64,000 nucleotides of DNA from Streptomyces sp. SUK 48 (GTDB lineage: Bacteria; Actinomycetota; Actinomycetes; Streptomycetales; Streptomycetaceae). Shown in pieces: positions 1-64,000 of this stretch (position 1 is the stretch's first letter; each line of letters opens with the position of its first letter). The stretch is taken from assembly GCF_009650765.1 (NCBI RefSeq), contig NZ_CP045740.1, forward strand, positions 3,262,001 through 3,326,000. Direction: 5' to 3'. Under the pieces are notes generated by a model. The model searched no databases. It had not been told where the DNA came from and saw nothing but the letters and a program-made list of their open reading frames with translations. The translations under genes and the position numbers were made by a program.

Positions 1-134
1 GCTGGGCCGACCGGCACGCCCCGGCCTCCCCGGCTGCCCTCGGCCCCCGTTGCCTCCAGGGCCTCCCCCCTGTTGTCCTCGGCCTCCCCGGCGACCTCGA
101 TTCCTCCTCGAACGCCGCGTGCCAGCATCCGCGC
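1..134. other. Left edge, no assignable gene
   Basis: This stretch upstream of the first methyltransferase is proline/alanine-rich when translated and has no recognisable domain. The methyltransferase frame stays open to the left edge, so the first gene could start further upstream. No good ribosome binding site precedes the ATG at 135. Confidence 0.4.
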
Positions 135-1160
135 ATGGCTGACACGAACGCGGAACTCACCCGCGAACGCCTCCTCGGGATGATGACCGGATTCAAGGCG
201 ACCTATCTGCTGCGGACCGCCCTCGAGCTGGGGATCTTCGACTGCTTCGCACACGGCCCCGCCGACGCGGGCCGGGTCGCCCACGCCGTCTCCGCCGACC
301 CGCGTGCCGTCCGGCTGCTGCTGGACGCGCTGTGCGGGGCGGGCCTGCTGGAGCCGGCCGGTGACGCGTTCCGGCTGGTGCCGGGTGCCGAGCGGCTGCT
401 GGTCACCTCCAGCAAGGAGTACTTCGGCGGCAACGTCAACGTCGCCGGCAGCCGCTGGGAGTGGGACATCATGCGCTCCCTCCCCGACGTCGTCCGCAAG
501 GGCGGTCCGGTCGCCGACGCCGAAGCGGAGCGGCCCGGGCTTCCGTTCTGGACCGACTTCGCCACCCATCTCACCGGCCTCACCCGGGCCGGTGCCGCAC
601 ACGTCGCCGATGTCCTGGAACCCTGGGCGGCCGGACGGGACGGACTGCGGGTACTGGACGTCGGCTGCGGGCACGGCCTGTTCGGGCTCACCCTCGCGGG
701 CCGTCGGCCGGCGGGGCACGTGTGGTGCCAGGACTGGCCCGAGGTGCTCGAAGTGGCCGCGCGGCACGCCCGGCGGCAGGGGCTCGGGGACCGGGCCTCC
801 TATCTGCCGGGCGACGCCTTCGAGGTGCCGCTCGACGGCCCGTACGACGTGATCGTGCTGGCCAACTTCCTGCTGATGTTCTCCTACGACCGGTGCGTCG
901 GCCTGCTGCGCCGTCTCACCCCGGCCCTGGCCCCCGGGGGGCGCGTGGTCATCGCCGGCTTCACCACCGGCGACGCCGACCCGCGCCAGGAGTACCACGC
1001 GCAGATGCTCGGCCTGCTGATGCTGGCGACCACCGAGGGCGGCGAAACGCACTCCGCTCACGCCTACGCGTCGATGCTCGCCGAGGCCGGCCTGACGTCC
1101 GTGCGGACGCACCCGCACGACCGCCTTCCCGTGCGGGTGGTCGAGGGCGAGCACCCCTGA
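135..1160 (+). CDS. SAM-dependent methyltransferase (small-molecule type, polyketide cluster)
   Basis: 341 residues. It is built like plant/actinomycete O-methyltransferases of the methyltransferase_2 family. An N-terminal winged-helix dimerisation and substrate domain (about residues 10-90) precedes a Rossmann SAM-binding domain with motif I VLDVGCGHGLFG near residue 175. The His-Asp-Trp motif that supplies the general base in O-methyltransferases of this family is not visible: the corresponding stretch reads ANFLLMFSYDRC. It may therefore methylate carbon or be a diverged O-methyltransferase. It lies 86 bp upstream of an aromatase/cyclase gene on the same strand, so a tailoring role on an aromatic polyketide is inferred. 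The ATG lacks a clear Shine-Dalgarno, and an upstream start off the window edge is possible. Confidence 0.8.
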   Translation: MADTNAELTRERLLGMMTGFKATYLLRTALELGIFDCFAHGPADAGRVAHAVSADPRAVRLLLDALCGAGLLEPAGDAFRLVPGAERLLVTSSKEYFGGNVNVAGSRWEWDIMRSLPDVVRKGGPVADAEAERPGLPFWTDFATHLTGLTRAGAAHVADVLEPWAAGRDGLRVLDVGCGHGLFGLTLAGRRPAGHVWCQDWPEVLEVAARHARRQGLGDRASYLPGDAFEVPLDGPYDVIVLANFLLMFSYDRCVGLLRRLTPALAPGGRVVIAGFTTGDADPRQEYHAQMLGLLMLATTEGGETHSAHAYASMLAEAGLTSVRTHPHDRLPVRVVEGEHP

Positions 1161-1246
1161 GCCGGGCACCGGTGGCCCTCCGTCCCGTTCCTGTTCACCG
1201 CAGACCGGATTCCCTCTCTTCCCCAGACCGAAAGGCACCCGCGCCC

Positions 1247-2173
1247 ATGTCCGCATCCGCGTCCACTCCCGCCACCCGGCCACCGGGCCGGCTCGCCCAC
1301 CGCATCACCGTCATGGCGCCCCCGGAGGTGGTGTACGACCTCGTCGCCGACAACGCGCACACCCCGCGGCTCTCCCCCACCGTCGTGCACATCGAGCGTC
1401 TGGAGGGCGACAGCCATCACGATGTGATCCAGCGGTGGGTCATCGACGGCGGCACGCCTCGCACCTGGCAGGTGGCGCGCACCCTCGACGCGGACGCCGG
1501 CCGGATCTCCTTCGACCAGCTCGCCGCCGCTCCTCCGGTGGCCTCCATGCACGGCGAGTGGTCGATCCGGGCCGGTGCCGACGGCGGTACGGACGTGGAA
1601 CTGAGCCATGCCTGGACCCTCACCGTCAACGACGCGGAGGCCGCGGAGCAGATGGTGCGGCGCATGGACACGGGGATCGGCAAGCAGCTGCGCGGGCTGA
1701 AACGGTTCGCGGAACAGCTGGACGCCCTCACGGAGCACGAGTTCACGCAGGAGACCTCGGTGTTCGTGCCGGCCTCGCCGCTCGAGGCCGTCGACGCCCT
1801 GTGGGGCCCGGCCCACCGGCCCGGGAGACTGTCCGGTTCCGCGTCGGCGACCGTGGTGGCCGAGGCCGAGCGCTGCCGGTCCGTCGACCTGCGCACGGCG
1901 CCGGGCGGGCCCGCGCTGCGACGCTGCTATGTGCGCCCCGTGGACACCGTGATCGTGTGGAAGCAGACCGAGGGGCTGCCCGCGTACTGCCGTTCGGTAC
2001 GCGGTGAGGTCCGCGCGCGGCCCGCGGCGGGCGGCAGCACGGTGAGCGTGCGCCGGACCGACAGCCTCGTGCCCGACGCGCTCGCCGGCCTGCCGGCCGC
2101 GGCCGTCGCCGAACGGCTCGCCGAGGTGCGTACCGGTGCGGGGGTGGACCCCTTCGCCGGCTCGCACGGCTGA
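1247..2173 (+). CDS. Di-domain aromatase/cyclase, type II polyketide
   Basis: 308 residues, the usual length for two fused SRPBCC/START-like domains (ActVII/Gris-ORF4 class). The first domain begins near residue 15 with AHRITVMAPPEVVYDLVAD, the typical opening of a polyketide cyclase/dehydrase. The second begins near residue 160 with EHEFTQETSVFVPASP. In known systems these enzymes close and aromatise the first ring of an ACP-bound poly-beta-ketone. This gene is the clearest evidence that the left region belongs to a type II polyketide pathway. The frame is open further upstream, but the ATG at 1247 matches the family N terminus. Upstream residues are the shadow of the methyltransferase gene. 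Confidence 0.88.
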   Translation: MSASASTPATRPPGRLAHRITVMAPPEVVYDLVADNAHTPRLSPTVVHIERLEGDSHHDVIQRWVIDGGTPRTWQVARTLDADAGRISFDQLAAAPPVASMHGEWSIRAGADGGTDVELSHAWTLTVNDAEAAEQMVRRMDTGIGKQLRGLKRFAEQLDALTEHEFTQETSVFVPASPLEAVDALWGPAHRPGRLSGSASATVVAEAERCRSVDLRTAPGGPALRRCYVRPVDTVIVWKQTEGLPAYCRSVRGEVRARPAAGGSTVSVRRTDSLVPDALAGLPAAAVAERLAEVRTGAGVDPFAGSHG

Positions 2174-2203
2174 GCGGGCCGTGCGGCGACGGACACGGGA
2201 AAC

Positions 2204-2239
2204 GAGGGGGCGGGCACCCGGTGCGGTGCCCGCCCCCTC
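2204..2239. terminator. Bidirectional terminator hairpin
   Basis: Perfect 14-bp inverted repeat (GAGGGGGCGGGCAC and its complement) with an 8-nt loop. It lies between the convergent aromatase/cyclase and methyltransferase genes. Confidence 0.85.
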
Positions 2240-2251
2240 CCGCGCGTCCGG

Positions 2252-3259
2252 TCAGGACGTGGCCACGAACTCCAGCAGGCTGTGCGGTTCTTCGACGGGG
2301 GCCACCGACTTCACCGTCAGTCCCACGGCCGTGCCCATGGCCTCCAGGTCCGCCGCGGTGCGGGCCCGGCCGCCCGTGGTGACCAGCATCAGCAGGTCCA
2401 TGTCGGTCGTCGAACTGCGCGCGGACGCCGGGTCGACGAGCGACTCGAGGACCAGCACCCGGCCCGTGGCACCGGCCGCCTCGGCGCACCGGCCGAGGAT
2501 CCGGGCCGCCCGGTCGTCGTCCCAGTCGTGCAGCACACCGGAGAGCAGATAGACGTCGGCCCCCGGGGGCAGTTCGTCGAAGAAGCTCTGGGCGACGGTT
2601 CCCGCCCGCTCGCCGAGGCCGGCCGCGGCGAACCGCTCGTCCGCCGACGCCGCGGGCCCGGGCCGGTCCACGACCGTGCCGCGCAGGTGCGGGTGCGCCG
2701 TGAGCAGTGCGGCGAGCAGCGTCCCGTTGCCGCCGCCGACGTCCACCACCCGCCCGGCCGAGGACCAGTCGAACGTCCCGGCCAGGCCGGGCGCCTTGGC
2801 CGCGGCACCCGCCGCCATCTGCTCGTCGAAGGTCCGCGACAGCTCGGGGTCCTGGTCGAGCGCCTCCCAGGTGTCGTTCGGGCGCGCCGCCGGGGGCCTG
2901 CCGGTGCGCACCGACTCCAGGAGGTCGGTGAGAGCCAGGTCCACGCGGCCGATGGCGCTCTCCAGGTCGAGCCAACTGCGCGCGTCACCCGAGCCCTGGG
3001 TGCACAGTTCCTTGCCGATGTCGGTGAGAGCGTAGGTGTCGGGCGAGGTCTCGGCGAAGACGCCGACGGCGACGAGGTGACGCATGACGCGGCGCAGTGC
3101 CGAGACGTCCGCGCCGGTCCGCTCCGCGAGCGCGGCCAGGCCGTCGGTGCCGTCGGCGATGCGGTCGGCGATGCGGAGAGTGGCGGCCACCCTGATCGTC
3201 ATCGGTGTCGTCAGGTCGGCCATGTCCTGCAGCCGGGATGCCCAAGGGGCGTCGGTCAT
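2252..3259 (-). CDS. O-methyltransferase (methyltransferase_2 family)
   Basis: 335 residues. The N-terminal dimerisation/winged-helix domain is followed by a SAM domain with motif VVDVGGGNGTLLAALL and the family catalytic segment VLHDWDDDRA, whose His is the expected general base. This fits genuine O-methylation of a phenolic hydroxyl on the polyketide. The start at 3259 has a strong ribosome binding site (GGAGGGAAAG). It follows the FAD monooxygenase gene by 71 bp on the same strand, so the pair is probably co-transcribed and hydroxylation followed by O-methylation is a reasonable inference. Upstream in-frame sequence overlaps the monooxygenase 3' end and is not part of this protein. Confidence 0.88.
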   Translation of the reverse strand: MTDAPWASRLQDMADLTTPMTIRVAATLRIADRIADGTDGLAALAERTGADVSALRRVMRHLVAVGVFAETSPDTYALTDIGKELCTQGSGDARSWLDLESAIGRVDLALTDLLESVRTGRPPAARPNDTWEALDQDPELSRTFDEQMAAGAAAKAPGLAGTFDWSSAGRVVDVGGGNGTLLAALLTAHPHLRGTVVDRPGPAASADERFAAAGLGERAGTVAQSFFDELPPGADVYLLSGVLHDWDDDRAARILGRCAEAAGATGRVLVLESLVDPASARSSTTDMDLLMLVTTGGRARTAADLEAMGTAVGLTVKSVAPVEEPHSLLEFVATS

Positions 3260-3330
3260 CGGTACTTTCCCTCCGGATCTGGGTTTACGGGGCTTCGGGG
3301 CTTCGAGGGCTTCGAGGCACGGTCGTACGG

Positions 3331-4830
3331 TCATGCGCCCGTCAGGCGTGCCAGTGCCGCGTGCAGCTCGGACCGGACCCGCTCGGCGGGCAGACCGGTG
3401 TCGGCGGCCCAGGCGACATAGCCGTCCGGGCGGATCAACAGCTGTGTGAGACCGGCGAGTTGGGGGCTGGTCGCCCGCACCACGTCGAGGCGGGCGGAGG
3501 CGGACACGGTCGCGGTGTCGCCTTCGTCCAGCCGTAGCAGCACCGGCCTGCCCCCGTGCAGGAGCTCGGCCAGCCTGTACTGCTTGTCCCCGAGCGTCAG
3601 CACGGCCTCGGGCGCCCATCCGCCGGCCAGGGGGTGCGGGTCCGCCGTGCCGGTGTCGTAGCGGATGTCCGCGGCGGAGATCTTCTCCGCGAGGTACCGG
3701 TTCACCTCGCCGAAGCCGATCAGGTCGCTGAACATGGCGCGCAGGGCGTCCACGCGCGGCGCCGGGTCGAGCAGGGCCAGCTGGGCGCGGGTGTGGTTCA
3801 GTACGGCGTCGGCGACCGGCCGGCGTTCGCTCTCGAAGGTGTCGAGCAGGGCGTCCGAGGCACGGCCCGTGACGTGCGCGGCGAGTTTCCAGCCCAGGTT
3901 GACCGCGTCCTGCAACCCGATGTTCAGCCCCTGGCCGCCGACCGGGTAGTGGATGTGCGCGGCGTCGCCGGCGAGCAGGACCCGGCCCGCGCGGTAGACG
4001 TCGGCCAGCAGGGCGGCATCTCCGTAGCGAGCACCCGCCTCGAGCCCCGCCATGGGGATGTCCCGGCCGTGGATGCGCGCCACGGTCCGGGCGAGCTCGT
4101 CCAGGGTGACAGGAGCCGTACGGTCGGCGGGCGGCCCGGTGAATTCGATGGCCACCACCCGGCTGCGCCCCTGCCCCGGGTGCACGGCGATCACCGTGCA
4201 GCCGCGCGCGGTGCGGTGCCAGCCGGCCGGAGCGTTCGCGGGATCGCCCAGGAACACCTCTCCGGCCGTCGTCGAGGCGATCGCGTCCGTTCCGAAGAAG
4301 CCGATGCCCGCGCCGCGGCGTACGGCACTGCGAGCGCCGTCGCAGCCGACGACGAAGGCCGCGCTCACCCGGGAGCCGTCGGCCGTGCGCACCACGACGC
4401 CCTCGGTGTCCTGCTCGACCCCGACGACCTCGGCGCCGCGACGGACCTCCACCCCGAGTTCGGCCGCCCGCTCGCCGAGAATCCGCGCGGTCACCGCCTG
4501 CGGCACGAAGACGGCGCCCGGCAGCCCGCCACCGGGCACCGGGAAGTCCAGGCCGGTGATGCCCGCGAAGTGTCCCTTGGGCAGCGCCCGTCTGTCCTGG
4601 CTGCGGCCCGCGCCCCCGTTCATCTCCCGTTCGGCCGCCGTGAACCGGTCGAGCAGTCCGCGGCGGTCCAGCGTGGGAATCGTCCGGCCGTGCAGCACCT
4701 GGGCCCGTGAGTCGCCGGCCGGCTCCGTGCCCCGTTCGAGCACGGTGACCTGTGCCCCGCCCAACGCCAGCTCAGCCGCGGTCATCAGGCCCACGGGCCC
4801 CGCGCCCACCACCACCACGTCCGTACCCAT
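3331..4830 (-). CDS. FAD-dependent aromatic monooxygenase (PheA/TfdB family)
   Basis: 499 residues. The N-terminal dinucleotide fold opens with VVVVGAGPVGLMTAAELA. The middle DG motif (GCDGARSAVRR) and the C-terminal GD motif (LLAGDAAHIHYPVGGQGLN) are intact. These define class A flavoprotein hydroxylases that act on polyketide rings (RdmE/OxyS-like). The C-terminal thioredoxin-like extension is present. The start at 4830 is chosen for its AAAGGAG ribosome binding site and because the Rossmann strand begins at once. The reaction is probably NAD(P)H-dependent hydroxylation or Baeyer-Villiger oxidation of the aromatic intermediate. The substrate cannot be told from sequence. Confidence 0.9.
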   Translation of the reverse strand: MGTDVVVVGAGPVGLMTAAELALGGAQVTVLERGTEPAGDSRAQVLHGRTIPTLDRRGLLDRFTAAEREMNGGAGRSQDRRALPKGHFAGITGLDFPVPGGGLPGAVFVPQAVTARILGERAAELGVEVRRGAEVVGVEQDTEGVVVRTADGSRVSAAFVVGCDGARSAVRRGAGIGFFGTDAIASTTAGEVFLGDPANAPAGWHRTARGCTVIAVHPGQGRSRVVAIEFTGPPADRTAPVTLDELARTVARIHGRDIPMAGLEAGARYGDAALLADVYRAGRVLLAGDAAHIHYPVGGQGLNIGLQDAVNLGWKLAAHVTGRASDALLDTFESERRPVADAVLNHTRAQLALLDPAPRVDALRAMFSDLIGFGEVNRYLAEKISAADIRYDTGTADPHPLAGGWAPEAVLTLGDKQYRLAELLHGGRPVLLRLDEGDTATVSASARLDVVRATSPQLAGLTQLLIRPDGYVAWAADTGLPAERVRSELHAALARLTGA

Positions 4831-5012
4831 GGGTCTCCTTTCCCGTGACGGCCGGGGCCGTCGGCCGCTCTCCGACACCGGCAGCGTGCCGGTGCGACGT
4901 CAACGGTGGCTGGAGAGCGCCTCGAACGGCCTCGGGCGCCGCGCTCGCTCCGTGCTCAACCGGCGCCTGCCAGGGTCGGCCGCGGCGTACACCGGAGTGG
5001 AAGGAACAGCCC

Positions 5013-5987
5013 ATGGGTCTGCGAACAGGTGTGTCCCTGCCGATCGCCGGGGACGACCTCCCCGAGGTCACGGCGACGGCCCGGCACGCGGAGGCGGCCG
5101 GCTTCGACTCCGTGTGGGTCGGTGACCATCTCGCCGACGGGCGGCCGCTGCTGGAGAGCACACTCGCGCTCGCGGCGGCCGCCGCCGTCACCACGCGCGT
5201 GCGTGTCGGTCTCGGCGTACTGCAATTGGCGCTGCGCCAACCGGTGTGGGCCGCGAAGCAGATCGCCACCCTGCAACACCTCTCCGGGGGCCGGCTGATC
5301 CTCGGGGTGGGCACGGGCGGCAGCGTGCCCGCGGAGTGGCGGGCGGCGGGCGTCCCGCTCGAGGGGCGCGGCCGGCGCACCGACCGCGTCCTGGCCGCGC
5401 TGCCCGGACTGCTGGCCGGGGAACCGACCGCGCTCGACGGTCTGCTGGCAGAGGAACCGCACGCACCGGCGCCGCGGCCCGAGCAGGTCACGCTGGCCCC
5501 CGCCGTCCCCCGGCCGCCGCTCTGGATCGGCGGCGGCACCGAGCGGGCGCTGCTCCGGGCCGCCGAGTACGGTGATGCCTGGCTGGCCGCTGCCACCCCG
5601 CCCCGCGAACTCGCCGCGGCGGGTGCGCGGTTGGGGGAACTGGCCGCACGGTACGGGAGGCCGGCGCCCCGGGTGGCGGCGCTGGTCATCGCCGCCGGGG
5701 TGCGGGAGCACGGCACGCGTGCCGCCGAGCGGCTGGCCGGGTTCCTGTCCGGGCGGCTCGGCCTCGATCCCGACCGTGCCGCCCGGGCCGCGGTGGCGGG
5801 TGGCCCGAAGGAGATCGCGGAGCGGCTCGACGCCTATCGGGCCGCCGGCGTGCACCATCTGGTGCTGGCCCCCTTCGGGGCGGACTGGCGGGGACAGTTC
5901 GACGTCTTCGCCGAGGCCCGGCAGCTGCTGGGCGGCGACCGCGAGGCGGTCCGGACGGGGACGGGGTCCGATGCGACGGTCCGGTGA
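5013..5987 (+). CDS. LLM-class oxidoreductase, probably F420-dependent
   Basis: 324 residues with the luciferase-like (beta/alpha)8 pattern: N-terminal RTGVSLPIAGD, the segment GFDSVWVGDHL, the helix LSGGRLILGVGTGGS, and the later PPLWIGGGTERALLRAAEYGDAWL. Actinomycete members of this group usually use F420 rather than FMN. An AAGGA ribosome binding site lies before the ATG. It is the first of four same-strand genes (LLM, SDR, carrier protein, halogenase) and overlaps the next gene by 17 bp. A reductive or oxygenative tailoring step is inferred. The tail after about residue 295 is poorly conserved. Confidence 0.82.
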   Translation: MGLRTGVSLPIAGDDLPEVTATARHAEAAGFDSVWVGDHLADGRPLLESTLALAAAAAVTTRVRVGLGVLQLALRQPVWAAKQIATLQHLSGGRLILGVGTGGSVPAEWRAAGVPLEGRGRRTDRVLAALPGLLAGEPTALDGLLAEEPHAPAPRPEQVTLAPAVPRPPLWIGGGTERALLRAAEYGDAWLAAATPPRELAAAGARLGELAARYGRPAPRVAALVIAAGVREHGTRAAERLAGFLSGRLGLDPDRAARAAVAGGPKEIAERLDAYRAAGVHHLVLAPFGADWRGQFDVFAEARQLLGGDREAVRTGTGSDATVR

Positions 5988-6954
5988 GCCGGTGCGCGCG
6001 GGCGACGGCGCGGCCCGTGCGCTGGTCCTCGGCGGGACCGGGTTCGTCGGCCGGCAGGTGTGCGCCCGGCTCGCGGCGCTCGGCCATGACGTGCTCGCCG
6101 TGGGCCGCACCCGGCCGCCGTGGACGGGTCAGGCAGCGCGGTTCACCGCCCTGGATCTCGCGGCGGCCGGCACCGAGGCCCTGGTCGCGCTGCTGCGGGC
6201 CCACCGGCCGACGGTCGTGGTGAACGCGGCGGGCGGTGTGTGGAACGTCGACGCGGAGCAGATGACCCGGTCGAACGTCACGCTCGTCGAGCGGCTGATC
6301 GCCGCACTCGACGCGTGGGAGGGGCGGCCCCGGCTCATCCACCTGGGCTCCGCCCACGAGTACGGGCCGGTGCCGTACGGCTCGCTCGTCGACGAGGCCA
6401 CTCTGCCGCGACCGCAGACCAATTACGGACGGACGAAGCTGCGCGGCACGACGTGTGTACTGGAGGCCGCGCGCGCCGGCGTGGTCGACGGCATCGTGCT
6501 GCGGGTCTCCAACGTGATCGGTCCGAACGCGCCGGCGACCAGCCTGCCGGGGGTGACCGTGGCCCGGCTGCGGGCCGCCGCCGCACAGGGCCGGACGGCG
6601 GTGCTGCGCACGGGACCGGCCCGGGTCTTCCGGGATTTCGTGGACGTGTGTGACGTGGCGGACGGGGTGGCCGCGGCCGCGGGGCGTGGCGGTCTCGGCG
6701 TGATCAACCTGGGCGGCGGCACGGCCGTCGACGTCCGCGGTCTGATGGAACAGCTCGCCCGGATCAGCGGTGCGGCCGCCCGGGTCGTGGTGGAGGACCA
6801 TCCGGACGGGCGGATCGTACGGGCCAGCGGCGACTGGCAGTTGCTGGACATCTCGGCGGCCGCCCAGCGCCTCGGCTGGGCGCCCCGCCGGGGGCTGACG
6901 GACTCCCTGCGGTCCCTGTGGGAGTCGACGCAGTCGCAGGTCCGCACCCCCTGA
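5971..6954 (+). CDS. NAD(P)-dependent epimerase/dehydratase (extended SDR)
   Basis: 327 residues. Cofactor motif LVLGGTGFVGRQV starts near residue 16 and the active-site pair is Tyr-Gly-Arg-Thr-Lys (NYGRTK). The HLGSAHEYG segment supplies the catalytic Ser region. This matches NDP-sugar 4-epimerases and 4-ketoreductases, or 3-beta-HSD-like reductases. The start overlaps the LLM gene stop by 17 bp, which implies translational coupling. No other deoxysugar genes or glycosyltransferase are visible in the window, so sugar versus polyketide ketone as substrate is open. Confidence 0.82.
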   Translation: MRRSGEPVRAGDGAARALVLGGTGFVGRQVCARLAALGHDVLAVGRTRPPWTGQAARFTALDLAAAGTEALVALLRAHRPTVVVNAAGGVWNVDAEQMTRSNVTLVERLIAALDAWEGRPRLIHLGSAHEYGPVPYGSLVDEATLPRPQTNYGRTKLRGTTCVLEAARAGVVDGIVLRVSNVIGPNAPATSLPGVTVARLRAAAAQGRTAVLRTGPARVFRDFVDVCDVADGVAAAAGRGGLGVINLGGGTAVDVRGLMEQLARISGAAARVVVEDHPDGRIVRASGDWQLLDISAAAQRLGWAPRRGLTDSLRSLWESTQSQVRTP

Positions 6955-7079
6955 CAGGGAGGATCGGTCATGGCGGCGCCGGGTGGATTCCCGGGCCCCG
7001 CGCCACCTCGAGCGATTCTCCAGACCTGCCCGCCATGCTCGGCCTTCGTTGGCGCGACGACGACGGAGACGGACCGCAC

Positions 7080-7367
7080 ATGACAGTGGACAACGACCGC
7101 GAATCCGTGCTGCGCAGGCTCATCGCCTTTGTCGGCACCGAACTGATCCCCGACCGGGGCATCGCCGTGGAGCCGGCCACGCCGCTGGTGGCGTCGGGGC
7201 TCCTGAAATCGCTCGAGACGGCACGGCTGCTCGCCTTCCTGCACAGCGAGTTCGGGGTACGGGTGCCCCCCACGGAGATGTCCCGGCGCAACTTCGAGAA
7301 CCTCGAGCGCGTGACGGACCTGGTCGTCTCGCTCCGCGCCGCCGCCTCTCGGTCGCCCCTCGGCTGA
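7080..7367 (+). CDS. Stand-alone acyl/peptidyl carrier protein
   Basis: 95 residues, the size of a free carrier protein. The phosphopantetheine site is most likely Ser44 in VASGLLKSLETARL, where a classic type II ACP would show a DSL motif. The following helices (FLHSEFGVRVP and FENLERVTDLVVSL) fit the carrier fold. This divergent type resembles carriers that hold an amino-acid or short acyl group for tailoring. It is followed after only 30 bp by a halogenase gene, which suggests the carrier presents the substrate to be halogenated. A GGAG ribosome binding site lies about 12 nt upstream of the ATG. Confidence 0.8.
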   Translation: MTVDNDRESVLRRLIAFVGTELIPDRGIAVEPATPLVASGLLKSLETARLLAFLHSEFGVRVPPTEMSRRNFENLERVTDLVVSLRAAASRSPLG

Positions 7368-7397
7368 CCACGGCCTTCGACCTGATGGGAGTGAGAC

Positions 7398-8753
7398 GTG
7401 CCTGAGACCTATGACTACGACGTGGGCGTCATCGGGGGAGGCCCGGCCGGCTCGACCATGGCGTCGTATCTCGCGGCGGCGGGCCTGCGGGTAGCGGTGT
7501 TCGAAGGCCAGGTCTTCCCGCGTGAACACGTGGGCGAGTCACTCGTCCCGGCGGTCATGCCGGTGCTGCGGGAGATCGGCGTCCTGGACAAGATCGACGC
7601 CGCCGGCTTCCCGCGCAAGTACGGTGCCGCGTGGACGGCGGCCGACCACCGGGCCGGTGTCCCCACCGGTTTCCAGGCGAACTCGCACGGCTGGGGGGTC
7701 GCCGAGATCGCGTACCAGGAGCGTGCACAGCGCGGTGTGGACCGGGAGTACACCTTCCACGTGGACCGCGGGAAGTTCGACCAGATCCTGCTCGAGCACG
7801 CGGAGGAACAGGGCGCGAAGATCTTCCAGGGCGTCCGGGTCAACCGGGTCGACTTCTCGGATCCGAGTCGTCCCCGGCTGCTGGCGAAGATCGGCGGCCG
7901 GCAGGTGGCGGTGCCGGTGCGCATGGTCGTGGACGCGAGCGGGCGCCAGACCCTGGTGGGCAGCCAGCTGAAGGTGAAGGTGCCGGACCCCGTCTTCGAC
8001 CAGTACGCGGTGCACACCTGGTTCGAGGGCCTCGACCGGGCCTCGGTGGCCCGCAGACCGCAGGACGCCGACTACATCCATGTGCACTTCCTGCCGCAGG
8101 AGAACACCTGGGTGTGGCAGATCCCGATCACGGACACCATCACCTCGGTCGGGGTCGTCACGCAGAAGACACGCTTCAAGGCGGCCAAGGACGATCTGGA
8201 GTCGTTCTTCTGGGACTCGGTGGCGACCCGGCCGGAGCTCCTCGGGGCGCTGAAGAACGCGACGCGGCTGCGCCCCTTCAAAACCGAGGGCGACTACAGC
8301 TACGGCATGTGGAAGATCGCCGGAGACGCCCTGGTGCTGATCGGCGACGCGGCCCGCTTCGTCGACCCGATCTTCTCCAGCGGGGTGAGCGTCGCCATGA
8401 ACAGCGCCCGCCTGGCCGCGAAGGACATCATCGCCGCGGCCGCGGCGGACGACTTCAGCGCCGGGCGGTTCGACACCTATGTGAGCACCCTGCGCCAGGG
8501 CGTGAGCATCTGGTACGACTTCATATCGATGTACTACCGGCTGAACGTCCTCTTCACGGCCTTCATCGACGACCCGCGCTACCGCATCGACATCATCCGG
8601 ATGCTGCAGGGCGACGTCTACGACGGTGATGTGCCGCCCGCCCTGATCGCCATGAAGGAACTGGTCGCCGCCGTCGAGGCCGACCCCACCCACCTCTGGC
8701 ACGACAAGCTGGGCGACCTCAAGGCATCGTCCTCGGCACTGGCTCTCTTCTGA
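7398..8753 (+). CDS. Flavin-dependent halogenase
   Basis: 451 residues, begins with GTG behind a GGGAG ribosome binding site. The FAD site GGGPAGSTMA is near residue 13, followed by HVGESLVP. The halogenase-specific Lys is likely Lys74 (GFPRKYGAAW). The diagnostic WxWxIP motif is present as WVWQIP at residues 238-243. The late segment GDAARFVDPIFSSGV is typical of the family. Length and motifs are closer to carrier-protein-dependent halogenases such as PltA than to tryptophan halogenases. It would form an HOCl-derived chloramine on the Lys using FADH2 from a separate reductase, which is not present here. The neighbouring carrier protein supports a tethered substrate, but a free phenolic polyketide is also possible. 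Confidence 0.88.
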   Translation: MPETYDYDVGVIGGGPAGSTMASYLAAAGLRVAVFEGQVFPREHVGESLVPAVMPVLREIGVLDKIDAAGFPRKYGAAWTAADHRAGVPTGFQANSHGWGVAEIAYQERAQRGVDREYTFHVDRGKFDQILLEHAEEQGAKIFQGVRVNRVDFSDPSRPRLLAKIGGRQVAVPVRMVVDASGRQTLVGSQLKVKVPDPVFDQYAVHTWFEGLDRASVARRPQDADYIHVHFLPQENTWVWQIPITDTITSVGVVTQKTRFKAAKDDLESFFWDSVATRPELLGALKNATRLRPFKTEGDYSYGMWKIAGDALVLIGDAARFVDPIFSSGVSVAMNSARLAAKDIIAAAAADDFSAGRFDTYVSTLRQGVSIWYDFISMYYRLNVLFTAFIDDPRYRIDIIRMLQGDVYDGDVPPALIAMKELVAAVEADPTHLWHDKLGDLKASSSALALF

Positions 8754-8766
8754 CCTCACGCCGCGG

Positions 8767-8798
8767 TGGCGGACGGCCCACGACCGGGCCGTCCGCCA
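8767..8798. terminator. Terminator after the halogenase operon
   Basis: Perfect 13-bp inverted repeat (TGGCGGACGGCCC) with a 6-nt loop, starting 13 bp after the halogenase stop. It closes the cluster operon. Confidence 0.88.
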
Positions 8799-9083
8799 TG
8801 ACGTGTTCTCCTCCGCCCTCCGCTCAAGCGGGGCGCGCCGCCAAGAGTCTTCGGCCCCCGCCGTTAGCGCATGGCTGCGGACCGCCGCGCCCGCGAGGTG
8901 ACGGGGGCGACGGATTCGGCGGACCGGCTGACTTCCGTGGCCGCTCGCGGCTCCGGGTGCCGGAGCCGCGAGCGGCGAAGTCCCGCGGACCGGGCGCTCG
9001 GGGGCCGAGGTCCACGGGGACGGGGACCCGGGTCCGTCGGCCGAGGGCCGGAGCCCGGGGTCAAAGGCCGGGTCGGCCGGGGT
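8799..9083. other. Cluster/core boundary, non-coding, with a 17-bp hairpin at 8940-8976
   Basis: No supportable gene is seen. Within it, 8940-8956 and 8960-8976 form a perfect 17-bp inverted repeat (CCGCTCGCGGCTCCGG core) with a GTG loop. It may be a second terminator facing the core genes or a palindromic element. It marks the junction between the polyketide genes and the mca-greA core block. Confidence 0.6.
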
Positions 9084-9350
9084 TCAGCTGCGCCGGGCCG
9101 GGGTGTCGGCCGGCCGGCTGTCCGTGCCGGGGTCGGCGGCCTGGCTGTCCGTGCCGGGTTCGGCGGGCTCCTTGAAGTCGACCTTCCGCATGTGCTTGCT
9201 CATCGACTTCATCAGGCCCCACACCGCCACCGCCATCACCGCGAACACGATGAAGCCGAGGACACCGGGGGTGACCTTGTTCTGGTCGAGGTCGGCGAGG
9301 GAGACGAGGTCCGTCGCTGCCAGGCTCACGCTTGCGCTCATGTCAGGCAT
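9084..9350 (-). CDS. Small single-pass membrane protein next to mca
   Basis: 88 residues. One membrane helix (about residues 27-49, PGVLGFIVFAVMAVAVWGLM) is followed by a basic stretch (KSMSKHMRKVDF) and a polar, acidic, low-complexity tail. Its ATG overlaps the mca stop codon (ATGCCTGA), so it is translationally coupled to mca. An ATG at 9341 is an alternative start. It is a conserved neighbour of mca in streptomycetes as far as I recall. Function unknown. The topology (cytosolic tail) is inferred from the positive-inside rule. Confidence 0.75.
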   Translation of the reverse strand: MPDMSASVSLAATDLVSLADLDQNKVTPGVLGFIVFAVMAVAVWGLMKSMSKHMRKVDFKEPAEPGTDSQAADPGTDSRPADTPARRS

Positions 9351-10224
9351 TGTCCCGGATGCCCGCGAAGAGGTCGTCCTCGGGGAGGGAGGTGTCCACG
9401 AGCGACTTCGCCAGCTCGTACTCCTCCGTCGGCCAGACCTCCCGCTGGAGCTCCATCGGCACCCGGAACCAGCCGCCGTCCGGATCGATCTGCGTGGCGT
9501 GCGCGATCAGCGCCTTGTCGCGGATCTCGAAGAAGTCCGCGCAGGGAACATGCGTGGTCAGGGTGCGCTCGACCCGCTCGATCTCCTTCCAGCGCTTGAG
9601 CCACTCCCCGTACGGCGACTCGAGGCCGCGGTCGAGCAGCGCCCGGTGCAGGGCCTCGGTGCGGGGACGGTTGAAGCCCTGGTTGTAGTAGAGCTTCAGC
9701 GGCCGGTAGGCGGGGCCGAACTCGTCCTCGGGGTACTTCTCGGTGTCCGTCGCGCCCTCGAACGCCACCATGGAGATCTTGTGGGTCATGATGTGGTCGG
9801 GGTGGGGGTAGCCGCCGTTCTCGTCGTAGGTGGTGATCACCTGCGGACGGAAGGAGCGGATCTGGCGCACCAGCTCGCCGGCCGCCTTGTCGACGTCCTC
9901 CAGGGCGAAGCAGCCCTCGGGCAGCGGCGGCAGCGGGTCGCCCTCGGGCAGCCCGGAGTCCACGAAGCCCAGCCACTCCTGCTTGACGCCCAGGATCTCG
10001 CGGGCCTCGTCCATCTCCTTGCGGCGCACCTCGTGGATGTTCGCCTCGATGTAGGGGTCGCCCTGGAGCTTGGGGTTGAGGATGGAGCCGCGTTCACCGC
10101 CGGTGCAGGTCACCACCAGCACGTCCACCCCCTCGGACACGTACTTCGCCATGGTGGCCGCGCCCTTGCTCGACTCGTCGTCGGGGTGCGCGTGAACGGC
10201 CATCAGTCGCAGCTGGTCAGTCAA
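9343..10224 (-). CDS. mca: Mycothiol S-conjugate amidase
   Basis: 293 residues, the exact usual length. The zinc site begins with HAHPDDE at residues 11-17 and is completed by the later PHPDH motif, the LmbE/PIG-L deacetylase signature. TCTGGERGS and TTYDENGGYPHPDH are characteristic of Mca rather than MshB. The enzyme cleaves mycothiol S-conjugates of electrophiles and antibiotics to give a mercapturic acid for export and GlcN-inositol for recycling. The start codon is TTG, giving the N terminus TDQLRLMAVHAH, with a GAGG ribosome binding site. It is divergent from the DUF4307 gene. Confidence 0.95.
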   Translation of the reverse strand: MTDQLRLMAVHAHPDDESSKGAATMAKYVSEGVDVLVVTCTGGERGSILNPKLQGDPYIEANIHEVRRKEMDEAREILGVKQEWLGFVDSGLPEGDPLPPLPEGCFALEDVDKAAGELVRQIRSFRPQVITTYDENGGYPHPDHIMTHKISMVAFEGATDTEKYPEDEFGPAYRPLKLYYNQGFNRPRTEALHRALLDRGLESPYGEWLKRWKEIERVERTLTTHVPCADFFEIRDKALIAHATQIDPDGGWFRVPMELQREVWPTEEYELAKSLVDTSLPEDDLFAGIRDNA

Positions 10225-10327
10225 GACTCAATCCTCGGTAGGTCGGCGCCCCCAAGGCTCAGGGCGCAATCGAAGGCTTCTATAGTGACCGAATCGGGGG
10301 GCGATTAATTCCGCGGAGAGGACGATC

Positions 10328-10726
10328 ATGAGTACGGCGAGCACGGGGCTGCCCACGGGCCGCTACGGCCGCTCCTCTGACGAGCGTGCCGACCGCAGAC
10401 TCAGGACCGCCGCCGTGGTGCTCGGCGCCGTCCTGGTGGCCGTGGTCGGCTACTTCGCGTACCACTACATCGCCCAGACGAAGATCAGCGCCCAGGTGAT
10501 CACTTTCGACTCCACGAACGACACGGTCAAGGCCCACCTGGAGGTCCACAAGGACGCCGGGGCGAACGGCTACTGCACCCTGCGTTCCCAGTCGGCGGAC
10601 GGTACCGAGGTCGGCCGCGCCGACTTCCACTTCACCGGCTCGGCCACCCGCATCGACAAGGTCGTCACGCTGCGTACGACGGCCCGCGGCACCACGGCCG
10701 AGCTGCTGGGCTGCCACAGCGGCTGA
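10328..10726 (+). CDS. DUF4307-type membrane-anchored protein
   Basis: 132 residues. A short basic cytoplasmic N terminus (GRYGRSSDERADRRLRTA) precedes one membrane helix (about residues 28-46). An extracellular beta-rich domain of about 80 residues follows with two cysteines (NGYCTLRSQ and LLGCHSG) that could form a disulfide. It fits the DUF4307 family commonly located beside mca and greA in actinomycetes. Function unknown. The ATG has a GGAGAGGA ribosome binding site. A -10-like TATAGT lies at 10281-10286 in the divergent promoter region. Confidence 0.82.
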   Translation: MSTASTGLPTGRYGRSSDERADRRLRTAAVVLGAVLVAVVGYFAYHYIAQTKISAQVITFDSTNDTVKAHLEVHKDAGANGYCTLRSQSADGTEVGRADFHFTGSATRIDKVVTLRTTARGTTAELLGCHSG

Positions 10727-10979
10727 CACCGCCGGCCCGCCGGGAGCACCGCACGCCGGGCCCCGCCCCGGCCAGTGGTCCACCGCGCGGAACGCGCCGC
10801 CCCGCCGCTCCCTCACCCGGAATGCGGACGGTCCGACCTGCGTTGATGTGATTCTGATGGCTTATGTCCTCCCCCTTCCGCGGATGAATTGTTAGGCTCG
10901 TGGTTTCGCCCATCCAAGAGGGAACATTCTTCTGGGTAGGGCGATGCTTTGTATCCCCAGTACCGACGAGGAGCACCCT

Positions 10980-11480
10980 GTGACCCAGACCAGCGAGAAC
11001 GTCACCTGGCTGACCCAGGAGGCGTACAACAAGCTCAAGGTCGAGCTTGAGTACCTTACTGGTCCTGCGCGCACGGAGATCGCCGCCAAGATCGCGGCCG
11101 CGCGCGAGGAGGGAGACCTGCGCGAGAACGGCGGGTACCACGCGGCCAAGGAGGAGCAGGGCAAGCAGGAGCTGCGGGTGCGGCAGCTGACCCAGCTCCT
11201 CGAGAGCGCCAAGGTGGGCGAGGCCCCGGCCTCCGCCGACGGCGCCGTCGCGCCCGGCATGGTCGTCACGATCGCCTTCGACGGTGACGAGGACGACACC
11301 ATGACGTTCCTGCTCGCCTCCCGCGAGTACGCGAGCTCGGATGTGGAGACGTACTCCCCACAGTCGCCGCTGGGGTCCGGTGTCATCGGCCACAAGGTCG
11401 GCGAGGACGCGGAGTACGAGCTGCCGAACGGCAAGACCGCCTCGGTCCGCATCCTCAAGGCCGAGCCCTACAACGGCTGA
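10980..11480 (+). CDS. greA: Transcription elongation factor GreA
   Basis: 166 residues. The N-terminal coiled-coil carries the acidic tip (AAAREEGDLRENGGYHAAKEEQ split across the hairpin), where the conserved acidic residues act in backtracked-transcript cleavage by RNA polymerase. The C-terminal FKBP-like domain includes SPLGSGVIGHKVGE. GTG is chosen as the start (GAGGAG ribosome binding site). The ATG 36 bp upstream would add an unconserved leader. A strong terminator follows. Confidence 0.95.
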   Translation: MTQTSENVTWLTQEAYNKLKVELEYLTGPARTEIAAKIAAAREEGDLRENGGYHAAKEEQGKQELRVRQLTQLLESAKVGEAPASADGAVAPGMVVTIAFDGDEDDTMTFLLASREYASSDVETYSPQSPLGSGVIGHKVGEDAEYELPNGKTASVRILKAEPYNG

Positions 11481-11505
11481 GCCCCCCAGACCTGACCCAC
11501 CCCGG

Positions 11506-11538
11506 GACCCCCGGCGTCCGCAGCGGACGCCGGGGGTC
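11506..11538. terminator. Terminator between greA and ilvA
   Basis: Perfect 16-bp inverted repeat (GACCCCCGGCGTCCGC and complement) with only one central unpaired base, followed by TT. It is placed to serve both convergent genes. Confidence 0.88.
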
Positions 11539-11543
11539 TTGTC

Positions 11544-11570
11544 GTACCTCCTGTACCTCCTGTACCTCCT
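11544..11570. repeat. Three tandem copies of GTACCTCCT
   Basis: The 9-bp unit is repeated exactly three times between the terminator and the 3' end of the threonine dehydratase gene. It is non-coding and probably variable between strains. Confidence 0.8.
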
Positions 11571-11583
11571 TGGCCGTACGGCC

Positions 11584-12813
11584 TCAGGGGAGGACCGTGT
11601 AGCCCGCGTCGCGCAGGCACCGGCCGACCTCGGCGCAGTGGGCCGGGCCCTTGGTCTCCAGGTGGAGTTCGACCTCCACCTCGCTGAGGCCGAGCCGGGG
11701 GTCGGTGCGGACGTGGCTGACGTCGAGGACGTTGGCGTCCACCCCCGACAGCACCCCGAGGAGGGTGGCGAGGGCGCCCGGACGGTCGGTGAGCCGCAGT
11801 CGTACGGCCAGATAGCGCCCTTGCGCGGACATGCCGTGCCGCAGCACCCGCTGGAGCAGCACCGGGTCGACATTGCCGCCGGACAGCACGCAGACGACCG
11901 GGCCCTCGAAGGTGTCCGGGGACGCCATCAGGGCGGCGACCGGGCTCGCGCCGGCCGGTTCCACGACCAGCTTGGCCCGCTCCAGGCACAGCAGCAGCGC
12001 GGCGGACAGCTGGTCCTCGGTGACCGTGCGCATCTCGTCCACCAGCTCGCGGACGATGCCGAACGGCACCACGCCGGGCCTGCCCACCTTGATGCCGTCG
12101 GCCATCGTGGCCGGGTTCGCGACCGCCACCGGGTGCCCGACGGCCAGCGAGGGCGGGTAGGCCGCGGCGCCCTCGGCCTGGACGCCGATGATCCGCACGT
12201 CCGGCCGGATCGCCTTCACCGCGACCGCGATCCCGGCCAGCAGTCCCCCGCCGCCGACCCCGACGAGGATCGTGCGCACCTCGGGGCACTGCTCCAGGAT
12301 CTCCAGGCCGACCGTGCCCTGTCCGGCGATGATGTCCGGGTGGTCGAAGGGGTGGATGAAGACCGCGCCGGTGCGGGCCGCGTAGTCCTCGGCGGCGGCC
12401 AGTGTCTCGTCCACCACCTGGCCGGTGAGGCGCACCTCGGCGCCGTACTCCCTGGTCGCGCTGACCTTGGGCAGCGGGGCGCCGTGCGGCATGAACACGG
12501 TGGCGTGCACGCCCAGCAGCGAGGAGGCCAGGGCGACGCCCTGCGCGTGGTTGCCGGCGCTCGCGGCCACCACCCCGGCGGCCCGCTCCTCCGGCAGCAG
12601 CCCGGCGATGCGCACATAGGCGCCGCGCAGTTTGAACGAGCCGGTGCGCTGGAGGTTCTCGCACTTCAGCTGCACCGGCGCGCCGACCAGCTGGGACAGG
12701 TGCCGGCTGCCCTCCATCGCGGTCGTCCGCGCCACGCCCGAGAGCATCTTCTGGGCCCCGCGTACGTCGTCCAGGGTGACCGAACGCAAGGGGTGGGCGG
12801 TGCGGTAGTTCAT
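11584..12813 (-). CDS. ilvA: Threonine dehydratase (threonine ammonia-lyase)
   Basis: 409 residues. PLP is held by Lys61 in GSFKLRGAY, the phosphate loop is GVGGGGLLAG, and a C-terminal ACT domain (from about residue 335, YLAVRLRLTDRPGALATLL) binds an effector. It converts L-threonine to 2-oxobutyrate and ammonia, feeding isoleucine synthesis and, in streptomycetes, propionyl- and butyryl-CoA pools. The single ACT domain and length match the actinomycete IlvA/TdcB-like group. The start at 12813 has a CTGGAG ribosome binding site. A far upstream in-frame start would overlap the divergent regulator's promoter and is rejected. Confidence 0.93.
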   Translation of the reverse strand: MNYRTAHPLRSVTLDDVRGAQKMLSGVARTTAMEGSRHLSQLVGAPVQLKCENLQRTGSFKLRGAYVRIAGLLPEERAAGVVAASAGNHAQGVALASSLLGVHATVFMPHGAPLPKVSATREYGAEVRLTGQVVDETLAAAEDYAARTGAVFIHPFDHPDIIAGQGTVGLEILEQCPEVRTILVGVGGGGLLAGIAVAVKAIRPDVRIIGVQAEGAAAYPPSLAVGHPVAVANPATMADGIKVGRPGVVPFGIVRELVDEMRTVTEDQLSAALLLCLERAKLVVEPAGASPVAALMASPDTFEGPVVCVLSGGNVDPVLLQRVLRHGMSAQGRYLAVRLRLTDRPGALATLLGVLSGVDANVLDVSHVRTDPRLGLSEVEVELHLETKGPAHCAEVGRCLRDAGYTVLP

Positions 12814-12957
12814 GACTCCAGCATCGCAGCTCGCGGTGGCGGACGACGGTGGTGACCAAGGTCCAAGACGGGTTTGCGCAGCGCCGGTACGGCCCGGCGC
12901 CGGGCCGCGTACCCTGTCCCCCAACCTTGCAGCCCTTCATGAAGCGAGCCTCCGGCC

Positions 12958-13461
12958 ATGCCCACAACACCTGAAATGTCGATGGACATGACGACCCTCG
13001 GTGATCCCGGTCTTCTCGACGCCCTCCAGCACGAGGTGGCGGTGTTCGCCCGCCGCGCGGAACAGACGCGGCTCGGCGGTGTCGGGCAGGCGCGCAACTC
13101 CATGGACCGCGCCGCCTATCTGCTGCTCAACCGCCTCGACAAGGAGGGCCCGATGGGCGTCAAGGCGCTCGCCTCGGGCATGGGCATCGACTCCTCCACG
13201 GTCACCCGGCAGGTGGCCCCGCTGGTGGACACCGGCCTGGTCAAGCGCACCTCGCACCCGGAGGACGGCCGCGCGGTGGTGCTCCAGCTGTCCCCGCGCG
13301 GGGCCGCCCGGCTGGCGGAGGTGCGCTCCTCGCGGCGCCTGCTGATGGCGGAGCTGACCGAGGACTGGTCGCCGCAGGAGCGCGAGCAGTTCTGCGACCT
13401 GCTGACCCGCTTCAACCTCGGCCTGTCGGCCCGCACCCAGGGGAAGCTTCCCGAGTCTTGA
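12958..13461 (+). CDS. MarR-family transcriptional regulator
   Basis: 167 residues. The winged helix is clear: SMDRAAYLLLNRLDKEGPMG, the recognition helix MGIDSSTVTRQVAPL, and the wing KRTSHPEDGRAVVLQLS. It is divergent from ilvA with 144 bp between, so it may control ilvA or itself. Ligand unknown. The ribosome binding site is weak. Confidence 0.88.
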   Translation: MPTTPEMSMDMTTLGDPGLLDALQHEVAVFARRAEQTRLGGVGQARNSMDRAAYLLLNRLDKEGPMGVKALASGMGIDSSTVTRQVAPLVDTGLVKRTSHPEDGRAVVLQLSPRGAARLAEVRSSRRLLMAELTEDWSPQEREQFCDLLTRFNLGLSARTQGKLPES

Positions 13462-13557
13462 CCCGGGGCCCCGGCTGGCCTCATATGAGAGCCGGGTCCC
13501 GCGTCGTACGCGATTCACCTGTCCCGTACCGGACGGGCCCCCTGACGGGGAGGCGTC

Positions 13558-14061
13558 TTGCGTGATCGGCAGGTGGCCCGAGGGGCGCGGCGGGCCCAGG
13601 AGTTCGAGGCGTTCGTCGCGGGCGCGGCCGGCCGGCTGCTGCTCGCCTCGACGCTGCTCACCGCCGAGGCCCCGGACGCCAACCCCCGCGCGCGGCGCCT
13701 GCTGACGCTGGCGCTCGGCCACACCTACGCCCGCTGGCACCGGCTGCGCGGCGAAGACCCGTACGACTGCGCGCGCCAGTACCTCGCGGTCCGCTTCGCC
13801 CGCACGATCTGGCCCCGGCACCGGCTCCTTCGCCGCGCGGGGCCCAAGCCGTGCGGGCCGCTCGCCGGGCTGGACCCGCAGGAGCGGCTGGTCCTGGTGC
13901 TGCGGCTGTACGAGGGGGTCGCCGAGGAGCAGACGGCCGCGCTGCTCGGGCTGACCGCGGAACGGGTGCACACCGTCTGCGACCGGGCGACGTCCCGGGT
14001 ACTGCACCCGGCCAAGGCGGCCGGTCCGCGCCCGGCGGACGCGAAGGCGGCGCCGTCATGA
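13558..14061 (+). CDS. Sigma-70 region-4-like protein
   Basis: 167 residues. The C-terminal half carries a sigma region 4 helix-turn-helix (LDPQERLVLVLRLYEGVAEEQ, then ALLGLTAERVHTVCDRA). The N-terminal half is a shortened, weak region 2-like domain, so it may not be a complete ECF sigma factor. The start codon is TTG, supported by a strong GGGGAGG ribosome binding site six bases away. No better start is nearby. The stop overlaps an ATG (ATGA) leading towards the next gene. It could be a degenerate sigma factor or a SigJ/RsgI-like regulator. Confidence 0.72.
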   Translation: MRDRQVARGARRAQEFEAFVAGAAGRLLLASTLLTAEAPDANPRARRLLTLALGHTYARWHRLRGEDPYDCARQYLAVRFARTIWPRHRLLRRAGPKPCGPLAGLDPQERLVLVLRLYEGVAEEQTAALLGLTAERVHTVCDRATSRVLHPAKAAGPRPADAKAAPS

Positions 14062-14110
14062 GGGCCCGAGGCGCCGGGAGCGGGCGGGCGTACGGCGCGG
14101 GGCGGCCGGG

Positions 14111-14365
14111 GTGAACCGGGCCGAGCGGGAGGCCGCCGTACGGCGGGTGATGGGCGCGCGGCCGGTGCCGGTGCCGGTGCCGCCGGAGCTGTACCCGGAC
14201 GCGGTGCGGCGCGGCGAGCGGCTGCTGCGGCGCGGGCGGCTGGCGCGCCGGGTGATGTGGGCGCTGCTGTGCGTGGCGGCGGTGGTGTTCGGAGTGTGGG
14301 CGGCGTACGCCCACCCCTGGGTGGAGCCGCCCTCGCAGACGACTCCACCGGTGGACGGCTGGTGA
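14111..14365 (+). CDS. Small membrane protein downstream of the sigma-like gene
   Basis: 84 residues. A cytosolic helical N terminus (NRAEREAAVRRVMGAR), a basic stretch, one membrane helix (about residues 48-66, VMWALLCVAAVVFGVWAAY) and a short proline-rich outside tail. The position right after a sigma-like gene and the single-helix topology are those of small anti-sigma factors. No zinc motif or other anti-sigma signature is seen, so this is inference. The GTG start overlaps the stop of an 18-codon reading frame (14058-14114) that itself starts at the ATGA of the upstream gene. Confidence 0.6.
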   Translation: MNRAEREAAVRRVMGARPVPVPVPPELYPDAVRRGERLLRRGRLARRVMWALLCVAAVVFGVWAAYAHPWVEPPSQTTPPVDGW

Positions 14366-14403
14366 TCCGGGCCGCGCGCGGCCCGGATCACCCGCGCGGT
14401 GTC

Positions 14404-14470
14404 CAGGGTCTTTCGTTTGGATCAGGCCGGATCAGGCACCAGACCCCGCGAGCCCGGCAAGATCCAAACG
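14404..14470. repeat. Palindromic intergenic repeat (TTTCGTTTGGATC type)
   Basis: CGTTTGGATC at 14414-14423 and its exact complement at 14461-14470 flank a spacer that holds a second GGATCAGGC copy. I recall similar segments between genes in many Streptomyces genomes. A diverged relative lies at 34789-34812. It is probably a dispersed palindromic element that also acts as a terminator. Confidence 0.55.
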
Positions 14471-14493
14471 CCAGGCCCTAGCCCAGGGCCTGG
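14471..14493 (-). terminator. Hairpin at the metB 3' end
   Basis: CCAGGCCCT and its complement with a 5-nt loop. It overlaps the metB stop codon at 14478-14480. Confidence 0.5.
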
Positions 14494-15632
14494 CGCAGGT
14501 CCTCCACCAGGTCGTCGACGTTCTCGATGCCGACGGACAGGCGGACGAGGTCGGCGGGGACCTCCAGGGCCGAGCCGGCGGCGGAGGCGTGGGTCATCCG
14601 GCCGGGGTGCTCGATCAGGGACTCGACGCCGCCGAGCGACTCGCCGAGGGTGAACACCTGGGCGCGGTTGCACACCTCGACGGCCGCCTCCTCGCCGCCC
14701 TCGACGCGGAAGGAGATCATGCCGCCGAAGGCGCGCATCTGCTTGGCGGCGACCTCGTGCCCGGGGTGCTCGGGCAGGCCCGGGTAGAGCACGCTGGTCA
14801 CCCGGGGGTGCCGGCTGAGCATGTCGGCGACCTTGGTGGCGTTCTCGCTGTGCCGGTCCATGCGCACCGCGAGGGTCTTGGTACCGCGCAGCACCAGCCA
14901 GGAGTCGAAGGGGCCGGCGACGGCGCCCATCGCGTTCTGGTGGTAGGCCAGCTCCTCGCCGAGCGCCGGGTCGGAGACGATCAGGGCGCCGCCGACCACG
15001 TCGGAGTGGCCGCCCATGTACTTGGTCAGCGAGTGCACGACGACGTCCGCGCCGAGCGACAGCGGCTGCTGGAGGTAGGGCGTGGCGAAGGTGTTGTCGA
15101 CGACGAGGCGGGCGCCCGCGTCGTGGGCGACCTCGGCGACGGCGGCGATGTCGGTGATGCCGAGCAGCGGGTTGGAGGGGGTCTCCACCCAGACGGCCTT
15201 GGTCCGCGGGGTGATCGCGGCCCGTACGGCGGCCGGGTCGCTGGTGTCGGCGACGGACCACTCCACGCCCCAGCGGGTGGCGACCTTGGAGAAGAGGCGG
15301 AAGGTGCCGCCGTAGGCGTCGTTCGGGATCACCACGTGGTCGCCGGGGGTGAGCAGCGTGCGCAGCAGGGTGTCCTCGGCGGCGAGGCCGGAGGCGAACG
15401 CGAGGCCGCGGCTGCCGCCCTCCAGCGCGGCGAGGTTCTCCTCGAGGGCGGTACGGGTCGGGTTGGCGCTGCGGCTGTACTCGTAGCCGCCGCGCAGCCC
15501 GCCGACGCCGTCCTGCTTGTAGGTCGAGACCTGGTAGATGGGCGGTACGACCGCGCCGGTGAGGGGATCCGCGGTGTTGCCCGCGTGGATCGCGAGAGTC
15601 TCGAAGTGCTGACTGATGTGCCTGTCGCTCAT
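14478..15632 (-). CDS. metB: Cystathionine gamma-synthase (Cys/Met PLP enzyme)
   Basis: 384 residues. PLP binds Lys204 in SLTKYMGGHSD. The substrate and cofactor segments YEYSRSANPTR, ASGLAAEDT and VVDNTFATPYLQQP are typical of the family, and GESLGGVESLIEHP closes the fold. It joins activated homoserine with cysteine, or runs as cystathionine gamma-lyase in the reverse transsulfuration route. The two cannot be cleanly told apart by sequence in actinomycetes. The start at 15632 gives the conserved N terminus SDRHISQHFETLAIHAG. The ribosome binding site is weak. Confidence 0.9.
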   Translation of the reverse strand: MSDRHISQHFETLAIHAGNTADPLTGAVVPPIYQVSTYKQDGVGGLRGGYEYSRSANPTRTALEENLAALEGGSRGLAFASGLAAEDTLLRTLLTPGDHVVIPNDAYGGTFRLFSKVATRWGVEWSVADTSDPAAVRAAITPRTKAVWVETPSNPLLGITDIAAVAEVAHDAGARLVVDNTFATPYLQQPLSLGADVVVHSLTKYMGGHSDVVGGALIVSDPALGEELAYHQNAMGAVAGPFDSWLVLRGTKTLAVRMDRHSENATKVADMLSRHPRVTSVLYPGLPEHPGHEVAAKQMRAFGGMISFRVEGGEEAAVEVCNRAQVFTLGESLGGVESLIEHPGRMTHASAAGSALEVPADLVRLSVGIENVDDLVEDLRQALG

Positions 15633-15819
15633 GTGCACCGAGCGTAATGCGCCCGGCGGGATTCCGAGGCCCGGCGGGGTGGGCGGGGGGTGGGCCGGGG
15701 GTGCGCGGAGGGATATCCCTGTGCCGGCCGGCTCTCGGCTGTCATGCCCAGGACCGGAGTTGTCCACAGGCCGGGGACGGGGTTGGGCATTTGTCGGTGG
15801 CGTCTGGAACCCTTGGGGC

Positions 15820-16938
15820 ATGGCGATTCTCTGGCTGCTCATGGCACTGCTCATGCTGAGCTTCGTGCTGCTCCCGCTGGTACGGCGCAGGCGCGGGATG
15901 ATCGAGCAGGTGCACCCGGACCACCCGGACGCCGCCGACCCCGCGGACTACGGCTTCGTGCGCCAGGAGGAGCTGGACGTCCGGCTGCCCGGCCCGGACC
16001 AGGATCTGCTGGACGCGCTGGAGCTGGTGCAGCGCACCCAGGACTACCGGGCGGCGGCCCAGCTGCTGGCCGGCACCGAGACGGCGGGCGAGCTGCGCTG
16101 GCAGCGGGTGCAGGCGCTCGGCGGCGCCGCCGCGCTGGAGGTCGAACAGCGTCCCGGCGGGGTGCACGAGACGCCGGGCGGCCAGTGGCTGCGGGTGTGG
16201 CGGGCGGAGCGGCCCGAGGACGCGGGCGGTGCGGCCGTGCACGCGGAGTTCCTGGTGCAGCGGGCCTGGCGGGCGTCGGCGGCCGGCACCAAGGACTTCC
16301 GGCTGCTGCTGGAGGAGGCCCGGGAGGTGTGCGGGCAGGCGGCCGGGCAGGCGCCCGCCGACCCGGTGCCGCACATCATCGAGCTGGCGATCGGCCGCGG
16401 ACTGGCCCTGCCCCGCGACGAGTTCGAGCGGCTGTGGCTGAAGGTCCTCGACCGCGCCCCGCACCACATGGGCGCGCATCTGGCCGCGCTCCCCTACTGG
16501 TGCGAGAAGTGGCACGGCTCGCGCGAGCAGGCGTACGCCTTCGCCGAGGCGGCCGCCGCCCGTGCCCCGCGCGGATCGCTGCTCGCCGCGCTCCCGCTGT
16601 TCGCGGTGTTCGAGCACCTCCCCGAGGTGAACCTGGTGCTGAGCCTCTACCGCGGCGAGGTCGTCACCAAGGCGGTCCGGGGCGCCCAGCACGCGGCGCA
16701 CGAGGCCGGCGCCGCCGATCCGACGCTGCCGTACGTCCGCCATCTGCTGGTCTTCTTCCTGGTCCGCGCCGAGCGCTGGGCGGAGGCCATGCATGAGCTG
16801 ATACAGGTCGACGGCCATGTCGGCGCCCTGCCCTGGACCCTGGCGGCCGACCCGGCGGCCGAGTTCGCCGTCTACCGCGCCCTGGCGGTGGGGGGTTTCG
16901 AGGCCAACGGGGGCAGCCCGGCGAGCCTGCCCGGCTGA
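15820..16938 (+). CDS. Membrane-anchored helical-repeat protein (DUF4034-like)
   Basis: 372 residues. An N-terminal membrane helix (residues 1-20, WLLMALLMLSFVLLPLV) is followed by RRRRG, then a long cytosolic all-alpha region with TPR-like helices (for example ALELVQRTQDYRAAAQLLAGTE and VRHLLVFFLVRAERWAEAMHEL). It looks like the actinobacterial DUF4034 group, assigned tentatively from memory. No catalytic motif is visible. It lies 116 bp upstream of the GNAT-AAA+ gene on the same strand and may be in its operon. The start is chosen so that the membrane helix is at the N terminus. The ribosome binding site is poor. Confidence 0.72.
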   Translation: MAILWLLMALLMLSFVLLPLVRRRRGMIEQVHPDHPDAADPADYGFVRQEELDVRLPGPDQDLLDALELVQRTQDYRAAAQLLAGTETAGELRWQRVQALGGAAALEVEQRPGGVHETPGGQWLRVWRAERPEDAGGAAVHAEFLVQRAWRASAAGTKDFRLLLEEAREVCGQAAGQAPADPVPHIIELAIGRGLALPRDEFERLWLKVLDRAPHHMGAHLAALPYWCEKWHGSREQAYAFAEAAAARAPRGSLLAALPLFAVFEHLPEVNLVLSLYRGEVVTKAVRGAQHAAHEAGAADPTLPYVRHLLVFFLVRAERWAEAMHELIQVDGHVGALPWTLAADPAAEFAVYRALAVGGFEANGGSPASLPG

Positions 16939-17054
16939 TCCGCCCGCACCTTCCGCGGGGGCCCGCGGGAGGGGCCCGGCGACCGGCTGGAGATGTCGTC
17001 CCCCGCCCTCGCGGAGACAATGGGAGACCCCCTTGGCGGTGAGGTGGTGTCCCC

Positions 17055-18332
17055 ATGCCCGCATGGCATCTGCGCGACTATCACGACGACGATCTCGATC
17101 AGGCGATCCAGATCTGGGACCAGTGCCGGCAGGCCGACGAGGACCCGGTGTTCCCGGTCTCGGAGGTGATGGCCGCGGCGAAGGCCGGGCAGACGGCGGT
17201 GGTCGCGGTGGTCGGGGACGAGCTGGTGGGGATGGCGGTGGCCCAGGCCCAGGGCAAGCGGGGCTGGATCCTGCTGATGGCGCTCGCCGCGCGCTGGCGC
17301 GAGCGCGGGATCGGCAGCGCGCTCCTCGCCGAGCTGGAGCGGCGGCTGCGGGCGCTGGGGGTACGGCACATCAGCGCGCTGCTGCCGGCGGGCGCGGCCG
17401 GTTCGAAGGCGCTGGCGAACAGCGGCTACCGCAGCCGCGCGGACCTCACCTACCACGAGAAGCTGGAACCGCTCGGCGCCGCGAACGCCGATGTCCTCGC
17501 CGCGCTCGGCGGGCGCATGCTGCCCGAGGGGCTGTGGGACGCGATGGCCGGGATGGAGCGGGAGAAGCAGGTCGTGGAGCGGCGGGTGGTGCTGCCGCTG
17601 ACGGAACCGGCGCTGGCCGACCGGTACGGGGTCGTGCCGCCGAAGTCGGTCATCCTGTTCGGGCCGCCCGGCACCGGGAAGACCAGCTTCGCCAAGGCGG
17701 TCGCCTCCCGGCTCGGCTGGCCGTTCGTGGAGCTGTTCCCCTCGCGGCTGGCCGCCGACACCAGCGAGGGGCTGGCCACGGCGCTGCGGGACGCCTTCGC
17801 GGATCTCGCGGAGCTGGACTCGGTGGTGCTCTTCATCGACGAGGTGGAGGAGATCGCGGCCGCGCGCTCCGGCAAGGCGGTGGACCCCGGGCACGGGGTG
17901 ACCAACGAGCTGCTGAAGCTGATCCCCGTCTTCCGCGAGCCCGACTCACGGCTGCTGGTGTGCGCCACCAATTCGGTACGGTCCCTCGACGCGGCCTTCC
18001 TGCGGCCGGGACGGTTCGACTACGTCATCCCCATCGGACCGCCCGACCCGACCGCCCGCGCGGCGATCTGGGCCCGCTATCTGCGGGGCGTGAACGGCTC
18101 GGTGGACGTCGGCCGGCTGGTCGCCGCCAGCGAGCTGTTCACCCCGGCGGACATCGAGTTCGCCGCCCGCAAGGGAGCGCAGGCCGCCTTCGAACGCGAG
18201 GTCGCCCAACGCGAGGGGCGCCCGGCGGACACCGAGGACTACATGACCGCCATCTCCGACACCCGCCCGACCCTCACCACCCGGGCGATCGAGGAGTTCG
18301 GCGAGGACATCGACACGTACAGCCGGCTGTGA
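17055..18332 (+). CDS. GNAT acetyltransferase fused to AAA+ ATPase
   Basis: 425 residues with two domains. Residues 1-140 form a GNAT fold, with the acetyl-CoA pyrophosphate loop RERGIGSA near residues 83-89 and a C-terminal strand ending ANSGYRSRADLTYHEKLEP. Residues 170-425 form a classical AAA+ domain: Walker A GPPGTGKTS at 203-211, Walker B VVLFIDE at 257-263, sensor-1 Asn306, arginine-finger region FLRPGRFD at 315-322, and the helical lid. All key ATPase residues are intact. The AAA+ half resembles ATPases that remodel proteins, while the GNAT half could acetylate or simply bind a client. Function unknown. The fusion is unusual. Confidence 0.85.
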   Translation: MPAWHLRDYHDDDLDQAIQIWDQCRQADEDPVFPVSEVMAAAKAGQTAVVAVVGDELVGMAVAQAQGKRGWILLMALAARWRERGIGSALLAELERRLRALGVRHISALLPAGAAGSKALANSGYRSRADLTYHEKLEPLGAANADVLAALGGRMLPEGLWDAMAGMEREKQVVERRVVLPLTEPALADRYGVVPPKSVILFGPPGTGKTSFAKAVASRLGWPFVELFPSRLAADTSEGLATALRDAFADLAELDSVVLFIDEVEEIAAARSGKAVDPGHGVTNELLKLIPVFREPDSRLLVCATNSVRSLDAAFLRPGRFDYVIPIGPPDPTARAAIWARYLRGVNGSVDVGRLVAASELFTPADIEFAARKGAQAAFEREVAQREGRPADTEDYMTAISDTRPTLTTRAIEEFGEDIDTYSRL

Positions 18333-18338
18333 ACCGCG

Positions 18339-18372
18339 CGCGCCCCTTCGAGACGTGCCTCGAAGGGGCGCG
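18339..18372. terminator. Bidirectional terminator
   Basis: Perfect 14-bp inverted repeat (CGCGCCCCTTCGAG) with a 6-nt loop, between the convergent AAA+ and alcohol dehydrogenase genes. Confidence 0.88.
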
Positions 18373-18380
18373 GGGGCAGG

Positions 18381-19421
18381 TCAGATCGTCGAGTTGTCGA
18401 TCACGAACCGGTACCGCACATCGCTCGCGAGCACCCGCTCGTACGCCTCGTTGATCTCCGACGCGGCGATCAGCTCGATCTCCGCGCCCAGCCCGTGCTC
18501 CGCGCAGAAGTCCAGCATCTCCTGGGTCTCCGGGATGCCGCCGATGCCGGAGCTGCTGAGGCTGCGGCGGTTGCCGAAGAGGGACTGGAGGGTGATCTGC
18601 ACCGGCTCCTCGGGCAGGCCCACGTTGACCATGGCGCCGTCCGTGCGCAGCAGGGACAGGAAGGCGCTGAAGTCGAGCGGGGCCGAGACCGTGTTGAGGA
18701 TGAGGTCGAAGGTGCCCTTGAGGTCCTCGAAGGTCTTCGGGTCGCTGGTGGCGTGGTAGTGCTCGGCGCCCAGCTTCAGGCCGTCGTCCTTCTTGCGCAG
18801 GGACTGGGAGAGGACGGTGACCTCCGCGCCCAGCGCGTGCGCGATCTTGACGCCCATGTGCCCGAGACCGCCGAGGCCGACGACGGCGACCTTCTTGCCG
18901 GGGCCGATGTTCCAGTGCTTCAGCGGGGAGTACGTGGTGATGCCGGCGCACAGCAGCGGCGCGGCGACATCGAGGGACAGGCCCTCGGGGATGCGGACGA
19001 CGTAGTTCTCGTCCACGACGACGTTCTCGGAGTAGCCGCCGTACGTCGGCGTCCCGTCCCGGCCCGTGTCGTTGTACGTCCAGGTGGGGCCCCGGTCGCA
19101 GTACTGCTGGAGGCCGGCCTTGCAGTTGTCGCACTCCCGGCAGGAGTCGACCATGCAGCCGACGCCCACGCGGTCGCCGGCGGCGAACTTCGTCACACCG
19201 GAGCCGACCTCCGTGACGACGCCCGCTATCTCGTGGCCCGGCACCATCGGGAACGACGCCTTGCCCCAGCCCTCGCGGACCTGGTGGATGTCGGAGTGGC
19301 AGATACCGGCGAACTTGATGTCGATCAGGACGTCGAACTCGCCCACCGCCCGTCGCTCGATCTCGGTCCGCTCCAGCGGAGCCTTCGCGGCGGGCGCGGC
19401 GTACGCGGCAACAGTGGTCAT
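18381..19421 (-). CDS. Zinc-dependent alcohol dehydrogenase (CAD/AdhC family)
   Basis: 346 residues. The catalytic zinc ligands lie in GICHSDIH and VPGHEIAG. The structural zinc lobe is [20 protein letters not shown], which holds the expected cysteine set. The NADP Rossmann motif is [13 protein letters not shown]. This is the bacterial cinnamyl-alcohol dehydrogenase-like group (YahK, mycobacterial AdhC), generally an NADPH-dependent aldehyde reductase of broad specificity. The start at 19421 has a GAGGGAGAA ribosome binding site. It is divergent from an XRE-type regulator, which by common arrangement may repress it. Confidence 0.92.
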
Positions 19422-19603
19422 GGCGGGGTTCTCCCTCACAAGGTCTACGCATGCCCGGCTGCTTTTCCACCGGGCACATCCCAAGAGTGCCTCGTATCCC
19501 GCAGCGCACCCAGCACACGCCTTTGCGTACGACTGCTGTGCCTACCACTGGCGGGATCAGGCTGGCATGCCTACGACCAGCGGCGACGACGGATACTTGC
19601 GGT

Positions 19604-20503
19604 ATGGACGAGACGCGGGACGCCGCCGTGACCGGGCCGCCGCTGGACCGGCGGGCCGAGCTGAGCGAGTTTCTGCGCAGCCGGCGGGCCCGGCTCAAGC
19701 CCGAGGACGTGGGGCTGCCCGACTTCGGCCGGCACCGCCGGGTGCCGGGGCTGCGCCGGGAGGAGCTGGCCCAGCTGGCCGGGGTGTCGGTGGCGTACTA
19801 CACGCGCCTGGAGCAGGGCAACGGCCGCAACGTCTCGGCGGAGGTCTGGGACTCGATCGCCCGCGCCCTGCGCCTCACGGACGCCGAGCACGCGCATCTG
19901 ACCCATCTGGCCAAGCCGAAGTCGCACAAGAAGAAGCCGGCGGCCCGCCAGCAGCAGGTGCGCCCGGTGCTGTGCCAGCTGCTGGACACGATGGAGGGCG
20001 TGCCCGCGTACATCGTGGGCCGGCGTTCGGAGATCCTCGCCTGGAACCGGATGGCGGCGGCGGTCTTCGGCGACTGGGCGGAGCTGCCGGTGGCCGGGCG
20101 CAACTGGGCGCGGCTGGTGTTCCTCAAGCCCGAGTACCGGGATCTGTTCGTCGACTGGGAGCAGAAGGCGATCGACATCGTCTGCGCGCTGCGGATGGAC
20201 GCGGGCTGCTATCCGGACGATCCCCGGCTGTCCGCCCTGGTGGGTGAACTCTCCGTCAAGAGCGAGGAGTTCCGCAGACTGTGGGCCACGCACGACGTCA
20301 AGGAGAAGAGCCATGGCGTCAAGCGGCTGCACCATCCGCTGGTGGGCGATCTCGCCCTGAACTTCGAGTCCTTCCGCATGTCGGACGGCACCGACCAGTG
20401 CCTCGTCACCTATCACGCGGAGCCCGGTTCCGGGTCCGCCGAGTCCCTGCGGCTGCTGGCCAGCTGGGGCTCGGACGCGACCCGCGCGGGGACCTCCGCG
20501 TAG
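19604..20503 (+). CDS. XRE-family regulator with MmyB-like ligand domain
   Basis: 299 residues. The helix-turn-helix (LRREELAQLAGVSVAYYTRLEQG) is at about residues 50-72. It is followed by a large C-terminal domain of the MmyB/PAS-like type (VPAYIVGRRSEILAWNRMA, then NWARLVFLKPEYRDLFVDW), a pairing typical of actinomycete repressors of neighbouring short-chain or alcohol dehydrogenases. No ribosome binding site exists. GATACT at 19592-19597 ends six bases before the ATG, so the gene is probably leaderless. It is divergent from the alcohol dehydrogenase by 182 bp. Confidence 0.9.
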   Translation: MDETRDAAVTGPPLDRRAELSEFLRSRRARLKPEDVGLPDFGRHRRVPGLRREELAQLAGVSVAYYTRLEQGNGRNVSAEVWDSIARALRLTDAEHAHLTHLAKPKSHKKKPAARQQQVRPVLCQLLDTMEGVPAYIVGRRSEILAWNRMAAAVFGDWAELPVAGRNWARLVFLKPEYRDLFVDWEQKAIDIVCALRMDAGCYPDDPRLSALVGELSVKSEEFRRLWATHDVKEKSHGVKRLHHPLVGDLALNFESFRMSDGTDQCLVTYHAEPGSGSAESLRLLASWGSDATRAGTSA

Positions 20504-20521
20504 TCCCCGCGCGGCCGGGCG

Positions 20522-21205
<684 letters not shown>

Positions 21206-21254
21206 GGTGGCTCCTGGGAGGGTTTTTCGGGGAGGGCACTGGCGCGGGGCGCGG

Positions 21255-22739
21255 CTACTCCACCCGCCGCAGCGCGTCCGCCGGGCGCAGCCGGGAGGCG
21301 CGCCAGCCGCCGAACGCTCCCGCGATCAGGCCGCCCGCCACCGCGAGGCCCACCGCCAGCAGGATGGTCGTCAGGCTCACCGGGGCGGTCAGGGCCACCT
21401 CCAGGGACTTCGCGGCCTGCCGGCCGGGACCGCCGGCGCCGCCGAACCCGCCGCCACCGCCCCCGCCGAAGCCGCCGCCACCTGCGTGTCCGCCGCCGAA
21501 GCCGCCCCCGCCCGCGCCCAGTTGGGCCTGGAGCGTCGGGCTGATCGCGGTGACGATGTAGGCGCCGGCGAGGCCCAGGGCGATGCCGAGGACGCCGCCG
21601 ACCAGGCCGTTGACGATGGCCTCGCCGACCACCTGCCGGGTGACCCGGCCCGACTTCCAGCCCAGCGCCTTCAGGGTGCCGAACTCGCGCACCCGGCGGG
21701 AGACGGCGGAGGAGGTGAGCAGGCCGGCGACCAGGAACGCGGCCACGAGCACCGCGATCGACAGCCACTTGCCGACGTTGGTGGCGAGCGAGGAGGCGGT
21801 GGACAGGGAGCCCGAGACCGTCTTGGCGAGGTCGGCGGAGGTGGTGACCGTCGTACCGGAGACGTTCTTCTGGATGGTGCCCTTGACGGCGTCGATCTTC
21901 TGGGAGTCGGTGGCCCGCACGTAGATCGTGGTGACCTTGTCCTTCTCGCCCGCGAGGGTCTGCGCCTGCTCCAGCGGGATGTACAGGTTGGCCGCCGGGT
22001 CGCCGCTGTCCGCGGTGGCGATGCCGATCACCGAGTACGGGGTGCCCTTGATGGTGACGGTGGAGCCGACCTTGTAGTTCTTCTCCTTGGCGTACGCCGA
22101 GTCCGCCACGGCCACCTTGGCGTCCGTCTCGATGGATGTGAAGCCGCGGCCGCTGGTGATCTTGGAGGAGGTCAGCGGGCCGAGCCCGGTTCTGGTGACG
22201 TCGGTGCCGTAGACCGAGTACTGGTTGATGCCGAAGTCGGCGCCGCCGCCCTTGACCTCGCCCTGCGGCTGACCGCCGCCGCGCCGGGAGCCGTAGCCGC
22301 CGCCCCCGCCGCTCTGCTGGAACTGGCCGCGGGTGAAGGTGCCGCTGACCTTGACCACGGAGAGGTTCAGGCCGCCGGCGGCCGCCGCGACGCCCTGCTG
22401 GCCGGAGACCTCGGAGACGGTCGAGGAGGCAAGGGTGCTGAAGCCCTGCACCCGGACCCGGTCGCTGCTCTGCGCGGTCTTGTCGCCCTCACCGTGCGCG
22501 CCGAACTGGAAGCGGGGCTGCTGGGAGCCCGAGGCGGTGGGCGTGGCCGCCTTGGTGACCGTCATGTCCGTACCGAGGCCGTAGAGCGACTGCAGCACCT
22601 TGTCCTGGGCCTTGCCCATGCCACTGGCCACGGAGTTGACGACGATGACCAGCGCGATGCCCAGCGCGAGGCCGGAGGCGACGACGAGCGCCGCCTTCCG
22701 GCGGCGGCGCAGCTCGCGCCTCAGGTAGGTGAAGAACAT
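21255..22739 (-). CDS. ABC transporter permease, FtsX/MacB-like, with glycine-rich loops
   Basis: 494 residues. One N-terminal membrane helix (about residues 17-38) is followed by a large extracellular MacB-like domain (to about residue 345) and three C-terminal helices with the FtsX signature (REFGTLKALGWKSGRVTRQVVGEAIVNGL). Two odd insertions are glycine-rich: one in the extracellular domain (QQSGGGGGYGSRRGGG) and one of about 35 residues in the loop before the last helix. The partner ATPase is immediately downstream. It probably exports or senses a cell-envelope ligand. The start could also be a GTG three codons earlier, as no clear ribosome binding site decides it. Confidence 0.85.
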   Translation of the reverse strand: MFFTYLRRELRRRRKAALVVASGLALGIALVIVVNSVASGMGKAQDKVLQSLYGLGTDMTVTKAATPTASGSQQPRFQFGAHGEGDKTAQSSDRVRVQGFSTLASSTVSEVSGQQGVAAAAGGLNLSVVKVSGTFTRGQFQQSGGGGGYGSRRGGGQPQGEVKGGGADFGINQYSVYGTDVTRTGLGPLTSSKITSGRGFTSIETDAKVAVADSAYAKEKNYKVGSTVTIKGTPYSVIGIATADSGDPAANLYIPLEQAQTLAGEKDKVTTIYVRATDSQKIDAVKGTIQKNVSGTTVTTSADLAKTVSGSLSTASSLATNVGKWLSIAVLVAAFLVAGLLTSSAVSRRVREFGTLKALGWKSGRVTRQVVGEAIVNGLVGGVLGIALGLAGAYIVTAISPTLQAQLGAGGGGFGGGHAGGGGFGGGGGGGFGGAGGPGRQAAKSLEVALTAPVSLTTILLAVGLAVAGGLIAGAFGGWRASRLRPADALRRVE

Positions 22740-22818
22740 GCGCCGCACGTTAGAAACGCACCGTGACGGCACCCTGAGCCCACTGTGAGAGATGGATAAG
22801 AAACCCCGGAAAACAGCG

Positions 22819-22842
22819 GTGCCGCCCCCGAAGGGGCGGCAC
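22819..22842 (-). terminator. Terminator of the L,D-transpeptidase gene
   Basis: Perfect 10-bp inverted repeat (GTGCCGCCCC) around a CGAA tetraloop, 23 bp beyond the stop. Confidence 0.82.
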
Positions 22843-22864
22843 TCACGGGGCTGTCGGGGCAGGC

Positions 22865-24112
22865 TCAGACGGCCGAACCGGCCTTCCACTGCGACCAGTC
22901 CATGTTCCAGCCGTTGAGGCCGTTGTCCGGGGAGACGGTCTTGTCGCCGGTGTGCTGGATCACCACGACGTCACCGATCAGCGAGTGGTCGTAGAACCAG
23001 GCGGCCGGGGTGTTCGGGTCGCCCGCGCCCTTGGCGTCCTGGAGGCCGACGCAGCCGTGGCTGGTGTTGACGTTGCCGAACACCGAGGGGGCGCCCCAGT
23101 AGTTGCCGTGGATGAAGGTGCCCGAGGTGGTCAGGCGCATGGCGTGCGGCACGTCCTTGATGTCGTACTCGCCCTTGCCGTCGTCGTCGGTGAAGCCGAC
23201 GGTCGCGCCGTTCATGCGGGTCTGCTTGAACTTCTCCGAGATCACCATCTGGCCCTCGTACGTGGTGTGCTCGGGGGCGCCGGCGGAGATCGGGATGGTC
23301 TTGACGACCTTGCCGTCCTGCGTGACCTTCATCTGGTGGGTCTTCGCGTCGACGTAGGAGACCTGGTTGCGGCCGATGTGGAAGGTGACCGTCTTCTGCT
23401 GGACGCCGTAAAGGCCCTTCGCGCCCTGGACGCCGTCGAGGGCGAGCTTCAGGGTGACGGTGGAGCCTTCCTTCCAGTAGTCCTGGGGGCGGCAGTCCAT
23501 GCGGTTGGCGTTGAACCAGTGGCAGGCGACCTCCTGGCCGCCGCTGGTGCTGACCGTGATGCCCTTCTGCACGGCCGCCTTGTCGGTGATCGCCTTGTCG
23601 AAGTTGATCGAGACCGGCATGCCCACGCCGACGGTCGTGCCGTTGTCGGGGGTGAAGCTGCCGATGAAGCTGTTCGACGGCGAGACGGTGGTGAAGGACG
23701 CGTTCTCGTGGGCTATGCGGCCCTGCGAGTCCTTGGCCGTCGCGGCGACCTTGTAGGTGGTGGAGCGCTCCAGCTGGACGGTCGGCTTCCAGCTCAGCTT
23801 GTCCGCGGACAGCTGGCCGGCGACGGCCTTGCCGTCCTCGGTGGTCATGGTGACGCCGGTGAGCGTGCCCTTGCCGACCGTGACGGTGCCGGAGTTGTTG
23901 ATCGACGCGTTGTCGGAGCCGTCCTTCGGGGTGACGGCGATCTGCGCCTCGGACGACTTCTGGGCGGCCGCCTCGTCGGCCTGGGCCTGTGATGATGCGC
24001 CGCCGCCGTGGGCCGCGGCCTTGTCCCCTCCGGAACAGGCCGAGAGCATCAGCACACCGCCGAGCAGAGCGGACGCGGCCACCAGGCCATTGCGCCGCTT
24101 ACCGTCCGTCAT
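22865..24112 (-). CDS. L,D-transpeptidase lipoprotein
   Basis: 415 residues. A basic N terminus, hydrophobic segment and lipobox (LMLSAC, Cys about residue 24) show a lipoprotein. Two Ig-like domains follow (about residues 60-265). The C-terminal YkuD domain has the catalytic His/Cys motifs FIHGNYWG and NTSHGCVGL. It makes 3-3 cross-links in peptidoglycan outside the cell. The Ig-Ig-YkuD order is that of actinobacterial Ldt enzymes such as LdtMt2. The start at 24112 is preferred over an ATG five codons upstream because a GGAGAAG ribosome binding site sits correctly before it. Confidence 0.92.
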   Translation of the reverse strand: MTDGKRRNGLVAASALLGGVLMLSACSGGDKAAAHGGGASSQAQADEAAAQKSSEAQIAVTPKDGSDNASINNSGTVTVGKGTLTGVTMTTEDGKAVAGQLSADKLSWKPTVQLERSTTYKVAATAKDSQGRIAHENASFTTVSPSNSFIGSFTPDNGTTVGVGMPVSINFDKAITDKAAVQKGITVSTSGGQEVACHWFNANRMDCRPQDYWKEGSTVTLKLALDGVQGAKGLYGVQQKTVTFHIGRNQVSYVDAKTHQMKVTQDGKVVKTIPISAGAPEHTTYEGQMVISEKFKQTRMNGATVGFTDDDGKGEYDIKDVPHAMRLTTSGTFIHGNYWGAPSVFGNVNTSHGCVGLQDAKGAGDPNTPAAWFYDHSLIGDVVVIQHTGDKTVSPDNGLNGWNMDWSQWKAGSAV

Positions 24113-24300
24113 CACAAGCTTCTCCATCGTTGCCGAGTCGCAGATAACCCCGAGAGTCCCCGTAAGAACCTTCAACGCTACGGCCGGTTCGTCCCGTTCC
24201 GGAACCACCGGATCTGTGGGGCACACCACGTCCGCGGCCCGTGCGGTACGCCGCCGGGCGGTCGTGGTGTGTGATCGGTCCGTGCGCCCCCTCGTACGGC

Positions 24301-24335
24301 GAAACCCCGGACGGCGGGTCGCCGTCCGGGGTTTC
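24301..24335 (-). terminator. Terminator of the acidic protein gene
   Basis: Perfect 16-bp inverted repeat (GAAACCCCGGACGGCG) with a GGT loop. Confidence 0.88.
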
Positions 24336-24351
24336 AGGTGCCCCTGGACGC

Positions 24352-24693
24352 TCAGCCGATGCCGTCCTCTTCGTCGTCCTCCCCATCATCGCCGTCGATG
24401 TCCCATTCGGGCGAGTCCGGGTCGTAGTCGATCCGCTCACTCGACCAGGACGCCTGCTGGAGCTCCACCCCGGGCACCTCGCTGACCAGGTCGAACGGGT
24501 CCACGAGATAGGCGAGGGCCTCCGCGGTGTCTTCCGTCACAGCGCCCTCGGCCTGGTCCCGCTCGGACTCCGGCAGCTCCGGATCGGCCGCGAGCCGGCG
24601 CAGCGCGGCCTTGGTCACCTCGTCGTCGTCCAGGACCTCGACCACCAGCTCCACCCGAAGCCGTACATAACGTGATGTCTCTTCATCGCTCAT
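24352..24693 (-). CDS. Conserved acidic hypothetical protein
   Basis: 113 residues, strongly acidic, with a C-terminal tail of Asp/Glu (WDIDGDDGEDDEEDG). The N-terminal half looks folded (TSRYVRLRVELVVEVLDDDEVTKAALRRL). No membrane segment or known motif is visible. Not recognised functionally. It is monocistronic between two terminated units. Confidence 0.75.
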   Translation of the reverse strand: MSDEETSRYVRLRVELVVEVLDDDEVTKAALRRLAADPELPESERDQAEGAVTEDTAEALAYLVDPFDLVSEVPGVELQQASWSSERIDYDPDSPEWDIDGDDGEDDEEDGIG

Positions 24694-24802
24694 GGCGGGA
24701 GCGTACGGCCGAAACCTCCCGTGACTTTCCCGTGACCCGCGACTTTCACTAACATCGGCTCACACGGCCAATTCGCCAGCGTCACAAGGGGATCGATATT
24801 TC

Positions 24803-25138
24803 GTGTCATCCGCTCGCCGTCCGCTGCTGACCGCCACCGCCGCGGGCACTCTGCTGTGCGCCCTGTGGTTCGTCCCGTCCGCGAACGCGTCCCAGGAGGG
24901 GCCGGCGCAGGACACCGCGGCCGGCTCCGTCTCGACCTTCTCCGCGCCCGTCACCGAGCAGGCGGACGTGGTGACGGCGGCGGCCACCAGAGCCGGTTCG
25001 GGCCCGGTGGACGACGCCCGGCTCGCCGACACCGGCAGCCCGGACACCACGCCGTACGTCGTCGGCGGCGCCCTGTTCCTCACGCTGGGCGCCGGGTTCG
25101 TGGTCTATTCGGTGCGCCGCGAACGCCTGGGGTTTTAA
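24803..25138 (+). CDS. Small sortase substrate with LAxTG cell-wall signal
   Basis: 111 residues. A signal peptide (residues 1-29, ending PSANAS) leads to a short Ala/Thr-rich exported segment. The C terminus is a full cell-wall sorting signal: LADTG at residues 74-78, a membrane helix (about 84-102), and a basic tail RRERLGF. LAxTG is the motif used by class E sortases in Streptomyces. The mature protein would be only about 45 residues, so it is a tiny wall-attached protein. The GTG start has AAGGGG about 12 bases upstream. Confidence 0.82.
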   Translation: MSSARRPLLTATAAGTLLCALWFVPSANASQEGPAQDTAAGSVSTFSAPVTEQADVVTAAATRAGSGPVDDARLADTGSPDTTPYVVGGALFLTLGAGFVVYSVRRERLGF

Positions 25139-25144
25139 TCTCCC

Positions 25145-25172
25145 TTGACTGATCTTTCACAGGGCTTACATA
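25145..25172 (+). promoter_or_regulatory. SigmaHrdB-type promoter of the lipoprotein gene
   Basis: TTGACT at 25145-25150 and TACATA at 25167-25172 with a 16-bp spacer. Transcription would start at about the ATG at 25181, giving a leaderless message. Confidence 0.7.
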
Positions 25173-25180
25173 GTTCGCCC

Positions 25181-25966
25181 ATGAAAAGATCATCGGGTGG
25201 GCGGCTGTGCGCCACCGTCGCCGTGAGCGCGCTGTCGTTCGCCCTTGTCACGGGGTGTTCTGACGGGGGGTCGAAGGCCGCCGCGGACCAGGGCCCCGCG
25301 CGAAAGGCGCTGAGCGCCGCCGAGTTGAAGAAGCTGCTCGTCACTCAGCACGAGCTGCCCGGCTACGCGGTCGGGGAGGTGACCGAGGCCCGCGGCCGGC
25401 GGATCACCACCGACAAGGCGGCCTGCGGGCCGCTGACCCGGGTGCTCAGCGGGCTCGCGCCCACCGAGGCCCCGGCGAGCACCGACCGCATGGTCACCGA
25501 GAACGCGAAGAAGCGGCCCTCGGCCAAGCCGACGTCGCTGGACGACCTGGACGAGGGCGAGTTCGAGAAGACGATGCGCACGTCCCTCGACCGGGACGTC
25601 ACCACGGTGGCGCTCGCCTCGTACGACGGGGACGGCGCCGAGCGGGCGCTGACGTCGCTGTCCGCCGCCGTGAAGGCGTGCGCGGGCGGCTTCACCGGCC
25701 GGCAGGCGGGCACCGCGGTGCGGTTCACCCGGGTCGCCGCGGAGAAGGCGGTGGGCGGCGGGGACGCGTCGGTGGCGTTCGCCGCGACCATGAGGCAGGA
25801 GGACGACGGCGACGGCGCGGGCACGGCCCTCGTGCACGCCGAGGTGGACCGGCACGGCTCCACCGTGTCCGTCTACTTCACGTCGAATCTGGGCGCGATG
25901 ATGGCCGAGAAGGCGTACCGGGTGACGCCCGCGGTCGTGAAGGCCCAGGAGACCAGGCTGAAGTGA
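25181..25966 (+). CDS. Secreted lipoprotein of unknown function
   Basis: 261 residues. The lipobox is FALVTGC (Cys about residue 26). The exported domain is Ala/Lys/Glu-rich, with no catalytic motif, and resembles the sensor-domain-like lipoproteins that are frequent in streptomycetes (segment LLVTQHELPGYAVGEV is typical). The start at 25181 is chosen because the -10 region lies only about eight bases upstream and the signal sequence begins with KRSSGGR. An in-frame ATG at 25145 lies on the -35 element and is rejected. Confidence 0.82.
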   Translation: MKRSSGGRLCATVAVSALSFALVTGCSDGGSKAAADQGPARKALSAAELKKLLVTQHELPGYAVGEVTEARGRRITTDKAACGPLTRVLSGLAPTEAPASTDRMVTENAKKRPSAKPTSLDDLDEGEFEKTMRTSLDRDVTTVALASYDGDGAERALTSLSAAVKACAGGFTGRQAGTAVRFTRVAAEKAVGGGDASVAFAATMRQEDDGDGAGTALVHAEVDRHGSTVSVYFTSNLGAMMAEKAYRVTPAVVKAQETRLK

Positions 25967-25967
25967 C

Positions 25968-26005
25968 GACGCGGGGGCCCTGGACAGTGCCAGGGCCCCC
26001 GCGTC
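25968..26005. terminator. Terminator after the lipoprotein gene
   Basis: Perfect 16-bp inverted repeat (GACGCGGGGGCCCTGG) with a 6-nt loop, beginning at the stop codon. Confidence 0.9.
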
Positions 26006-26013
26006 CCCCGATG

Positions 26014-26115
26014 ACCGGAGCGGTCCGGTTGCCGGAGGGGTCCGGTAGACGGAGCAGGCCGGTTACCGGAGCGGGCTGATGACCGGAGCAGGCCGGTTAC
26101 CGGAGCGGTCCGGTG
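26014..26115. repeat. Six tandem 17-bp palindromic units at the hutH 3' end
   Basis: Units start at 26014, 26031, 26048, 26065, 26082 and 26099, each 17 bp. The first reads ACCGGAGCGGTCCGGTT. Each unit is itself a near-palindrome (ACCGGA-N4-TCCGGT). The hutH stop codon (26097-26099) falls at the unit 5/6 boundary, so the last unit encodes the end of HutH and the others are intergenic. Confidence 0.85.
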
Positions 26116-27665
26116 ACCTTCTCCACGGCCTCGACCAGGTGCCCGCCGCGCACGAAGGCGTCGGACGCGGCCAGGTCGGGCGCCAGGAAGCGGTCCGGGC
26201 CGGGGCCCTGGACGCCGGCGGCGCGGGCGGCCTCGATCACGGCCCGGGAGGCGGGCGCCGGGCTCAGGCCCTCGCGCAGTTCGAGCGCGCGGGTGGCCGC
26301 GTACAGCTCGACGGCGATGATCCGGGTGAGGTTGTCCACGGCGGTGCGCAGCTTGCGCGCGGCCGACCAGCCCATGGAGACGTGGTCCTCCTGCATGGCG
26401 GAGGACGGGATGGAGTCCGCGGAGGCCGGTACGGCGAGTCGCTTCATCTCGCTGACCAGGGCGGCCTGCGTGTACTGGGCGATCATCAGACCGGAGTCCA
26501 CGCCGGCGTCGTCGGCGAGGAACGGCGGCAGTCCGTGGCTGCGGTTCTTGTCGAGAAGCCGGTCGGTGCGGCGCTCGGCGATGGAGCCGAGGTCGGCGGC
26601 GGCGATGGCGAGGAAGTCCAGCACGTAGGCCACGGGCGCGCCGTGGAAGTTGCCGTTGGACTCCACCCGGCCTCCCCCAGAGCCGAAAGCCTGGGAGGTG
26701 CCCCCCGGCAGCACCACCGGGTTGTCGACGGCGGCGGCCAGCTCGCGCTCGGCGACCAGGCGGGCGTGCGCCATGGTGTCCCGGCCGGCGCCCGCGACCT
26801 GCGGGGCGCAGCGCACCGAGTAGGCGTCCTGGACGCGCGGGGCGTCGTCCTGGTGGTGGCCGGTGAGCTGGGAACCCTCCAGCACGGCGAGCATGTTGGC
26901 GGCCGCGTCGCCCTGGCCCGGGTGCGGGCGGATGGCGTGCAGCTCGGGCGCGAGCACCCTGTCGGTGCCGAGCAGCGCCTCCATGGTGAGCGCGGCGGTG
27001 ATGTCGGCGGACTTGTAGAGGGTGTCGAGGTCGGCGAGGGCCATGACCAGCATGCCGAGCATGCCGTCGGTGCCGTTGAGCAGGGCGAGGCCCTCCTTCT
27101 CGCGCAGCTCCACGGGCTGGATGCCGTGCTCGGCGAGGAGTTCGCCGGCGGGTCGTACGACGCCGTCGGGGCCCTCGGCGTCACCCTCGCCCATCAGGGT
27201 CAGGGCGCAGTGGGACAGCGGGGCGAGGTCGCCGGAGCAGCCGAGGGAGCCGTACTCGTGCACGACCGGGGTGATCTGGGCGTTGAGCACGTCCGCCATG
27301 GTCTGCGCGACCTCGGGGCGTACGCCGGTGTGTCCGGAGCAGACGGTCTTCAGGCGCAGGAACATCAGGGCCCGTACGACCTCCCGCTCCACCCGCGGGC
27401 CCATGCCGGCGGCGTGCGAGCGGACGATGTTGCGCTGCAACTGGGCGCGGAGTTCCGGGCTGATGTGCCGGGTCGCCAGGGCGCCGAAGCCGGTGGAGAC
27501 GCCGTAGACCGGGTCCGGCTTGGCCGCCAGCGCGTCCACGATCTCGCGGGCCGCGGCCAGTGCCGCCACGGCCTCCTCCGACAGCTCGATCCGGGCAGCG
27601 CCGCGCGCCACGGCGAGAACGTCGGACGCCGAGACACCGGACGTCCCCACCACCACAGTGTGCAT
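26097..27665 (-). CDS. hutH: Histidine ammonia-lyase
   Basis: 522 residues. The MIO cofactor forms from Cys-Ser-Gly in GSLGCSGDLAPL (Cys in place of the usual Ala, as I recall for other Streptomyces HutH). YGVSTGFGAL, LNGTDGMLG and SADSIPSSAMQEDHVSMG are family blocks. It converts histidine to urocanate and ammonia, the first step of histidine use. Compared with the S. coelicolor enzyme as I remember it, about ten extra residues (GTSQAFGSGG) lie near residue 325, encoded by a short palindromic element. The start MHTVVVGTSG at 27665 is conserved. A second ATG six bases upstream is also possible. No ribosome binding site is evident. Confidence 0.93.
   Translation of the reverse strand: MHTVVVGTSGVSASDVLAVARGAARIELSEEAVAALAAAREIVDALAAKPDPVYGVSTGFGALATRHISPELRAQLQRNIVRSHAAGMGPRVEREVVRALMFLRLKTVCSGHTGVRPEVAQTMADVLNAQITPVVHEYGSLGCSGDLAPLSHCALTLMGEGDAEGPDGVVRPAGELLAEHGIQPVELREKEGLALLNGTDGMLGMLVMALADLDTLYKSADITAALTMEALLGTDRVLAPELHAIRPHPGQGDAAANMLAVLEGSQLTGHHQDDAPRVQDAYSVRCAPQVAGAGRDTMAHARLVAERELAAAVDNPVVLPGGTSQAFGSGGGRVESNGNFHGAPVAYVLDFLAIAAADLGSIAERRTDRLLDKNRSHGLPPFLADDAGVDSGLMIAQYTQAALVSEMKRLAVPASADSIPSSAMQEDHVSMGWSAARKLRTAVDNLTRIIAVELYAATRALELREGLSPAPASRAVIEAARAAGVQGPGPDRFLAPDLAASDAFVRGGHLVEAVEKVTGPLR
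26671..26698. repeat. Short palindromic element inserted in frame in hutH
   Basis: Begins CCTCCCCCAG and ends CTGGGAGG, an imperfect inverted repeat around AGCCGAAAGC. I recall near-identical segments scattered in Streptomyces genomes. It adds about 30 bp (ten codons) without breaking the hutH frame. Confidence 0.6.
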
Positions 27666-27760
27666 ATCCATATTCAGGAGCGTACGCATTGAATGCAGCG
27701 CTGTCACTAGTGGGGGCGGGGTGCACCCCTTACCCGGTGATGTGGGCTTCGTCGCAGCCC

Positions 27761-28903
27761 TCAGGGGTTGCGGCCGCGGAACCGGCGGCGCTCGGCGCGG
27801 GTGGGCGGCGGTTCGTCGGCGAGCCGGACCACGGGGTCGTCGGGGCCCTCCCGGCCGGCGACCACGGGACGGTCGGCGCGCATCGCCTTGGCACGGTACT
27901 GCGCGGCGTCCGCGAGGCGGAACAGCCGCCGGGCGTCGGCCACCGGGCCGATCGGGTCGTCGGTCGAGGCGACCCCGCAGGCGACCCCCTCCCCCAGCTC
28001 CAACTCGCCCGCGCGGCGGCACAGTTCGTCGGCCGCCTTGACCACCTCGTCGGCGGCCGGGCCGACCGCGAGGAGGCAGAACTCGTCCCCGCCGAGCCGG
28101 GCGGCCAGCGCGCCCGGCACCATCGCGCCGCACAGCGAGAGCACCGAGCCGAAGCGTTCGAGGAGCCGGTCGCCGACGGCGTGGCCCGCGGTGTCGTTGA
28201 CCCGCTTGAGCCCGTTGAGGTCGCAGACCACGAGGCTGACGACGGCACCCTCGACGCGGTGCCGTTCGAGCGCCTCGTCGAGGTGCACATCCACGGCGCG
28301 GCGGTTGGCGAGGCCGGTCAGGGCGTCGGTGAAGGCGAGCCGGCGGGCCTCCTCCAGGCGCTCGGTCTGCGCGAGCCCCGCGGCGACGACGGCGGCGAGC
28401 ACGGTCGCGAAGTCGGCGTCGGCGCGGCCGAACACCGGCGATCCGACGGCACGGGCGACGTACACCTCGCCCCAGGCCCTGCCGTGCAGCACGACGGGGG
28501 CGACGACACAGCAGCCGCGGCCGCGCCGGCGCAGGGCGGCGACGCGCTGGTGGAAGTAGCCGGGGACGCCGGCGGCGGTGCCCTCCGCGGTCTCCACCCA
28601 GGCGTTCGGGCCGCCGCCCCCGGCCCAGCGTTCGTGCAGGAACTCGGTGATCTCCGGGAACTGGTGCACCGGGTAGGACTCGGCCGCCGGGAACTCCTCC
28701 TCGTCCGGGCGCCGGTCCCCCACGTTCACCAGGACCCGCAGCCGGCCCAGTTCCCGCTCCCACACCGACAGGGCGGCGAAGCTGCCGACCAGCGCGTGGC
28801 AGGCGCCGAGCGCGGCGGCCTGCCACGAGTCCTCGGGGGTGCGCGCCGCGGCCATCCCCTGCGCCAACGCCACCACTGCGGCAAGCCGCTCGTCGTCGCC
28901 CAT
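27761..28903 (-). CDS. GAF-GGDEF protein, probable diguanylate cyclase
   Basis: 380 residues. A GAF-like sensory domain (about residues 5-180) precedes a GGDEF domain (about 190-350) with intact active site ARLGGDEF, the substrate segment FTDALTGLANRRA, and CDLNGLKRVND. It would make cyclic di-GMP, which in streptomycetes holds development back through BldD. The RxxD inhibitory site is not present at its usual distance before GGDEF, so product inhibition is probably absent. No membrane helix is seen, so it is cytosolic. A CTGGAG ribosome binding site precedes the ATG. Confidence 0.9.
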   Translation of the reverse strand: MGDDERLAAVVALAQGMAAARTPEDSWQAAALGACHALVGSFAALSVWERELGRLRVLVNVGDRRPDEEEFPAAESYPVHQFPEITEFLHERWAGGGGPNAWVETAEGTAAGVPGYFHQRVAALRRRGRGCCVVAPVVLHGRAWGEVYVARAVGSPVFGRADADFATVLAAVVAAGLAQTERLEEARRLAFTDALTGLANRRAVDVHLDEALERHRVEGAVVSLVVCDLNGLKRVNDTAGHAVGDRLLERFGSVLSLCGAMVPGALAARLGGDEFCLLAVGPAADEVVKAADELCRRAGELELGEGVACGVASTDDPIGPVADARRLFRLADAAQYRAKAMRADRPVVAGREGPDDPVVRLADEPPPTRAERRRFRGRNP

Positions 28904-29010
28904 TACTCCAGATTAGGGAGGAATTCGGGTGATGGGGATATCGGTGCGGCGAATAGGGGTTTTGGCCAGAGATGCACCTTGAGTGGCGCGCTCCGGGGCG
29001 GAGGGGCGCG

Positions 29011-29097
29011 CCTCAGGGGTGCCTGAGGGGCGCCTCGGGGGTGCCTGAGGGGCGCCTCAGGGGTGCCCGCCGGGTGCGCCTCAGGGGCGCTCGCCCC
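29011..29097. repeat. Tandem 22-bp units at the ech 3' end
   Basis: Two 22-bp units (29011-29032 and 29033-29054), a diverged third and a partial fourth up to the enoyl-CoA hydratase stop codon. Each contains the palindromic core CCTCAGGGGTGCCTGAGG. The rest of 28904-29096 holds no gene. Confidence 0.8.
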
Positions 29098-29891
29098 TAC
29101 TCCCCCGGCCACTGAGGCTTCCGCTTCTCGTTGAACGCGGCGACGCCCTCCGCGCGGTCCCCGGAGAAGGCCACCGAGCGCCACGCGGCGTCCTCGACCT
29201 CCAGACCGGCCCGCAGCTCGAGGCCCTGCCCCAGCCGCAGCGCCCGCTTGGCCGCGCGCAGGCCCACCGGGGAGTTACCGGCGATGCGCGCCGCCAGCTC
29301 CAGCGCCTCCGCGCGGTCCCGGCCCTCCTCGACCACGTGGTCCACGAGCCCCAGCTCGCCGGCCTCCGCGGCCTCCAGGCGCCGCGCCGAGAACACCAGC
29401 TCGGCCGCCCGCGCCGCGCCGACCCGCCGGGGCAGCAGCTGGGTGCCGCCGCCGCCCGGGATCACGCCCACGGACACCTCGGGCAGCCCCACCACGGCCG
29501 TACGGTCGGCCACGATCAGGTCGCAGGACAGGGCCAGCTCGAAGCCGCCGCCCAGCGCGAACCCGTGCACCGCCGCGATCGTCGGCATCGGCAGCTCCAG
29601 CACGCCGGTGTACGCCCCCCGGGTCACCGGCCGCTGCCGCATCAGGTCCGCGTCGCTGAAGGAGTTGCGCTCCTTGAGGTCGGCGCCGACACAGAACGCC
29701 CGCTCGTGCGACGAGGTCAGGACGGTCACCCGGGCGTCCCGGTCCGCCCCCAGTGCCGTACAGGCGGCCGCGATCGAGCGGGCCATCTCCGTGGAGACGG
29801 CGTTCATCGCCTTGGGCCGGTCCAGGACCAGCTCCGCGACGTATCCGTGCCGCCGTACCAGCACGAACTCCCCGAACCGCGCCTCGCTCAT
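29097..29891 (-). CDS. Enoyl-CoA hydratase/isomerase family protein
   Basis: 264 residues, the usual crotonase length. Oxyanion-hole segments are RAFCVGADLKERNSF and HGFALGGGFELALSCD, and the active-site loop is LPEVSVGVIPGGGGTQ with a Glu in the family position. It hydrates enoyl-CoA in fatty-acid or amino-acid breakdown. The exact substrate is not predictable. A GGAGGA ribosome binding site precedes the ATG. Monocistronic. Confidence 0.9.
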   Translation of the reverse strand: MSEARFGEFVLVRRHGYVAELVLDRPKAMNAVSTEMARSIAAACTALGADRDARVTVLTSSHERAFCVGADLKERNSFSDADLMRQRPVTRGAYTGVLELPMPTIAAVHGFALGGGFELALSCDLIVADRTAVVGLPEVSVGVIPGGGGTQLLPRRVGAARAAELVFSARRLEAAEAGELGLVDHVVEEGRDRAEALELAARIAGNSPVGLRAAKRALRLGQGLELRAGLEVEDAAWRSVAFSGDRAEGVAAFNEKRKPQWPGE

Positions 29892-30139
29892 CGCATCCTC
29901 CGGTACACGTGTTAACGCGGGTTAACCCCTGTCGGCCCGATCATCGCAGCCGCACCCGACCACAGGAAACCCCGTACCGCTACGCCCGTTCGAGTGACAT
30001 CACGGCCGTCTCGCCCCACATCACCCACACGAGCGCATAGCGTGCGCTGCGCGGTGGGGGCGCGAGGGGAGCGCGCGGCGACGCGGGGAGCGGAGCCGCG
30101 GGAGCCGCGGGAGTCGTGGGGGGGGGAGAGCGGGCAGGC

Positions 30140-30859
30140 ATGGCGGAGACACGTATACGCACACGGACGGGCCTGACCGGGGCGGCGGAACCGGTCGCGC
30201 CGGGCGGCTGGTTCGCCGGCCTACGTCGCGGACGGCACCGTAAACCCCGTCCCCGCAGGGCGTTGCTCGCCGCGGGCGGGCTCCTCCTCGCGGCCGGGGC
30301 GCTCGGCCTGGTCCGCATGTCCCCGGAGTCCGGCGTCGGCGCCCCCGGCACCGCGGCGGCCGAACCCCGGCTCGATCCGGGCGGCCCCCTCGCGAGCACC
30401 GGACCGGGCACCGGCGCGTCCCGGCCCGGCGGCCCCGAGGCTCCGGCCACGACCGACACCGGCACCCTGGCCACCGGTCCGCTCGCGCCGCCCTCGACGG
30501 CCGCCGACCTGGCCGGACGAACTCCCGCGCCGACGCCCACCGGGGCCGCGACGACACCAGGGAACCCGGGCGGCTCGGGAGACTCGGGCGGATCGGACGG
30601 TTCGGCGGGCGGAGTGCCGCCCGCGCCCGGGAAGAGCACCGCACCGAGCGCCCCGCCCCGCCCCTCGGCCCCGGCACCGCCCGCGCCGCCCGCGCACCCG
30701 GCGCCGCCGACGACACCGGCGCCCGCACCGACTCACGGCGCCCCCGCGCCCGCTCCGGGCGGGCTGTGCCTGCCGATCATCGCCCTCTGTGTGGACGTGG
30801 ACGTGCTCGGCGGTCACGGGGGCCAGGGGCCGGCTACTGCTCCCCGTTCCTCCGGGTGA
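30140..30859 (+). CDS. Proline/threonine-rich membrane-anchored protein
   Basis: 239 residues. A basic cytosolic N terminus (RRGRHRKPRPRRALL) leads into one membrane helix (about residues 40-58) and a long extracellular Pro/Ala/Thr/Gly-rich stretch. It ends with a small hydrophobic Cys-containing motif (GLCLPIIALCVDVDVLG). No enzyme motif. It overlaps the convergent adenylate cyclase gene by 26 bp. The start at 30140 is chosen for its weak GGAGAG. A GTG at 30116 is possible. Confidence 0.65.
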   Translation: MAETRIRTRTGLTGAAEPVAPGGWFAGLRRGRHRKPRPRRALLAAGGLLLAAGALGLVRMSPESGVGAPGTAAAEPRLDPGGPLASTGPGTGASRPGGPEAPATTDTGTLATGPLAPPSTAADLAGRTPAPTPTGAATTPGNPGGSGDSGGSDGSAGGVPPAPGKSTAPSAPPRPSAPAPPAPPAHPAPPTTPAPAPTHGAPAPAPGGLCLPIIALCVDVDVLGGHGGQGPATAPRSSG

Positions 30860-31952
30860 GCAGCCACGGCTCGACCACGCCGAGGCCGCGCACCGGGCGC
30901 TGCCACATCGGCTGGAGGGCGAAACGGTACGACGGCGGCTCCTCGCCCTCCTTCTCGGCGGCCGCCGCGGCCTCCGCCGCCTCCGCCTCCGAGGCGGGCG
31001 CCTCACCGGCGCGGATCAGCTCCTTGGCGAACGCGCTGTCCATCAGGACGGCGTCGCGCGGGGCTATGGAGGTCAGCCGGGAGGCCAGGTTGACCGTCGT
31101 GCCGAACACATCGCCCATCCGGGTGGTCACGGTGCCGAAGGCCATGCCGACGCGCAGTTCGGGCATCGTCTCGTCGTTGGCCAGCGTCTCCACCAGGCGC
31201 AGCGCGATGTCCGCGGCCGTACCCGCGTCGTCCGCGGCGAACAGGACCTCGTCGCCGAGGGTCTTGATGAGCCGGCCGCCGCGCGCGGCCACCAGGTCGG
31301 CGGCGGTGGTCTCGAACGCCTCGACGAGTTCGCCGAGTTCCTCCTCCTCCATGCGGCGGGTCAGCCGGGTGAACCCGACGAGGTCGGCGAAGCCGACGGC
31401 GAGGCGCCGGTCGACCATCTCCTCGTCGTCCGCGGCCTGGACGACCCGCCCGGTCGCGGCGGCGAGCTGGCGGCGCCAGACGTAGACCAGGAACTCCTCC
31501 AGCTCCGGCAGCAGCAGTTCGACCAGGGGGTACGTCACCTCGGTGCGGGTCATGCCGGGCTCGGGGGGCTCGGTCAGGCCCTCCAGGAAGGAATCGATCT
31601 GCCACTCGGCCAGCCGGGCGGTGGTCTGCCCGGTGGACCGGGCCACCTGTACGGCCATGGCCTCGCTGAGCAGCCCCGCCTCGACGAGACCGGCGAGGCG
31701 GCGCAGGGCGAGGACGTCGGCCTCGGTGAGGGCCTTGGCCTGGCCTATGTCGGCGAAGCCCATCGCCCGCCAGAAGCGGGACGCCAGCTCCATGGAGACG
31801 CCGGCGCTGCGGGCGGCCTGGAAAGGGGTGTAGCGGCGCTCGGCGCCCAGGATGAGCTGTTCGAGACGGAGCGCGAGCGGGTCCTCGCCGGAGTCGGCGG
31901 CGCTGGGGTCCGTCCGGTCCTGCTCGCCGGGGCCCGTGTCGTCGACGGTCAC
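30834..31952 (-). CDS. cya: Class III adenylate cyclase
   Basis: 372 residues. The N-terminal half (about residues 25-175) is an all-helical regulatory region like the autoinhibitory domain of mycobacterial Rv1264. The catalytic domain (about 185-345) has the metal-binding Asp in VGFADLVGFTRL and the second in LGDEVLFAADD, plus the transition-state segment NLASRL. It makes cAMP, which in Streptomyces affects germination and antibiotic production. No membrane helix is seen. The start codon is GTG with an AAGGGCAGCAGG region upstream. A charged Ala/Glu insert (EAEAAEAAAAAEKEGEE) lies near the C terminus. Confidence 0.93.
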   Translation of the reverse strand: MTVDDTGPGEQDRTDPSAADSGEDPLALRLEQLILGAERRYTPFQAARSAGVSMELASRFWRAMGFADIGQAKALTEADVLALRRLAGLVEAGLLSEAMAVQVARSTGQTTARLAEWQIDSFLEGLTEPPEPGMTRTEVTYPLVELLLPELEEFLVYVWRRQLAAATGRVVQAADDEEMVDRRLAVGFADLVGFTRLTRRMEEEELGELVEAFETTAADLVAARGGRLIKTLGDEVLFAADDAGTAADIALRLVETLANDETMPELRVGMAFGTVTTRMGDVFGTTVNLASRLTSIAPRDAVLMDSAFAKELIRAGEAPASEAEAAEAAAAAEKEGEEPPSYRFALQPMWQRPVRGLGVVEPWLLTRRNGEQ

Positions 31953-32319
31953 GCCTGCTGCCCTTCCGATCTGCCGCGGTCAGGTACGACCGGCCTCAAC
32001 TCTACGGCAGGTGTGCGCCAGCTCACTCCGTCGGGTTCGGCCGGGGTCTGGTTGTCCGGTGCCGGGTCGTGCGCCGGGGTCGTCGCCGACGCCCTTTCTG
32101 GTGGCCTGCGGCCCCCAGTCCCCCGCCATCAGCTTGGGGGGCGAAGTCGTCGTGCGCACCTGCGGGCCGGTGGGGGTTGCTCGCACAGTTCCCCGCGCCC
32201 CTTTCGGGGCGGTGCAGGCGCCCGGAGATTAAACGGATAGGTAATCCGATTATGTGCTAGCGTTCGGCGTCATCAAGTGGATGATCTATCCGGTTAAATC
32301 TCGGGGTGGAGGCGCGCTC
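31953..32319. other. Intergenic region with a dispersed repeat and an operator
   Basis: No gene is supported. It holds the start region of cya, a segment at 32187-32212 (CAGTTCCCCGCGCCCC core) that I recall as a common dispersed Streptomyces repeat and that recurs at 53003-53035, and then an A+T-richer promoter/operator block at 32228-32299 before the SDR gene. Confidence 0.6.
32230..32252. promoter_or_regulatory. Palindromic operator of the SDR-hydrolase-TetR genes
   Basis: TAAACGGAT-N5-ATCCGATTA, an inverted pair of the half-site ATCCGNTTA. A third half-site (ATCCGGTTA) is at 32288-32296, just before the SDR ribosome binding site. The TetR gene at the end of this gene set is the natural candidate to bind it. 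Confidence 0.65.
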
Positions 32320-33213
32320 ATGTCGCAGACAGCTGTGGTGACGGGTGGGACGGGAGGGATCGGGCTGGAGACGGCGCTGGGGCTGGCGGCCGCGGGGTTC
32401 GCGGTGACCGTCGTCGGGCGCGATCACGCGCGGGGGGCCGGGGCGGTCGAGCGGATCGGCGCGGTGAACCCGGCGCGTCCCGGACGGTTCCTGCGCGCCG
32501 ACCTCTCCTCGCTCGACCAGGTGCGCTCGCTCGCGGCCCGGCTCGCCGGCGAGCACGCCGCCACCGGTAATCCCCTGACGCTGCTGGTCAACAACGTCGG
32601 GGCGATGTTCGCCGAGCGGCGGGTCCTGGACGGCGTCGAGGCGTCGTTCGTCGTCAACCACCTCTCGCCCTACCTGCTGACGGAACTGCTGCTGCCCACC
32701 CTGCGGGCCGGCGCGCCGAGCAGGATCGTGAACGTGACCTCGGGCGCGGTCGCCGTCGCCAAGCGGGACTTCGGCGCCGTCGAACCGCCCGGCGGCTACT
32801 ACGGCTTCCACCACTACGGACGCGCCAAGCTCGCCCACCTCGCGTACACCCTGGACCTGGCCGGCCGGCTGGACGGCACGGGCGTCTCGGTCTTCGCCGC
32901 CGACCCCGGGGGCGCGGCGACCGACATGACCGACGGCACCCTGACCGATCCCCGGATCGTCTCTCCCGCCCTGCGGCTGCTGTGGCCGCTGGTGCGGCGC
33001 AGGCTCGCCCGCTCCACCTCCGGCCCGGCGTCCGCGGCGGCCAGGTCCTCGGTCACCGCCGCCACCGACGGCGCCCTGACCGGCAGGACCGGCCTCGTCA
33101 TCGGCCCCGGGGCGGTCCCGGTCGCTCCGTTCCGGCACGCGACCGACCCCCGGCTCGCCGAGGCCGTACGCCGGCTCAGCGAGACCCACGCACCGGTGGG
33201 CGCCCTCCCGTGA
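32320..33213 (+). CDS. Short-chain dehydrogenase/reductase
   Basis: 297 residues. Cofactor motif VVTGGTGGIGLETA at the N terminus, NNVGAMF (NNAG-like), and active-site Tyr/Lys in YYGFHHYGRAKLAH. The pattern resembles retinol dehydrogenase/WWOX-like SDRs. It starts at ATG 32320 after GTGGAGG. The stop overlaps a GTG (GTGA) belonging to the next frame. It is first in a set with a hydrolase and a TetR regulator. The substrate is unknown. Confidence 0.9.
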   Translation: MSQTAVVTGGTGGIGLETALGLAAAGFAVTVVGRDHARGAGAVERIGAVNPARPGRFLRADLSSLDQVRSLAARLAGEHAATGNPLTLLVNNVGAMFAERRVLDGVEASFVVNHLSPYLLTELLLPTLRAGAPSRIVNVTSGAVAVAKRDFGAVEPPGGYYGFHHYGRAKLAHLAYTLDLAGRLDGTGVSVFAADPGGAATDMTDGTLTDPRIVSPALRLLWPLVRRRLARSTSGPASAAARSSVTAATDGALTGRTGLVIGPGAVPVAPFRHATDPRLAEAVRRLSETHAPVGALP

Positions 33214-33278
33214 CCGGCCCCCTGACCGACCCGCCGGCCGCCGTGCCGGCCAACGCCCCTCACGACAAGGACGTCACC

Positions 33279-34073
33279 GTGACCGACACCGCCCCGGCCG
33301 CCTACGCCCGCACCGTCCGCGGCTTTGGGCCCGGTCTCCTCCTCGCGCACGGCGCGGGCGGCGGCATCGAGGCCAACTACGGGCCGCTCCTGGCCGGACT
33401 CGCCGCCCGGCACACCGTCGTCGGGGTCGACTACCCCGGCTCGGGGCGGACCCCCGCCGCGACGGCGCCCCTCGGGCTCGACGAACTCGCGGACCAGCTC
33501 GTCGCCGCGGCGGACGCGGAGGGGCTCGACACGTTCGCGCTCTGCGGATACTCGCTCGGCGGGCCGGTCGCGGTCAGGGCGGCGGTCCGGCATCCCGGCC
33601 GGGTCACCGCGCTCGTGCTGAGCGCGGCCTTCGCCCGCCCGGACACCCGCACCGACCTGGCCGCGGCGATCTGGCAGCAGCTGTACGAGTCCGGGCAGCA
33701 TCTCCTGCTCGCCCAGTACCTGACCCACCTGGCGGTGAGCGCGCCGGTGCTGAACTCCCTCACCCCGGCCCAGGTGCGCGAGGCCGCCGAGCAGACCGCG
33801 GCGGCGCTGCCGGCCGGTACCGGAGCCCAGGTCGACCTGGTCCGCCGGGTCGACGTCCGGGCCGACCTCGGTGCGCTCGGCGTCCCCACGCTGGTCGTCG
33901 TCACCACCGCCGATCCCCTGATACCGGCCGCCCTCCAGCGCGAGCTGGCCGCGGCCGTACCCGGCGCGCGGACCGTCGAACTGGCCACCGGGCACCTGCC
34001 CTTCGTGGAGCGGCCGCAGCGGTGGCTGGAGCTGATCACCGGGTTCCTCGGCGAGGAGGGGCACCGGCGGTGA
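33279..34073 (+). CDS. Alpha/beta-fold hydrolase
   Basis: 264 residues. The oxyanion region is LLAHGAGGGIEANYG, the nucleophile elbow is CGYSLGGPV, the acid is in TTADPLIPAA, and the His is in TGHLPFVERP. The whole triad is present. GTG 33279 is chosen for its AAGGA ribosome binding site. The GTG at 33210, overlapping the SDR stop (GTGA), would add 23 unconserved residues and is the alternative. It probably hydrolyses an ester or lactone in the same pathway as the SDR. Confidence 0.87.
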   Translation: MTDTAPAAYARTVRGFGPGLLLAHGAGGGIEANYGPLLAGLAARHTVVGVDYPGSGRTPAATAPLGLDELADQLVAAADAEGLDTFALCGYSLGGPVAVRAAVRHPGRVTALVLSAAFARPDTRTDLAAAIWQQLYESGQHLLLAQYLTHLAVSAPVLNSLTPAQVREAAEQTAAALPAGTGAQVDLVRRVDVRADLGALGVPTLVVVTTADPLIPAALQRELAAAVPGARTVELATGHLPFVERPQRWLELITGFLGEEGHRR

Positions 34074-34081
34074 CGGCCGGA

Positions 34082-34128
34082 CCCGTGGGCGGCCCTTGCG
34101 GGGGGCCGTGCGGGGGGCCGCCCACGGG
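34082..34128 (+). terminator. Hairpin after the hydrolase gene
   Basis: Perfect 14-bp inverted repeat (CCCGTGGGCGGCCC) enclosing a 19-nt loop. Confidence 0.6.
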
Positions 34129-34203
34129 CCCGCGGGCCCGAACGCGCCACGTACGATCGAACGCCGAACCGATGCCGCGAGACGAGCGATCTGGACTGCC
34201 CCT

Positions 34204-34788
34204 ATGACGAGCACGCAGCTGCGCAAGGACGCCGCCCGGAACTGGGACCGGATCGTCGCCATAGCCCGCGAACTGGTGGACGAGGGCACCGCGCTCCAGC
34301 TCAACGACGTCGCGCGGCGGGCGGGGCTCGGGGTCGGGACCGTCTACCGGCACTTCGCGACGCCCGAGGCGCTGCTGGAGACCGTGGCCGCGCCCTGTCT
34401 GGAGGGGCTCGCGGAGCACGGCCGCGGAGCGCTGGCGCTGGCCGACACGGAGCCGCTGCGCGCGCTGGAGGAATTCCTGTCGCGTGTCGTGGAGGCCCAG
34501 GTCACGGATGCGGCGCTGGCGCCGGTCGCGGCGGCGGCGGTCGACGCGCTGCCGCGCACGGCCGAGCTCAAGCGGTCCCTCACGACGGCCGGCACGGAAC
34601 TCCTCGACCGGGCGCACGCGGCGGCGGCGATCCGCGCCGACCTCACCGCGACGGACCTCGTCCCGCTGATGTGCGGCATCGCCCACGCGGTGAACCTGCA
34701 CGGCGGCGACACGGCCTCCCGCCTGCGCACCGCCCACCGCTACCTGACCACCTTCCTCGAGGGCACCCGGACCCCGCCCCGGCCTTAG
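34204..34788 (+). CDS. TetR-family repressor
   Basis: 194 residues. The N-terminal helix-turn-helix is standard: NWDRIVAIARELVDEG, then LNDVARRAGLGVGTVYRHFATPEALLETV. The C-terminal ligand domain is of the AcrR/SbtR-like type. It follows the SDR and hydrolase genes on the same strand and probably binds the ATCCGNTTA operator upstream of them. The ATG at 34204 is chosen from the family N terminus. The ribosome binding site is weak. Confidence 0.9.
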   Translation: MTSTQLRKDAARNWDRIVAIARELVDEGTALQLNDVARRAGLGVGTVYRHFATPEALLETVAAPCLEGLAEHGRGALALADTEPLRALEEFLSRVVEAQVTDAALAPVAAAAVDALPRTAELKRSLTTAGTELLDRAHAAAAIRADLTATDLVPLMCGIAHAVNLHGGDTASRLRTAHRYLTTFLEGTRTPPRP

Positions 34789-34803
34789 GGCCCCTCGTTC
34801 GGA

Positions 34804-35667
34804 TCACGCCGGGCGCAAGTGGACGATGTCGCCCGCGCCCACCGGCTGGACCCCGTCCGCCGTCGCGATGACCAGGCGGCCGTCGCCGTCCACGGCCACC
34901 GCCTCGCCGATCAGGTCGCGGTCGCCCGGCAACTCCGCCCGCACCGTGCGGCCCAGGGTCGCGCAGCCGGCCGCGTACGCCTCCTGGAGACCGCATTCCG
35001 CGGGGTCGCCGAGCGCCGCGCGCCAGCGGCCGTACCAGTCCTCCAGGGAACGCAGCACCGCCCGCAGCAGGGGGTCCCGGTCGGTGTTCACCGCGCCGGC
35101 CAGCAGCAGCGAACCCGCCCGTGCCACCGGCAGTTCCTCCCCGCGCAGCGAGACGTTGAGGCCGAAGCCGATGACGACGCCGTCCTCGCCGGCCCGCTCC
35201 AGCAGGATGCCGCCCGCCTTGCGCTCCTCCCCCTCGACCGTCACCAGCAGGTCGTTCGGCCACTTCAGCGCCGTGTCCACGCCCGCCGCCCGCGCCAGCC
35301 CCGTCGCCACCGCGACCCCGGTGAGCAGCGGCAGCCACCCCCAGTGGTGCACCGGAACCTCCGCGGGCCGCAGCAGCACGGAGACGAAGAGGCCGGAGCG
35401 CGGCGGCGCCGACCAGCGGCGGTCGAGGCGGCCCTTCCCGGTCGTCTGCTCCTCCGCCACCAGCACCGTGCCCTCGGCCACCGGACCGGCCGCGGCGCGC
35501 GCCACGAGGTCGTTGTTGGTGGAGCCGGTGCGCTCCACCACCTCCAGCCCGGACCACAGCCCGCCCTCGCGCACCAGCGCGCGGCGCAGGGCACTCGCGT
35601 TCAGCGGCGGACGGTCCAGATCGGACCAGCGGCCGGGGTTGTCGTCTGCTGCATCTCGGGGCGTCAT
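34804..35667 (-). CDS. birA: Biotin-[acetyl-CoA-carboxylase] ligase
   Basis: 287 residues. The biotinyl-5'-AMP loop TTGKGRLDRRW, the KWPNDLLV motif and AGGILLE are present, followed by the small C-terminal SH3-like domain. No N-terminal helix-turn-helix exists, so it is a monofunctional ligase (group I), not a repressor. It attaches biotin to carrier domains such as the one on AccA2 encoded at 39.6 kb. It is divergent from pccB by 110 bp, a functionally coherent pairing. The start at 35667 follows AGGGTGG. Confidence 0.93.
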   Translation of the reverse strand: MTPRDAADDNPGRWSDLDRPPLNASALRRALVREGGLWSGLEVVERTGSTNNDLVARAAAGPVAEGTVLVAEEQTTGKGRLDRRWSAPPRSGLFVSVLLRPAEVPVHHWGWLPLLTGVAVATGLARAAGVDTALKWPNDLLVTVEGEERKAGGILLERAGEDGVVIGFGLNVSLRGEELPVARAGSLLLAGAVNTDRDPLLRAVLRSLEDWYGRWRAALGDPAECGLQEAYAAGCATLGRTVRAELPGDRDLIGEAVAVDGDGRLVIATADGVQPVGAGDIVHLRPA

Positions 35668-35777
35668 GCAAGCCACCCTAGGTGTGGCAAACGACGCAGT
35701 GCTGATCGGTAGCCCCAGCACTACTCTACGAACGAGTAACCGTCCCCCCTTTTGAGCAGGCAGGGAGCCGCATCCCG

Positions 35778-37391
35778 ATGTCCGAGCCGGAAGAGCGTCA
35801 CGAGATCCAAGGGATCGACATTCACACGACCGCGGGCAAACTCGCGGATCTCCAGCGGCGCATCCACGAGGCGACGCACGCCGGCTCGGAGCGCGCCGTC
35901 GAGAAGCAGCACGCCAAGGGCAAGCTGACGGCCCGTGAGCGGGTCGAACTGCTCATGGACGAGGGTTCGTTCGTCGAGCTCGACGAGTTCGCCCAGCACC
36001 GCTCCACCCACTTCGGCCTGGAGCAGAACCGGCCGTACGGCGACGGTGTCGTCACCGGCTACGGCACCGTGGACGGCCGTCCGGTCGCCGTCTTCTCCCA
36101 GGACTTCACCGTCTTCGGCGGCGCCCTCGGCGAGGTCTACGGCCAGAAGATCGTCAAGGTGATGGACTTCGCCCTGAAGACCGGCTGCCCGGTCATCGGG
36201 ATCAACGACTCCGGCGGCGCCCGCATCCAGGAGGGCGTCGCCTCGCTCGGCGCCTATGGCGAGATCTTCCGCCGGAACACCCACGCCTCCGGTGTCATCC
36301 CGCAGATCTCCCTGGTCGTCGGCCCCTGCGCCGGCGGCGCGGTGTACTCCCCGGCCATCACCGACTTCACGGTCATGGTCGACCAGACCTCGCACATGTT
36401 CATCACCGGACCCGACGTCATCAAGACCGTCACCGGCGAGGACGTGGGCTTCGAGGAGCTGGGCGGCGCCCGGACCCACAACGCCGTCTCCGGCGTGGCC
36501 CACCACATGGCCGGGGACGAGAAGGACGCCATCGAGTACATCAAGCAGCTGCTGTCGTACCTGCCGTCCAACAACCTCTCCGAGCCCCCGGTCTTCCCGG
36601 AGGAGGCGGACCTCGCGGCCACCGACGAGGACCGCGAGCTGGACACCCTGGTCCCGGACAGCGCCAACCAGCCGTACGACATCCGTACGGTGGTCGAACA
36701 CGTCGTGGACGACGGCGAGTTCTTCGAGACGCAGGCCCTGTTCGCGCCGAACATCGTCACCGGCTTCGGCCGGGTCGAGGGGCACCCGGTGGGTGTCGTC
36801 GCCAACCAGCCGATGCAGTTCGCGGGCTGCCTGGACATCGACGCCTCCGAGAAGGCCGCGCGATTCGTGCGCACCTGCGACGCGTTCAACCTGCCGGTGC
36901 TCACCTTCGTGGACGTGCCCGGCTTCCTGCCGGGCGTCGGCCAGGAGCACGAGGGCATCATCCGGCGCGGCGCCAAGCTGATCTACGCCTACGCCGAGGC
37001 CACCGTCCCGCTGATCACCGTGATCACCCGCAAGGCGTTCGGCGGCGCCTACGACGTGATGGGCTCCAAGCACCTGGGCGCCGACCTCAACCTCGCCTGG
37101 CCGACCGCCCAGATCGCCGTCATGGGCGCCCAGGGCGCGGTCAACATCCTGCACCGGCGCACCCTCGCCGAGGCGGCCGCGACCGGCGAGGACGTGGAGG
37201 CCGTACGCGCCCGGCTCATCCAGGAGTACGAGGACACCCTCCTCAACCCCTACGTGGCGGCTGAGCGCGGTTACGTCGACGCGGTGATCATGCCGTCCGA
37301 CACCCGCTCCCACATCGTCCGGGGCCTGCGTCAGCTGCGCACCAAGCGGGAATCACTGCCCCCGAAGAAGCACGGCAACATCCCCCTCTAG
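35778..37391 (+). CDS. pccB: Acyl-CoA carboxylase beta subunit (propionyl-CoA type)
   Basis: 537 residues, a complete carboxyltransferase with two crotonase-like halves. [13 protein letters not shown] and [14 protein letters not shown] form the first acyl-CoA site, and [24 protein letters not shown] and [18 protein letters not shown] the second. The Asp in AYDVM (Asp426 here) matches the position that sets propionyl-CoA preference in S. coelicolor PccB, as I recall it. It makes (S)-methylmalonyl-CoA, the extender unit for polyketides, with AccA2 and the epsilon subunit. The downstream epsilon gene starts 24 bp after the stop. Confidence 0.93.
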
Positions 37392-37415
37392 GCCCGCCGA
37401 CCGACAGGAGCCGAC

Positions 37416-37625
37416 ATGACGATCAAGGTCGTACGAGGCAACCCGACCCCCGAGGAGCTGGCCGCCGCCCTGGCGGTGGTCCGCGCCCGCGCCGCGGCGG
37501 CGGCCGCCGCGCCGGCCGGCGTGCGGGGCCCGAGGGACGCGTGGTCCGACCCGGCCCGCGTCGCCGCCGCCCGCGTCCCCCGCGCGGGCGCGGCGGCCTG
37601 GACCCGCACCTACTGGCCCAGCTGA
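37416..37625 (+). CDS. pccE: Acyl-CoA carboxylase epsilon subunit
   Basis: 69 residues. The family opening IKVVRGNPTPEELAAALAVV and the C-terminal WSDPARV...WTRTYWPS block are clear. The middle is a run of alanines. Epsilon subunits bind the beta hexamer and raise its activity. An AGGAG ribosome binding site sits before the ATG. It is co-transcribed with pccB. Confidence 0.92.
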   Translation: MTIKVVRGNPTPEELAAALAVVRARAAAAAAAPAGVRGPRDAWSDPARVAAARVPRAGAAAWTRTYWPS

Positions 37626-37679
37626 GGCCCTCAGGGGCGCGCGGGGCAGCGTACGGAGGTACGACGCCGGGGGCCGACT

Positions 37680-37695
37680 TGAGTACCCGTACTCA
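37680..37695. promoter_or_regulatory. Perfect 16-bp palindrome TGAGTACCCGTACTCA
   Basis: Seven-base arms around CC, 35 bp upstream of the 45-residue membrane protein gene. It is a candidate operator. The regulator is unknown. Confidence 0.5.
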
Positions 37696-37730
37696 GGCGG
37701 CCCCCGCCGACCAGGCCGCACGCTTAAGGC

Positions 37731-37868
37731 ATGCTCTGGTCAGACCCTGACGACGAACCGCCGAAAGAGCTGCGCGACGCGCAGGACATGCTGCGGCGGC
37801 TCGGCATCCTGATGGCCGTGGCGGTGACCGGGGCCATGATCGTGGCCGCTCTGATGGGGCTGCGCTGA
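37731..37868 (+). CDS. 45-residue single-pass membrane protein
   Basis: Reads MLWSDPDDEPPKELRDAQDM, then a membrane helix (about residues 24-43, LGILMAVAVTGAMIVAALMG) and ends LR. Third-position G+C is high and codon use is normal, with an acidic amphipathic N-terminal helix before the membrane span. It lies between pccE and maf. No known family is recalled with certainty. The AAGG just upstream is close to the ATG. Confidence 0.65.
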   Translation: MLWSDPDDEPPKELRDAQDMLRRLGILMAVAVTGAMIVAALMGLR

Positions 37869-37931
37869 GCCCACCGGGCTCCGGCCGGCGCCCACCGCCC
37901 GCGCCGCGCCCACCGGGTCCGCGCCGGACCC

Positions 37932-37979
37932 GCCGCCAGGTGATTCGCGCGGGCCGCCGCCAGGTGATTCGCGCGGGCC
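37932..37979. repeat. Perfect 24-bp tandem duplication upstream of maf
   Basis: Two identical 24-bp units (37932-37955, 37956-37979), each starting GCCGCCAGGTGATTCGCG. The second ends 26 bp before the maf start, so the duplication probably covers the promoter's upstream part. Confidence 0.85.
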
Positions 37980-38005
37980 CGCAATCGGGTGACTAACCTG
38001 ACCGC

Positions 38006-38623
38006 ATGACCTCGACGCACCGCAGGCGACTCGTTCTCGCCTCCCAGTCCCCCGCCCGTCTCGGCCTGCTCCGGCAGGCGGGCCTCACGCCCGAGGTCAT
38101 CGTGAGCGGGGTCGACGAGGACGCCGTCACCGCCCCCACCCCGGCCGAACTGGCCCTCGCCCTCGCCGAGGCCAAGGCATCGGTCGTGGCGGCGCTGCCC
38201 GAGGTGCAGGGCGCCCTGGTGATCGGCTGCGACTCGGTGCTGGAGCTGGACGACCGCGCGCTCGGCAAGCCCGCGGACGCCGAGGAGGCCACCGCCCGCT
38301 GGAAGTCCATGCGCGGCCGGGCCGGCATCCTCCAGACGGGGCATTGCGTCTGGGACACGGCCGCCAAGCGCTTCGTCTCGGCGACCGCCTCCACCGTCGT
38401 ACGGTTCGGCGAGCCCAGCGACGAGGAGATCGCCGCCTACGTGGCCTCCGGCGAGCCCCTGTACGTCGCCGGGGCGTTCACCCTGGACGGCCGTTCCGCG
38501 CCCTTCATCGAGGGCATCGAGGGCGACCACGGCAATGTGATCGGCATCAGCCTGCCCCTGGTGCGCAAACTGCTGGCCGAACTGGGCGTCGGCATCACGG
38601 AGTTGTGGGCACCGGCCGGGTGA
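38006..38623 (+). CDS. maf: Maf-like nucleotide pyrophosphatase
   Basis: 205 residues. [19 protein letters not shown] contains the SxSxxR phosphate-binding motif. [16 protein letters not shown] and [26 protein letters not shown] complete the active site. Maf proteins hydrolyse dTTP, UTP or modified nucleotides to the monophosphates. No ribosome binding site is visible. TAACCT at 37994-37999 is six bases from the ATG, so it is probably leaderless. Its 3' end overlaps the convergent membrane-protein gene by 29 bp. Confidence 0.9.
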
Positions 38624-39203
38624 GCCGCTCGGGGACGGCGTCCTGCGGCTCGTCGTCCCCGTCCTGCGGCCCCGCCGGGCGCCCGGCCGCCGGTTCCCCC
38701 GGAGGGACCGGGGAGGCGTCCACAGGCTCGTCGACGGCCCTCGGGCCGCCCCCGCTCCCGCCGTCCCGGCCGTCCCCGCCGGGCGCGGCCTCGGCGCGGC
38801 CGCCGTCACGGTCGTACGACACCAGGAGCAGCACCAGGAGGGCGAGCATCACGATCATCGCCAGGAAGGCCGTCGCGTTGACCAGGCCCCAGGCGAAGGC
38901 GCCCAGCAGGCCGTGTACGACCGCCGCGCTGATCAGCACGACACGCCCGAAGCCGGCGGGGGCGCGGTCGCGGACCGCCACCAGCAGGGCGACCAGGGCG
39001 CAGAGCAGGAAGTAGAGGCCGAAGACGACGCCGCCGATCTTCGAGGACGTCGACATCAGATGCGGGTCCACGCCGGCCATGGACATCTTCTGCCGCTCCA
39101 CGACCACGCCGAGGAACCAGTTCAGCGCCCCGATGGCGAACGCCTCCACGAGGAGGACGACGGTCACCACCCACGCCACGGTTCTGCGCACCACCGGCCC
39201 CAC
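38595..39203 (-). CDS. Four-helix integral membrane protein with disordered tail
   Basis: 202 residues. Four membrane helices (about residues 8-30, 50-72, 80-103, 106-126) precede a 75-residue acidic/proline-rich tail. The start is GTG 39203 with a GGGGAG ribosome binding site five bases upstream. An in-frame start at 39428 would add a leader lying in the accA2 promoter region and is rejected. Function unknown. It is a conserved neighbour of maf and accA2 in streptomycetes as far as I recall. Confidence 0.78.
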
Positions 39204-39556
39204 CCGCTCCCCACCTTGACCGCTGTTACCAGCAGTAGTCCGAGACAGGGCGAACGCTACTAACGGGTAAACCAGGGGACAAGGGTTCGTGCGGCAGCAA
39301 AGAATCATTGGGCCATTCGTAGGGACTCGACAAAGAAACCGAGTGGGCCGCAGCACGCTCTTACAGAGACCTTGGCCACATGACAGGGCTAGGGTTTTCC
39401 GGAGGAGTCCTGCGTAGCACGGTGCCACGGGGACTTTCGCGGGTCGGGCGAGCCCCGCATCACGCTCCGTGTGGGCAAGCTCACCATTGGGGACGGGTCG
39501 AGAAGCCGTGTCGGCAGTCCCTAAACTCGGCTTGTTTCAAGGAGGGAGCCTCAATC
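39204..39556. other. Divergent promoter region of accA2
   Basis: 353 bp of lower G+C than the flanks. No gene is supported. A -10-like TAAACT (39522-39527) and the ribosome binding site AAGGAGG (39539-39545) belong to accA2. The long leader is conserved-looking and could carry regulation, but no riboswitch fold is recognised. Confidence 0.55.
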
Positions 39557-41329
39557 GTGCGCAAGGTGCTCATCGCCAACCGTGGCGAAATCGCTGTCCG
39601 GGTGGCTCGGGCCTGCCGGGACGCGGGGATCGCGAGCGTTGCCGTCTACGCGGACCCGGACCGGGACGCTCTGCATGTCCGCGCTGCGGATGAGGCGTTC
39701 GCCCTGGGCGGTGACACACCGGCAACCAGCTACCTGGACATCGAGAAGGTCCTGAACGCGGCCCGGGAGTCCGGCGCGGACGCCATCCACCCGGGTTACG
39801 GCTTCCTCTCGGAGAACGCCGAATTCGCGCAGGCCGTCCTCGACGCCGGTCTGAACTGGATCGGCCCGCCGCCGCAGGCCATCCGCGACCTGGGCGACAA
39901 GGTGGCGGCCCGCCACATCGCCCAGCGCGCCGGCGCGCCCCTGGTGGCCGGCACATCCGACCCGGTCTCGGGCGCCGACGAGGTCGTCGCCTTCGCCGAG
40001 GAGCATGGTCTGCCGATCGCCATCAAGGCGGCGTTCGGCGGCGGCGGCCGCGGCCTGAAGGTCGCCCGCACTCTCGAAGAGGTACCGGAGCTGTACGACT
40101 CGGCGGTGCGCGAGGCGGTCGCCGCCTTCGGGCGCGGCGAATGCTTCGTGGAGCGCTACCTGGACCGTCCGCGGCACGTGGAGACCCAGTGCCTGGCGGA
40201 CAAGCACGGCAATGTGGTCGTCGTGTCCACCCGTGACTGCTCGCTCCAGCGCCGCCACCAGAAGCTCGTGGAGGAGGCGCCGGCACCGTTCCTGTCCGAG
40301 GAGCAGCTCGCCGAGCTGTACCGCGCCTCCAAGGCCATCCTCAAGGAGGCCAGCTACGAGGGCGCGGGAACCTGTGAGTTCCTGGTCGGCCAGGACGGCA
40401 CGATCTCCTTCCTGGAGGTCAACACCCGTCTCCAGGTCGAGCACCCGGTGACCGAGGAGGTCGCTGGCATCGACCTGGTCCGCGAGATGTTCCGCATCGC
40501 GGACGGCGAGGAGCTCGGGTACGGCGACCCGGAGCTGCGCGGCCACTCCTTCGAGTTCCGCATCAACGGCGAGGACCCGGGCCGCAACTTCCTGCCCGCC
40601 CCGGGTACGGTCACCACGTTCACCGGGCCGTCCGGTCCCGGTGTCCGCCTGGACGCCGGTGTGGAGTCGGGCTCGGTCATCGGCCCGGCGTGGGACTCGC
40701 TCCTCGCCAAGCTGATCGTGACCGGCCGCACCCGCAAGGAGGCCCTGGAGCGGGCCGCGCGGGCGCTGGACGAGTTCCAGGTCGAGGGCATGGCCACGGC
40801 GATCCCCTTCCACCGCGTGGTGGTCCGGGACGCGGCGTTCGCGCCCGAACTCACCGGCTCCACGGAGCCGTTCAAGGTCCACACCCGCTGGATCGAGACG
40901 GAGTTCGTCAACGAGATCAAGCCCTTCGCCGCGCCGGCCGACGCCGAGGCGGACGAGGACACGGGCCGCGAGACCGTGGTCGTCGAGGTCGGCGGCAAGC
41001 GGCTCGAGGTCTCGCTGCCGTCCTCGCTGGGCATGTCCCTGGCCCGTACCGGCCTCGCGGCGGGCGCCAAGCCCAAGCGCCGCGCGGCCAAGAAGTCCGG
41101 CCCGGTGGCCTCCGGCGACACCCTCGCCTCCCCGATGCAGGGCACCATCGTGAAGGTGGCCGTCGAGGAGGGCCAGGAGGTCAAGGAGGGCGACCTGGTC
41201 GTCGTCCTGGAGGCCATGAAGATGGAGCAGCCCCTGAACGCCCACAAGGCCGGCACGATCAAGGGCCTGGGCGCGGAGGTCGGCGCGTCGATCACCTCGG
41301 GCGCGGCGATCTGCGAGATCAAGGACTGA
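39557..41329 (+). CDS. accA2: Acyl-CoA carboxylase alpha subunit (biotin carboxylase + BCCP)
   Basis: 590 residues, the known Streptomyces AccA1/AccA2 length. The biotin carboxylase domain is at residues 1-450 ([22 protein letters not shown] loop [11 protein letters not shown], and [14 protein letters not shown]). A linker and a C-terminal biotinyl domain carry EAMKMEQPL, the Lys being biotinylated by BirA. It serves both acetyl- and propionyl-CoA carboxylases through different beta subunits. The start is GTG 39557 with a strong AAGGAGG ribosome binding site. A long in-frame upstream extension from 39380 is not conserved and is rejected. Confidence 0.95.
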
Positions 41330-41347
41330 CGTCCGCCTGTACGACCT

Positions 41348-41385
41348 GAACCGGCTCCTGGTGCGTGTGCACCGGGGGCCGGTTC
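41348..41385 (+). terminator. Terminator of accA2
   Basis: GAACCGGC and its complement with an inner CTGGTGC/GCACCGG stem, 19 bp after the stop codon. Confidence 0.75.
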
Positions 41386-42124
41386 GTCGTCGGGGGCTTC
41401 CGGGGCGTGGAGGACGGCACGGACGGGCGTGTGCGGGGCGCGGGCGCGGCTGCTGGGGGCGGGACTCGGAGCGGGGCTCCGACGGCGGCGAGAGCGGGTC
41501 CTCGGCGGCGGGACGCGGCCGGCCGACCCCGACGACGAACCGGGCGTTCACCGGACCCGGCGGGGGCGCCCGGCCGCGCGGGGCGGCCTCCCGCCGGCTC
41601 GGCCGTGGCGTCGTACGAAGGGGGCGTACGAAGGCGTTGCGCGAAGGCGTCGGCAAAGCGGGCGGGCGCCGGCCGACGGCCGGGTGTGCCGAGGGGGGCT
41701 CGGGACTGCCCGGAACGGCGAGCGCCGGGCTCCCGGCGGACAGGCGACTCGCCCCGCCCCCGCAGCCTCCGCCCGGCCCGGTCGGCCGGTGTGCCGAAGC
41801 AGCCTCCCCATGGCCGTTCCGTCCGGTGCCGGTCCGCCTGAGCAGCGCGGGGCCACGGCAGCCCGTGCTTTCAGCCGCGCCCGCCGATCCCGTCGTACAG
41901 CCCACGTCACCCGGCCGCGCCGAGTGGTCCCCGCCGGGCTCGGCCCGGCCGGACAGCCCTCAGCATCGGCAGCTCCCGGCAGCGCGTTCCCGCCCGGGCC
42001 ACCAGGAGCAGCCCGCACCGGTCACGCCTGTATACGGCTCACGGCGTCATAAACCCGCCGGTGGGTCGCTCGGCCCGCCCGCCGACGAGGACTCGGCCCC
42101 TCGGCTCGGCGAGCGCGGCGCGGC
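41386..42124. other. 739-bp gap without a supportable gene
   Basis: Long open frames exist on both strands but translate to Arg/Pro/Gly/Ala-rich sequence with no domain, no ribosome binding site and no consistent codon bias. A small direct repeat (GTACGAAGG-like, about 41612-41645) is seen. It may be a decayed gene or non-coding spacer between accA2 and the DeoR gene. Confidence 0.55.
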
Positions 42125-43057
42125 TCACCTGCGGCGGAGGTCGGCGACCCTGGCCCGTTCGGAAGGCTGGGGCTGGTCGGAGAGGACGGAGGTGGAGCGC
42201 AGGGGGTTGCCCCGGCGTGGTCCCGGCAGCTGGGGGCGGCGGGCCGGCGGGACCTGGTCACCCCCCGGGCTTCCGTTCGCCCCGGTCACGGCGATCTGCA
42301 CCCCCTGGTCGGCGAGGGCCTGCAACTCCGTCGCGGCGCGGTCGTCGTGGCCGGGCGGCTCGTCCGTGACGAGGCGGGTGATGAGATCCGTCGGCACGGT
42401 CTGGAACATCGTGTCCGTCCCCAGCTTGGTGTGGTCGGCGAGGACCACCACCTCCGCGGCGGCCTGCACGAGCGCCCGGTCGACGGACGCGGAGAGCATG
42501 TTGGAGGTGGACAGCCCGCGTTCGGCCGTCAGCCCGCTCCCGGACAGGAACGCCTTCGACACCCGCAGCCCCTGTAGGGACTGCTCGGCACCGGAGCCGA
42601 CGAGCGCGTAGTTGGAGCCGCGCAGGGTGCCACCGGTCATCACGACCTCCACCCGGTTCGCATGGGCCAACGCCTGTGCGACCAGCAGGGAGTTGGTGAC
42701 CACCGTGAGACCGGGCACGCGGGCGAGCCGGCGGGCCAGCTCCTGTGTGGTCGTACCCGCGCCGACCACGATCGCCTCGCCCTCTTCGACGAGGCCGGCC
42801 GCGAGATCGGCGATCGCCGTCTTCTCGGCGGTCGCGAGGTGCGACTTCTGCGGGAAGCCGGACTCCCGGGTGAACCCACCCGGCAGTACGGCACCGCCGT
42901 GCCGGCGGTCGAGGAGTCCTTCCGCCTCCAGCGCCCGCACGTCCCGCCGTACGGTCACTTCGGAGGTCTGGACGACGCGGGCGAGCTCACGGAGCGACAC
43001 GGCACCGTTCGCTCGCACCATTTCGAGGATCAATTGGCGACGTTCAGCAGCGAACAC
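42125..43057 (-). CDS. DeoR/GlpR-family transcriptional regulator
   Basis: 310 residues. The N-terminal helix-turn-helix (NGAVSLRELARVVQTSEVTVRRDVRALEAEGLLDRRHGG, residues about 17-55) and the DeoR sensor domain (GEAIVVGAGTTTQELARRL, LTVVTNSLLVAQAL, VVLADHTKLG) are typical. These proteins sense sugar phosphates. About 55 C-terminal residues are low-complexity and unusual. The start codon is GTG. The nearby nucleoside genes make sugar phosphates, but the palindrome at those genes is absent from this gene's own upstream region. Confidence 0.88.
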   Translation of the reverse strand: MFAAERRQLILEMVRANGAVSLRELARVVQTSEVTVRRDVRALEAEGLLDRRHGGAVLPGGFTRESGFPQKSHLATAEKTAIADLAAGLVEEGEAIVVGAGTTTQELARRLARVPGLTVVTNSLLVAQALAHANRVEVVMTGGTLRGSNYALVGSGAEQSLQGLRVSKAFLSGSGLTAERGLSTSNMLSASVDRALVQAAAEVVVLADHTKLGTDTMFQTVPTDLITRLVTDEPPGHDDRAATELQALADQGVQIAVTGANGSPGGDQVPPARRPQLPGPRRGNPLRSTSVLSDQPQPSERARVADLRRR

Positions 43058-43197
43058 GAAACTGACAGTAACCCCAGCGACCGTCTGCTTTCAGCAGTTT
43101 GCGCCGATTAACAGAAGTTGTTCGCATGGCCGAACCCGAAGTGGTATAGGACCTTCCCCCGACCTATCCCGCCCGACTATGCCAGCCGCATGTCCGG

Positions 43198-43224
43198 CGA
43201 CTCCCCGCGATCAGCGGGAAGTCG
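43198..43224 (-). terminator. Terminator of the LpdA gene
   Basis: CGACTCCCCGC / GCGGGAAGTCG stem with one mismatch and a 5-nt loop. Confidence 0.7.
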
Positions 43225-43234
43225 CCGCAGGTCA

Positions 43235-44683
43235 TCAGCCCTCGGCGCCCGCCTTGCGGGTGTGCAGCTGGCGCGCGACCTCCGCGATCGATCCCGAGAG
43301 GGAGGGGTACACCGTGAAGGCTTTCGCGATCTGTTCGACCGTCAGATTGTTGTCGACCGCGATCGAGATGGGGTGGATGAGTTCCGAGGCGCGCGGCGCC
43401 ACGACCACACCGCCGACGACGATGCCCGTGCCCGGGCGGCAGAAGATCTTGACGAAGCCGTCCCGGATGCCCTGCATCTTGGCGCGCGGGTTGCGCAGCA
43501 GCGGCAGCTTGACGACCTTGGCGTCGATCTTGCCCGCGTCCACGTCCGCCTGCGAGTAGCCGACGGTGGCGATCTCGGGGTCGGTGAAGACGTTGGAGGA
43601 GACCGTCTTCAGGTTCAGCGGGGCCACCGCGTCGCCCAGGAAGTGGTACATCGCGATCCGGCCCTGCATGGCGGCGACGGACGCGAGCGCGAAGACGCCG
43701 GTCACGTCACCGGCGGCGTAGACGCCGGGCGCGGTGGTGCGGGAGACCTTGTCGGTCCAGATGTGCCCGGAGTCGCGCAGCTTGACGCCGGCCTCCTCCA
43801 GGCCGAGGCCCGCGCTGTTCGGGATGGCGCCGACCGCCATGAGGCAGTGCGTGCCGGTGATGACGCGGCCGTCGGCGAGCGTGACCTCGACCCGGTCGCC
43901 GACGCGCTTGGCGGACTGCGCGCGGGAACGGGCCATGACGTTCATGCCGCGGCGGCGGAAGACGTCCTCCAGGACGGCGGCGGCGTCCGGGTCCTCGCCG
44001 GGCAGCACCCGGTCGCGGGAGGACACGAGGGTGACCTTGGAGCCGAGCGAGAGGTAGGCGCCCGCGAACTCGGCACCGGTCACACCGGAGCCGACCACGA
44101 TCAGCTCTTCCGGCAGCTCGTCGAGGTCGTAGACCTGGGTCCAGTTGAGGATGCGCTCGCCGTCGGGCTGGGCGTCGGGCAGCTCGCGCGGGTGACCGCC
44201 GGTCGCGATCAGCACGGCGTCGGCGGTGAGGGTCTCCTCGGTGCCGTCGGCGGCGGTGACGACGACCTTCCTCGACCCGTCGAGCGACTGCATGCCCTCC
44301 AGGCGTCCGCGTCCGCGCATGACCCGCGCGCCGGCCCGCGTCACGGAGGCGGTGATGTCGTGCGACTGCGCCAGCGCGAGCCGCTTGACCCGTCGGTTGA
44401 CCTTGCCCAGGTCCACGCCGACGACGCGGGCGGCCTGCTCCAGGGGCGGGGTGTCGTCGGCGACGATGATGCCGAGCTCCTCGTACGACGAGTCGAAGGT
44501 CGTCATGACCTCGGCCGTCGCGATGAGGGTCTTGGACGGCACGCAGTCGGTCAGTACCGACGCGCCGCCCAGGCCGTCGCAGTCGACGACGGTCACCTCC
44601 GCGCCGAGCTGCGCGGCCACCAGCGCCGCTTCATATCCGCCAGGTCCGCCACCGATGATCACGATCCGAGTCACGTACCCCAT
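43235..44683 (-). CDS. lpdA: NAD(P)H-quinone dehydrogenase of the LpdA type
   Basis: 482 residues with the two-dinucleotide-fold architecture of dihydrolipoamide dehydrogenases: FAD motif VIIGGGPGGYEAA, NAD motif VVGSGVTGAEFAG, second FAD motif GVYAAGDVTG, and a dimer domain. The redox disulfide CxxxxC is broken: the segment GGASVLTDCVPSK keeps only the second Cys (Cys47) and has Ser42 in place of the first. This is the same state as mycobacterial LpdA (Rv3303c), which reduces quinones rather than lipoamide. GTG three codons later (44674) is an alternative start. Confidence 0.9.
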   Translation of the reverse strand: MGYVTRIVIIGGGPGGYEAALVAAQLGAEVTVVDCDGLGGASVLTDCVPSKTLIATAEVMTTFDSSYEELGIIVADDTPPLEQAARVVGVDLGKVNRRVKRLALAQSHDITASVTRAGARVMRGRGRLEGMQSLDGSRKVVVTAADGTEETLTADAVLIATGGHPRELPDAQPDGERILNWTQVYDLDELPEELIVVGSGVTGAEFAGAYLSLGSKVTLVSSRDRVLPGEDPDAAAVLEDVFRRRGMNVMARSRAQSAKRVGDRVEVTLADGRVITGTHCLMAVGAIPNSAGLGLEEAGVKLRDSGHIWTDKVSRTTAPGVYAAGDVTGVFALASVAAMQGRIAMYHFLGDAVAPLNLKTVSSNVFTDPEIATVGYSQADVDAGKIDAKVVKLPLLRNPRAKMQGIRDGFVKIFCRPGTGIVVGGVVVAPRASELIHPISIAVDNNLTVEQIAKAFTVYPSLSGSIAEVARQLHTRKAGAEG

Positions 44684-44927
44684 TGTCCCGCACGCTTCAA
44701 GGTGCCACTGCCCGGGGGCGGCGGGGCCCTCCCGACGTGCGCCGACGCGTGTTCCCCGGATGACGAACCGTACGTAATCCCACCCGGCCGCCCGACGAGC
44801 GCCTGGGTGACGAGGCCCCCCGCCGGCGTGCGGCCCGATGGGTCCCGGCCCGGAGCCTCAGGGGCGCCCCGGGGCTCGCTCCCGGGGCGCGCGGGCGGGG
44901 TGGGAGCGCTGCCGTACCCTCTCCCCC

Positions 44928-45365
44928 ATGTCGCTCTATGCCGCCTACGCCGGCAACCTCGACGCCCGGCTGATGTCCCGCCGCGCCCCGCACTCCCCGC
45001 TGCGCGCCACGGGCTGGCTGAACGACTGGCGGCTGACCTTCGGCGGGGAGCAGTTCGGCTGGGAGGGCGCGCTGGCGACGATCGTCGAGGAGCCGCTGGC
45101 CCAGGTGTTCGTGGGCCTGTACGACATCGCGCCCATGGACGAGGAGTCCCTCGACCGCTGGGACGGCGTGGACCTCGGCACGTACCGCCGGGTCCGGGTC
45201 CGCGTGCACACCCTGGACGGGGAGAAGCCGGCCTGGACCTATGTCCTCAACGACTACGAGGGCGGCCTCCCCTCGGCCCGCTACCTGGGCGAGATCGCCG
45301 ACGCCGTGGAGTCCGCCGGCGCGCCCCACGACTATGTGATGGAGCTGCGCAAGCGCCCCTGCTGA
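44928..45365 (+). CDS. Gamma-glutamylcyclotransferase-like protein
   Basis: 145 residues. N-terminal SLYAAYAGNLDARLMSRRAP matches the substrate-binding YGSNL-type loop of the GGCT/AIG2 fold. VGLYDIAPMDEESLDRWDG contains the acidic region expected for the catalytic Glu. It may cyclise gamma-glutamyl amines or amino acids to oxoproline. There is no ribosome binding site. TACCCT (44915-44920) ends seven bases before the ATG, so it is probably leaderless. Confidence 0.82.
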   Translation: MSLYAAYAGNLDARLMSRRAPHSPLRATGWLNDWRLTFGGEQFGWEGALATIVEEPLAQVFVGLYDIAPMDEESLDRWDGVDLGTYRRVRVRVHTLDGEKPAWTYVLNDYEGGLPSARYLGEIADAVESAGAPHDYVMELRKRPC

Positions 45366-45457
45366 CCGGCGCGCATCCCGCGCACCGATGAATTACCCGC
45401 GGTAATCCATCGTCGGAAACGACAAGACAACGATCCCAATCCCGTGAGGTCTGTCAT

Positions 45458-45469
45458 CTACGCGCGTAG
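45458..45469. promoter_or_regulatory. Nucleoside-regulon operator upstream of punA
   Basis: Perfect palindrome CTACGCGCGTAG, identical to 49592-49603 (deoC) and 61484-61495 (add). It overlaps the -35 position of the punA promoter, whose -10 is TACCCT at 45482-45487. Confidence 0.8.
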
Positions 45470-45494
45470 GCGAGAAGCGGCTACCCTCGTCCAC

Positions 45495-46319
45495 GTGAAC
45501 GCATCTCTTCTTCCGGACGACATCCAGGGCGACCCGTACGCCGCCGCCGACGCCGCCGCCGCGCGCCTGCGCGCACTGACCGGCGCCGAGACCCACGACG
45601 TCGCCCTCGTGATGGGCTCCGGCTGGGCTCCGGCCGTCGACGCCCTCGGCGCTCCCGACGCGGAGTTCCAGGTCACCGAGCTGCCGGGCTTCCCGCCGCC
45701 GGCCGTCGAGGGGCACGGCGGCAAGGTCCGCTCGTACACCTTCGGTGACAAGCGCGCCCTCGTCTTCCTGGGCCGTACCCACTACTACGAGGGCCGTGGC
45801 GTCGCCGCCGTCTCGCACGGCGTCCGTACGGCCGTCGCCGCCGGCTGCAAGACCATCGTGCTCACCAACGGGTGCGGCGGTCTGCGCGAGGGCATGCGCC
45901 CCGGCCAGCCGGTGCTGATCAGCGACCACATCAACCTCACGGCGACCTCGCCGATCGTGGGCGCGAACTTCGTCGACCTGACCGACCTGTACTCGCCGCG
46001 GCTGCGCGCCCTGTGCAAGGAGGTGGACCCCACCCTGGAGGAGGGTGTCTACGCGCAGTTCCCCGGCCCGCACTACGAGACCCCGGCCGAGATCCGCATG
46101 GCCCGTGTCATCGGCGCGGACCTGGTCGGCATGTCCACGGTCCTGGAGGCCATCGCGGCGCGCGAGGCCGGTGCCGAGGTCCTGGGCATCTCCCTGGTCA
46201 CCAACCTCGCCGCGGGCATGACCGGCGAGCCCCTCAACCACGAGGAAGTCCTCCAGGCCGGCCGCGACTCCGCCGCCCGCATGGGGACGCTGCTGGCCCA
46301 GGTGCTGCGCAAGCTGTAG
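45495..46319 (+). CDS. punA: Purine nucleoside phosphorylase
   Basis: 274 residues, the trimeric (class I) type. [11 protein letters not shown] is the phosphate site, [11 protein letters not shown] and [12 protein letters not shown] follow, and the base-binding block is [34 protein letters not shown]. It splits inosine, guanosine and deoxy forms into base and (deoxy)ribose 1-phosphate. The start is GTG 45495, seven bases after TACCCT, so leaderless. The palindrome CTACGCGCGTAG sits 25 bp before the start. Confidence 0.93.
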
Positions 46320-46976
46320 CCCCCGGCCGACGGTCCGGACATCGGGCGACCCGGACGCCGGGGCCCGGCCGGGCACCGGGAGCACGGGGGCTGCCGGGGC
46401 CGCGGTGGGGCGCGGCGGCCGTGGTGGGGCGCGGCGGCCACGGTGGGGCGGTGCGCGCGTGCCCCCGCCGGCGCCGGACCCCGCAGATGTCCGGCCGGCG
46501 CCGGGCGGCGTGCGTCCCGGCCCGCGTCGGACGGCCCGCGTCGGACGACCCGCGTCGGACGACCCGCGTGTCGAGTCCGGTGGCGGCTGACGGGCGTGGT
46601 CCGGACGAGGGCCGGGCGGCGCGAGTCGTCCGGCCGGGCAGCGGATCACATGCACGTTCCCGCCCGACGGCGGACCACGGGCCCGCCCCGGACGAGAGCC
46701 GGGCCGCGCGGGCCGTCCGGCCGGGCGGCGGGGCACGTGTGCATCCCGGTCGAGAGCCGGGCGGCGTGGACTGACCGGGCGGGCACCGGGTCGTGTGTAC
46801 GTCCCCGCCGACGGCATCACGTCCCCGCCGGCGGCGGACGGCGTGCGCGGTCCGGACGAGCAAGGCCCGGGCCGCCCCCGGAGCCATCCCCACCGCCCCG
46901 CCCCACCCGTCACCCATCCGGCCGACCGAGTCGGGCGGGCAGGACATCGGCAAACACAGGAGAGGTTGATCCCAAG
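46320..46976. repeat. 657-bp G+C-rich degenerate repeat block
   Basis: No gene is supported. It contains GGGGCGCGGCGGCC-type duplications (46404-46450), a 14-bp tandem GACSRCCCGCGTCG (about 46525-46567), and about 87-bp degenerate direct repeats beginning CCGGACGAG at 46601 and 46688, with a shorter third at about 46750. It separates punA from the mutase, with the mutase ribosome binding site AGGAGAGG at its end. Confidence 0.65.
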
Positions 46977-48620
46977 GTGCACGATCTGATCGCGCGGGCC
47001 AGCGCATGGCTCGCCGAGGACCCCGACCCGGACACCCGCGCCGAACTCGCCGAGCTGATCGAGGCCGGCGACGAGAAGGAACTGGCGGCGCGGTTCGCCG
47101 GCACCCTCCAGTTCGGCACCGCCGGCCTGCGCGGTGAACTCGGTGCCGGTCCGATGCGCATGAACCGGAACGTCGTCATCCGCGCCGCCGCCGGTCTCGC
47201 CGCGTACCTGAAGAAGAACGGCGCCCCCCACGGCGGCCCCGACGCCGGCCTCGTCGTCATCGGCTACGACGCCCGCCACAAGTCCGCCGACTTCGCCCGC
47301 GACACCGCCGCCGTGATGACCGGCGCCGGTCTGCGCGCCGCCGTACTCCCCCGCCCGCTGCCCACCCCCGTGCTCGCCTTCGCGATCCGGCACCTGGGCG
47401 CGGTCGCGGGCGTGGAGGTCACCGCGAGCCACAACCCGCCCCGGGACAACGGCTACAAGGTGTACCTGGGCGACGGCTCCCAGATCGTGCCCCCGGCCGA
47501 CGCGGGCATCGCCGCCGAGATCGACGCGATCGCCTCCCTGCACGACGTACCCCGCCCGGAGTCCGGCTGGGAGACCCTGGACGACGCGGTCCTGGACGCC
47601 TATCTCGCCCGTACGGACGCCGTACTGGCCGCCGGCTCCCCCCGCACCGCCCGCACCGTCTACACCGCCATGCACGGCGTCGGCAAGGACGTCCTCCTCG
47701 CCGCCTTCGCCCGGGCCGGCTTCCCGGAGCCCGTGCTGGTCGCCGAACAGGCCGAGCCCGACCCGGACTTCCCGACCGTCGCCTTCCCCAACCCGGAGGA
47801 GCCGGGCGCGATGGACCTGGCGTTCGGCCTGGCCCGCGCGACCGATCCGGACCTGGTCATCGCCAACGACCCGGACGCCGACCGCTGCGCCGTGGCCGTC
47901 AAGGACGGCGGCGAGTGGCGGATGCTGCGCGGCGACGAGGTCGGCGCGCTGCTCGCCGCCCACCTGGTGCGCCGGGGCGTCCAGGGCACCTTCGCGGAGT
48001 CGATCGTCTCCTCCTCGCTGCTCGGCCGGATCGCCGGCAAGGCGGGGCTGCCGTACGAGGAGACGCTCACCGGCTTCAAGTGGATCGCCCGCGTCGACGG
48101 CCTGCGCTACGGCTACGAGGAGGCCCTCGGCTACTGCGTGGACCCCGAGGGCGTGCGCGACAAGGACGGCATCACCGCGGCCCTCCTGATCACCGAGCTG
48201 GCGTCCGGGCTGAAGGAGGAGGGCCGTACCCTCCTCGACCTCCTGGACGACCTCGCCGTCGAGCACGGCCTGCACGCCACCGACCAGCTGTCCGTGCGCG
48301 TCCAGGACCTCTCCCTGATCGCCGACGCGATGCGCCGCCTGCGCGAGCAGCCCCCGACGCGGCTCGCGGGCCTGGCCATCACCCGGGCGGAGGACCTGAC
48401 CCGGGGCACCGAGACGCTGCCGCCGACGGACGGCCTGCGCTACACCCTGGACGGCGCCCGCGTCATCGTCCGGCCCAGCGGCACCGAGCCGAAGCTGAAG
48501 TGCTACCTGGAGGTCGTCGTACCGGTTCCGGACCGCGCGGACCTCCCGGCGGCGCACGCCCGCGCGAAGGAGCTCCTGGAGGCCGTCAAGCGCGACCTCT
48601 CCGCGGCCGCCGGCATCTGA
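46977..48620 (+). CDS. Phosphohexomutase-family enzyme, possible phosphopentomutase
   Basis: 547 residues. The phosphoserine loop is VTASHNPPRDNGYKVY, the metal loop is IANDPDADRCAV, the sugar loop is GYEEALGYCVD, and the phosphate loop is VRPSGTEPKLKCYLEV. All four functional loops are intact. It is usually annotated as phosphomannomutase, but length and order match the PGM2-like group, which includes phosphopentomutases. It lies between punA (makes pentose 1-phosphate) and deoC (uses deoxyribose 5-phosphate), the step a phosphopentomutase would fill. The start is GTG 46977. Confidence 0.87.
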   Translation: MHDLIARASAWLAEDPDPDTRAELAELIEAGDEKELAARFAGTLQFGTAGLRGELGAGPMRMNRNVVIRAAAGLAAYLKKNGAPHGGPDAGLVVIGYDARHKSADFARDTAAVMTGAGLRAAVLPRPLPTPVLAFAIRHLGAVAGVEVTASHNPPRDNGYKVYLGDGSQIVPPADAGIAAEIDAIASLHDVPRPESGWETLDDAVLDAYLARTDAVLAAGSPRTARTVYTAMHGVGKDVLLAAFARAGFPEPVLVAEQAEPDPDFPTVAFPNPEEPGAMDLAFGLARATDPDLVIANDPDADRCAVAVKDGGEWRMLRGDEVGALLAAHLVRRGVQGTFAESIVSSSLLGRIAGKAGLPYEETLTGFKWIARVDGLRYGYEEALGYCVDPEGVRDKDGITAALLITELASGLKEEGRTLLDLLDDLAVEHGLHATDQLSVRVQDLSLIADAMRRLREQPPTRLAGLAITRAEDLTRGTETLPPTDGLRYTLDGARVIVRPSGTEPKLKCYLEVVVPVPDRADLPAAHARAKELLEAVKRDLSAAAGI

Positions 48621-48627
48621 AACCGCC

Positions 48628-48677
48628 GCGGCCACCGGAAGACACCGGAAACGCGGCCACCGGAAATCACCGGAAAA
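48628..48677. repeat. 25-bp tandem duplication at the mutase 3' end
   Basis: Two units (48628-48652, 48653-48677), each starting GCGGCCACCGGAA and differing at three bases. They lie eight bases after the stop codon and before the terminator. Confidence 0.82.
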
Positions 48678-48728
48678 GCGAGGGGCACCCCCCCCGGATC
48701 GGTCCCGATCCCAGGGGGCGCCCCTCGC
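48678..48728 (+). terminator. Terminator of the mutase gene
   Basis: GCGAGGGGC and its complement enclose an inner C-run/G-run region. Confidence 0.7.
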
Positions 48729-48773
48729 GCGTACCGGCGCCGCGAACGCCGTACGGCCCGTACCGCCGTCTTC

Positions 48774-49466
48774 TCAGCCGCCGGTCGCCAGCAGGATCAC
48801 CAGCAGTACGGCGCCCGCCAGCGTCGGCGCCGCCACCTCGTAGGCCCAGCGGATCGTCGTACCGCCCTGGGCGGGCTCCTCGTTCCCGCGCCGGTCCAGG
48901 AGGTCGCGCAGGTCGTCCATGACCTTGTCGCTCTCCGCGCGGCTCGGCCCGTCGCCCCCGGCGCCGAGAGTGCCGAAGCCGACGCCCCGGGCGCCGATCC
49001 CGCCGCCGAGCCCCGCGCTGCCCGTCGCCGACCGCCGTGCCGCGGCCGCCGCCCGCCGCTCGGCCTTCTTGCGGCCGCGCAGCGACACGGGGACGGCCCA
49101 CAGCTGGTACTTGGCGCCGGACTTGGTGCGCACCTCGTTGGTGAAGCTGGAGCGCAGCGCCTCCACCTCGGTCCACGGCACGGTGATCACCCGGTACGGG
49201 TTGCGGATCCGCAGCCGGTCCTCGTTGGCGAACACGGCAGGGCGCAGCGTGAAGGCGATCACCAGCGGCAGCACCAGGATCATCGAGGCCAGCGCGAGCC
49301 ACGGGGTGCGGCCGTGGCCCTTGAACAGCGCGTCGAAGCCCAGCCAGGCGACGACCGCGAGCAGCAGCGCGCCGCCCGCGAGCCCCATGGGCGAGCGGTA
49401 GATCCGGTCCTTCACGGCGGGTACCGGAGGCTGCGACGCGGGTGGCTTGTTGTCCGGGGTCGTCAT
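48774..49466 (-). CDS. PH-domain (bPH-like) membrane protein
   Basis: 230 residues. Two N-terminal membrane helices (about residues 27-45 and 56-74) precede a pleckstrin-homology-like domain (about 80-130, LRIRNPYRVITVPWTEVEALR). A flexible Gly/Arg linker and a C-terminal membrane helix follow. It belongs to the actinobacterial low-molecular-weight PH protein group (cf. mycobacterial CFP6-like). Function unknown. It is divergent from deoC. The start at 49466 is preferred. An ATG five codons upstream is an alternative. Confidence 0.8.
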   Translation of the reverse strand: MTTPDNKPPASQPPVPAVKDRIYRSPMGLAGGALLLAVVAWLGFDALFKGHGRTPWLALASMILVLPLVIAFTLRPAVFANEDRLRIRNPYRVITVPWTEVEALRSSFTNEVRTKSGAKYQLWAVPVSLRGRKKAERRAAAAARRSATGSAGLGGGIGARGVGFGTLGAGGDGPSRAESDKVMDDLRDLLDRRGNEEPAQGGTTIRWAYEVAAPTLAGAVLLVILLATGG

Positions 49467-49591
49467 GGCCCGATTGTGCATGACGCCGCGGCGGGCGCCG
49501 CCATGTGCCCCGGCACCCGTATCCATCCGTGATCTTCCGGGCTCCGCACGGACCGGAGAGACCCGGAATCCGCCCCGGGGGTGTACAGCAG

Positions 49592-49603
49592 CTACGCGCG
49601 TAG
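49592..49603. promoter_or_regulatory. Nucleoside-regulon operator in the deoC promoter
   Basis: Perfect palindrome CTACGCGCGTAG, one base upstream of the -10 TATGCT (49605-49610). Confidence 0.8.
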
Positions 49604-49616
49604 ATATGCTCGTCTG

Positions 49617-50582
49617 GTGACCATGCCCACCACCGCACCCCCCGCACATGCGCTCGCCGACGTCACCGCGTCCGACAGCACGCTGCGCCGCTTCCTGCAC
49701 GGGCTGCCCGGCGTCGACGCGGTCGGCCTGGAGGCGCGCGCCGCGTCGCTCGGCACCCGTTCCATCAAGACCACCGCGAAGGCGTACGCCATCGACCTCG
49801 CCATCTCGATGGTCGACCTGACGACGCTGGAAGGCGCGGACACCCCGGGCAAGGTCCGGGCGCTCGGCGCCAAGGCGGTCCACCCCGACCCGACCGACCG
49901 CACCGCCCCGACCACGGCCGCGGTCTGCGTCTACCCGGACATGGTGGCCGTCGCCAAGGAGGCCGTCGCCGGCTCCCACGTCAAGGTCGCCTCGGTCGCC
50001 ACCGCCTTCCCGGCCGGCCGCGCCGCCCTCGAGGTGAAGCTGGCCGACGTGCGGGACGCCGTCGCCGCGGGCGCCGACGAGATCGACATGGTCATCGACC
50101 GCGGCGCGTTCCTCGCGGGCAAGTACCTGAAGGTGTACGACGAGATCGTCGCCGTCAAGGAAGCCTGCGGGACGAGCGCCCGGCTGAAGGTCATCTTCGA
50201 GACCGGCGAGCTGTCGACGTACGACAACATCCGCCGCGCCTCCTGGCTCGGCATGATCGCCGGCGCCGACTTCATCAAGACCTCGACGGGCAAGGTCGCC
50301 GTCAACGCGACGCCCGCCAACACCCTGCTGATGCTGGAGGCGGTGCGCGACTTCCGCGCCCAGACCGGCATCCAGGTCGGCGTGAAGCCGGCCGGCGGCA
50401 TCCGCACGACCAAGGACGCCGTCAAGTTCCTCGTCCTGGTCAACGAGACGGCGGGCCAGGACTGGCTGGACAACCACTGGTTCCGCTTCGGCGCCTCCTC
50501 GCTGCTGAACGACCTGCTGATGCAGCGTCAGAAGCTGGCCACCGGCCGTTACTCCGGCCCCGACTACGTGACGGTGGACTGA
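49617..50582 (+). CDS. deoC: Deoxyribose-phosphate aldolase
   Basis: 321 residues, a TIM-barrel class I aldolase of the long actinobacterial type. The Schiff-base Lys is in ADFIKTSTGK. AVCVYPDMV, EIDMVIDRGAF and KPAGGIRT are family blocks. It splits deoxyribose 5-phosphate to acetaldehyde and glyceraldehyde 3-phosphate. Initiation at GTG 49617 is six bases after TATGCT, so it is leaderless. The ATG two codons later is the other candidate. The downstream aldehyde dehydrogenase gene, five bases away, could oxidise the acetaldehyde. Confidence 0.93.
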   Translation: MTMPTTAPPAHALADVTASDSTLRRFLHGLPGVDAVGLEARAASLGTRSIKTTAKAYAIDLAISMVDLTTLEGADTPGKVRALGAKAVHPDPTDRTAPTTAAVCVYPDMVAVAKEAVAGSHVKVASVATAFPAGRAALEVKLADVRDAVAAGADEIDMVIDRGAFLAGKYLKVYDEIVAVKEACGTSARLKVIFETGELSTYDNIRRASWLGMIAGADFIKTSTGKVAVNATPANTLLMLEAVRDFRAQTGIQVGVKPAGGIRTTKDAVKFLVLVNETAGQDWLDNHWFRFGASSLLNDLLMQRQKLATGRYSGPDYVTVD

Positions 50583-50587
50583 TCACC

Positions 50588-52030
50588 ATGGCATCCGCAT
50601 CCGCATTCGAGTACGCACCCGCGCCCGAGTCCCGCTCGGTCGTCGACCTCGCGCCGTCCTACGGCCTGTTCATCGACGGCGAGTTCACCGACGCCACCGG
50701 CGGCAAGGTCTTCAAGACCGTCTCGCCGTCCACCGAAGAGGTGCTGTCGGAGGTCGCCGAAGCCTCCGAGGAGGACGTCGACCGCGCCGTGAAGGCCGCC
50801 CGCAGGGCCTTCGAGAAGTGGTCCGCGCTGCCCGGCGCCGAGCGCGCCAAGTACCTGTTCCGCATCGCCCGGATCATCCAGGAGCGCAGCCGCGAACTGG
50901 CCGTCCTGGAGACGCTGGACAACGGCAAGCCGATCAAGGAGACCCGCGACGCGGACCTCCCCCTGGTCGCGGCCCACTTCTTCTACTACGCGGGCTGGGC
51001 CGACAAGCTCGACCACGCGGGCTTCGGCGCCGAGCCGCGGCCGCTGGGCGTGGCCGGCCAGGTCATCCCGTGGAACTTCCCGCTGCTGATGCTGGCCTGG
51101 AAGATCGCCCCGGCGCTCGCGACCGGCAACACGGTCGTCCTGAAGCCCGCCGAGACCACCCCGCTGTCCGCCCTGTTCTTCGCGGACATCTGCCGCCAGG
51201 CGGGCCTGCCCAAGGGCGTCGTCAACATCGTGACCGGTGACGGCCGTACCGGCGCCGCCCTGGTCGCGCACCCGGACGTGAACAAGGTCGCGTTCACCGG
51301 CTCGACGGCGGTCGGCAAGGCGATCGCGCGGACCGTGGCCGGCACGCGCAAGAAGCTCACCCTCGAACTCGGCGGCAAGGGCGCGAACATCGTCTTCGAC
51401 GACGCCCCGATCGACCAGGCTGTCGAGGGCATCGTGAACGGCATCTTCTTCAACCAGGGCCAGGTCTGCTGCGCCGGCTCGCGGCTGATCGTCCAGGAGT
51501 CGATCCAGGACGAGCTGCTGGACGCGCTGAAGCGCCGCCTGTCCACGCTGCGCCTGGGCGACCCGCTGGACAAGAACACCGACATCGGCGCGATCAACTC
51601 CGCGGAGCAGCTGGCCCGGATCACCGCGCTGGCCGACGCGGGCGAGGCGGAGGGCGCCGAGCGCTGGTCCCCCGCCTGCGAACTGCCGGACGCCGGCTAC
51701 TGGTTCGCGCCGACGCTCTTCACGAACGTCACCCAGGCCCACACCATCGCCCGCGAGGAGATCTTCGGCCCGGTGCTGTCGGTCCTCTCCTTCCGCACCC
51801 CGGACGAGGCGGTCGCCAAGGCGAACAACACGCAGTACGGCCTGTCGGCGGGCATCTGGTCCGAGAAGGGCTCCCGCATCCTGGCCGTCGCGAGCAAGCT
51901 GCGCGCCGGTGTCGTCTGGTCCAACACGTTCAACAAGTTCGACCCCACCTCGCCGTTCGGCGGCTACAAGGAGTCGGGCTTCGGCCGCGAGGGCGGTCGC
52001 CACGGCCTGGAGGCGTACCTCGATGTCTGA
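50588..52030 (+). CDS. Aldehyde dehydrogenase (catalytic)
   Basis: 480 residues. The active site is complete: PWNFPLL, KPAETTPLS, FTGSTAVGKAI, ELGGKGANIVF with the catalytic Glu, and the nucleophile Cys in NQGQVCCAGSR. EEIFGPVLSVL and FGGYKESGFGRE close the fold. It starts five bases after deoC and is overlapped eight bases by the next gene, so all three are one operon. In this setting it would remove acetaldehyde from the DeoC reaction. Confidence 0.92.
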   Translation: MASASAFEYAPAPESRSVVDLAPSYGLFIDGEFTDATGGKVFKTVSPSTEEVLSEVAEASEEDVDRAVKAARRAFEKWSALPGAERAKYLFRIARIIQERSRELAVLETLDNGKPIKETRDADLPLVAAHFFYYAGWADKLDHAGFGAEPRPLGVAGQVIPWNFPLLMLAWKIAPALATGNTVVLKPAETTPLSALFFADICRQAGLPKGVVNIVTGDGRTGAALVAHPDVNKVAFTGSTAVGKAIARTVAGTRKKLTLELGGKGANIVFDDAPIDQAVEGIVNGIFFNQGQVCCAGSRLIVQESIQDELLDALKRRLSTLRLGDPLDKNTDIGAINSAEQLARITALADAGEAEGAERWSPACELPDAGYWFAPTLFTNVTQAHTIAREEIFGPVLSVLSFRTPDEAVAKANNTQYGLSAGIWSEKGSRILAVASKLRAGVVWSNTFNKFDPTSPFGGYKESGFGREGGRHGLEAYLDV

Positions 52031-52910
52031 CGCACGACTTTCCGTCTTCAAGACCTACAAGCTGTACGTGGGCGGCAAGTTCCCGCGTTCCGAGAGCGGC
52101 CGGGTGTACGAGGTGACGGACCCGAAGAACAACTGGCTGGCCAACGCACCGCTGTCCTCCCGCAAGGACGCCCGGGACGCGGTGGTCGCGGCCCGCAAGG
52201 CGTTCGGCGGCTGGTCCGGCGCGACCGCGTACAACCGCGGTCAGGTCCTGTACCGGGTCGCGGAGATGCTGGAGGGCCGCCGCGAGCAGTTCGTGCGCGA
52301 GGTGGCCGAGGCGGAGGGCCTGTCGAAGTCCAAGGCCGCCGCCGTCGTGGACGCCGCGATCGACCGCTGGGTCTGGTACGCCGGCTGGACCGACAAGATC
52401 GCCCAGGTGGTCGGCGGCGCGAACCCGGTCGCGGGCCCGTTCTTCAACCTCTCCTCGCCGGAGCCGACGGGCGTGGTCGCCGTACTGGCCCCCCAGGAGT
52501 CGTCGTTCCTCGGCCTGGTCTCGGTCCTCGCCCCGGTGATCGCCACCGGCAACACGGCCGTCGTCATCGCCGCCGAGAAGGCCCCGCTCCCGGCGCTCTC
52601 CCTCGCCGAGGTGCTGGACACGTCCGACGTCCCGGGCGGCGTGGTGAACATCCTCTCCGGCCGCCCGTCCGAGATCGCCCCCTCGCTGGCCGCGCACCAG
52701 GACGTGAACGCGATCGATCTCGCGGGCGCGGACGAGGAGTTGGCCAAGGAACTGGAGATCGCCGCCGCCGACAACCTGAAGCGCGTCCTGCGCCCCCGGG
52801 ACGTCGACTTCACGGCGACCCCCGGCACCGAACGCCTGACGGCCTTCCTGGAGACGAAGACCGTGTGGCACACGACGGGCGCACTGGGCGCCGCGGGTTC
52901 GTCGTACTGA
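52023..52910 (+). CDS. Aldehyde dehydrogenase-like protein lacking the catalytic half
   Basis: 295 residues, about 60 percent of a normal ALDH. It has its own N terminus (YKLYVGGKFPRSESGRVYEV) and the coenzyme-domain pattern (GVVAVLAPQESSFLG, IATGNTAVVIAAEKAPLPALSL, VPGGVVNILSG). The region that should hold the catalytic Glu and Cys is absent; instead it ends soon after ADNLKRVLRPRDVD. It is not a frameshifted piece of the preceding gene. In order and size, 480 + 295 resembles a split ALDH16, whose second domain also lacks the Cys. It is probably a structural partner. Confidence 0.82.
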   Translation: MSDARLSVFKTYKLYVGGKFPRSESGRVYEVTDPKNNWLANAPLSSRKDARDAVVAARKAFGGWSGATAYNRGQVLYRVAEMLEGRREQFVREVAEAEGLSKSKAAAVVDAAIDRWVWYAGWTDKIAQVVGGANPVAGPFFNLSSPEPTGVVAVLAPQESSFLGLVSVLAPVIATGNTAVVIAAEKAPLPALSLAEVLDTSDVPGGVVNILSGRPSEIAPSLAAHQDVNAIDLAGADEELAKELEIAAADNLKRVLRPRDVDFTATPGTERLTAFLETKTVWHTTGALGAAGSSY

Positions 52911-53002
52911 CGGACTGGTGACGGACTACCGACTGGCTGCTGACGGGGTCCGCGCGGGGAACCGTCGCCGTCGGCCGGGTGCGGGTCGCACTCGGCCGAT
53001 CG

Positions 53003-53035
53003 CGCGGTTCCCCGCGCCCCGTTGCAAGGCGCCCT
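53003..53035. repeat. Dispersed repeat (GGTTCCCCGCGCCCC type)
   Basis: Related to 32187-32212. It ends at the 3' end of the secreted-protein gene and may act as a terminator there. Confidence 0.5.
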
Positions 53036-53438
53036 AGTGGCTCAGCCCCGACAGCACCTGGCCCACCACCGGGAGGCTGCCCAGGGACTGGGCCTCGGCG
53101 ATCGGGGCGGTCAGCATCTGGGAGCCCACCGGCTTGAAGTCGGCGATCTGGGTGCCCACTCCGTTGTCGAGGGGGTCGACGCCGGTGCCCGCGAGGGGGT
53201 TGGGCTTGAGGCCGGCGACCGGGCCGGTGACGTAGCCGAGCGTGCCGGTGAGGACCGTGAGGCCCGCCTGGGGGTCGATGTTGCCCAGGGAGGTCGGCCG
53301 CCACGGCACGTGCACGAGCGGTGCGCCCGTGTCCGCGTGGGCCGTCGCCGCGCCCGCGCCCAGCGCCGCGCCGGCGGTCACGAGGGCGAACAGGGCACGG
53401 CGCGCGGTGGGGTGCTGGGGCTTGCTGTGTCGGGCCAT
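53034..53438 (-). CDS. Small secreted protein
   Basis: 134 residues. Signal peptide MARHSKPQHPTARRALFALV with cleavage near AHADTG. The mature part of about 100 residues is rich in Gly/Pro/Leu (LGNIDPQAGLTVLTGTLGYV, then PLAGTGVDPLDNGVGTQI), without cysteines or catalytic motifs. It looks like the small secreted ATP-independent proteins common in streptomycetes. Function unknown. AAGGTGG precedes the ATG. Divergent from the kinase gene. Confidence 0.8.
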   Translation of the reverse strand: MARHSKPQHPTARRALFALVTAGAALGAGAATAHADTGAPLVHVPWRPTSLGNIDPQAGLTVLTGTLGYVTGPVAGLKPNPLAGTGVDPLDNGVGTQIADFKPVGSQMLTAPIAEAQSLGSLPVVGQVLSGLSH

Positions 53439-53565
53439 CGCTGGTGCCACCTTCTGGTGCGCAGGGTAATGATGTCGCGACACAGGGTAGTTGAGAAGTG
53501 ACCCGCGCTTCAAAAGCGAACCGCGGGGTCGGCAGGTGCCACGCCATGCGTCAAACTGGTGTTCC

Positions 53566-54219
53566 GTGAGCATTCATCCCCCGCCCCCCGCCCGTGTCGT
53601 GCTGCTGTGCGGCCCCTCGGGTTCGGGCAAGTCCCTGGTCGCCGCCCGTTCCGGGCTGCCCGTCCTGCGCCTGGACGACTTCTACAAAGAGGCCGACGAC
53701 CCGACTCTGCCTCTGGTGGAGGGGAGTTCGGACATCGACTGGGACCACCCGGAATCCTGGGACGCGCAGGTCGCGCTCGACGCCATCAGCCGCCTGTGCG
53801 CCACGGGTTCGACGCCGGTGCCGGTGTACGACATCTCGCTCAGCGCCCGTACCGGCGAGGAGACGCTGCGGCTGGACCGTACACCCCTGTTCATCGCGGA
53901 GGGCATCTTCGCCGCGGAGATCGTCGAACGCTGCCGGGAACTCGGCGTCCTCGCCGACGCGCTCTGCCTGAACCGCGGCGCGGTCACCACCTTCCGGCGG
54001 CGCTTCGTGCGCGACCTGAAGGAGGGCCGCAAGTCGGTGCCGTTCCTGCTGCGCCGCGGCTGGCGGCTGATGCGCGCCGAGCGCACGATCGTCGCCCGCC
54101 AGGTGGCCCTGGGGGCCTACCCGTGCGACCGGGACGAGGCCCTGCGCCGGCTCACGGTCGCCGAGTGGGCCGGCAAGTACACCACCGCCGGGCGACGGCA
54201 CCGGGAAGCGGGACGGTAG
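53566..54219 (+). CDS. udk: Uridine kinase-like P-loop kinase
   Basis: 217 residues. Walker A is CGPSGSGKSLVA, LRLDDFYKEADDP is the nucleoside-binding loop of uridine kinases, and LFIAEGIFAAEIV is the Walker B-like strand. SVPFLLRRGWRLMRAERT contributes the Arg region. It would phosphorylate uridine/cytidine with ATP or GTP, although related actinobacterial proteins are only distantly like Udk. The start is GTG 53566, eight bases after CAAACT, so it is probably leaderless. Confidence 0.8.
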   Translation: MSIHPPPPARVVLLCGPSGSGKSLVAARSGLPVLRLDDFYKEADDPTLPLVEGSSDIDWDHPESWDAQVALDAISRLCATGSTPVPVYDISLSARTGEETLRLDRTPLFIAEGIFAAEIVERCRELGVLADALCLNRGAVTTFRRRFVRDLKEGRKSVPFLLRRGWRLMRAERTIVARQVALGAYPCDRDEALRRLTVAEWAGKYTTAGRRHREAGR

Positions 54220-54537
54220 AGCGCGGGGAACGGCGAAGGGGAACGGCAAAGAGGGGCCGCCCGGACCCCCCGGTCCGATCAGCCCCTCTCCGGTTCCTCC
54301 CCCGTGATTCCCCGCTTTCCCCCGTATCCCCCTGATTCCCCCGTCGCTCCTCCCCCATGAGCCGACGGACCGACGGGCCACGGGCCACCACCCCCACAGC
54401 GGCTACCCCGTGCTCCCCGTCGCCCCGTACTCCCCCGTCGTTCCCCCGTCGTTCCCCCGTGCTTTCCGAGCCGCCCCCAGCGGCCCGGGTCCCCGTTCCC
54501 CGTGTTCCCCCTACGTCCCCCGTGCTTCCCCCGTACC
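54220..54537. repeat. CCCCCGTG microsatellite-like tract
   Basis: 318 bp without a gene. TTCCCCCGTCG and TCCCCCGTGC units recur many times (clusters at 54424-54468 and 54494-54540). On the sigQ-sense strand these are closely spaced runs of four to five G, able to form G-quadruplexes. The same motif also appears inside the 5' part of sigQ (55068-55122, 55191-55214). Confidence 0.75.
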
Positions 54538-55326
54538 TCAGGCGACCAGTTCGCCGAAGGCGTTCTCCTCGTCACGGCCGAAGCTGAGGACCTCGTCCTC
54601 GCGCAGCCGGCGCAGCGAGCGCCAGATGCTGGACTTCACCGTGCCGACACTGATGTTGAGTATGTCCGCGATCTCCGGGTCCGTACGGCCCTCGTAGTAG
54701 CGCAGGACCAGCATGGTGCGCTGGAGCTCGGGCAGCCGCGCCAGCGCCTGCCACAGGACCGCGCGCAGCTCGGTGCCGCGCATCGCGTCCGTCTCGCCGG
54801 GCGTCTCGGGCAGTTCCTCGGTCGGGTACTCGTTGAGCTTGCGCCGCCGCCAGGCGCTGATGTGCAGGTTCGTCATCGTGCGCCGCAGGTAGCCGCCGAC
54901 GGCCGCCTTGTCGCTGATCCGCTCCCACGCCCGGTAGGTCGAGAACAGCGCGCTCTGGAGCAGGTCCTCGGCCTCGAAACGGTCGCCGGTCAGGTGGTAG
55001 GCGGTGGCGTACAGGGAGGCGCGGCGCTCCCGGACGTAGGCGGTGAACTCCGCCTCCGTCAGCGAGCGACGCTCCCCCGTGCCCTCCTTGTACGCGCTTC
55101 CCCCGTGCGTGTCCCCCGTGCGCGCGTCGATCACCGACATGTAGGGCTGCTGCCCGTACCCGCCGTGCTGACGCCCGGCACCGCGAGCACACCCCCGTGC
55201 TCCCCCGCGCTCGAACGCACTCGCGCGGGAGGTACCCCCATCGGCACCGGACTTCTCCGACCCCCGGTGCACGTCGTGCAGACGCGTGACCACTGCGCTG
55301 GTGCTGATGCTGTGCAGCGTGTTCAT
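54538..55326 (-). CDS. sigQ: ECF-type RNA polymerase sigma factor SigQ
   Basis: 262 residues. Region 2 is at about residues 88-160 (LYATAYHLTGDRFEAEDLLQSALFSTYRAW) and region 4 at 185-245 (LARLPELQRTMLVLRYYEGRTDPEIADIL, NISVGTVKSSIWRSLRRL). The first 87 residues are low-complexity, partly encoded by CCCCCGTG-type repeats. It is divergent from afsQ1-afsQ2, as in S. coelicolor, where AfsQ1 activates sigQ. The start MNTLHS at 55326 has a GGGGAG ribosome binding site. A longer start at 55515 is rejected because the sequence between is a 23-bp tandem palindrome array and it would sit on the AfsQ1 box. Confidence 0.9.
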   Translation of the reverse strand: MNTLHSISTSAVVTRLHDVHRGSEKSGADGGTSRASAFERGGARGCARGAGRQHGGYGQQPYMSVIDARTGDTHGGSAYKEGTGERRSLTEAEFTAYVRERRASLYATAYHLTGDRFEAEDLLQSALFSTYRAWERISDKAAVGGYLRRTMTNLHISAWRRRKLNEYPTEELPETPGETDAMRGTELRAVLWQALARLPELQRTMLVLRYYEGRTDPEIADILNISVGTVKSSIWRSLRRLREDEVLSFGRDEENAFGELVA

Positions 55327-55361
55327 CTCGCGCTCCCCGTCGTGGACTTCCGGTGCTTCTG

Positions 55362-55455
55362 TCCTGCTCCGGGTCTTCACCCGGCCGTACTCCGGGTCTT
55401 CACCCGGTCCTGCTCCGGGCCTTCGCCCGGTCGTGCTCCGGGCCGTTCCGGCCAG
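55362..55455. repeat. 23-bp tandem palindrome array in the sigQ leader
   Basis: Units spaced exactly 23 bp (cores at 55368, 55391, 55414, 55437). The core TCCGGGTCTTCACCCGG is an inverted repeat (CCGGGT/ACCCGG) with a four-base loop. It lies between the AfsQ1 box and the sigQ start, so the transcript leader would carry a row of hairpins. Confidence 0.82.
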
Positions 55456-55532
55456 TTCGGCCGGATCCGGCTGCTCGCCGTGCCCGTGACGAAAAGCCTG
55501 CCGGGGTGACTTCATCGGTGTGTCCCCCGACT

Positions 55533-55548
55533 GTCACAGACCTGTCAC
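55533..55548. promoter_or_regulatory. AfsQ1 binding site
   Basis: GTCAC-AGACCT-GTCAC, a perfect match to the published AfsQ1 consensus GTNAC-N6-GTNAC as I recall it. It lies between divergent sigQ and afsQ1, placed to control both. Confidence 0.85.
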
Positions 55549-55711
55549 AGGGCCCCCGGCCCTCGGCGCCGTCACAGGAAGTGCCCAGCCGGTCGCGCTA
55601 GCGCGGACAGGGGGCAGGGGGGTGACGGTGGTGCGGGGCAGGTCGTGGGGATACTGCGGGGCTGTGGCCGACAGGTCGTACGACAGCCCGTCCATGGGCC
55701 AGAATGAGCGG

Positions 55712-56389
55712 GTGCCTTCCCTGTTGCTGATCGAGGACGACGACGCCATCCGGACGGCCCTGGAGCTCTCACTGACGCGCCAGGGACACCGTGTGGCCAC
55801 CGCTGCCAGCGGCGAGGACGGTCTGAAGCTGCTGCGCGAGCAGCGGCCGGACCTGATCGTGCTGGACGTGATGCTGCCCGGTATCGACGGGTTCGAGGTG
55901 TGCCGGCGCATCCGGCGCACGGACCAGTTGCCGATCATCCTGCTGACCGCGCGCAGCGACGACATCGACGTGGTCGTCGGGCTGGAGTCCGGCGCCGACG
56001 ACTATGTGGTCAAACCGGTCCAGGGCCGGGTGCTGGACGCCCGGATCCGGGCCGTGCTGCGGCGCGGCGAGCGCGAGTCCAGCGACTCGGCGAGCTTCGG
56101 CAGCCTGGTCATCGACCGCTCGGCGATGACCGTGACGAAGAACGGCGAAGACCTCCAGCTCACCCCGACCGAGCTGCGGCTGCTGCTGGAGCTGAGCCGG
56201 CGGCCCGGCCAGGCGCTGTCCCGCCAGCAGCTGCTGCGGCTGGTGTGGGAGCACGACTACCTGGGTGACTCCCGCCTGGTGGACGCGTGTGTGCAGCGGC
56301 TGCGCGCCAAGGTGGAGGACGTGCCCTCGTCCCCGACCCTGATCCGTACGGTCCGTGGTGTCGGCTACCGCCTGGATACTCCTTCGTGA
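55712..56389 (+). CDS. afsQ1: Response regulator AfsQ1
   Basis: 225 residues, the known AfsQ1 length. The receiver domain has the phosphorylation site Asp52 (LIVLDVMLPGIDG), acidic pocket IEDDDAIR, Thr in ILLTARSD and Lys in DDYVVKPV. The OmpR-type winged helix follows (LTPTELRLLLELSRRPG, then VDACVQRLRAKV). With AfsQ2 it responds to nitrogen/glutamate conditions and controls antibiotic and nitrogen genes in S. coelicolor. The start is GTG 55712. Longer frames upstream run through the AfsQ1 box region and are rejected. afsQ2 begins at the overlapping GTGA. Confidence 0.94.
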   Translation: MPSLLLIEDDDAIRTALELSLTRQGHRVATAASGEDGLKLLREQRPDLIVLDVMLPGIDGFEVCRRIRRTDQLPIILLTARSDDIDVVVGLESGADDYVVKPVQGRVLDARIRAVLRRGERESSDSASFGSLVIDRSAMTVTKNGEDLQLTPTELRLLLELSRRPGQALSRQQLLRLVWEHDYLGDSRLVDACVQRLRAKVEDVPSSPTLIRTVRGVGYRLDTPS

Positions 56390-57987
56390 GCGATACGCGA
56401 GGGGGGCCGCGCGGCTGGTCCGCGGGGCGCAAGGGGGGTCTGTCCCGGCTCAGGTTCACCAGTCTGCGGCTGCGGCTGGTCGTCGTCTTCGGCCTGGTCG
56501 CGCTCACCGCCGCGGTGTCGGCGTCGGGCATCGCCTACTGGCTGAACCGCGAGGCGGTGCTCACCCGCGCCCAGGACGCGGTGCTGCGCGACTTCCGCCA
56601 GGAGATGCAGAACCGCGCGGGCGCGCTGCCCGTCCATCCGACCCAGGACGAACTCCAGCGCACCGCCGGGCAGATGGCGTCCAGCAGCCAGAGCTTCAGC
56701 GTGCTCCTGGTCGGCCAGGACGCGCACGGCAAGACGGTGTACGGCAACTCCGGTGGCATCAACGGGTTCTCCCTGGAGGACGTGCCCGCGTCGTTGCGTA
56801 CGGCGGTGGGCCGGCAGCAGGAGACCAGCGACACCGACAAGCAGTCGTACCACCTGTACTGGCAGCGCGTCGTGGAGCACGGCACGCCGTTCCTGGTCGC
56901 CGGTACGCGGGTGATCGGCGGCGGTCCGACCGGCTACATGGCGAAGTCCCTGGAGCCGGAGGCGAAGGATCTCGACTCGCTGGCCTGGTCGTTGGGCATC
57001 GCCACCGGCCTCGCGCTGATCGGCGCGGCGCTGCTCGCGCAGGCCGCCGCCACGACCGTGCTGAAGCCGGTGCACCGCCTCGGCGTCGCCGCCCGCCGCC
57101 TCGGCGAGGGCAGGCTGGACACCCGGCTGCGGGTGTCCGGGACGGACGAACTCGCCGATCTCTCCCGGACGTTCAACAACGCGGCGGAGGCGCTGGAGAA
57201 GCGGGTCGCGGACATGGCCGCGCGGGACGACGCCTCCCGGCGCTTCGTCGCCGACATGAGTCATGAGCTGCGGACGCCGCTCACCGCCATCACCGCCGTG
57301 ACGGAGGTGCTGGAGGAGGAGCTGGACGCGGACGCGGGCAGCATGGACCCGATGATCGAGCCCGCCGTCCGCCTGGTCGTCAGCGAGACGCGCCGCCTGA
57401 ACACCCTGGTCGAGAACCTCATGGAGGTCACCCGCTTCGACGCGGGCACCGCCCGGCTGGTCCTGGACGACGTGGACGTCGCCGACCAGATCACCGCCTG
57501 CATCGACGCCCGGGCCTGGCTGGACGCGGTGGAGCTGGACGCCGCGCGCGGCATCCACGCCCGCCTCGACCCGCGCCGGCTCGACGTGATCCTGGCCAAC
57601 CTGATCGGCAACGCCCTCAAGCACGGCGGCTCGCCGGTCCGGGTCGCGGTGCGCGAGGCGTCCGACTCGGTGGTCATCCAGGTCCGCGACCACGGCCCCG
57701 GCATCCCCGAGGACGTCCTGCCGCACGTCTTCGACCGCTTCTACAAGGCCAGCGCCTCGCGCCCCCGTTCGGAGGGCAGTGGCCTCGGCCTGTCCATCGC
57801 CATGGAGAACGCGCACATCCACGGCGGCGAGATCACGGCCGCCAACTCCCCCGAGGGCGGAGCGGTGTTCACCCTCCGATTGCCCCGGGACGCGTCGGAG
57901 CTGACGGAGGAACCGGACGAAGACGGCGGGAAGGATGCGAAGAAGGACGGCGACGGCAGCACGACGCGGGGGAAGGAGGGGCGATGA
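56386..57987 (+). CDS. afsQ2: Sensor histidine kinase AfsQ2
   Basis: 533 residues. Membrane helices at about residues 29-50 and 199-221 flank an extracellular sensor of about 150 residues. HAMP is at 222-280. The phospho-acceptor is His293 in MSHELRTPLTAI, and the ATPase domain has N (NLIGNALKHG), G1 (RDHGPGIPEDVL), F (VFDRFYKA) and G2 (GSGLGLSI) boxes. The C-terminal 30 residues are charged and disordered. Start GTG overlaps the afsQ1 stop (GTGA). It is also coupled (ATGA) to the downstream lipoprotein, so the three form one operon. Confidence 0.95.
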   Translation: MSDTRGGPRGWSAGRKGGLSRLRFTSLRLRLVVVFGLVALTAAVSASGIAYWLNREAVLTRAQDAVLRDFRQEMQNRAGALPVHPTQDELQRTAGQMASSSQSFSVLLVGQDAHGKTVYGNSGGINGFSLEDVPASLRTAVGRQQETSDTDKQSYHLYWQRVVEHGTPFLVAGTRVIGGGPTGYMAKSLEPEAKDLDSLAWSLGIATGLALIGAALLAQAAATTVLKPVHRLGVAARRLGEGRLDTRLRVSGTDELADLSRTFNNAAEALEKRVADMAARDDASRRFVADMSHELRTPLTAITAVTEVLEEELDADAGSMDPMIEPAVRLVVSETRRLNTLVENLMEVTRFDAGTARLVLDDVDVADQITACIDARAWLDAVELDAARGIHARLDPRRLDVILANLIGNALKHGGSPVRVAVREASDSVVIQVRDHGPGIPEDVLPHVFDRFYKASASRPRSEGSGLGLSIAMENAHIHGGEITAANSPEGGAVFTLRLPRDASELTEEPDEDGGKDAKKDGDGSTTRGKEGR

Positions 57988-58607
57988 CGACGGTACGACG
58001 ACCACGACACGGGCGCCGCTGGCTCGCCCTGCCCCTCCTGGGCGCCCTGCTCACCGGCTGCGGCATCCGCGCCACCCAGGTGCCGACCGACTTCGGCCCG
58101 GCGCCCTCACGGGTCCCGTGCTCCCTGACGGGCTCGGGCCAGGCGACGCAGCAGGGCGTTCCCGTCCAGGTCTTCCTGCTGTGCGGGGCGTCCCTGGTGA
58201 CCATGGACCGCACGGTACGGGTCCCGGAGGGCACCCCTGACGCCCGCCGCCGGGTGATGGTGGCCCAGGGCCTGCTGGACCAGCTGGCCACGGCCCCCTC
58301 CTCGGCGGAGCGTTCCGCGGGCTACGCCACCTACGTGCCGGGCGGCCTGACCGTCTCCGGGCCCGCCCCGCACGACCCCGAGGACACCCTCCGCCTGAGC
58401 ACCCCGCCCTCCCGCCTCCCCGCGTCCGCCCTGGCCCAACTGGTCTGCACCCTCTCGGACTCGGCCGCGACGGAGGGCGACGGCTCCGTCATCCTGGGCG
58501 GCCCCGCCCCCGCCCCGCTACGCCGCTACGCCTGCACGGACGACGTCCGCAACCACCCGGCCACAACAGCCCCACCGACGAGCGCGGTCCCGGAGGGAAG
58601 GGGCTAG
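57984..58607 (+). CDS. Lipoprotein of the afsQ operon
   Basis: 207 residues. The lipobox is ALLTGC (Cys about residue 26). The exported domain of about 150 residues has several Cys (VPCSLTG, FLLCGAS, LVCTLSD, RYACTDD) that may form two disulfides. It looks like the GerMN-type lipoproteins that accompany actinobacterial two-component systems (cf. LpqB), assigned loosely. It overlaps afsQ2 by four bases with a GGAAGGAGGGG ribosome binding site. It may tune AfsQ2 sensing. That is inference. Confidence 0.83.
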   Translation: MTTVRRPRHGRRWLALPLLGALLTGCGIRATQVPTDFGPAPSRVPCSLTGSGQATQQGVPVQVFLLCGASLVTMDRTVRVPEGTPDARRRVMVAQGLLDQLATAPSSAERSAGYATYVPGGLTVSGPAPHDPEDTLRLSTPPSRLPASALAQLVCTLSDSAATEGDGSVILGGPAPAPLRRYACTDDVRNHPATTAPPTSAVPEGRG

Positions 58608-58906
58608 GCCGACCCGACCGGGCTCGCCCCTGTCGTGCTCACCGAAGGCGTTCGGCGGCGGCGCCTGCGTCGAGGTCACCGGCCGCGTCCCCGGTGCCGT
58701 ACCCGTCCGGGGGGGGCAAAGTGACGGCCCGGTGCCGGGGGGAATCGGCGTGGGGGGAGTTCATCGGCGCCGTGGCCCGGCTCAAGGCGGCGGGGCGCTT
58801 CATGCGGCGCGCGGCGCGGCCCTTTCTTCGACTCGACCGGACGTTCGAGGACCGGCTCACATCCGGATGCGGAACCGATCGTACGAACCCGCGCGTCTTG
58901 GGGGGC
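58608..58906. other. Gap before vanZ-like gene
   Basis: 299 bp. The vanZ-like frame is open through it, but the last 60 bases before 58907 have poor codon bias, and no domain extends into it. It is probably promoter and spacer. Confidence 0.5.
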
Positions 58907-59470
58907 GTGCAGGGTCAAGAGGACTTCGGCGGCGTCGCCGCCATCCGCGTCCGGACGGCAGGGGGCATCCTCCTCCTCGCCGACATCGTCTTCGTCGCCT
59001 GGCTGATGCTGCGGCCACTGGACGTGCCCTGGGTGACACCGCCCAACCTGCACCCCCTGGCCGGTATCCGCGCCGACCTGGCGCTCGGGTGGCCGGGCGC
59101 GGTGAAGCCGCTCGGTGAGGGGCTCGCGCTGCTCGCGCCGCTCGGGGTGCTGCTGCCGATGGCGCACGGACGGCTCACCGTCTCCCCGCTCGCCTCGCTG
59201 CTGCGCACCGCCGCCGCGGTCTGCCTGATCTCGCTCGGCATCGCCCTGCTGCAGACCGGGGTGCCGGGCCGGGTGGTGGACGTCGACTCGCTGCTGCTGA
59301 ACACGGCCGGGGCGATCCTGGCCCATCTGCTCGTCGTACCGGCGGCCCGTGCGCGTCTGCGCAGGTGGGAGCGGGTGCACGAGGGTCTGGAGGCGGAGCC
59401 GGTCAGCTTTCAGGAGGGGCTTTCTCAGGGGCGGACCCCGACGATTCCCAGGGTCGGAATCGCTCCTTAG
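58907..59470 (+). CDS. VanZ-like membrane protein
   Basis: 187 residues with four membrane helices (about residues 12-32, 64-85, 95-117, 127-147) and the family pattern WLMLRPLDVPW, then NLHPLAGI and VDSLLLNTAGAILAHLL. VanZ-family proteins are linked to teicoplanin resistance and to envelope lipid changes. The role here is unknown. GTG 58907 (VQGQEDFGG) is chosen from the family start. The frame is open upstream to 58694 or earlier and a longer N terminus is possible. Confidence 0.78.
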   Translation: MQGQEDFGGVAAIRVRTAGGILLLADIVFVAWLMLRPLDVPWVTPPNLHPLAGIRADLALGWPGAVKPLGEGLALLAPLGVLLPMAHGRLTVSPLASLLRTAAAVCLISLGIALLQTGVPGRVVDVDSLLLNTAGAILAHLLVVPAARARLRRWERVHEGLEAEPVSFQEGLSQGRTPTIPRVGIAP

Positions 59471-59558
59471 AGTGACGCTTCATCCCCTTCGTGTCCGTAT
59501 CGTCGTAGACAGCTGATCGAGCAGACCGACGATCAGGCCGACGACCACGGAGGAAACC

Positions 59559-59762
59559 ATGACCGCCCTTGCCCGACCCACCCACGGCCGCATGATCGGC
59601 GGAGTGTGCGCGGGCCTGGCCCGCCGCTTCGGTACCTCCGCCACCACGATGCGCGTGATCTTCGTGCTGTCCTGTCTGCTGCCGGGTCCTCAGTTCCTGC
59701 TCTACATAGCCCTGTGGATCCTGCTGCCGTCCGAGGACAAGGCCCGCGTCGGCAACTGGTGA
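59559..59762 (+). CDS. PspC-domain protein
   Basis: 67 residues, essentially one PspC domain: GRMIGGVCAGLARRFGTSATTMRVIFVLSCLLPGP split over one amphipathic helix and one membrane helix, ending LYIALWILLPSED. PspC domains sit in the membrane and regulate envelope-stress responses. Here the protein is a minimal version. A GGAGGAAACC ribosome binding site precedes the ATG. Confidence 0.9.
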   Translation: MTALARPTHGRMIGGVCAGLARRFGTSATTMRVIFVLSCLLPGPQFLLYIALWILLPSEDKARVGNW

Positions 59763-59827
59763 CGCACCGCGCCGCCGGGGCGCTCCGGTCGGAGCCGGAA
59801 CACCGCGGCGGCGTCGGGGTGGTGGCG

Positions 59828-60136
59828 TCAGCCGAGCGGGATCCCGTTGACGCCCATGCCGTGGGTGGGCAGGCCCGTGCTGCCGAGCGGCAGTCCGCCG
59901 AGCAGCCCGGTCGGCCCCTGCGCGAGCACACGCTGCACGGCCGGCTTCGCGGCGGCCACGCCGGAGGCCACGGCGCCCTGCCCCTGGGTGAGCCCCTCGA
60001 CGGTCCCCGGCAGCGCCTTGGCGACCTGCGTGGCGTCGGGAGCGGCGGGGGCCGCGTTGGCGGCGCCCGCGCCGACGGCGGCGAAGGCGGCACCGAGGGC
60101 GGCGACACCGAGGGTCTTGACGGCAGACTGCTTCAT
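59828..60136 (-). CDS. Small secreted protein
   Basis: 102 residues. Signal peptide MKQSAVKTLGVAALGAAFAA with cleavage near ANAAPA. The mature region of about 70 residues is Gly/Ala/Pro-rich (GTVEGLTQGQGAVASGVAAA, then GLLGGLPLGSTGLPTHG), with no cysteines. It resembles the secreted protein encoded at 53.0-53.4 kb in composition and size, so the two may be paralogues. An AAGGA ribosome binding site lies 11 bases upstream. Confidence 0.8.
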   Translation of the reverse strand: MKQSAVKTLGVAALGAAFAAVGAGAANAAPAAPDATQVAKALPGTVEGLTQGQGAVASGVAAAKPAVQRVLAQGPTGLLGGLPLGSTGLPTHGMGVNGIPLG

Positions 60137-60279
60137 GGTGAATGCGTCCTTGAATGCGGAGACGGAAAACTTCAGGAGCGGTCCATGACCGTAAACGCGC
60201 CGCACCCCGACCCGCAATCACCAAAATGCGGACGCCTCGCGAAAGCGCGTCCGCATTCCGTACCGCGAGCGGCGTCAGC

Positions 60280-61467
60280 TCACCCCCCGGAACTCACAGA
60301 ACCGCTGGTGGGAGGCGTGTGGCGAAACAGCCATTCGGATTTCAGTTCGGCGTATCCGGGCTTGATGACGTCATTGATCATCGCAAGACGTTCATCGAAA
60401 GGAATGAACGCTGATTTCATCCCATTGACAGAGAACCATTGAAGGTCGTCGAGCGTATAACCGAACGCGTCGACAAGATGCTCGAACTCCTGGCTCATGC
60501 TGGTGTGCGACATAAGACGATTGTCGGTATTAACCGTGGCCCGGAACAGCAGCTTGCGCAGCAGTCCGATCGGATGCTCGGCGTAGGAGGACGCGGCCCC
60601 CGTCTGGAGATTGGAACTGGGGCACAGTTCCAGCGGGATCCGCTTGTCCCGGACGTAGGACGCGAGCCGCCCGAGCCGCACCGACCCGTCCGGCCCGACC
60701 TCGATGTCGTCGATGATCCGCACCCCGTGCCCGAGCCGGTCGGCGCCGCACCACTGCAACGCCTGCCAGATGGACGGCAGTCCGAAGGCTTCCCCGGCGT
60801 GGATGGTGAAGTGGTTGTTCTCGCGCTTGAGGTACTCGAAGGCGTCCAGGTGCCGGGTGGGCGGGTGCCCGGCCTCGGCGCCGGCGATGTCGAAGCCGAC
60901 GACGCCGGAGTCCCGGTAGCGGTTGGCGAGTTCGGCGATCTCCAGGGAGCGGGCCGCGTGCCGCATCGCGGTGAGCAGGGCGCCGACCCGGATCCGGTGC
61001 CCGTTCTCCCGGGCGAGCCGCTCACCCTGCCGGAACCCCTCGTCGACCGCCTCGACGACCTCCTCCAGGGTCAGCCCCCGCTCCAGGTGCTGCTCGGGCG
61101 CATAGCGCACCTCGGCGTAGACCACCCCGTCCTCGGCGAGGTCCTCGGCACACTCCCGGGCGACCCGGACGAGGGCCTCCCGGGTCTGCATCACGCCGAC
61201 GGTGTGCCGGAAGGTCTCCAGATAGCGTTCCAGCGACCCTGAGTCGGCGGCCTCGTGGAACCAGATCCCCAGTTTTTCGGGATCGGTCTCGGGAAGCTCC
61301 GGGTACCCGGCGTCCCGGGCGAGTTCGACGACGGTTTTGGGCCGCAGCCCGCCGTCCAGATGATCGTGCAGCAGAACCTTGGGCGCCCGGCGGATCTGGT
61401 CCGGCGTCGGTACATGCCCGGCGGCATTCGCCGGGACGGTCCCCTTCGGTGCAGTCTGGCTCGTCAT
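60280..61467 (-). CDS. add: Adenosine deaminase
   Basis: 395 residues. The zinc ligands begin with His34 and His36 in LLHDHLDGG and continue in [20 protein letters not shown] and [11 protein letters not shown] are family blocks, and the final Asp pair region reads [15 protein letters not shown]. It turns adenosine and deoxyadenosine into inosine and deoxyinosine for PunA. The ATG follows TACAGT by six bases (no ribosome binding site), so it is leaderless, and the nucleoside palindrome lies just upstream. Confidence 0.93.
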
Positions 61468-61483
61468 TTCCGCACTGTACTGC

Positions 61484-61495
61484 CTACGCGCGTAG
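61484..61495. promoter_or_regulatory. Nucleoside-regulon operator in the add promoter
   Basis: Perfect palindrome CTACGCGCGTAG, four bases upstream of the -10 TACAGT (61479-61474, minus strand). Confidence 0.8.
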
Positions 61496-61623
61496 AAAGC
61501 TCCGGCCCGGTGAGCGGACGCGGCCGGACGTTTTCCGTCTGCTTTCCGTCTCCTTTACGTCGAGACCCAACGGTGACCGCGCGGACGGGTTTCGTACACC
61601 GCGGCTTCTGACACTGTTCTGTC

Positions 61624-62388
61624 ATGGGACAGCAAGCGACGCCGGTCCGAACGGCCGGGCTGGGCAGGGCGGTCGGGACGGTACCGGACTCGGTGTGCGG
61701 GGCGGTGCTGCTGCTGCCCGGCGGGGAGGAGGTCTCCGCGCGCAGGCCGTCTCCGATGGGGACGACGGTGTTCGTGCGCTCGCTGGGCCGGCGGTTGGTC
61801 CGTACCGGAAAGGGCGAGGGGCTGGCCGTCCACACCGTCCGCTACCGGTACCGGGGCTGGAACGGCAGCGAGGCGCATCTGGCCGCCGACGCTCAATGGG
61901 CGGCGGACGAGATCGTACGGCGGTACGGGGATGTCCCGGTGTGCCTGGTCGGCGTCGGCATGGGCGGCCGGGCGGCGCTGCGCGCGGGCGGGCACGAGGC
62001 CGTCAACTCGGTGGTGGCGCTCGCCCCTTGGCTGCCCGAGGAGGACGTGGCCGCGCCCGTCGAGCCGGTGAAGCAGCTGGTGGGGCGGCGGGTGCTGATC
62101 GTGCACGGCACGAACGACGAGCGCAGCGACCCGGAGCTGTCGTTCCGGCTCGCGGCGCGGGCGAAGAAGGTGAACCGGGAGGTGTGCCGGTTCGAGGTGC
62201 ACTCCGACGGACACCGGCTGCACGGCCACCGGGACGAAGTGGAGTGCCTGGCCGCCGACTTCATGCGGGGCGCGCTGTTCGGGCACCCGGTGTCCCGGCC
62301 GGTCGAGGACGCGCTGGCGGCGCCGCCGCCGATCGGGCTGCGGATGCCGCTGGCGGTGGGGTTCGGCACGTCGCTGCGGCGGCGGTGA
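61624..62388 (+). CDS. Alpha/beta-hydrolase fold protein without nucleophile
   Basis: 254 residues. The fold is clear (AVLLLPGGEEVSARR, then the elbow CLVGVGMGGRAAL, the acid region IVHGTNDERSDPEL, and His in SDGHRLHGHRDEV), but the nucleophile position of the GxSxG elbow is Gly (GVGMG). The acid and His are kept. It may be a non-catalytic binding protein or use another residue. No ribosome binding site is present. CACTGT six bases before the ATG suggests a leaderless message. Divergent from add. Confidence 0.78.
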   Translation: MGQQATPVRTAGLGRAVGTVPDSVCGAVLLLPGGEEVSARRPSPMGTTVFVRSLGRRLVRTGKGEGLAVHTVRYRYRGWNGSEAHLAADAQWAADEIVRRYGDVPVCLVGVGMGGRAALRAGGHEAVNSVVALAPWLPEEDVAAPVEPVKQLVGRRVLIVHGTNDERSDPELSFRLAARAKKVNREVCRFEVHSDGHRLHGHRDEVECLAADFMRGALFGHPVSRPVEDALAAPPPIGLRMPLAVGFGTSLRRR

Positions 62389-62411
62389 ACCAGCTGGCCC
62401 CGTAAGGGGGT

Positions 62412-63365
62412 TCAGGAGAGGAGCAGGTTGCCGCGCCGCGACAGCAGGAACTTCTTGAAGGCGGCGACCGGCGGGGTGTCCGGGCGGTCGGCCGGCCAGG
62501 CGACGCCGATCTCGCGCACGGCGCGGGGCGCGGTGACGGTCAGCTCCACCACGCCGGGTCTCGGCACCGTCGGCGGCGGCAGCAGCGCGACCCCGAGCCC
62601 GGCCGCGACCAGGCCGCGCAGCGTCTCGGCCTCCTCCCCCTCGAAGGCGATCCGGGGCGCGAATCCGGCCTCCCGGCACAGGGCGTCGGTGATCCGCCGC
62701 AGGCCGTAGCCGGGTTCCAGGGTCACGAAGTTCTCCTCGGCGGCCTCGGCCAGCCGGATCCGGCGGCGGCCCGCGAGCCGGTGCTCGGCGGGCACGACGA
62801 GGCGGAGCTTCTGCTCGTCCAGGCGGCGGACGACGAGGTCGGGGGCGTCCGGGACGGGCGAGGTCAGGCAGAGGTCGAGGCGGCCCGCGCGCATGCCCTC
62901 CAGCATGGCCTCGCCGTAGTTCTGGACGAGGCTGAAGCGGATGCGCGGGTGCTCGGCACGGAAGGCGCCCAGCAGTCCGGGCACGGTCTCGGCGCCCATG
63001 GTGTGCAGGAACCCGAAGGCGACCTTGCCGGTGGCGGGGTCGGCGTCGGCGCGGACCTCCTCGGCGGCGCGTTCCACCTCGCCGAGGGCGCGTTCGACGG
63101 AGGCGAGGAAGGTGCGGCCGGCGGTGGTGAGGACGAGGGTGCGGCCGCGGCGGGCGAACAGTTCCACCCCGAGGTCCTGCTCCAGGCGGGCCATCGCGCG
63201 GGAGAGGGTGGACTGGGGGACGTTCAGCTCCTGGGCGGCGCGGGTGACGTGCTCGTGGCGGGCCACGCCGGCGAAGCAGGCGAGGCGGGGCGCCAGCAAC
63301 AGCGCCATGTCTTCTGTGTCACCGGATGGTGACAGGCGGGCCGCTGACCTTCGCTGATGCTCCAT
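62412..63365 (-). CDS. LysR-family transcriptional regulator
   Basis: 317 residues. The helix-turn-helix is RLACFAGVARHEHVTRAAQELNVPQSTLSRAMARLEQDLG, split here at about residues 27-65, followed by the LysR substrate domain (GKVAFGFLHTMGAETVPGLL, then GLVAAGLGVALLPPP). The ATG at 63365 lies seven bases after CATAAT and may be leaderless. An ATG at 63308 (MALLLAPRL) is the alternative. It is divergent from the MFS gene with a T-N11-A box between, so it probably regulates the transporter. Confidence 0.88.
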   Translation of the reverse strand: MEHQRRSAARLSPSGDTEDMALLLAPRLACFAGVARHEHVTRAAQELNVPQSTLSRAMARLEQDLGVELFARRGRTLVLTTAGRTFLASVERALGEVERAAEEVRADADPATGKVAFGFLHTMGAETVPGLLGAFRAEHPRIRFSLVQNYGEAMLEGMRAGRLDLCLTSPVPDAPDLVVRRLDEQKLRLVVPAEHRLAGRRRIRLAEAAEENFVTLEPGYGLRRITDALCREAGFAPRIAFEGEEAETLRGLVAAGLGVALLPPPTVPRPGVVELTVTAPRAVREIGVAWPADRPDTPPVAAFKKFLLSRRGNLLLS

Positions 63366-63383
63366 GGGAACGATTATGGCGAT

Positions 63384-63396
63384 TCCATGCATTGGA
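63384..63396. promoter_or_regulatory. LysR box TCCATGCATTGGA
   Basis: Inverted repeat with T-N11-A spacing. It overlaps the -35 (TTGGAC, 63392-63397) of the MFS gene, whose -10 is TACGGT at 63416-63421. Confidence 0.7.
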
Positions 63397-63427
63397 CGGA
63401 TGAGGGGAGTGTCCCTACGGTCGAAGC

Positions 63428-64000
63428 ATGTCTCCCGCAAGTACCGGGGCGTCCGCCACCCTGGACGCCGCGTCCCCCGTCAGCACCCCCTCCCCCGACA
63501 CCCGGCTGACCCCGGGCGGCCCCGGCTACCGCCGGATGAGCTTCGCCCTCTTCCTCGCCGGGGTCGCGACCTTCGCCCTTCTCTACTCCACCCAGGCCCT
63601 GCTGCCGCTGATCTCCGACGACTTCGGGGTCGCGGCGAGCGAGGCGAGCTGGACGGTGGCGGCCGCGACCGGCGGGCTCGCGCTGTTCGTGCTGCCGATG
63701 AGCGCCCTGTCGGAGCGCTTCGGGCGTCGTACGGTGATGACGGCTTCGCTGGCGGTCGCGGTGGCCGTCGGTCTGCTGGTGCCCTTCGCGCCGTCGATCG
63801 GCGCGCTGGTCGCGCTGCGCGCGGTGCAGGGCGCGGCCCTCGCCGGGCTGCCGGCCTCGGCGCAGGCGTATCTGGCCGAGGAGGTGCGCCCGCGCGCGCT
63901 GGTCACCGCGATCGGCCTGTTCGTGGCGGGCAACAGCGTGGGCGGCATGAGCGGCCGGGTGATCACCGGCTGGGTGGCGCAGATGTGGGGCTGGCGGGTG
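63428..64000 (+). CDS. MFS transporter, truncated by the window edge
   Basis: First 191 codons of a major facilitator protein. A cytosolic N-terminal tail of about 37 residues precedes helix 1 (FALFLAGVATFALLYSTQAL), the loop LISDDFGVAASEASWTV, helix 2, the MFS motif SERFGRRTV, and helices 3-5. The type resembles YnfM/arabinose-efflux-like exporters. The ATG is six bases after TACGGT, so probably leaderless. It runs open off the right edge. Confidence 0.88.
   Translation, partial: MSPASTGASATLDAASPVSTPSPDTRLTPGGPGYRRMSFALFLAGVATFALLYSTQALLPLISDDFGVAASEASWTVAAATGGLALFVLPMSALSERFGRRTVMTASLAVAVAVGLLVPFAPSIGALVALRAVQGAALAGLPASAQAYLAEEVRPRALVTAIGLFVAGNSVGGMSGRVITGWVAQMWGWRV

Follow-up and report, generated by a model that had tools for sequence, protein, structure and literature searches.

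The perfect 12-bp palindrome CTACGCGCGTAG very probably serves as one dedicated operator for nucleoside genes in Streptomyces. The fuller statement, that it controls a nucleoside-scavenging regulon of the Streptomycetaceae as the operator and that one particular LacI-family protein is its repressor, is advanced here tentatively, as a proposal falling just short of an even chance. Within the window, by which we mean the whole 64-kb stretch of DNA analysed (G000:C1:3262001-3326000), an exact search returns the palindrome at 45458-45469, 49592-49603 and 61484-61495 and nowhere else, exactly as the original prediction had it. The same three copies, upstream of punA, deoC and add, are also the only exact ones in the entire genome (8,341,671 bases in one contig), where the reversed pattern of CTACGCGCGTAG, used as a control, occurs once. 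The genome-wide search that had been proposed as a check thus places three of three copies at nucleoside genes, and the feared multitude of unrelated copies was not seen. The motif is found at several promoters of one pathway and is rare elsewhere in the genome, as expected of a coordinated regulon. The predicted sharing of an operator by nucleoside genes is therefore strongly supported, but the membership turns out to exceed the three genes first named.

At each of the three promoters, the palindrome lies close to a -10-like element, 12, 1 and 4 nt from it at punA, deoC and add, respectively, in agreement with the predicted range of 1-12 bp, and ends 25, 13 and 16 nt before the respective start codons. 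The punA gene (45495..46319, + strand) encodes a purine-nucleoside phosphorylase (NCBIfam TIGR01698, 342 bits against a cut-off of 302.6); its putative operator at 45458..45469 covers the -35 position, and the -10-like TACCCT (45482..45487, +), matched by a similar hexamer at a similar place in the compared promoters of other species, lies 7 nt before the GTG at 45495. The deoC gene (49617..50582, +) encodes a deoxyribose-phosphate aldolase (TIGR00126, 180 bits, cut-off 117.3), its start being taken as the GTG at 49617, with an ATG two codons further. Here the putative operator at 49592..49603 is situated inside the spacer between TGTACA (49582..49587, +), a candidate -35 that is not strongly conserved in 80 titled promoters, and the -10-like TATGCT (49605..49610, +), which is 17 bp from it and 6 nt before the GTG. 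An aldehyde dehydrogenase gene (Pfam Aldedh; 50588..52030, +) begins 5 bp after deoC and is probably co-transcribed with it, and an ORF with a second aldehyde dehydrogenase (Pfam Aldedh; 51909..52910, +), whose 5′ part overlaps the first, possibly belongs to the same operon. The add gene (60280..61467, - strand), for adenosine deaminase (NF006847, 635 bits, cut-off 412), starts with the ATG at 61465-61467; the -10-like TACAGT (61474..61479, -) precedes this codon by 6 nt, and the putative operator (61484..61495) lies just beyond it. No good -35 hexamer is evident at the punA or add promoter, and the sequence ahead of the punA, deoC and add starts lacks a purine-rich Shine-Dalgarno run. A -10 element lying 6-8 nt ahead of the start codon, with no Shine-Dalgarno sequence, is the layout of leaderless promoters; this layout fits leaderless transcripts for the three genes without amounting to proof.

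The arrangement is kept across species. Among 47 promoters of punA, CTACGCGCGTAG is exact in 44, carries one mismatch in two and two mismatches in one, and typically stands about 12 nt before a TACCCT-like hexamer. At deoC, it is exact in 7 of 9 and has one mismatch in the other two, standing 1 nt before TATGCT, which in turn is 6 nt from the GTG in 79 of 80 titled promoters and 7 nt in one. The add promoters show 4 nt between the operator and TAGAGT or TACAGT wherever the alignment can be so read; the site is exact at the aligned place in 16/24, and the remaining eight, in which an extrapolated start placed too far upstream had hidden the site, have it exact 7-40 nt from the aligned coding part. 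The motif is thus retained at orthologous promoters of related species, as the punA and deoC comparisons show, and each gene has its operator at a nearly fixed position, which is different from gene to gene. In the punA genes of two divergent genera (genomes G437 and G440), the site lies further out, 44-45 nt before the GTG.

All 150 genomes of the genus that were searched contain the exact palindrome, in 2-6 copies each, giving 572 copies against 70 of the reversed control, and the exact palindrome is present in 120 of 121 genomes of the family and in 16 of its 17 genera. G445, the only family genome lacking an exact copy, has CTACGCGAGTAG at deoC and CTACGCGCGTTA at punA (1-2 mismatches), while G437 and G440 have CTACGCGCATAG at punA, with CTACGCGTGTAG at deoC of G437 in addition. 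A class-wide draw of 296 genomes returned the exact 12-mer in 28/28 members of the genus versus 10/268 others, and at the seven of these ten loci outside the genus that were read, pathway genes were found at none. A 19-mer comprising the operator and the -10 element of deoC has at least 120 matching stretches in titled genomes, and the 80 matches listed all come from Streptomyces or Kitasatospora by title; together with the gene order, these titles identify the family as Streptomycetaceae.

The genes that carry the motif extend well beyond the window. A survey of 48 genomes of the genus, with one exact match read per genome, placed 43 loci at punA, deoC, add, a second add (about 60% identical to add) or a transporter operon. 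Two more (L041 and L065) lie between mshD and a gene for a secreted 5′-nucleotidase, and one (L076) between purQ and lsr2, the identities of mshD, purQ and lsr2 being readings of the sequence; the other two, L038 and L043, show no clear nucleoside link, and, as far as they were read, the same applies to the exact family copies at L087, L215 and L218. Where all copies of a genome were read, those in the pathway numbered 6/6 (G135), 5/5 (G099), 4/5 (G095) and 4/6 (G124), with G135 including a secreted nuclease gene (L083) whose product is ExeM/NucH-like at 158 bits, below the cut-off of 300. Other genera of the family have the motif upstream of purN-purH (L219, L212), and four family genomes (L207-L210) have it upstream of a gene for a secreted protein without assigned function, the homologue of which in the present genome has a one-mismatch site (L022).

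The present genome holds 23 one-mismatch places, of which 21 were read; six are linked to the pathway and 15 are without a firm link. One such site, CTACACGCGTAG at L025:9431, lies 9.4 kb past the window at an operon with an ABC ATPase, permease ORFs, cdd and deoA, preceded by a gene for a Bmp/PnrA-type binding protein. This is a probable nucleoside ABC transporter-cdd-deoA operon, its nucleoside specificity being deduced from the gene neighbours because the transporter passes no NCBIfam equivalog cut-off and misses by far the closest model, a putative B6 transporter ATPase (455 vs 670 bits). Further one-mismatch sites accompany a 5′-nucleotidase or cyclic-phosphodiesterase gene (L013), the purQ-lsr2 interval (L014) and an NCS2-type permease (L016), and two (L023, L024) lie more than 100 nt upstream of the second add. 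The leaderless layout is absent from the transporter operon, where GAGGAG precedes the assumed ATC start and the site is 79 nt from that start, and from the second add, in five genes of which, from other species, the site falls within codons 3-7. The predicted leaderlessness consequently stands as a matter of layout for punA, deoC and add, with a -10 element 6-7 nt from the start and no Shine-Dalgarno sequence, but does not extend to these two units.

As for the protein that would bind this operator, the genome has 19 places encoding a LacI-type helix-turn-helix (Pfam PF00356), and none of the 3-kb loci of these LacI genes contains CTACGCGCGTAG exactly or with one mismatch (0/19). One of them, at G000:C1:4512208-4513230, 1.2 Mb away, is nevertheless the candidate that we favour, with a likelihood placed slightly under one half. 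It combines the PF00356 domain with full-length phmmer matches to the structures of CcpA, RbsR and PurR, in keeping with a LacI-family protein that has a sugar-binding-like core, and is termed SCO4158 type because it follows a gene read as GlnR-like. In PMC9739823, SCO4158 is described as a LacI regulator downstream of glnR that might regulate glnR; other sources cite it for an effect on an antibiotic pigment, include it in a table of ArgR-binding regions and place it, together with SCO4920 (DeoR family), in the regulator table of a carbon-catabolite study. The candidate is encoded in 122/122 family genomes, and relatives at E 1e-50 or better occur in 5/64 outgroup genomes at 41-46% identity.

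The promoter of the candidate gene, GTCAATCCGCGTAGACTCCGCGCGTGG, has TAGACT as its -10, 6 nt from the GTG, with the half-site CGCGTAG built in. Across the family relatives of the candidate, 47 of 54 promoters contain CGCGTAG, against 2.1% of mononucleotide shuffles, the TAG of this half-site doubling as part of the -10; the best match to the operator averages 2.83 mismatches in these promoters and 4.63 (sd 0.11) after shuffling, some of the counts being reduced by a second near-site that spans the start codon. Both shuffle figures overstate the contrast because the promoters are related to one another. The half-site is missing from 7/54, including G445, G437, G440, G471 and G450. A full operator with at most two mismatches lies strictly upstream of the LacI start in 1 of 37 promoters, and the candidate's own promoter has near-sites only, with two and three mismatches. 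Four family genomes also have paralogues, 39-41% identical and adjoining an ABC ATPase gene; the two of these clusters that were read ORF by ORF (L183, L185) look like rbs operons, the ribokinase in L185 scoring just under its cut-off (277 vs 300 bits). The paralogue promoters and that of the outgroup locus L222 carry CAACACGAGTTG or CAACTCGTGTTG, which have the frame CnACnCGnGTnG in common with CTACGCGCGTAG, a match that we estimate chance would produce in about one case in ten. The recognition helices are near-identical, GTSTAVVSYV in the candidate and GTSPSVVSYV in the RbsR-type proteins, two neighbouring residues being different. As a separate observation, the outgroup genome G233 has three copies of the palindrome, two of them on opposite sides of, and about 15 and 16 kb from, a LacI gene whose 46%-identical product has the same GTSTAVVSYV helix; the ORFs near these copies read as 7-deazapurine-type, sulfatase and transposase, and not as nucleoside catabolism.

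That the palindrome might have arisen by chance or be a structural repeat, its copies sharing no regulator, would agree with the abundance of similar words in GC-rich genomes and with the relaxed searches: when up to two mismatches are allowed, the window has 4 matches against 4.35 expected from a shuffle test, which is no excess and is uninformative about the exact 12-mer, and the genome has 216 forward matches, no enrichment and indeed fewer than the 610 of the control. The exact copies, however, are specific, far above control across the genus, present family-wide and kept at the same promoter positions, so that this explanation, contradicted also by the three-of-three specificity in the genome and by the conservation of individual promoters, was rejected as hardly credible. 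The choice of a DeoR-family protein as the repressor has more to recommend it at the outset, since DeoR is the repressor of deo genes in E. coli and a true DeoR-type regulator is encoded at 42125-43057, near punA, a proximity repeated in several genomes (L086, L090, L095, L097, L211, L214), with the gene present in 16/16 family genomes tested. Against it, the half-site is found in none of 23 DeoR promoters (nor in any of 36 in a second set), which have another conserved block in common, and this bears out the earlier remark that the DeoR gene lacks the site in its own promoter; autoregulation of deoR is usual, though not obligatory. Relatives of the protein (53-71% identity) moreover occur in 18/64 outgroup genomes, 17 of the 18 being without the exact 12-mer, although the motif may be changed at punA or deoC in outgroup genomes that have DeoR. 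With neither its own promoters nor its outgroup distribution following the site, DeoR is disfavoured and appears improbable as the binder.

A far stronger contender is the possibility that the operator and the regulon are as described and that the binder is some other regulator, for instance a TetR-, GntR- or other family-core protein, to which we assign a substantial likelihood, if one below even. Palindromes with a CG centre are not confined to LacI proteins, half-sites and not the full operator stand in the LacI promoter, and the regulators examined were the LacI genes, DeoR and, by its place only, LysR. The conservation of the half-site in the LacI promoter and the frame in common with RbsR operators speak for the LacI protein instead. 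The LysR gene beside add (62412-63440) was set aside on its place, since other genomes have it adjoining an MFS gene, and LysR sites are of another type than the CTACGCGCGTAG palindrome; XdhR is not suggested as binder either, with an xdh gene at 0/21 of the one-mismatch loci read. The expectation that a LacI-type regulator is responsible is thus favoured over DeoR by the half-sites and the RbsR-type operator frame, but it is not proven.

On the reading that the SCO4158-type LacI protein is the repressor, a dimer would bind CTACGCGCGTAG in or beside the core promoter and block RNA polymerase; the site covers the -35 position of punA, falls within the -35/-10 spacer of deoC and immediately precedes the -10 of add. 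Release would come from an intracellular nucleoside or pentose-phosphate signal, which would switch on transport, deamination, phosphorolysis and deoxyribose-phosphate cleavage together. The likeliest repressor would be the RbsR-like member of the LacI family at 4512208-4513230, which would probably tune its own leaderless promoter through the half-site. What the sequences show directly is the palindrome, its positions, its specificity across the genome and its conservation, whereas repression, the effector, the leaderless transcripts and the identity of the binder are inferred. Occlusion of the core promoter would be the natural reading for punA, deoC and add of the window; a site 44-45 nt before the start, as at punA of G437 and G440, or 79 nt before it, as at the transporter operon, does not suit simple occlusion, and these units and the second add would need a roadblock or upstream mode.

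The regulon so described resembles the enteric CytR and DeoR regulons in having one repressor type, a palindromic operator and scattered units of nucleoside uptake and catabolism; it differs in its operator, the leaderless-looking promoters being on the Streptomyces side, and the candidate falls below the NCBIfam cut-off for CytR (170.5 vs 436 bits). CytR regulons are the subject of a comparative paper (PMC3454398), and UriR, AdeR and HpxR appear as LacI-family local regulons for nucleosides in PMC4052901. The latter three have in common with the present case the control of nucleoside use by the LacI family, but the candidate reaches 116 bits against the UriR cut-off of 550, and the accessible text of PMC4052901 names no such group for Streptomycetaceae. 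The nearest NCBIfam models and solved structures belong to the RbsR/PurR branch, and the family paralogues have an RbsR-related operator frame, but the candidate is not in an rbs operon and scores 190 vs 382 bits for RbsR and 180 vs 501 for PurR. In the alignment, the Arg before LEGY in RbsR is His in the candidate, and the effector may accordingly differ from that of RbsR. XdhR of Streptomyces coelicolor, a purine-salvage regulator with xdhABC and act genes as targets according to PMC6627660, is similar as a case of transcriptional control of purine salvage in Streptomyces and differs in that no xdh gene accompanies the one-mismatch sites read. SCO4914 is given as deoxyribose-phosphate aldolase in PMC3293853. 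Because the candidate passes none of the equivalog cut-offs tested, this would be a regulon for nucleosides that has an operator of its own.

In the literature searched, from which most subscription papers fell outside scope, neither a CTACGCGCGTAG operator nor a nucleoside-related function of SCO4158 is described, and a text search for the core 10-mer of the palindrome gave matches that were judged unrelated from titles and the openings of abstracts. Streptomyces recycle DNA and RNA, one source being their own mycelium as it lyses. According to PMC6627660, both development and the production of antibiotics are influenced by purine pools. With a conserved operator shared by uptake and catabolism genes, and a candidate repressor that can be named, the way in which this recycling is controlled becomes open to experiment. 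At its widest, and as a possibility that we regard as rather doubtful, the SCO4158-type LacI protein would be a master repressor of nucleic-acid scavenging in all Streptomycetaceae, governing, mostly through leaderless promoters, a secreted nuclease, 5′-nucleotidase, nucleoside uptake and catabolism, joined in certain lineages by purine synthesis (purN-purH, purQ), and would thereby tie the turnover of DNA and RNA to the antibiotic-pigment effect for which SCO4158 has been cited.

The DeoR gene near punA (42125-43057, minus strand) has its promoter at 43058-43160, where a block around CTGAAAGCAGACGGTC and GTTACTGTCAG, conserved among the DeoR promoters compared (that of the window and 22 orthologous rows), differs from the nucleoside operator, the 12-bp palindrome of the punA, deoC and add promoters, and is probably the operator of DeoR itself. 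The promoters of RbsR-type LacI genes, read at loci L183-L186 of the family and L222 of the outgroup, contain repeats of CAACACGAGTTG or CAACTCGTGTTG, which probably constitute a ribose operator. In an outgroup genome (G233:C1:2070000-2125000; loci L091 and L246-L248), a LacI gene whose product has the same recognition helix as the SCO4158-type candidate is flanked by two exact copies of the palindrome, about 15-16 kb either side. Judging from their sequences, the ORFs of this region seem to encode sulfatases, transposases and a biosynthesis of the 7-deazapurine type.

Sites of the palindrome also adjoin other genes. The intergenic region holding the add operator is common to add and a divergent hydrolase-like ORF (61624-62388, plus strand), which could therefore be co-regulated with add. 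A secreted-protein gene, for which domain matches were only weak (ABC_transp_aux or NTTRR-F1), has an exact copy about 55 nt upstream at locus L207 and an exact upstream copy in three further genomes (L207-L210), and its counterpart in the SUK 48 genome has a one-mismatch site (L022). Two more one-mismatch sites of this genome, CTACGCCCGTAG and CTACGCGCGTGG, adjoin a carbon-nitrogen hydrolase gene (L005:627-1487, minus strand) and a secreted PLD-type protein gene (L011:1561-2556, plus strand), respectively. Three related palindromes in tandem, CTACATATGTAG, CTACGCGCGTAG and CTACGTGCGTAG, lie at L218:4540-4600 of genome G513; the flanking genes have no evident nucleoside role, and the palindromes are perhaps the site of another regulator.

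Purine synthesis genes form a further set of neighbours. Exact copies precede purN-purH in two other genera (L219:3424 and L212:3686), and one lies between genes read as purQ and lsr2 in genome G274 (L076), where the SUK 48 genome has a one-mismatch site (L014). In some lineages, the regulator binding the palindrome may thus also touch de novo purine synthesis.
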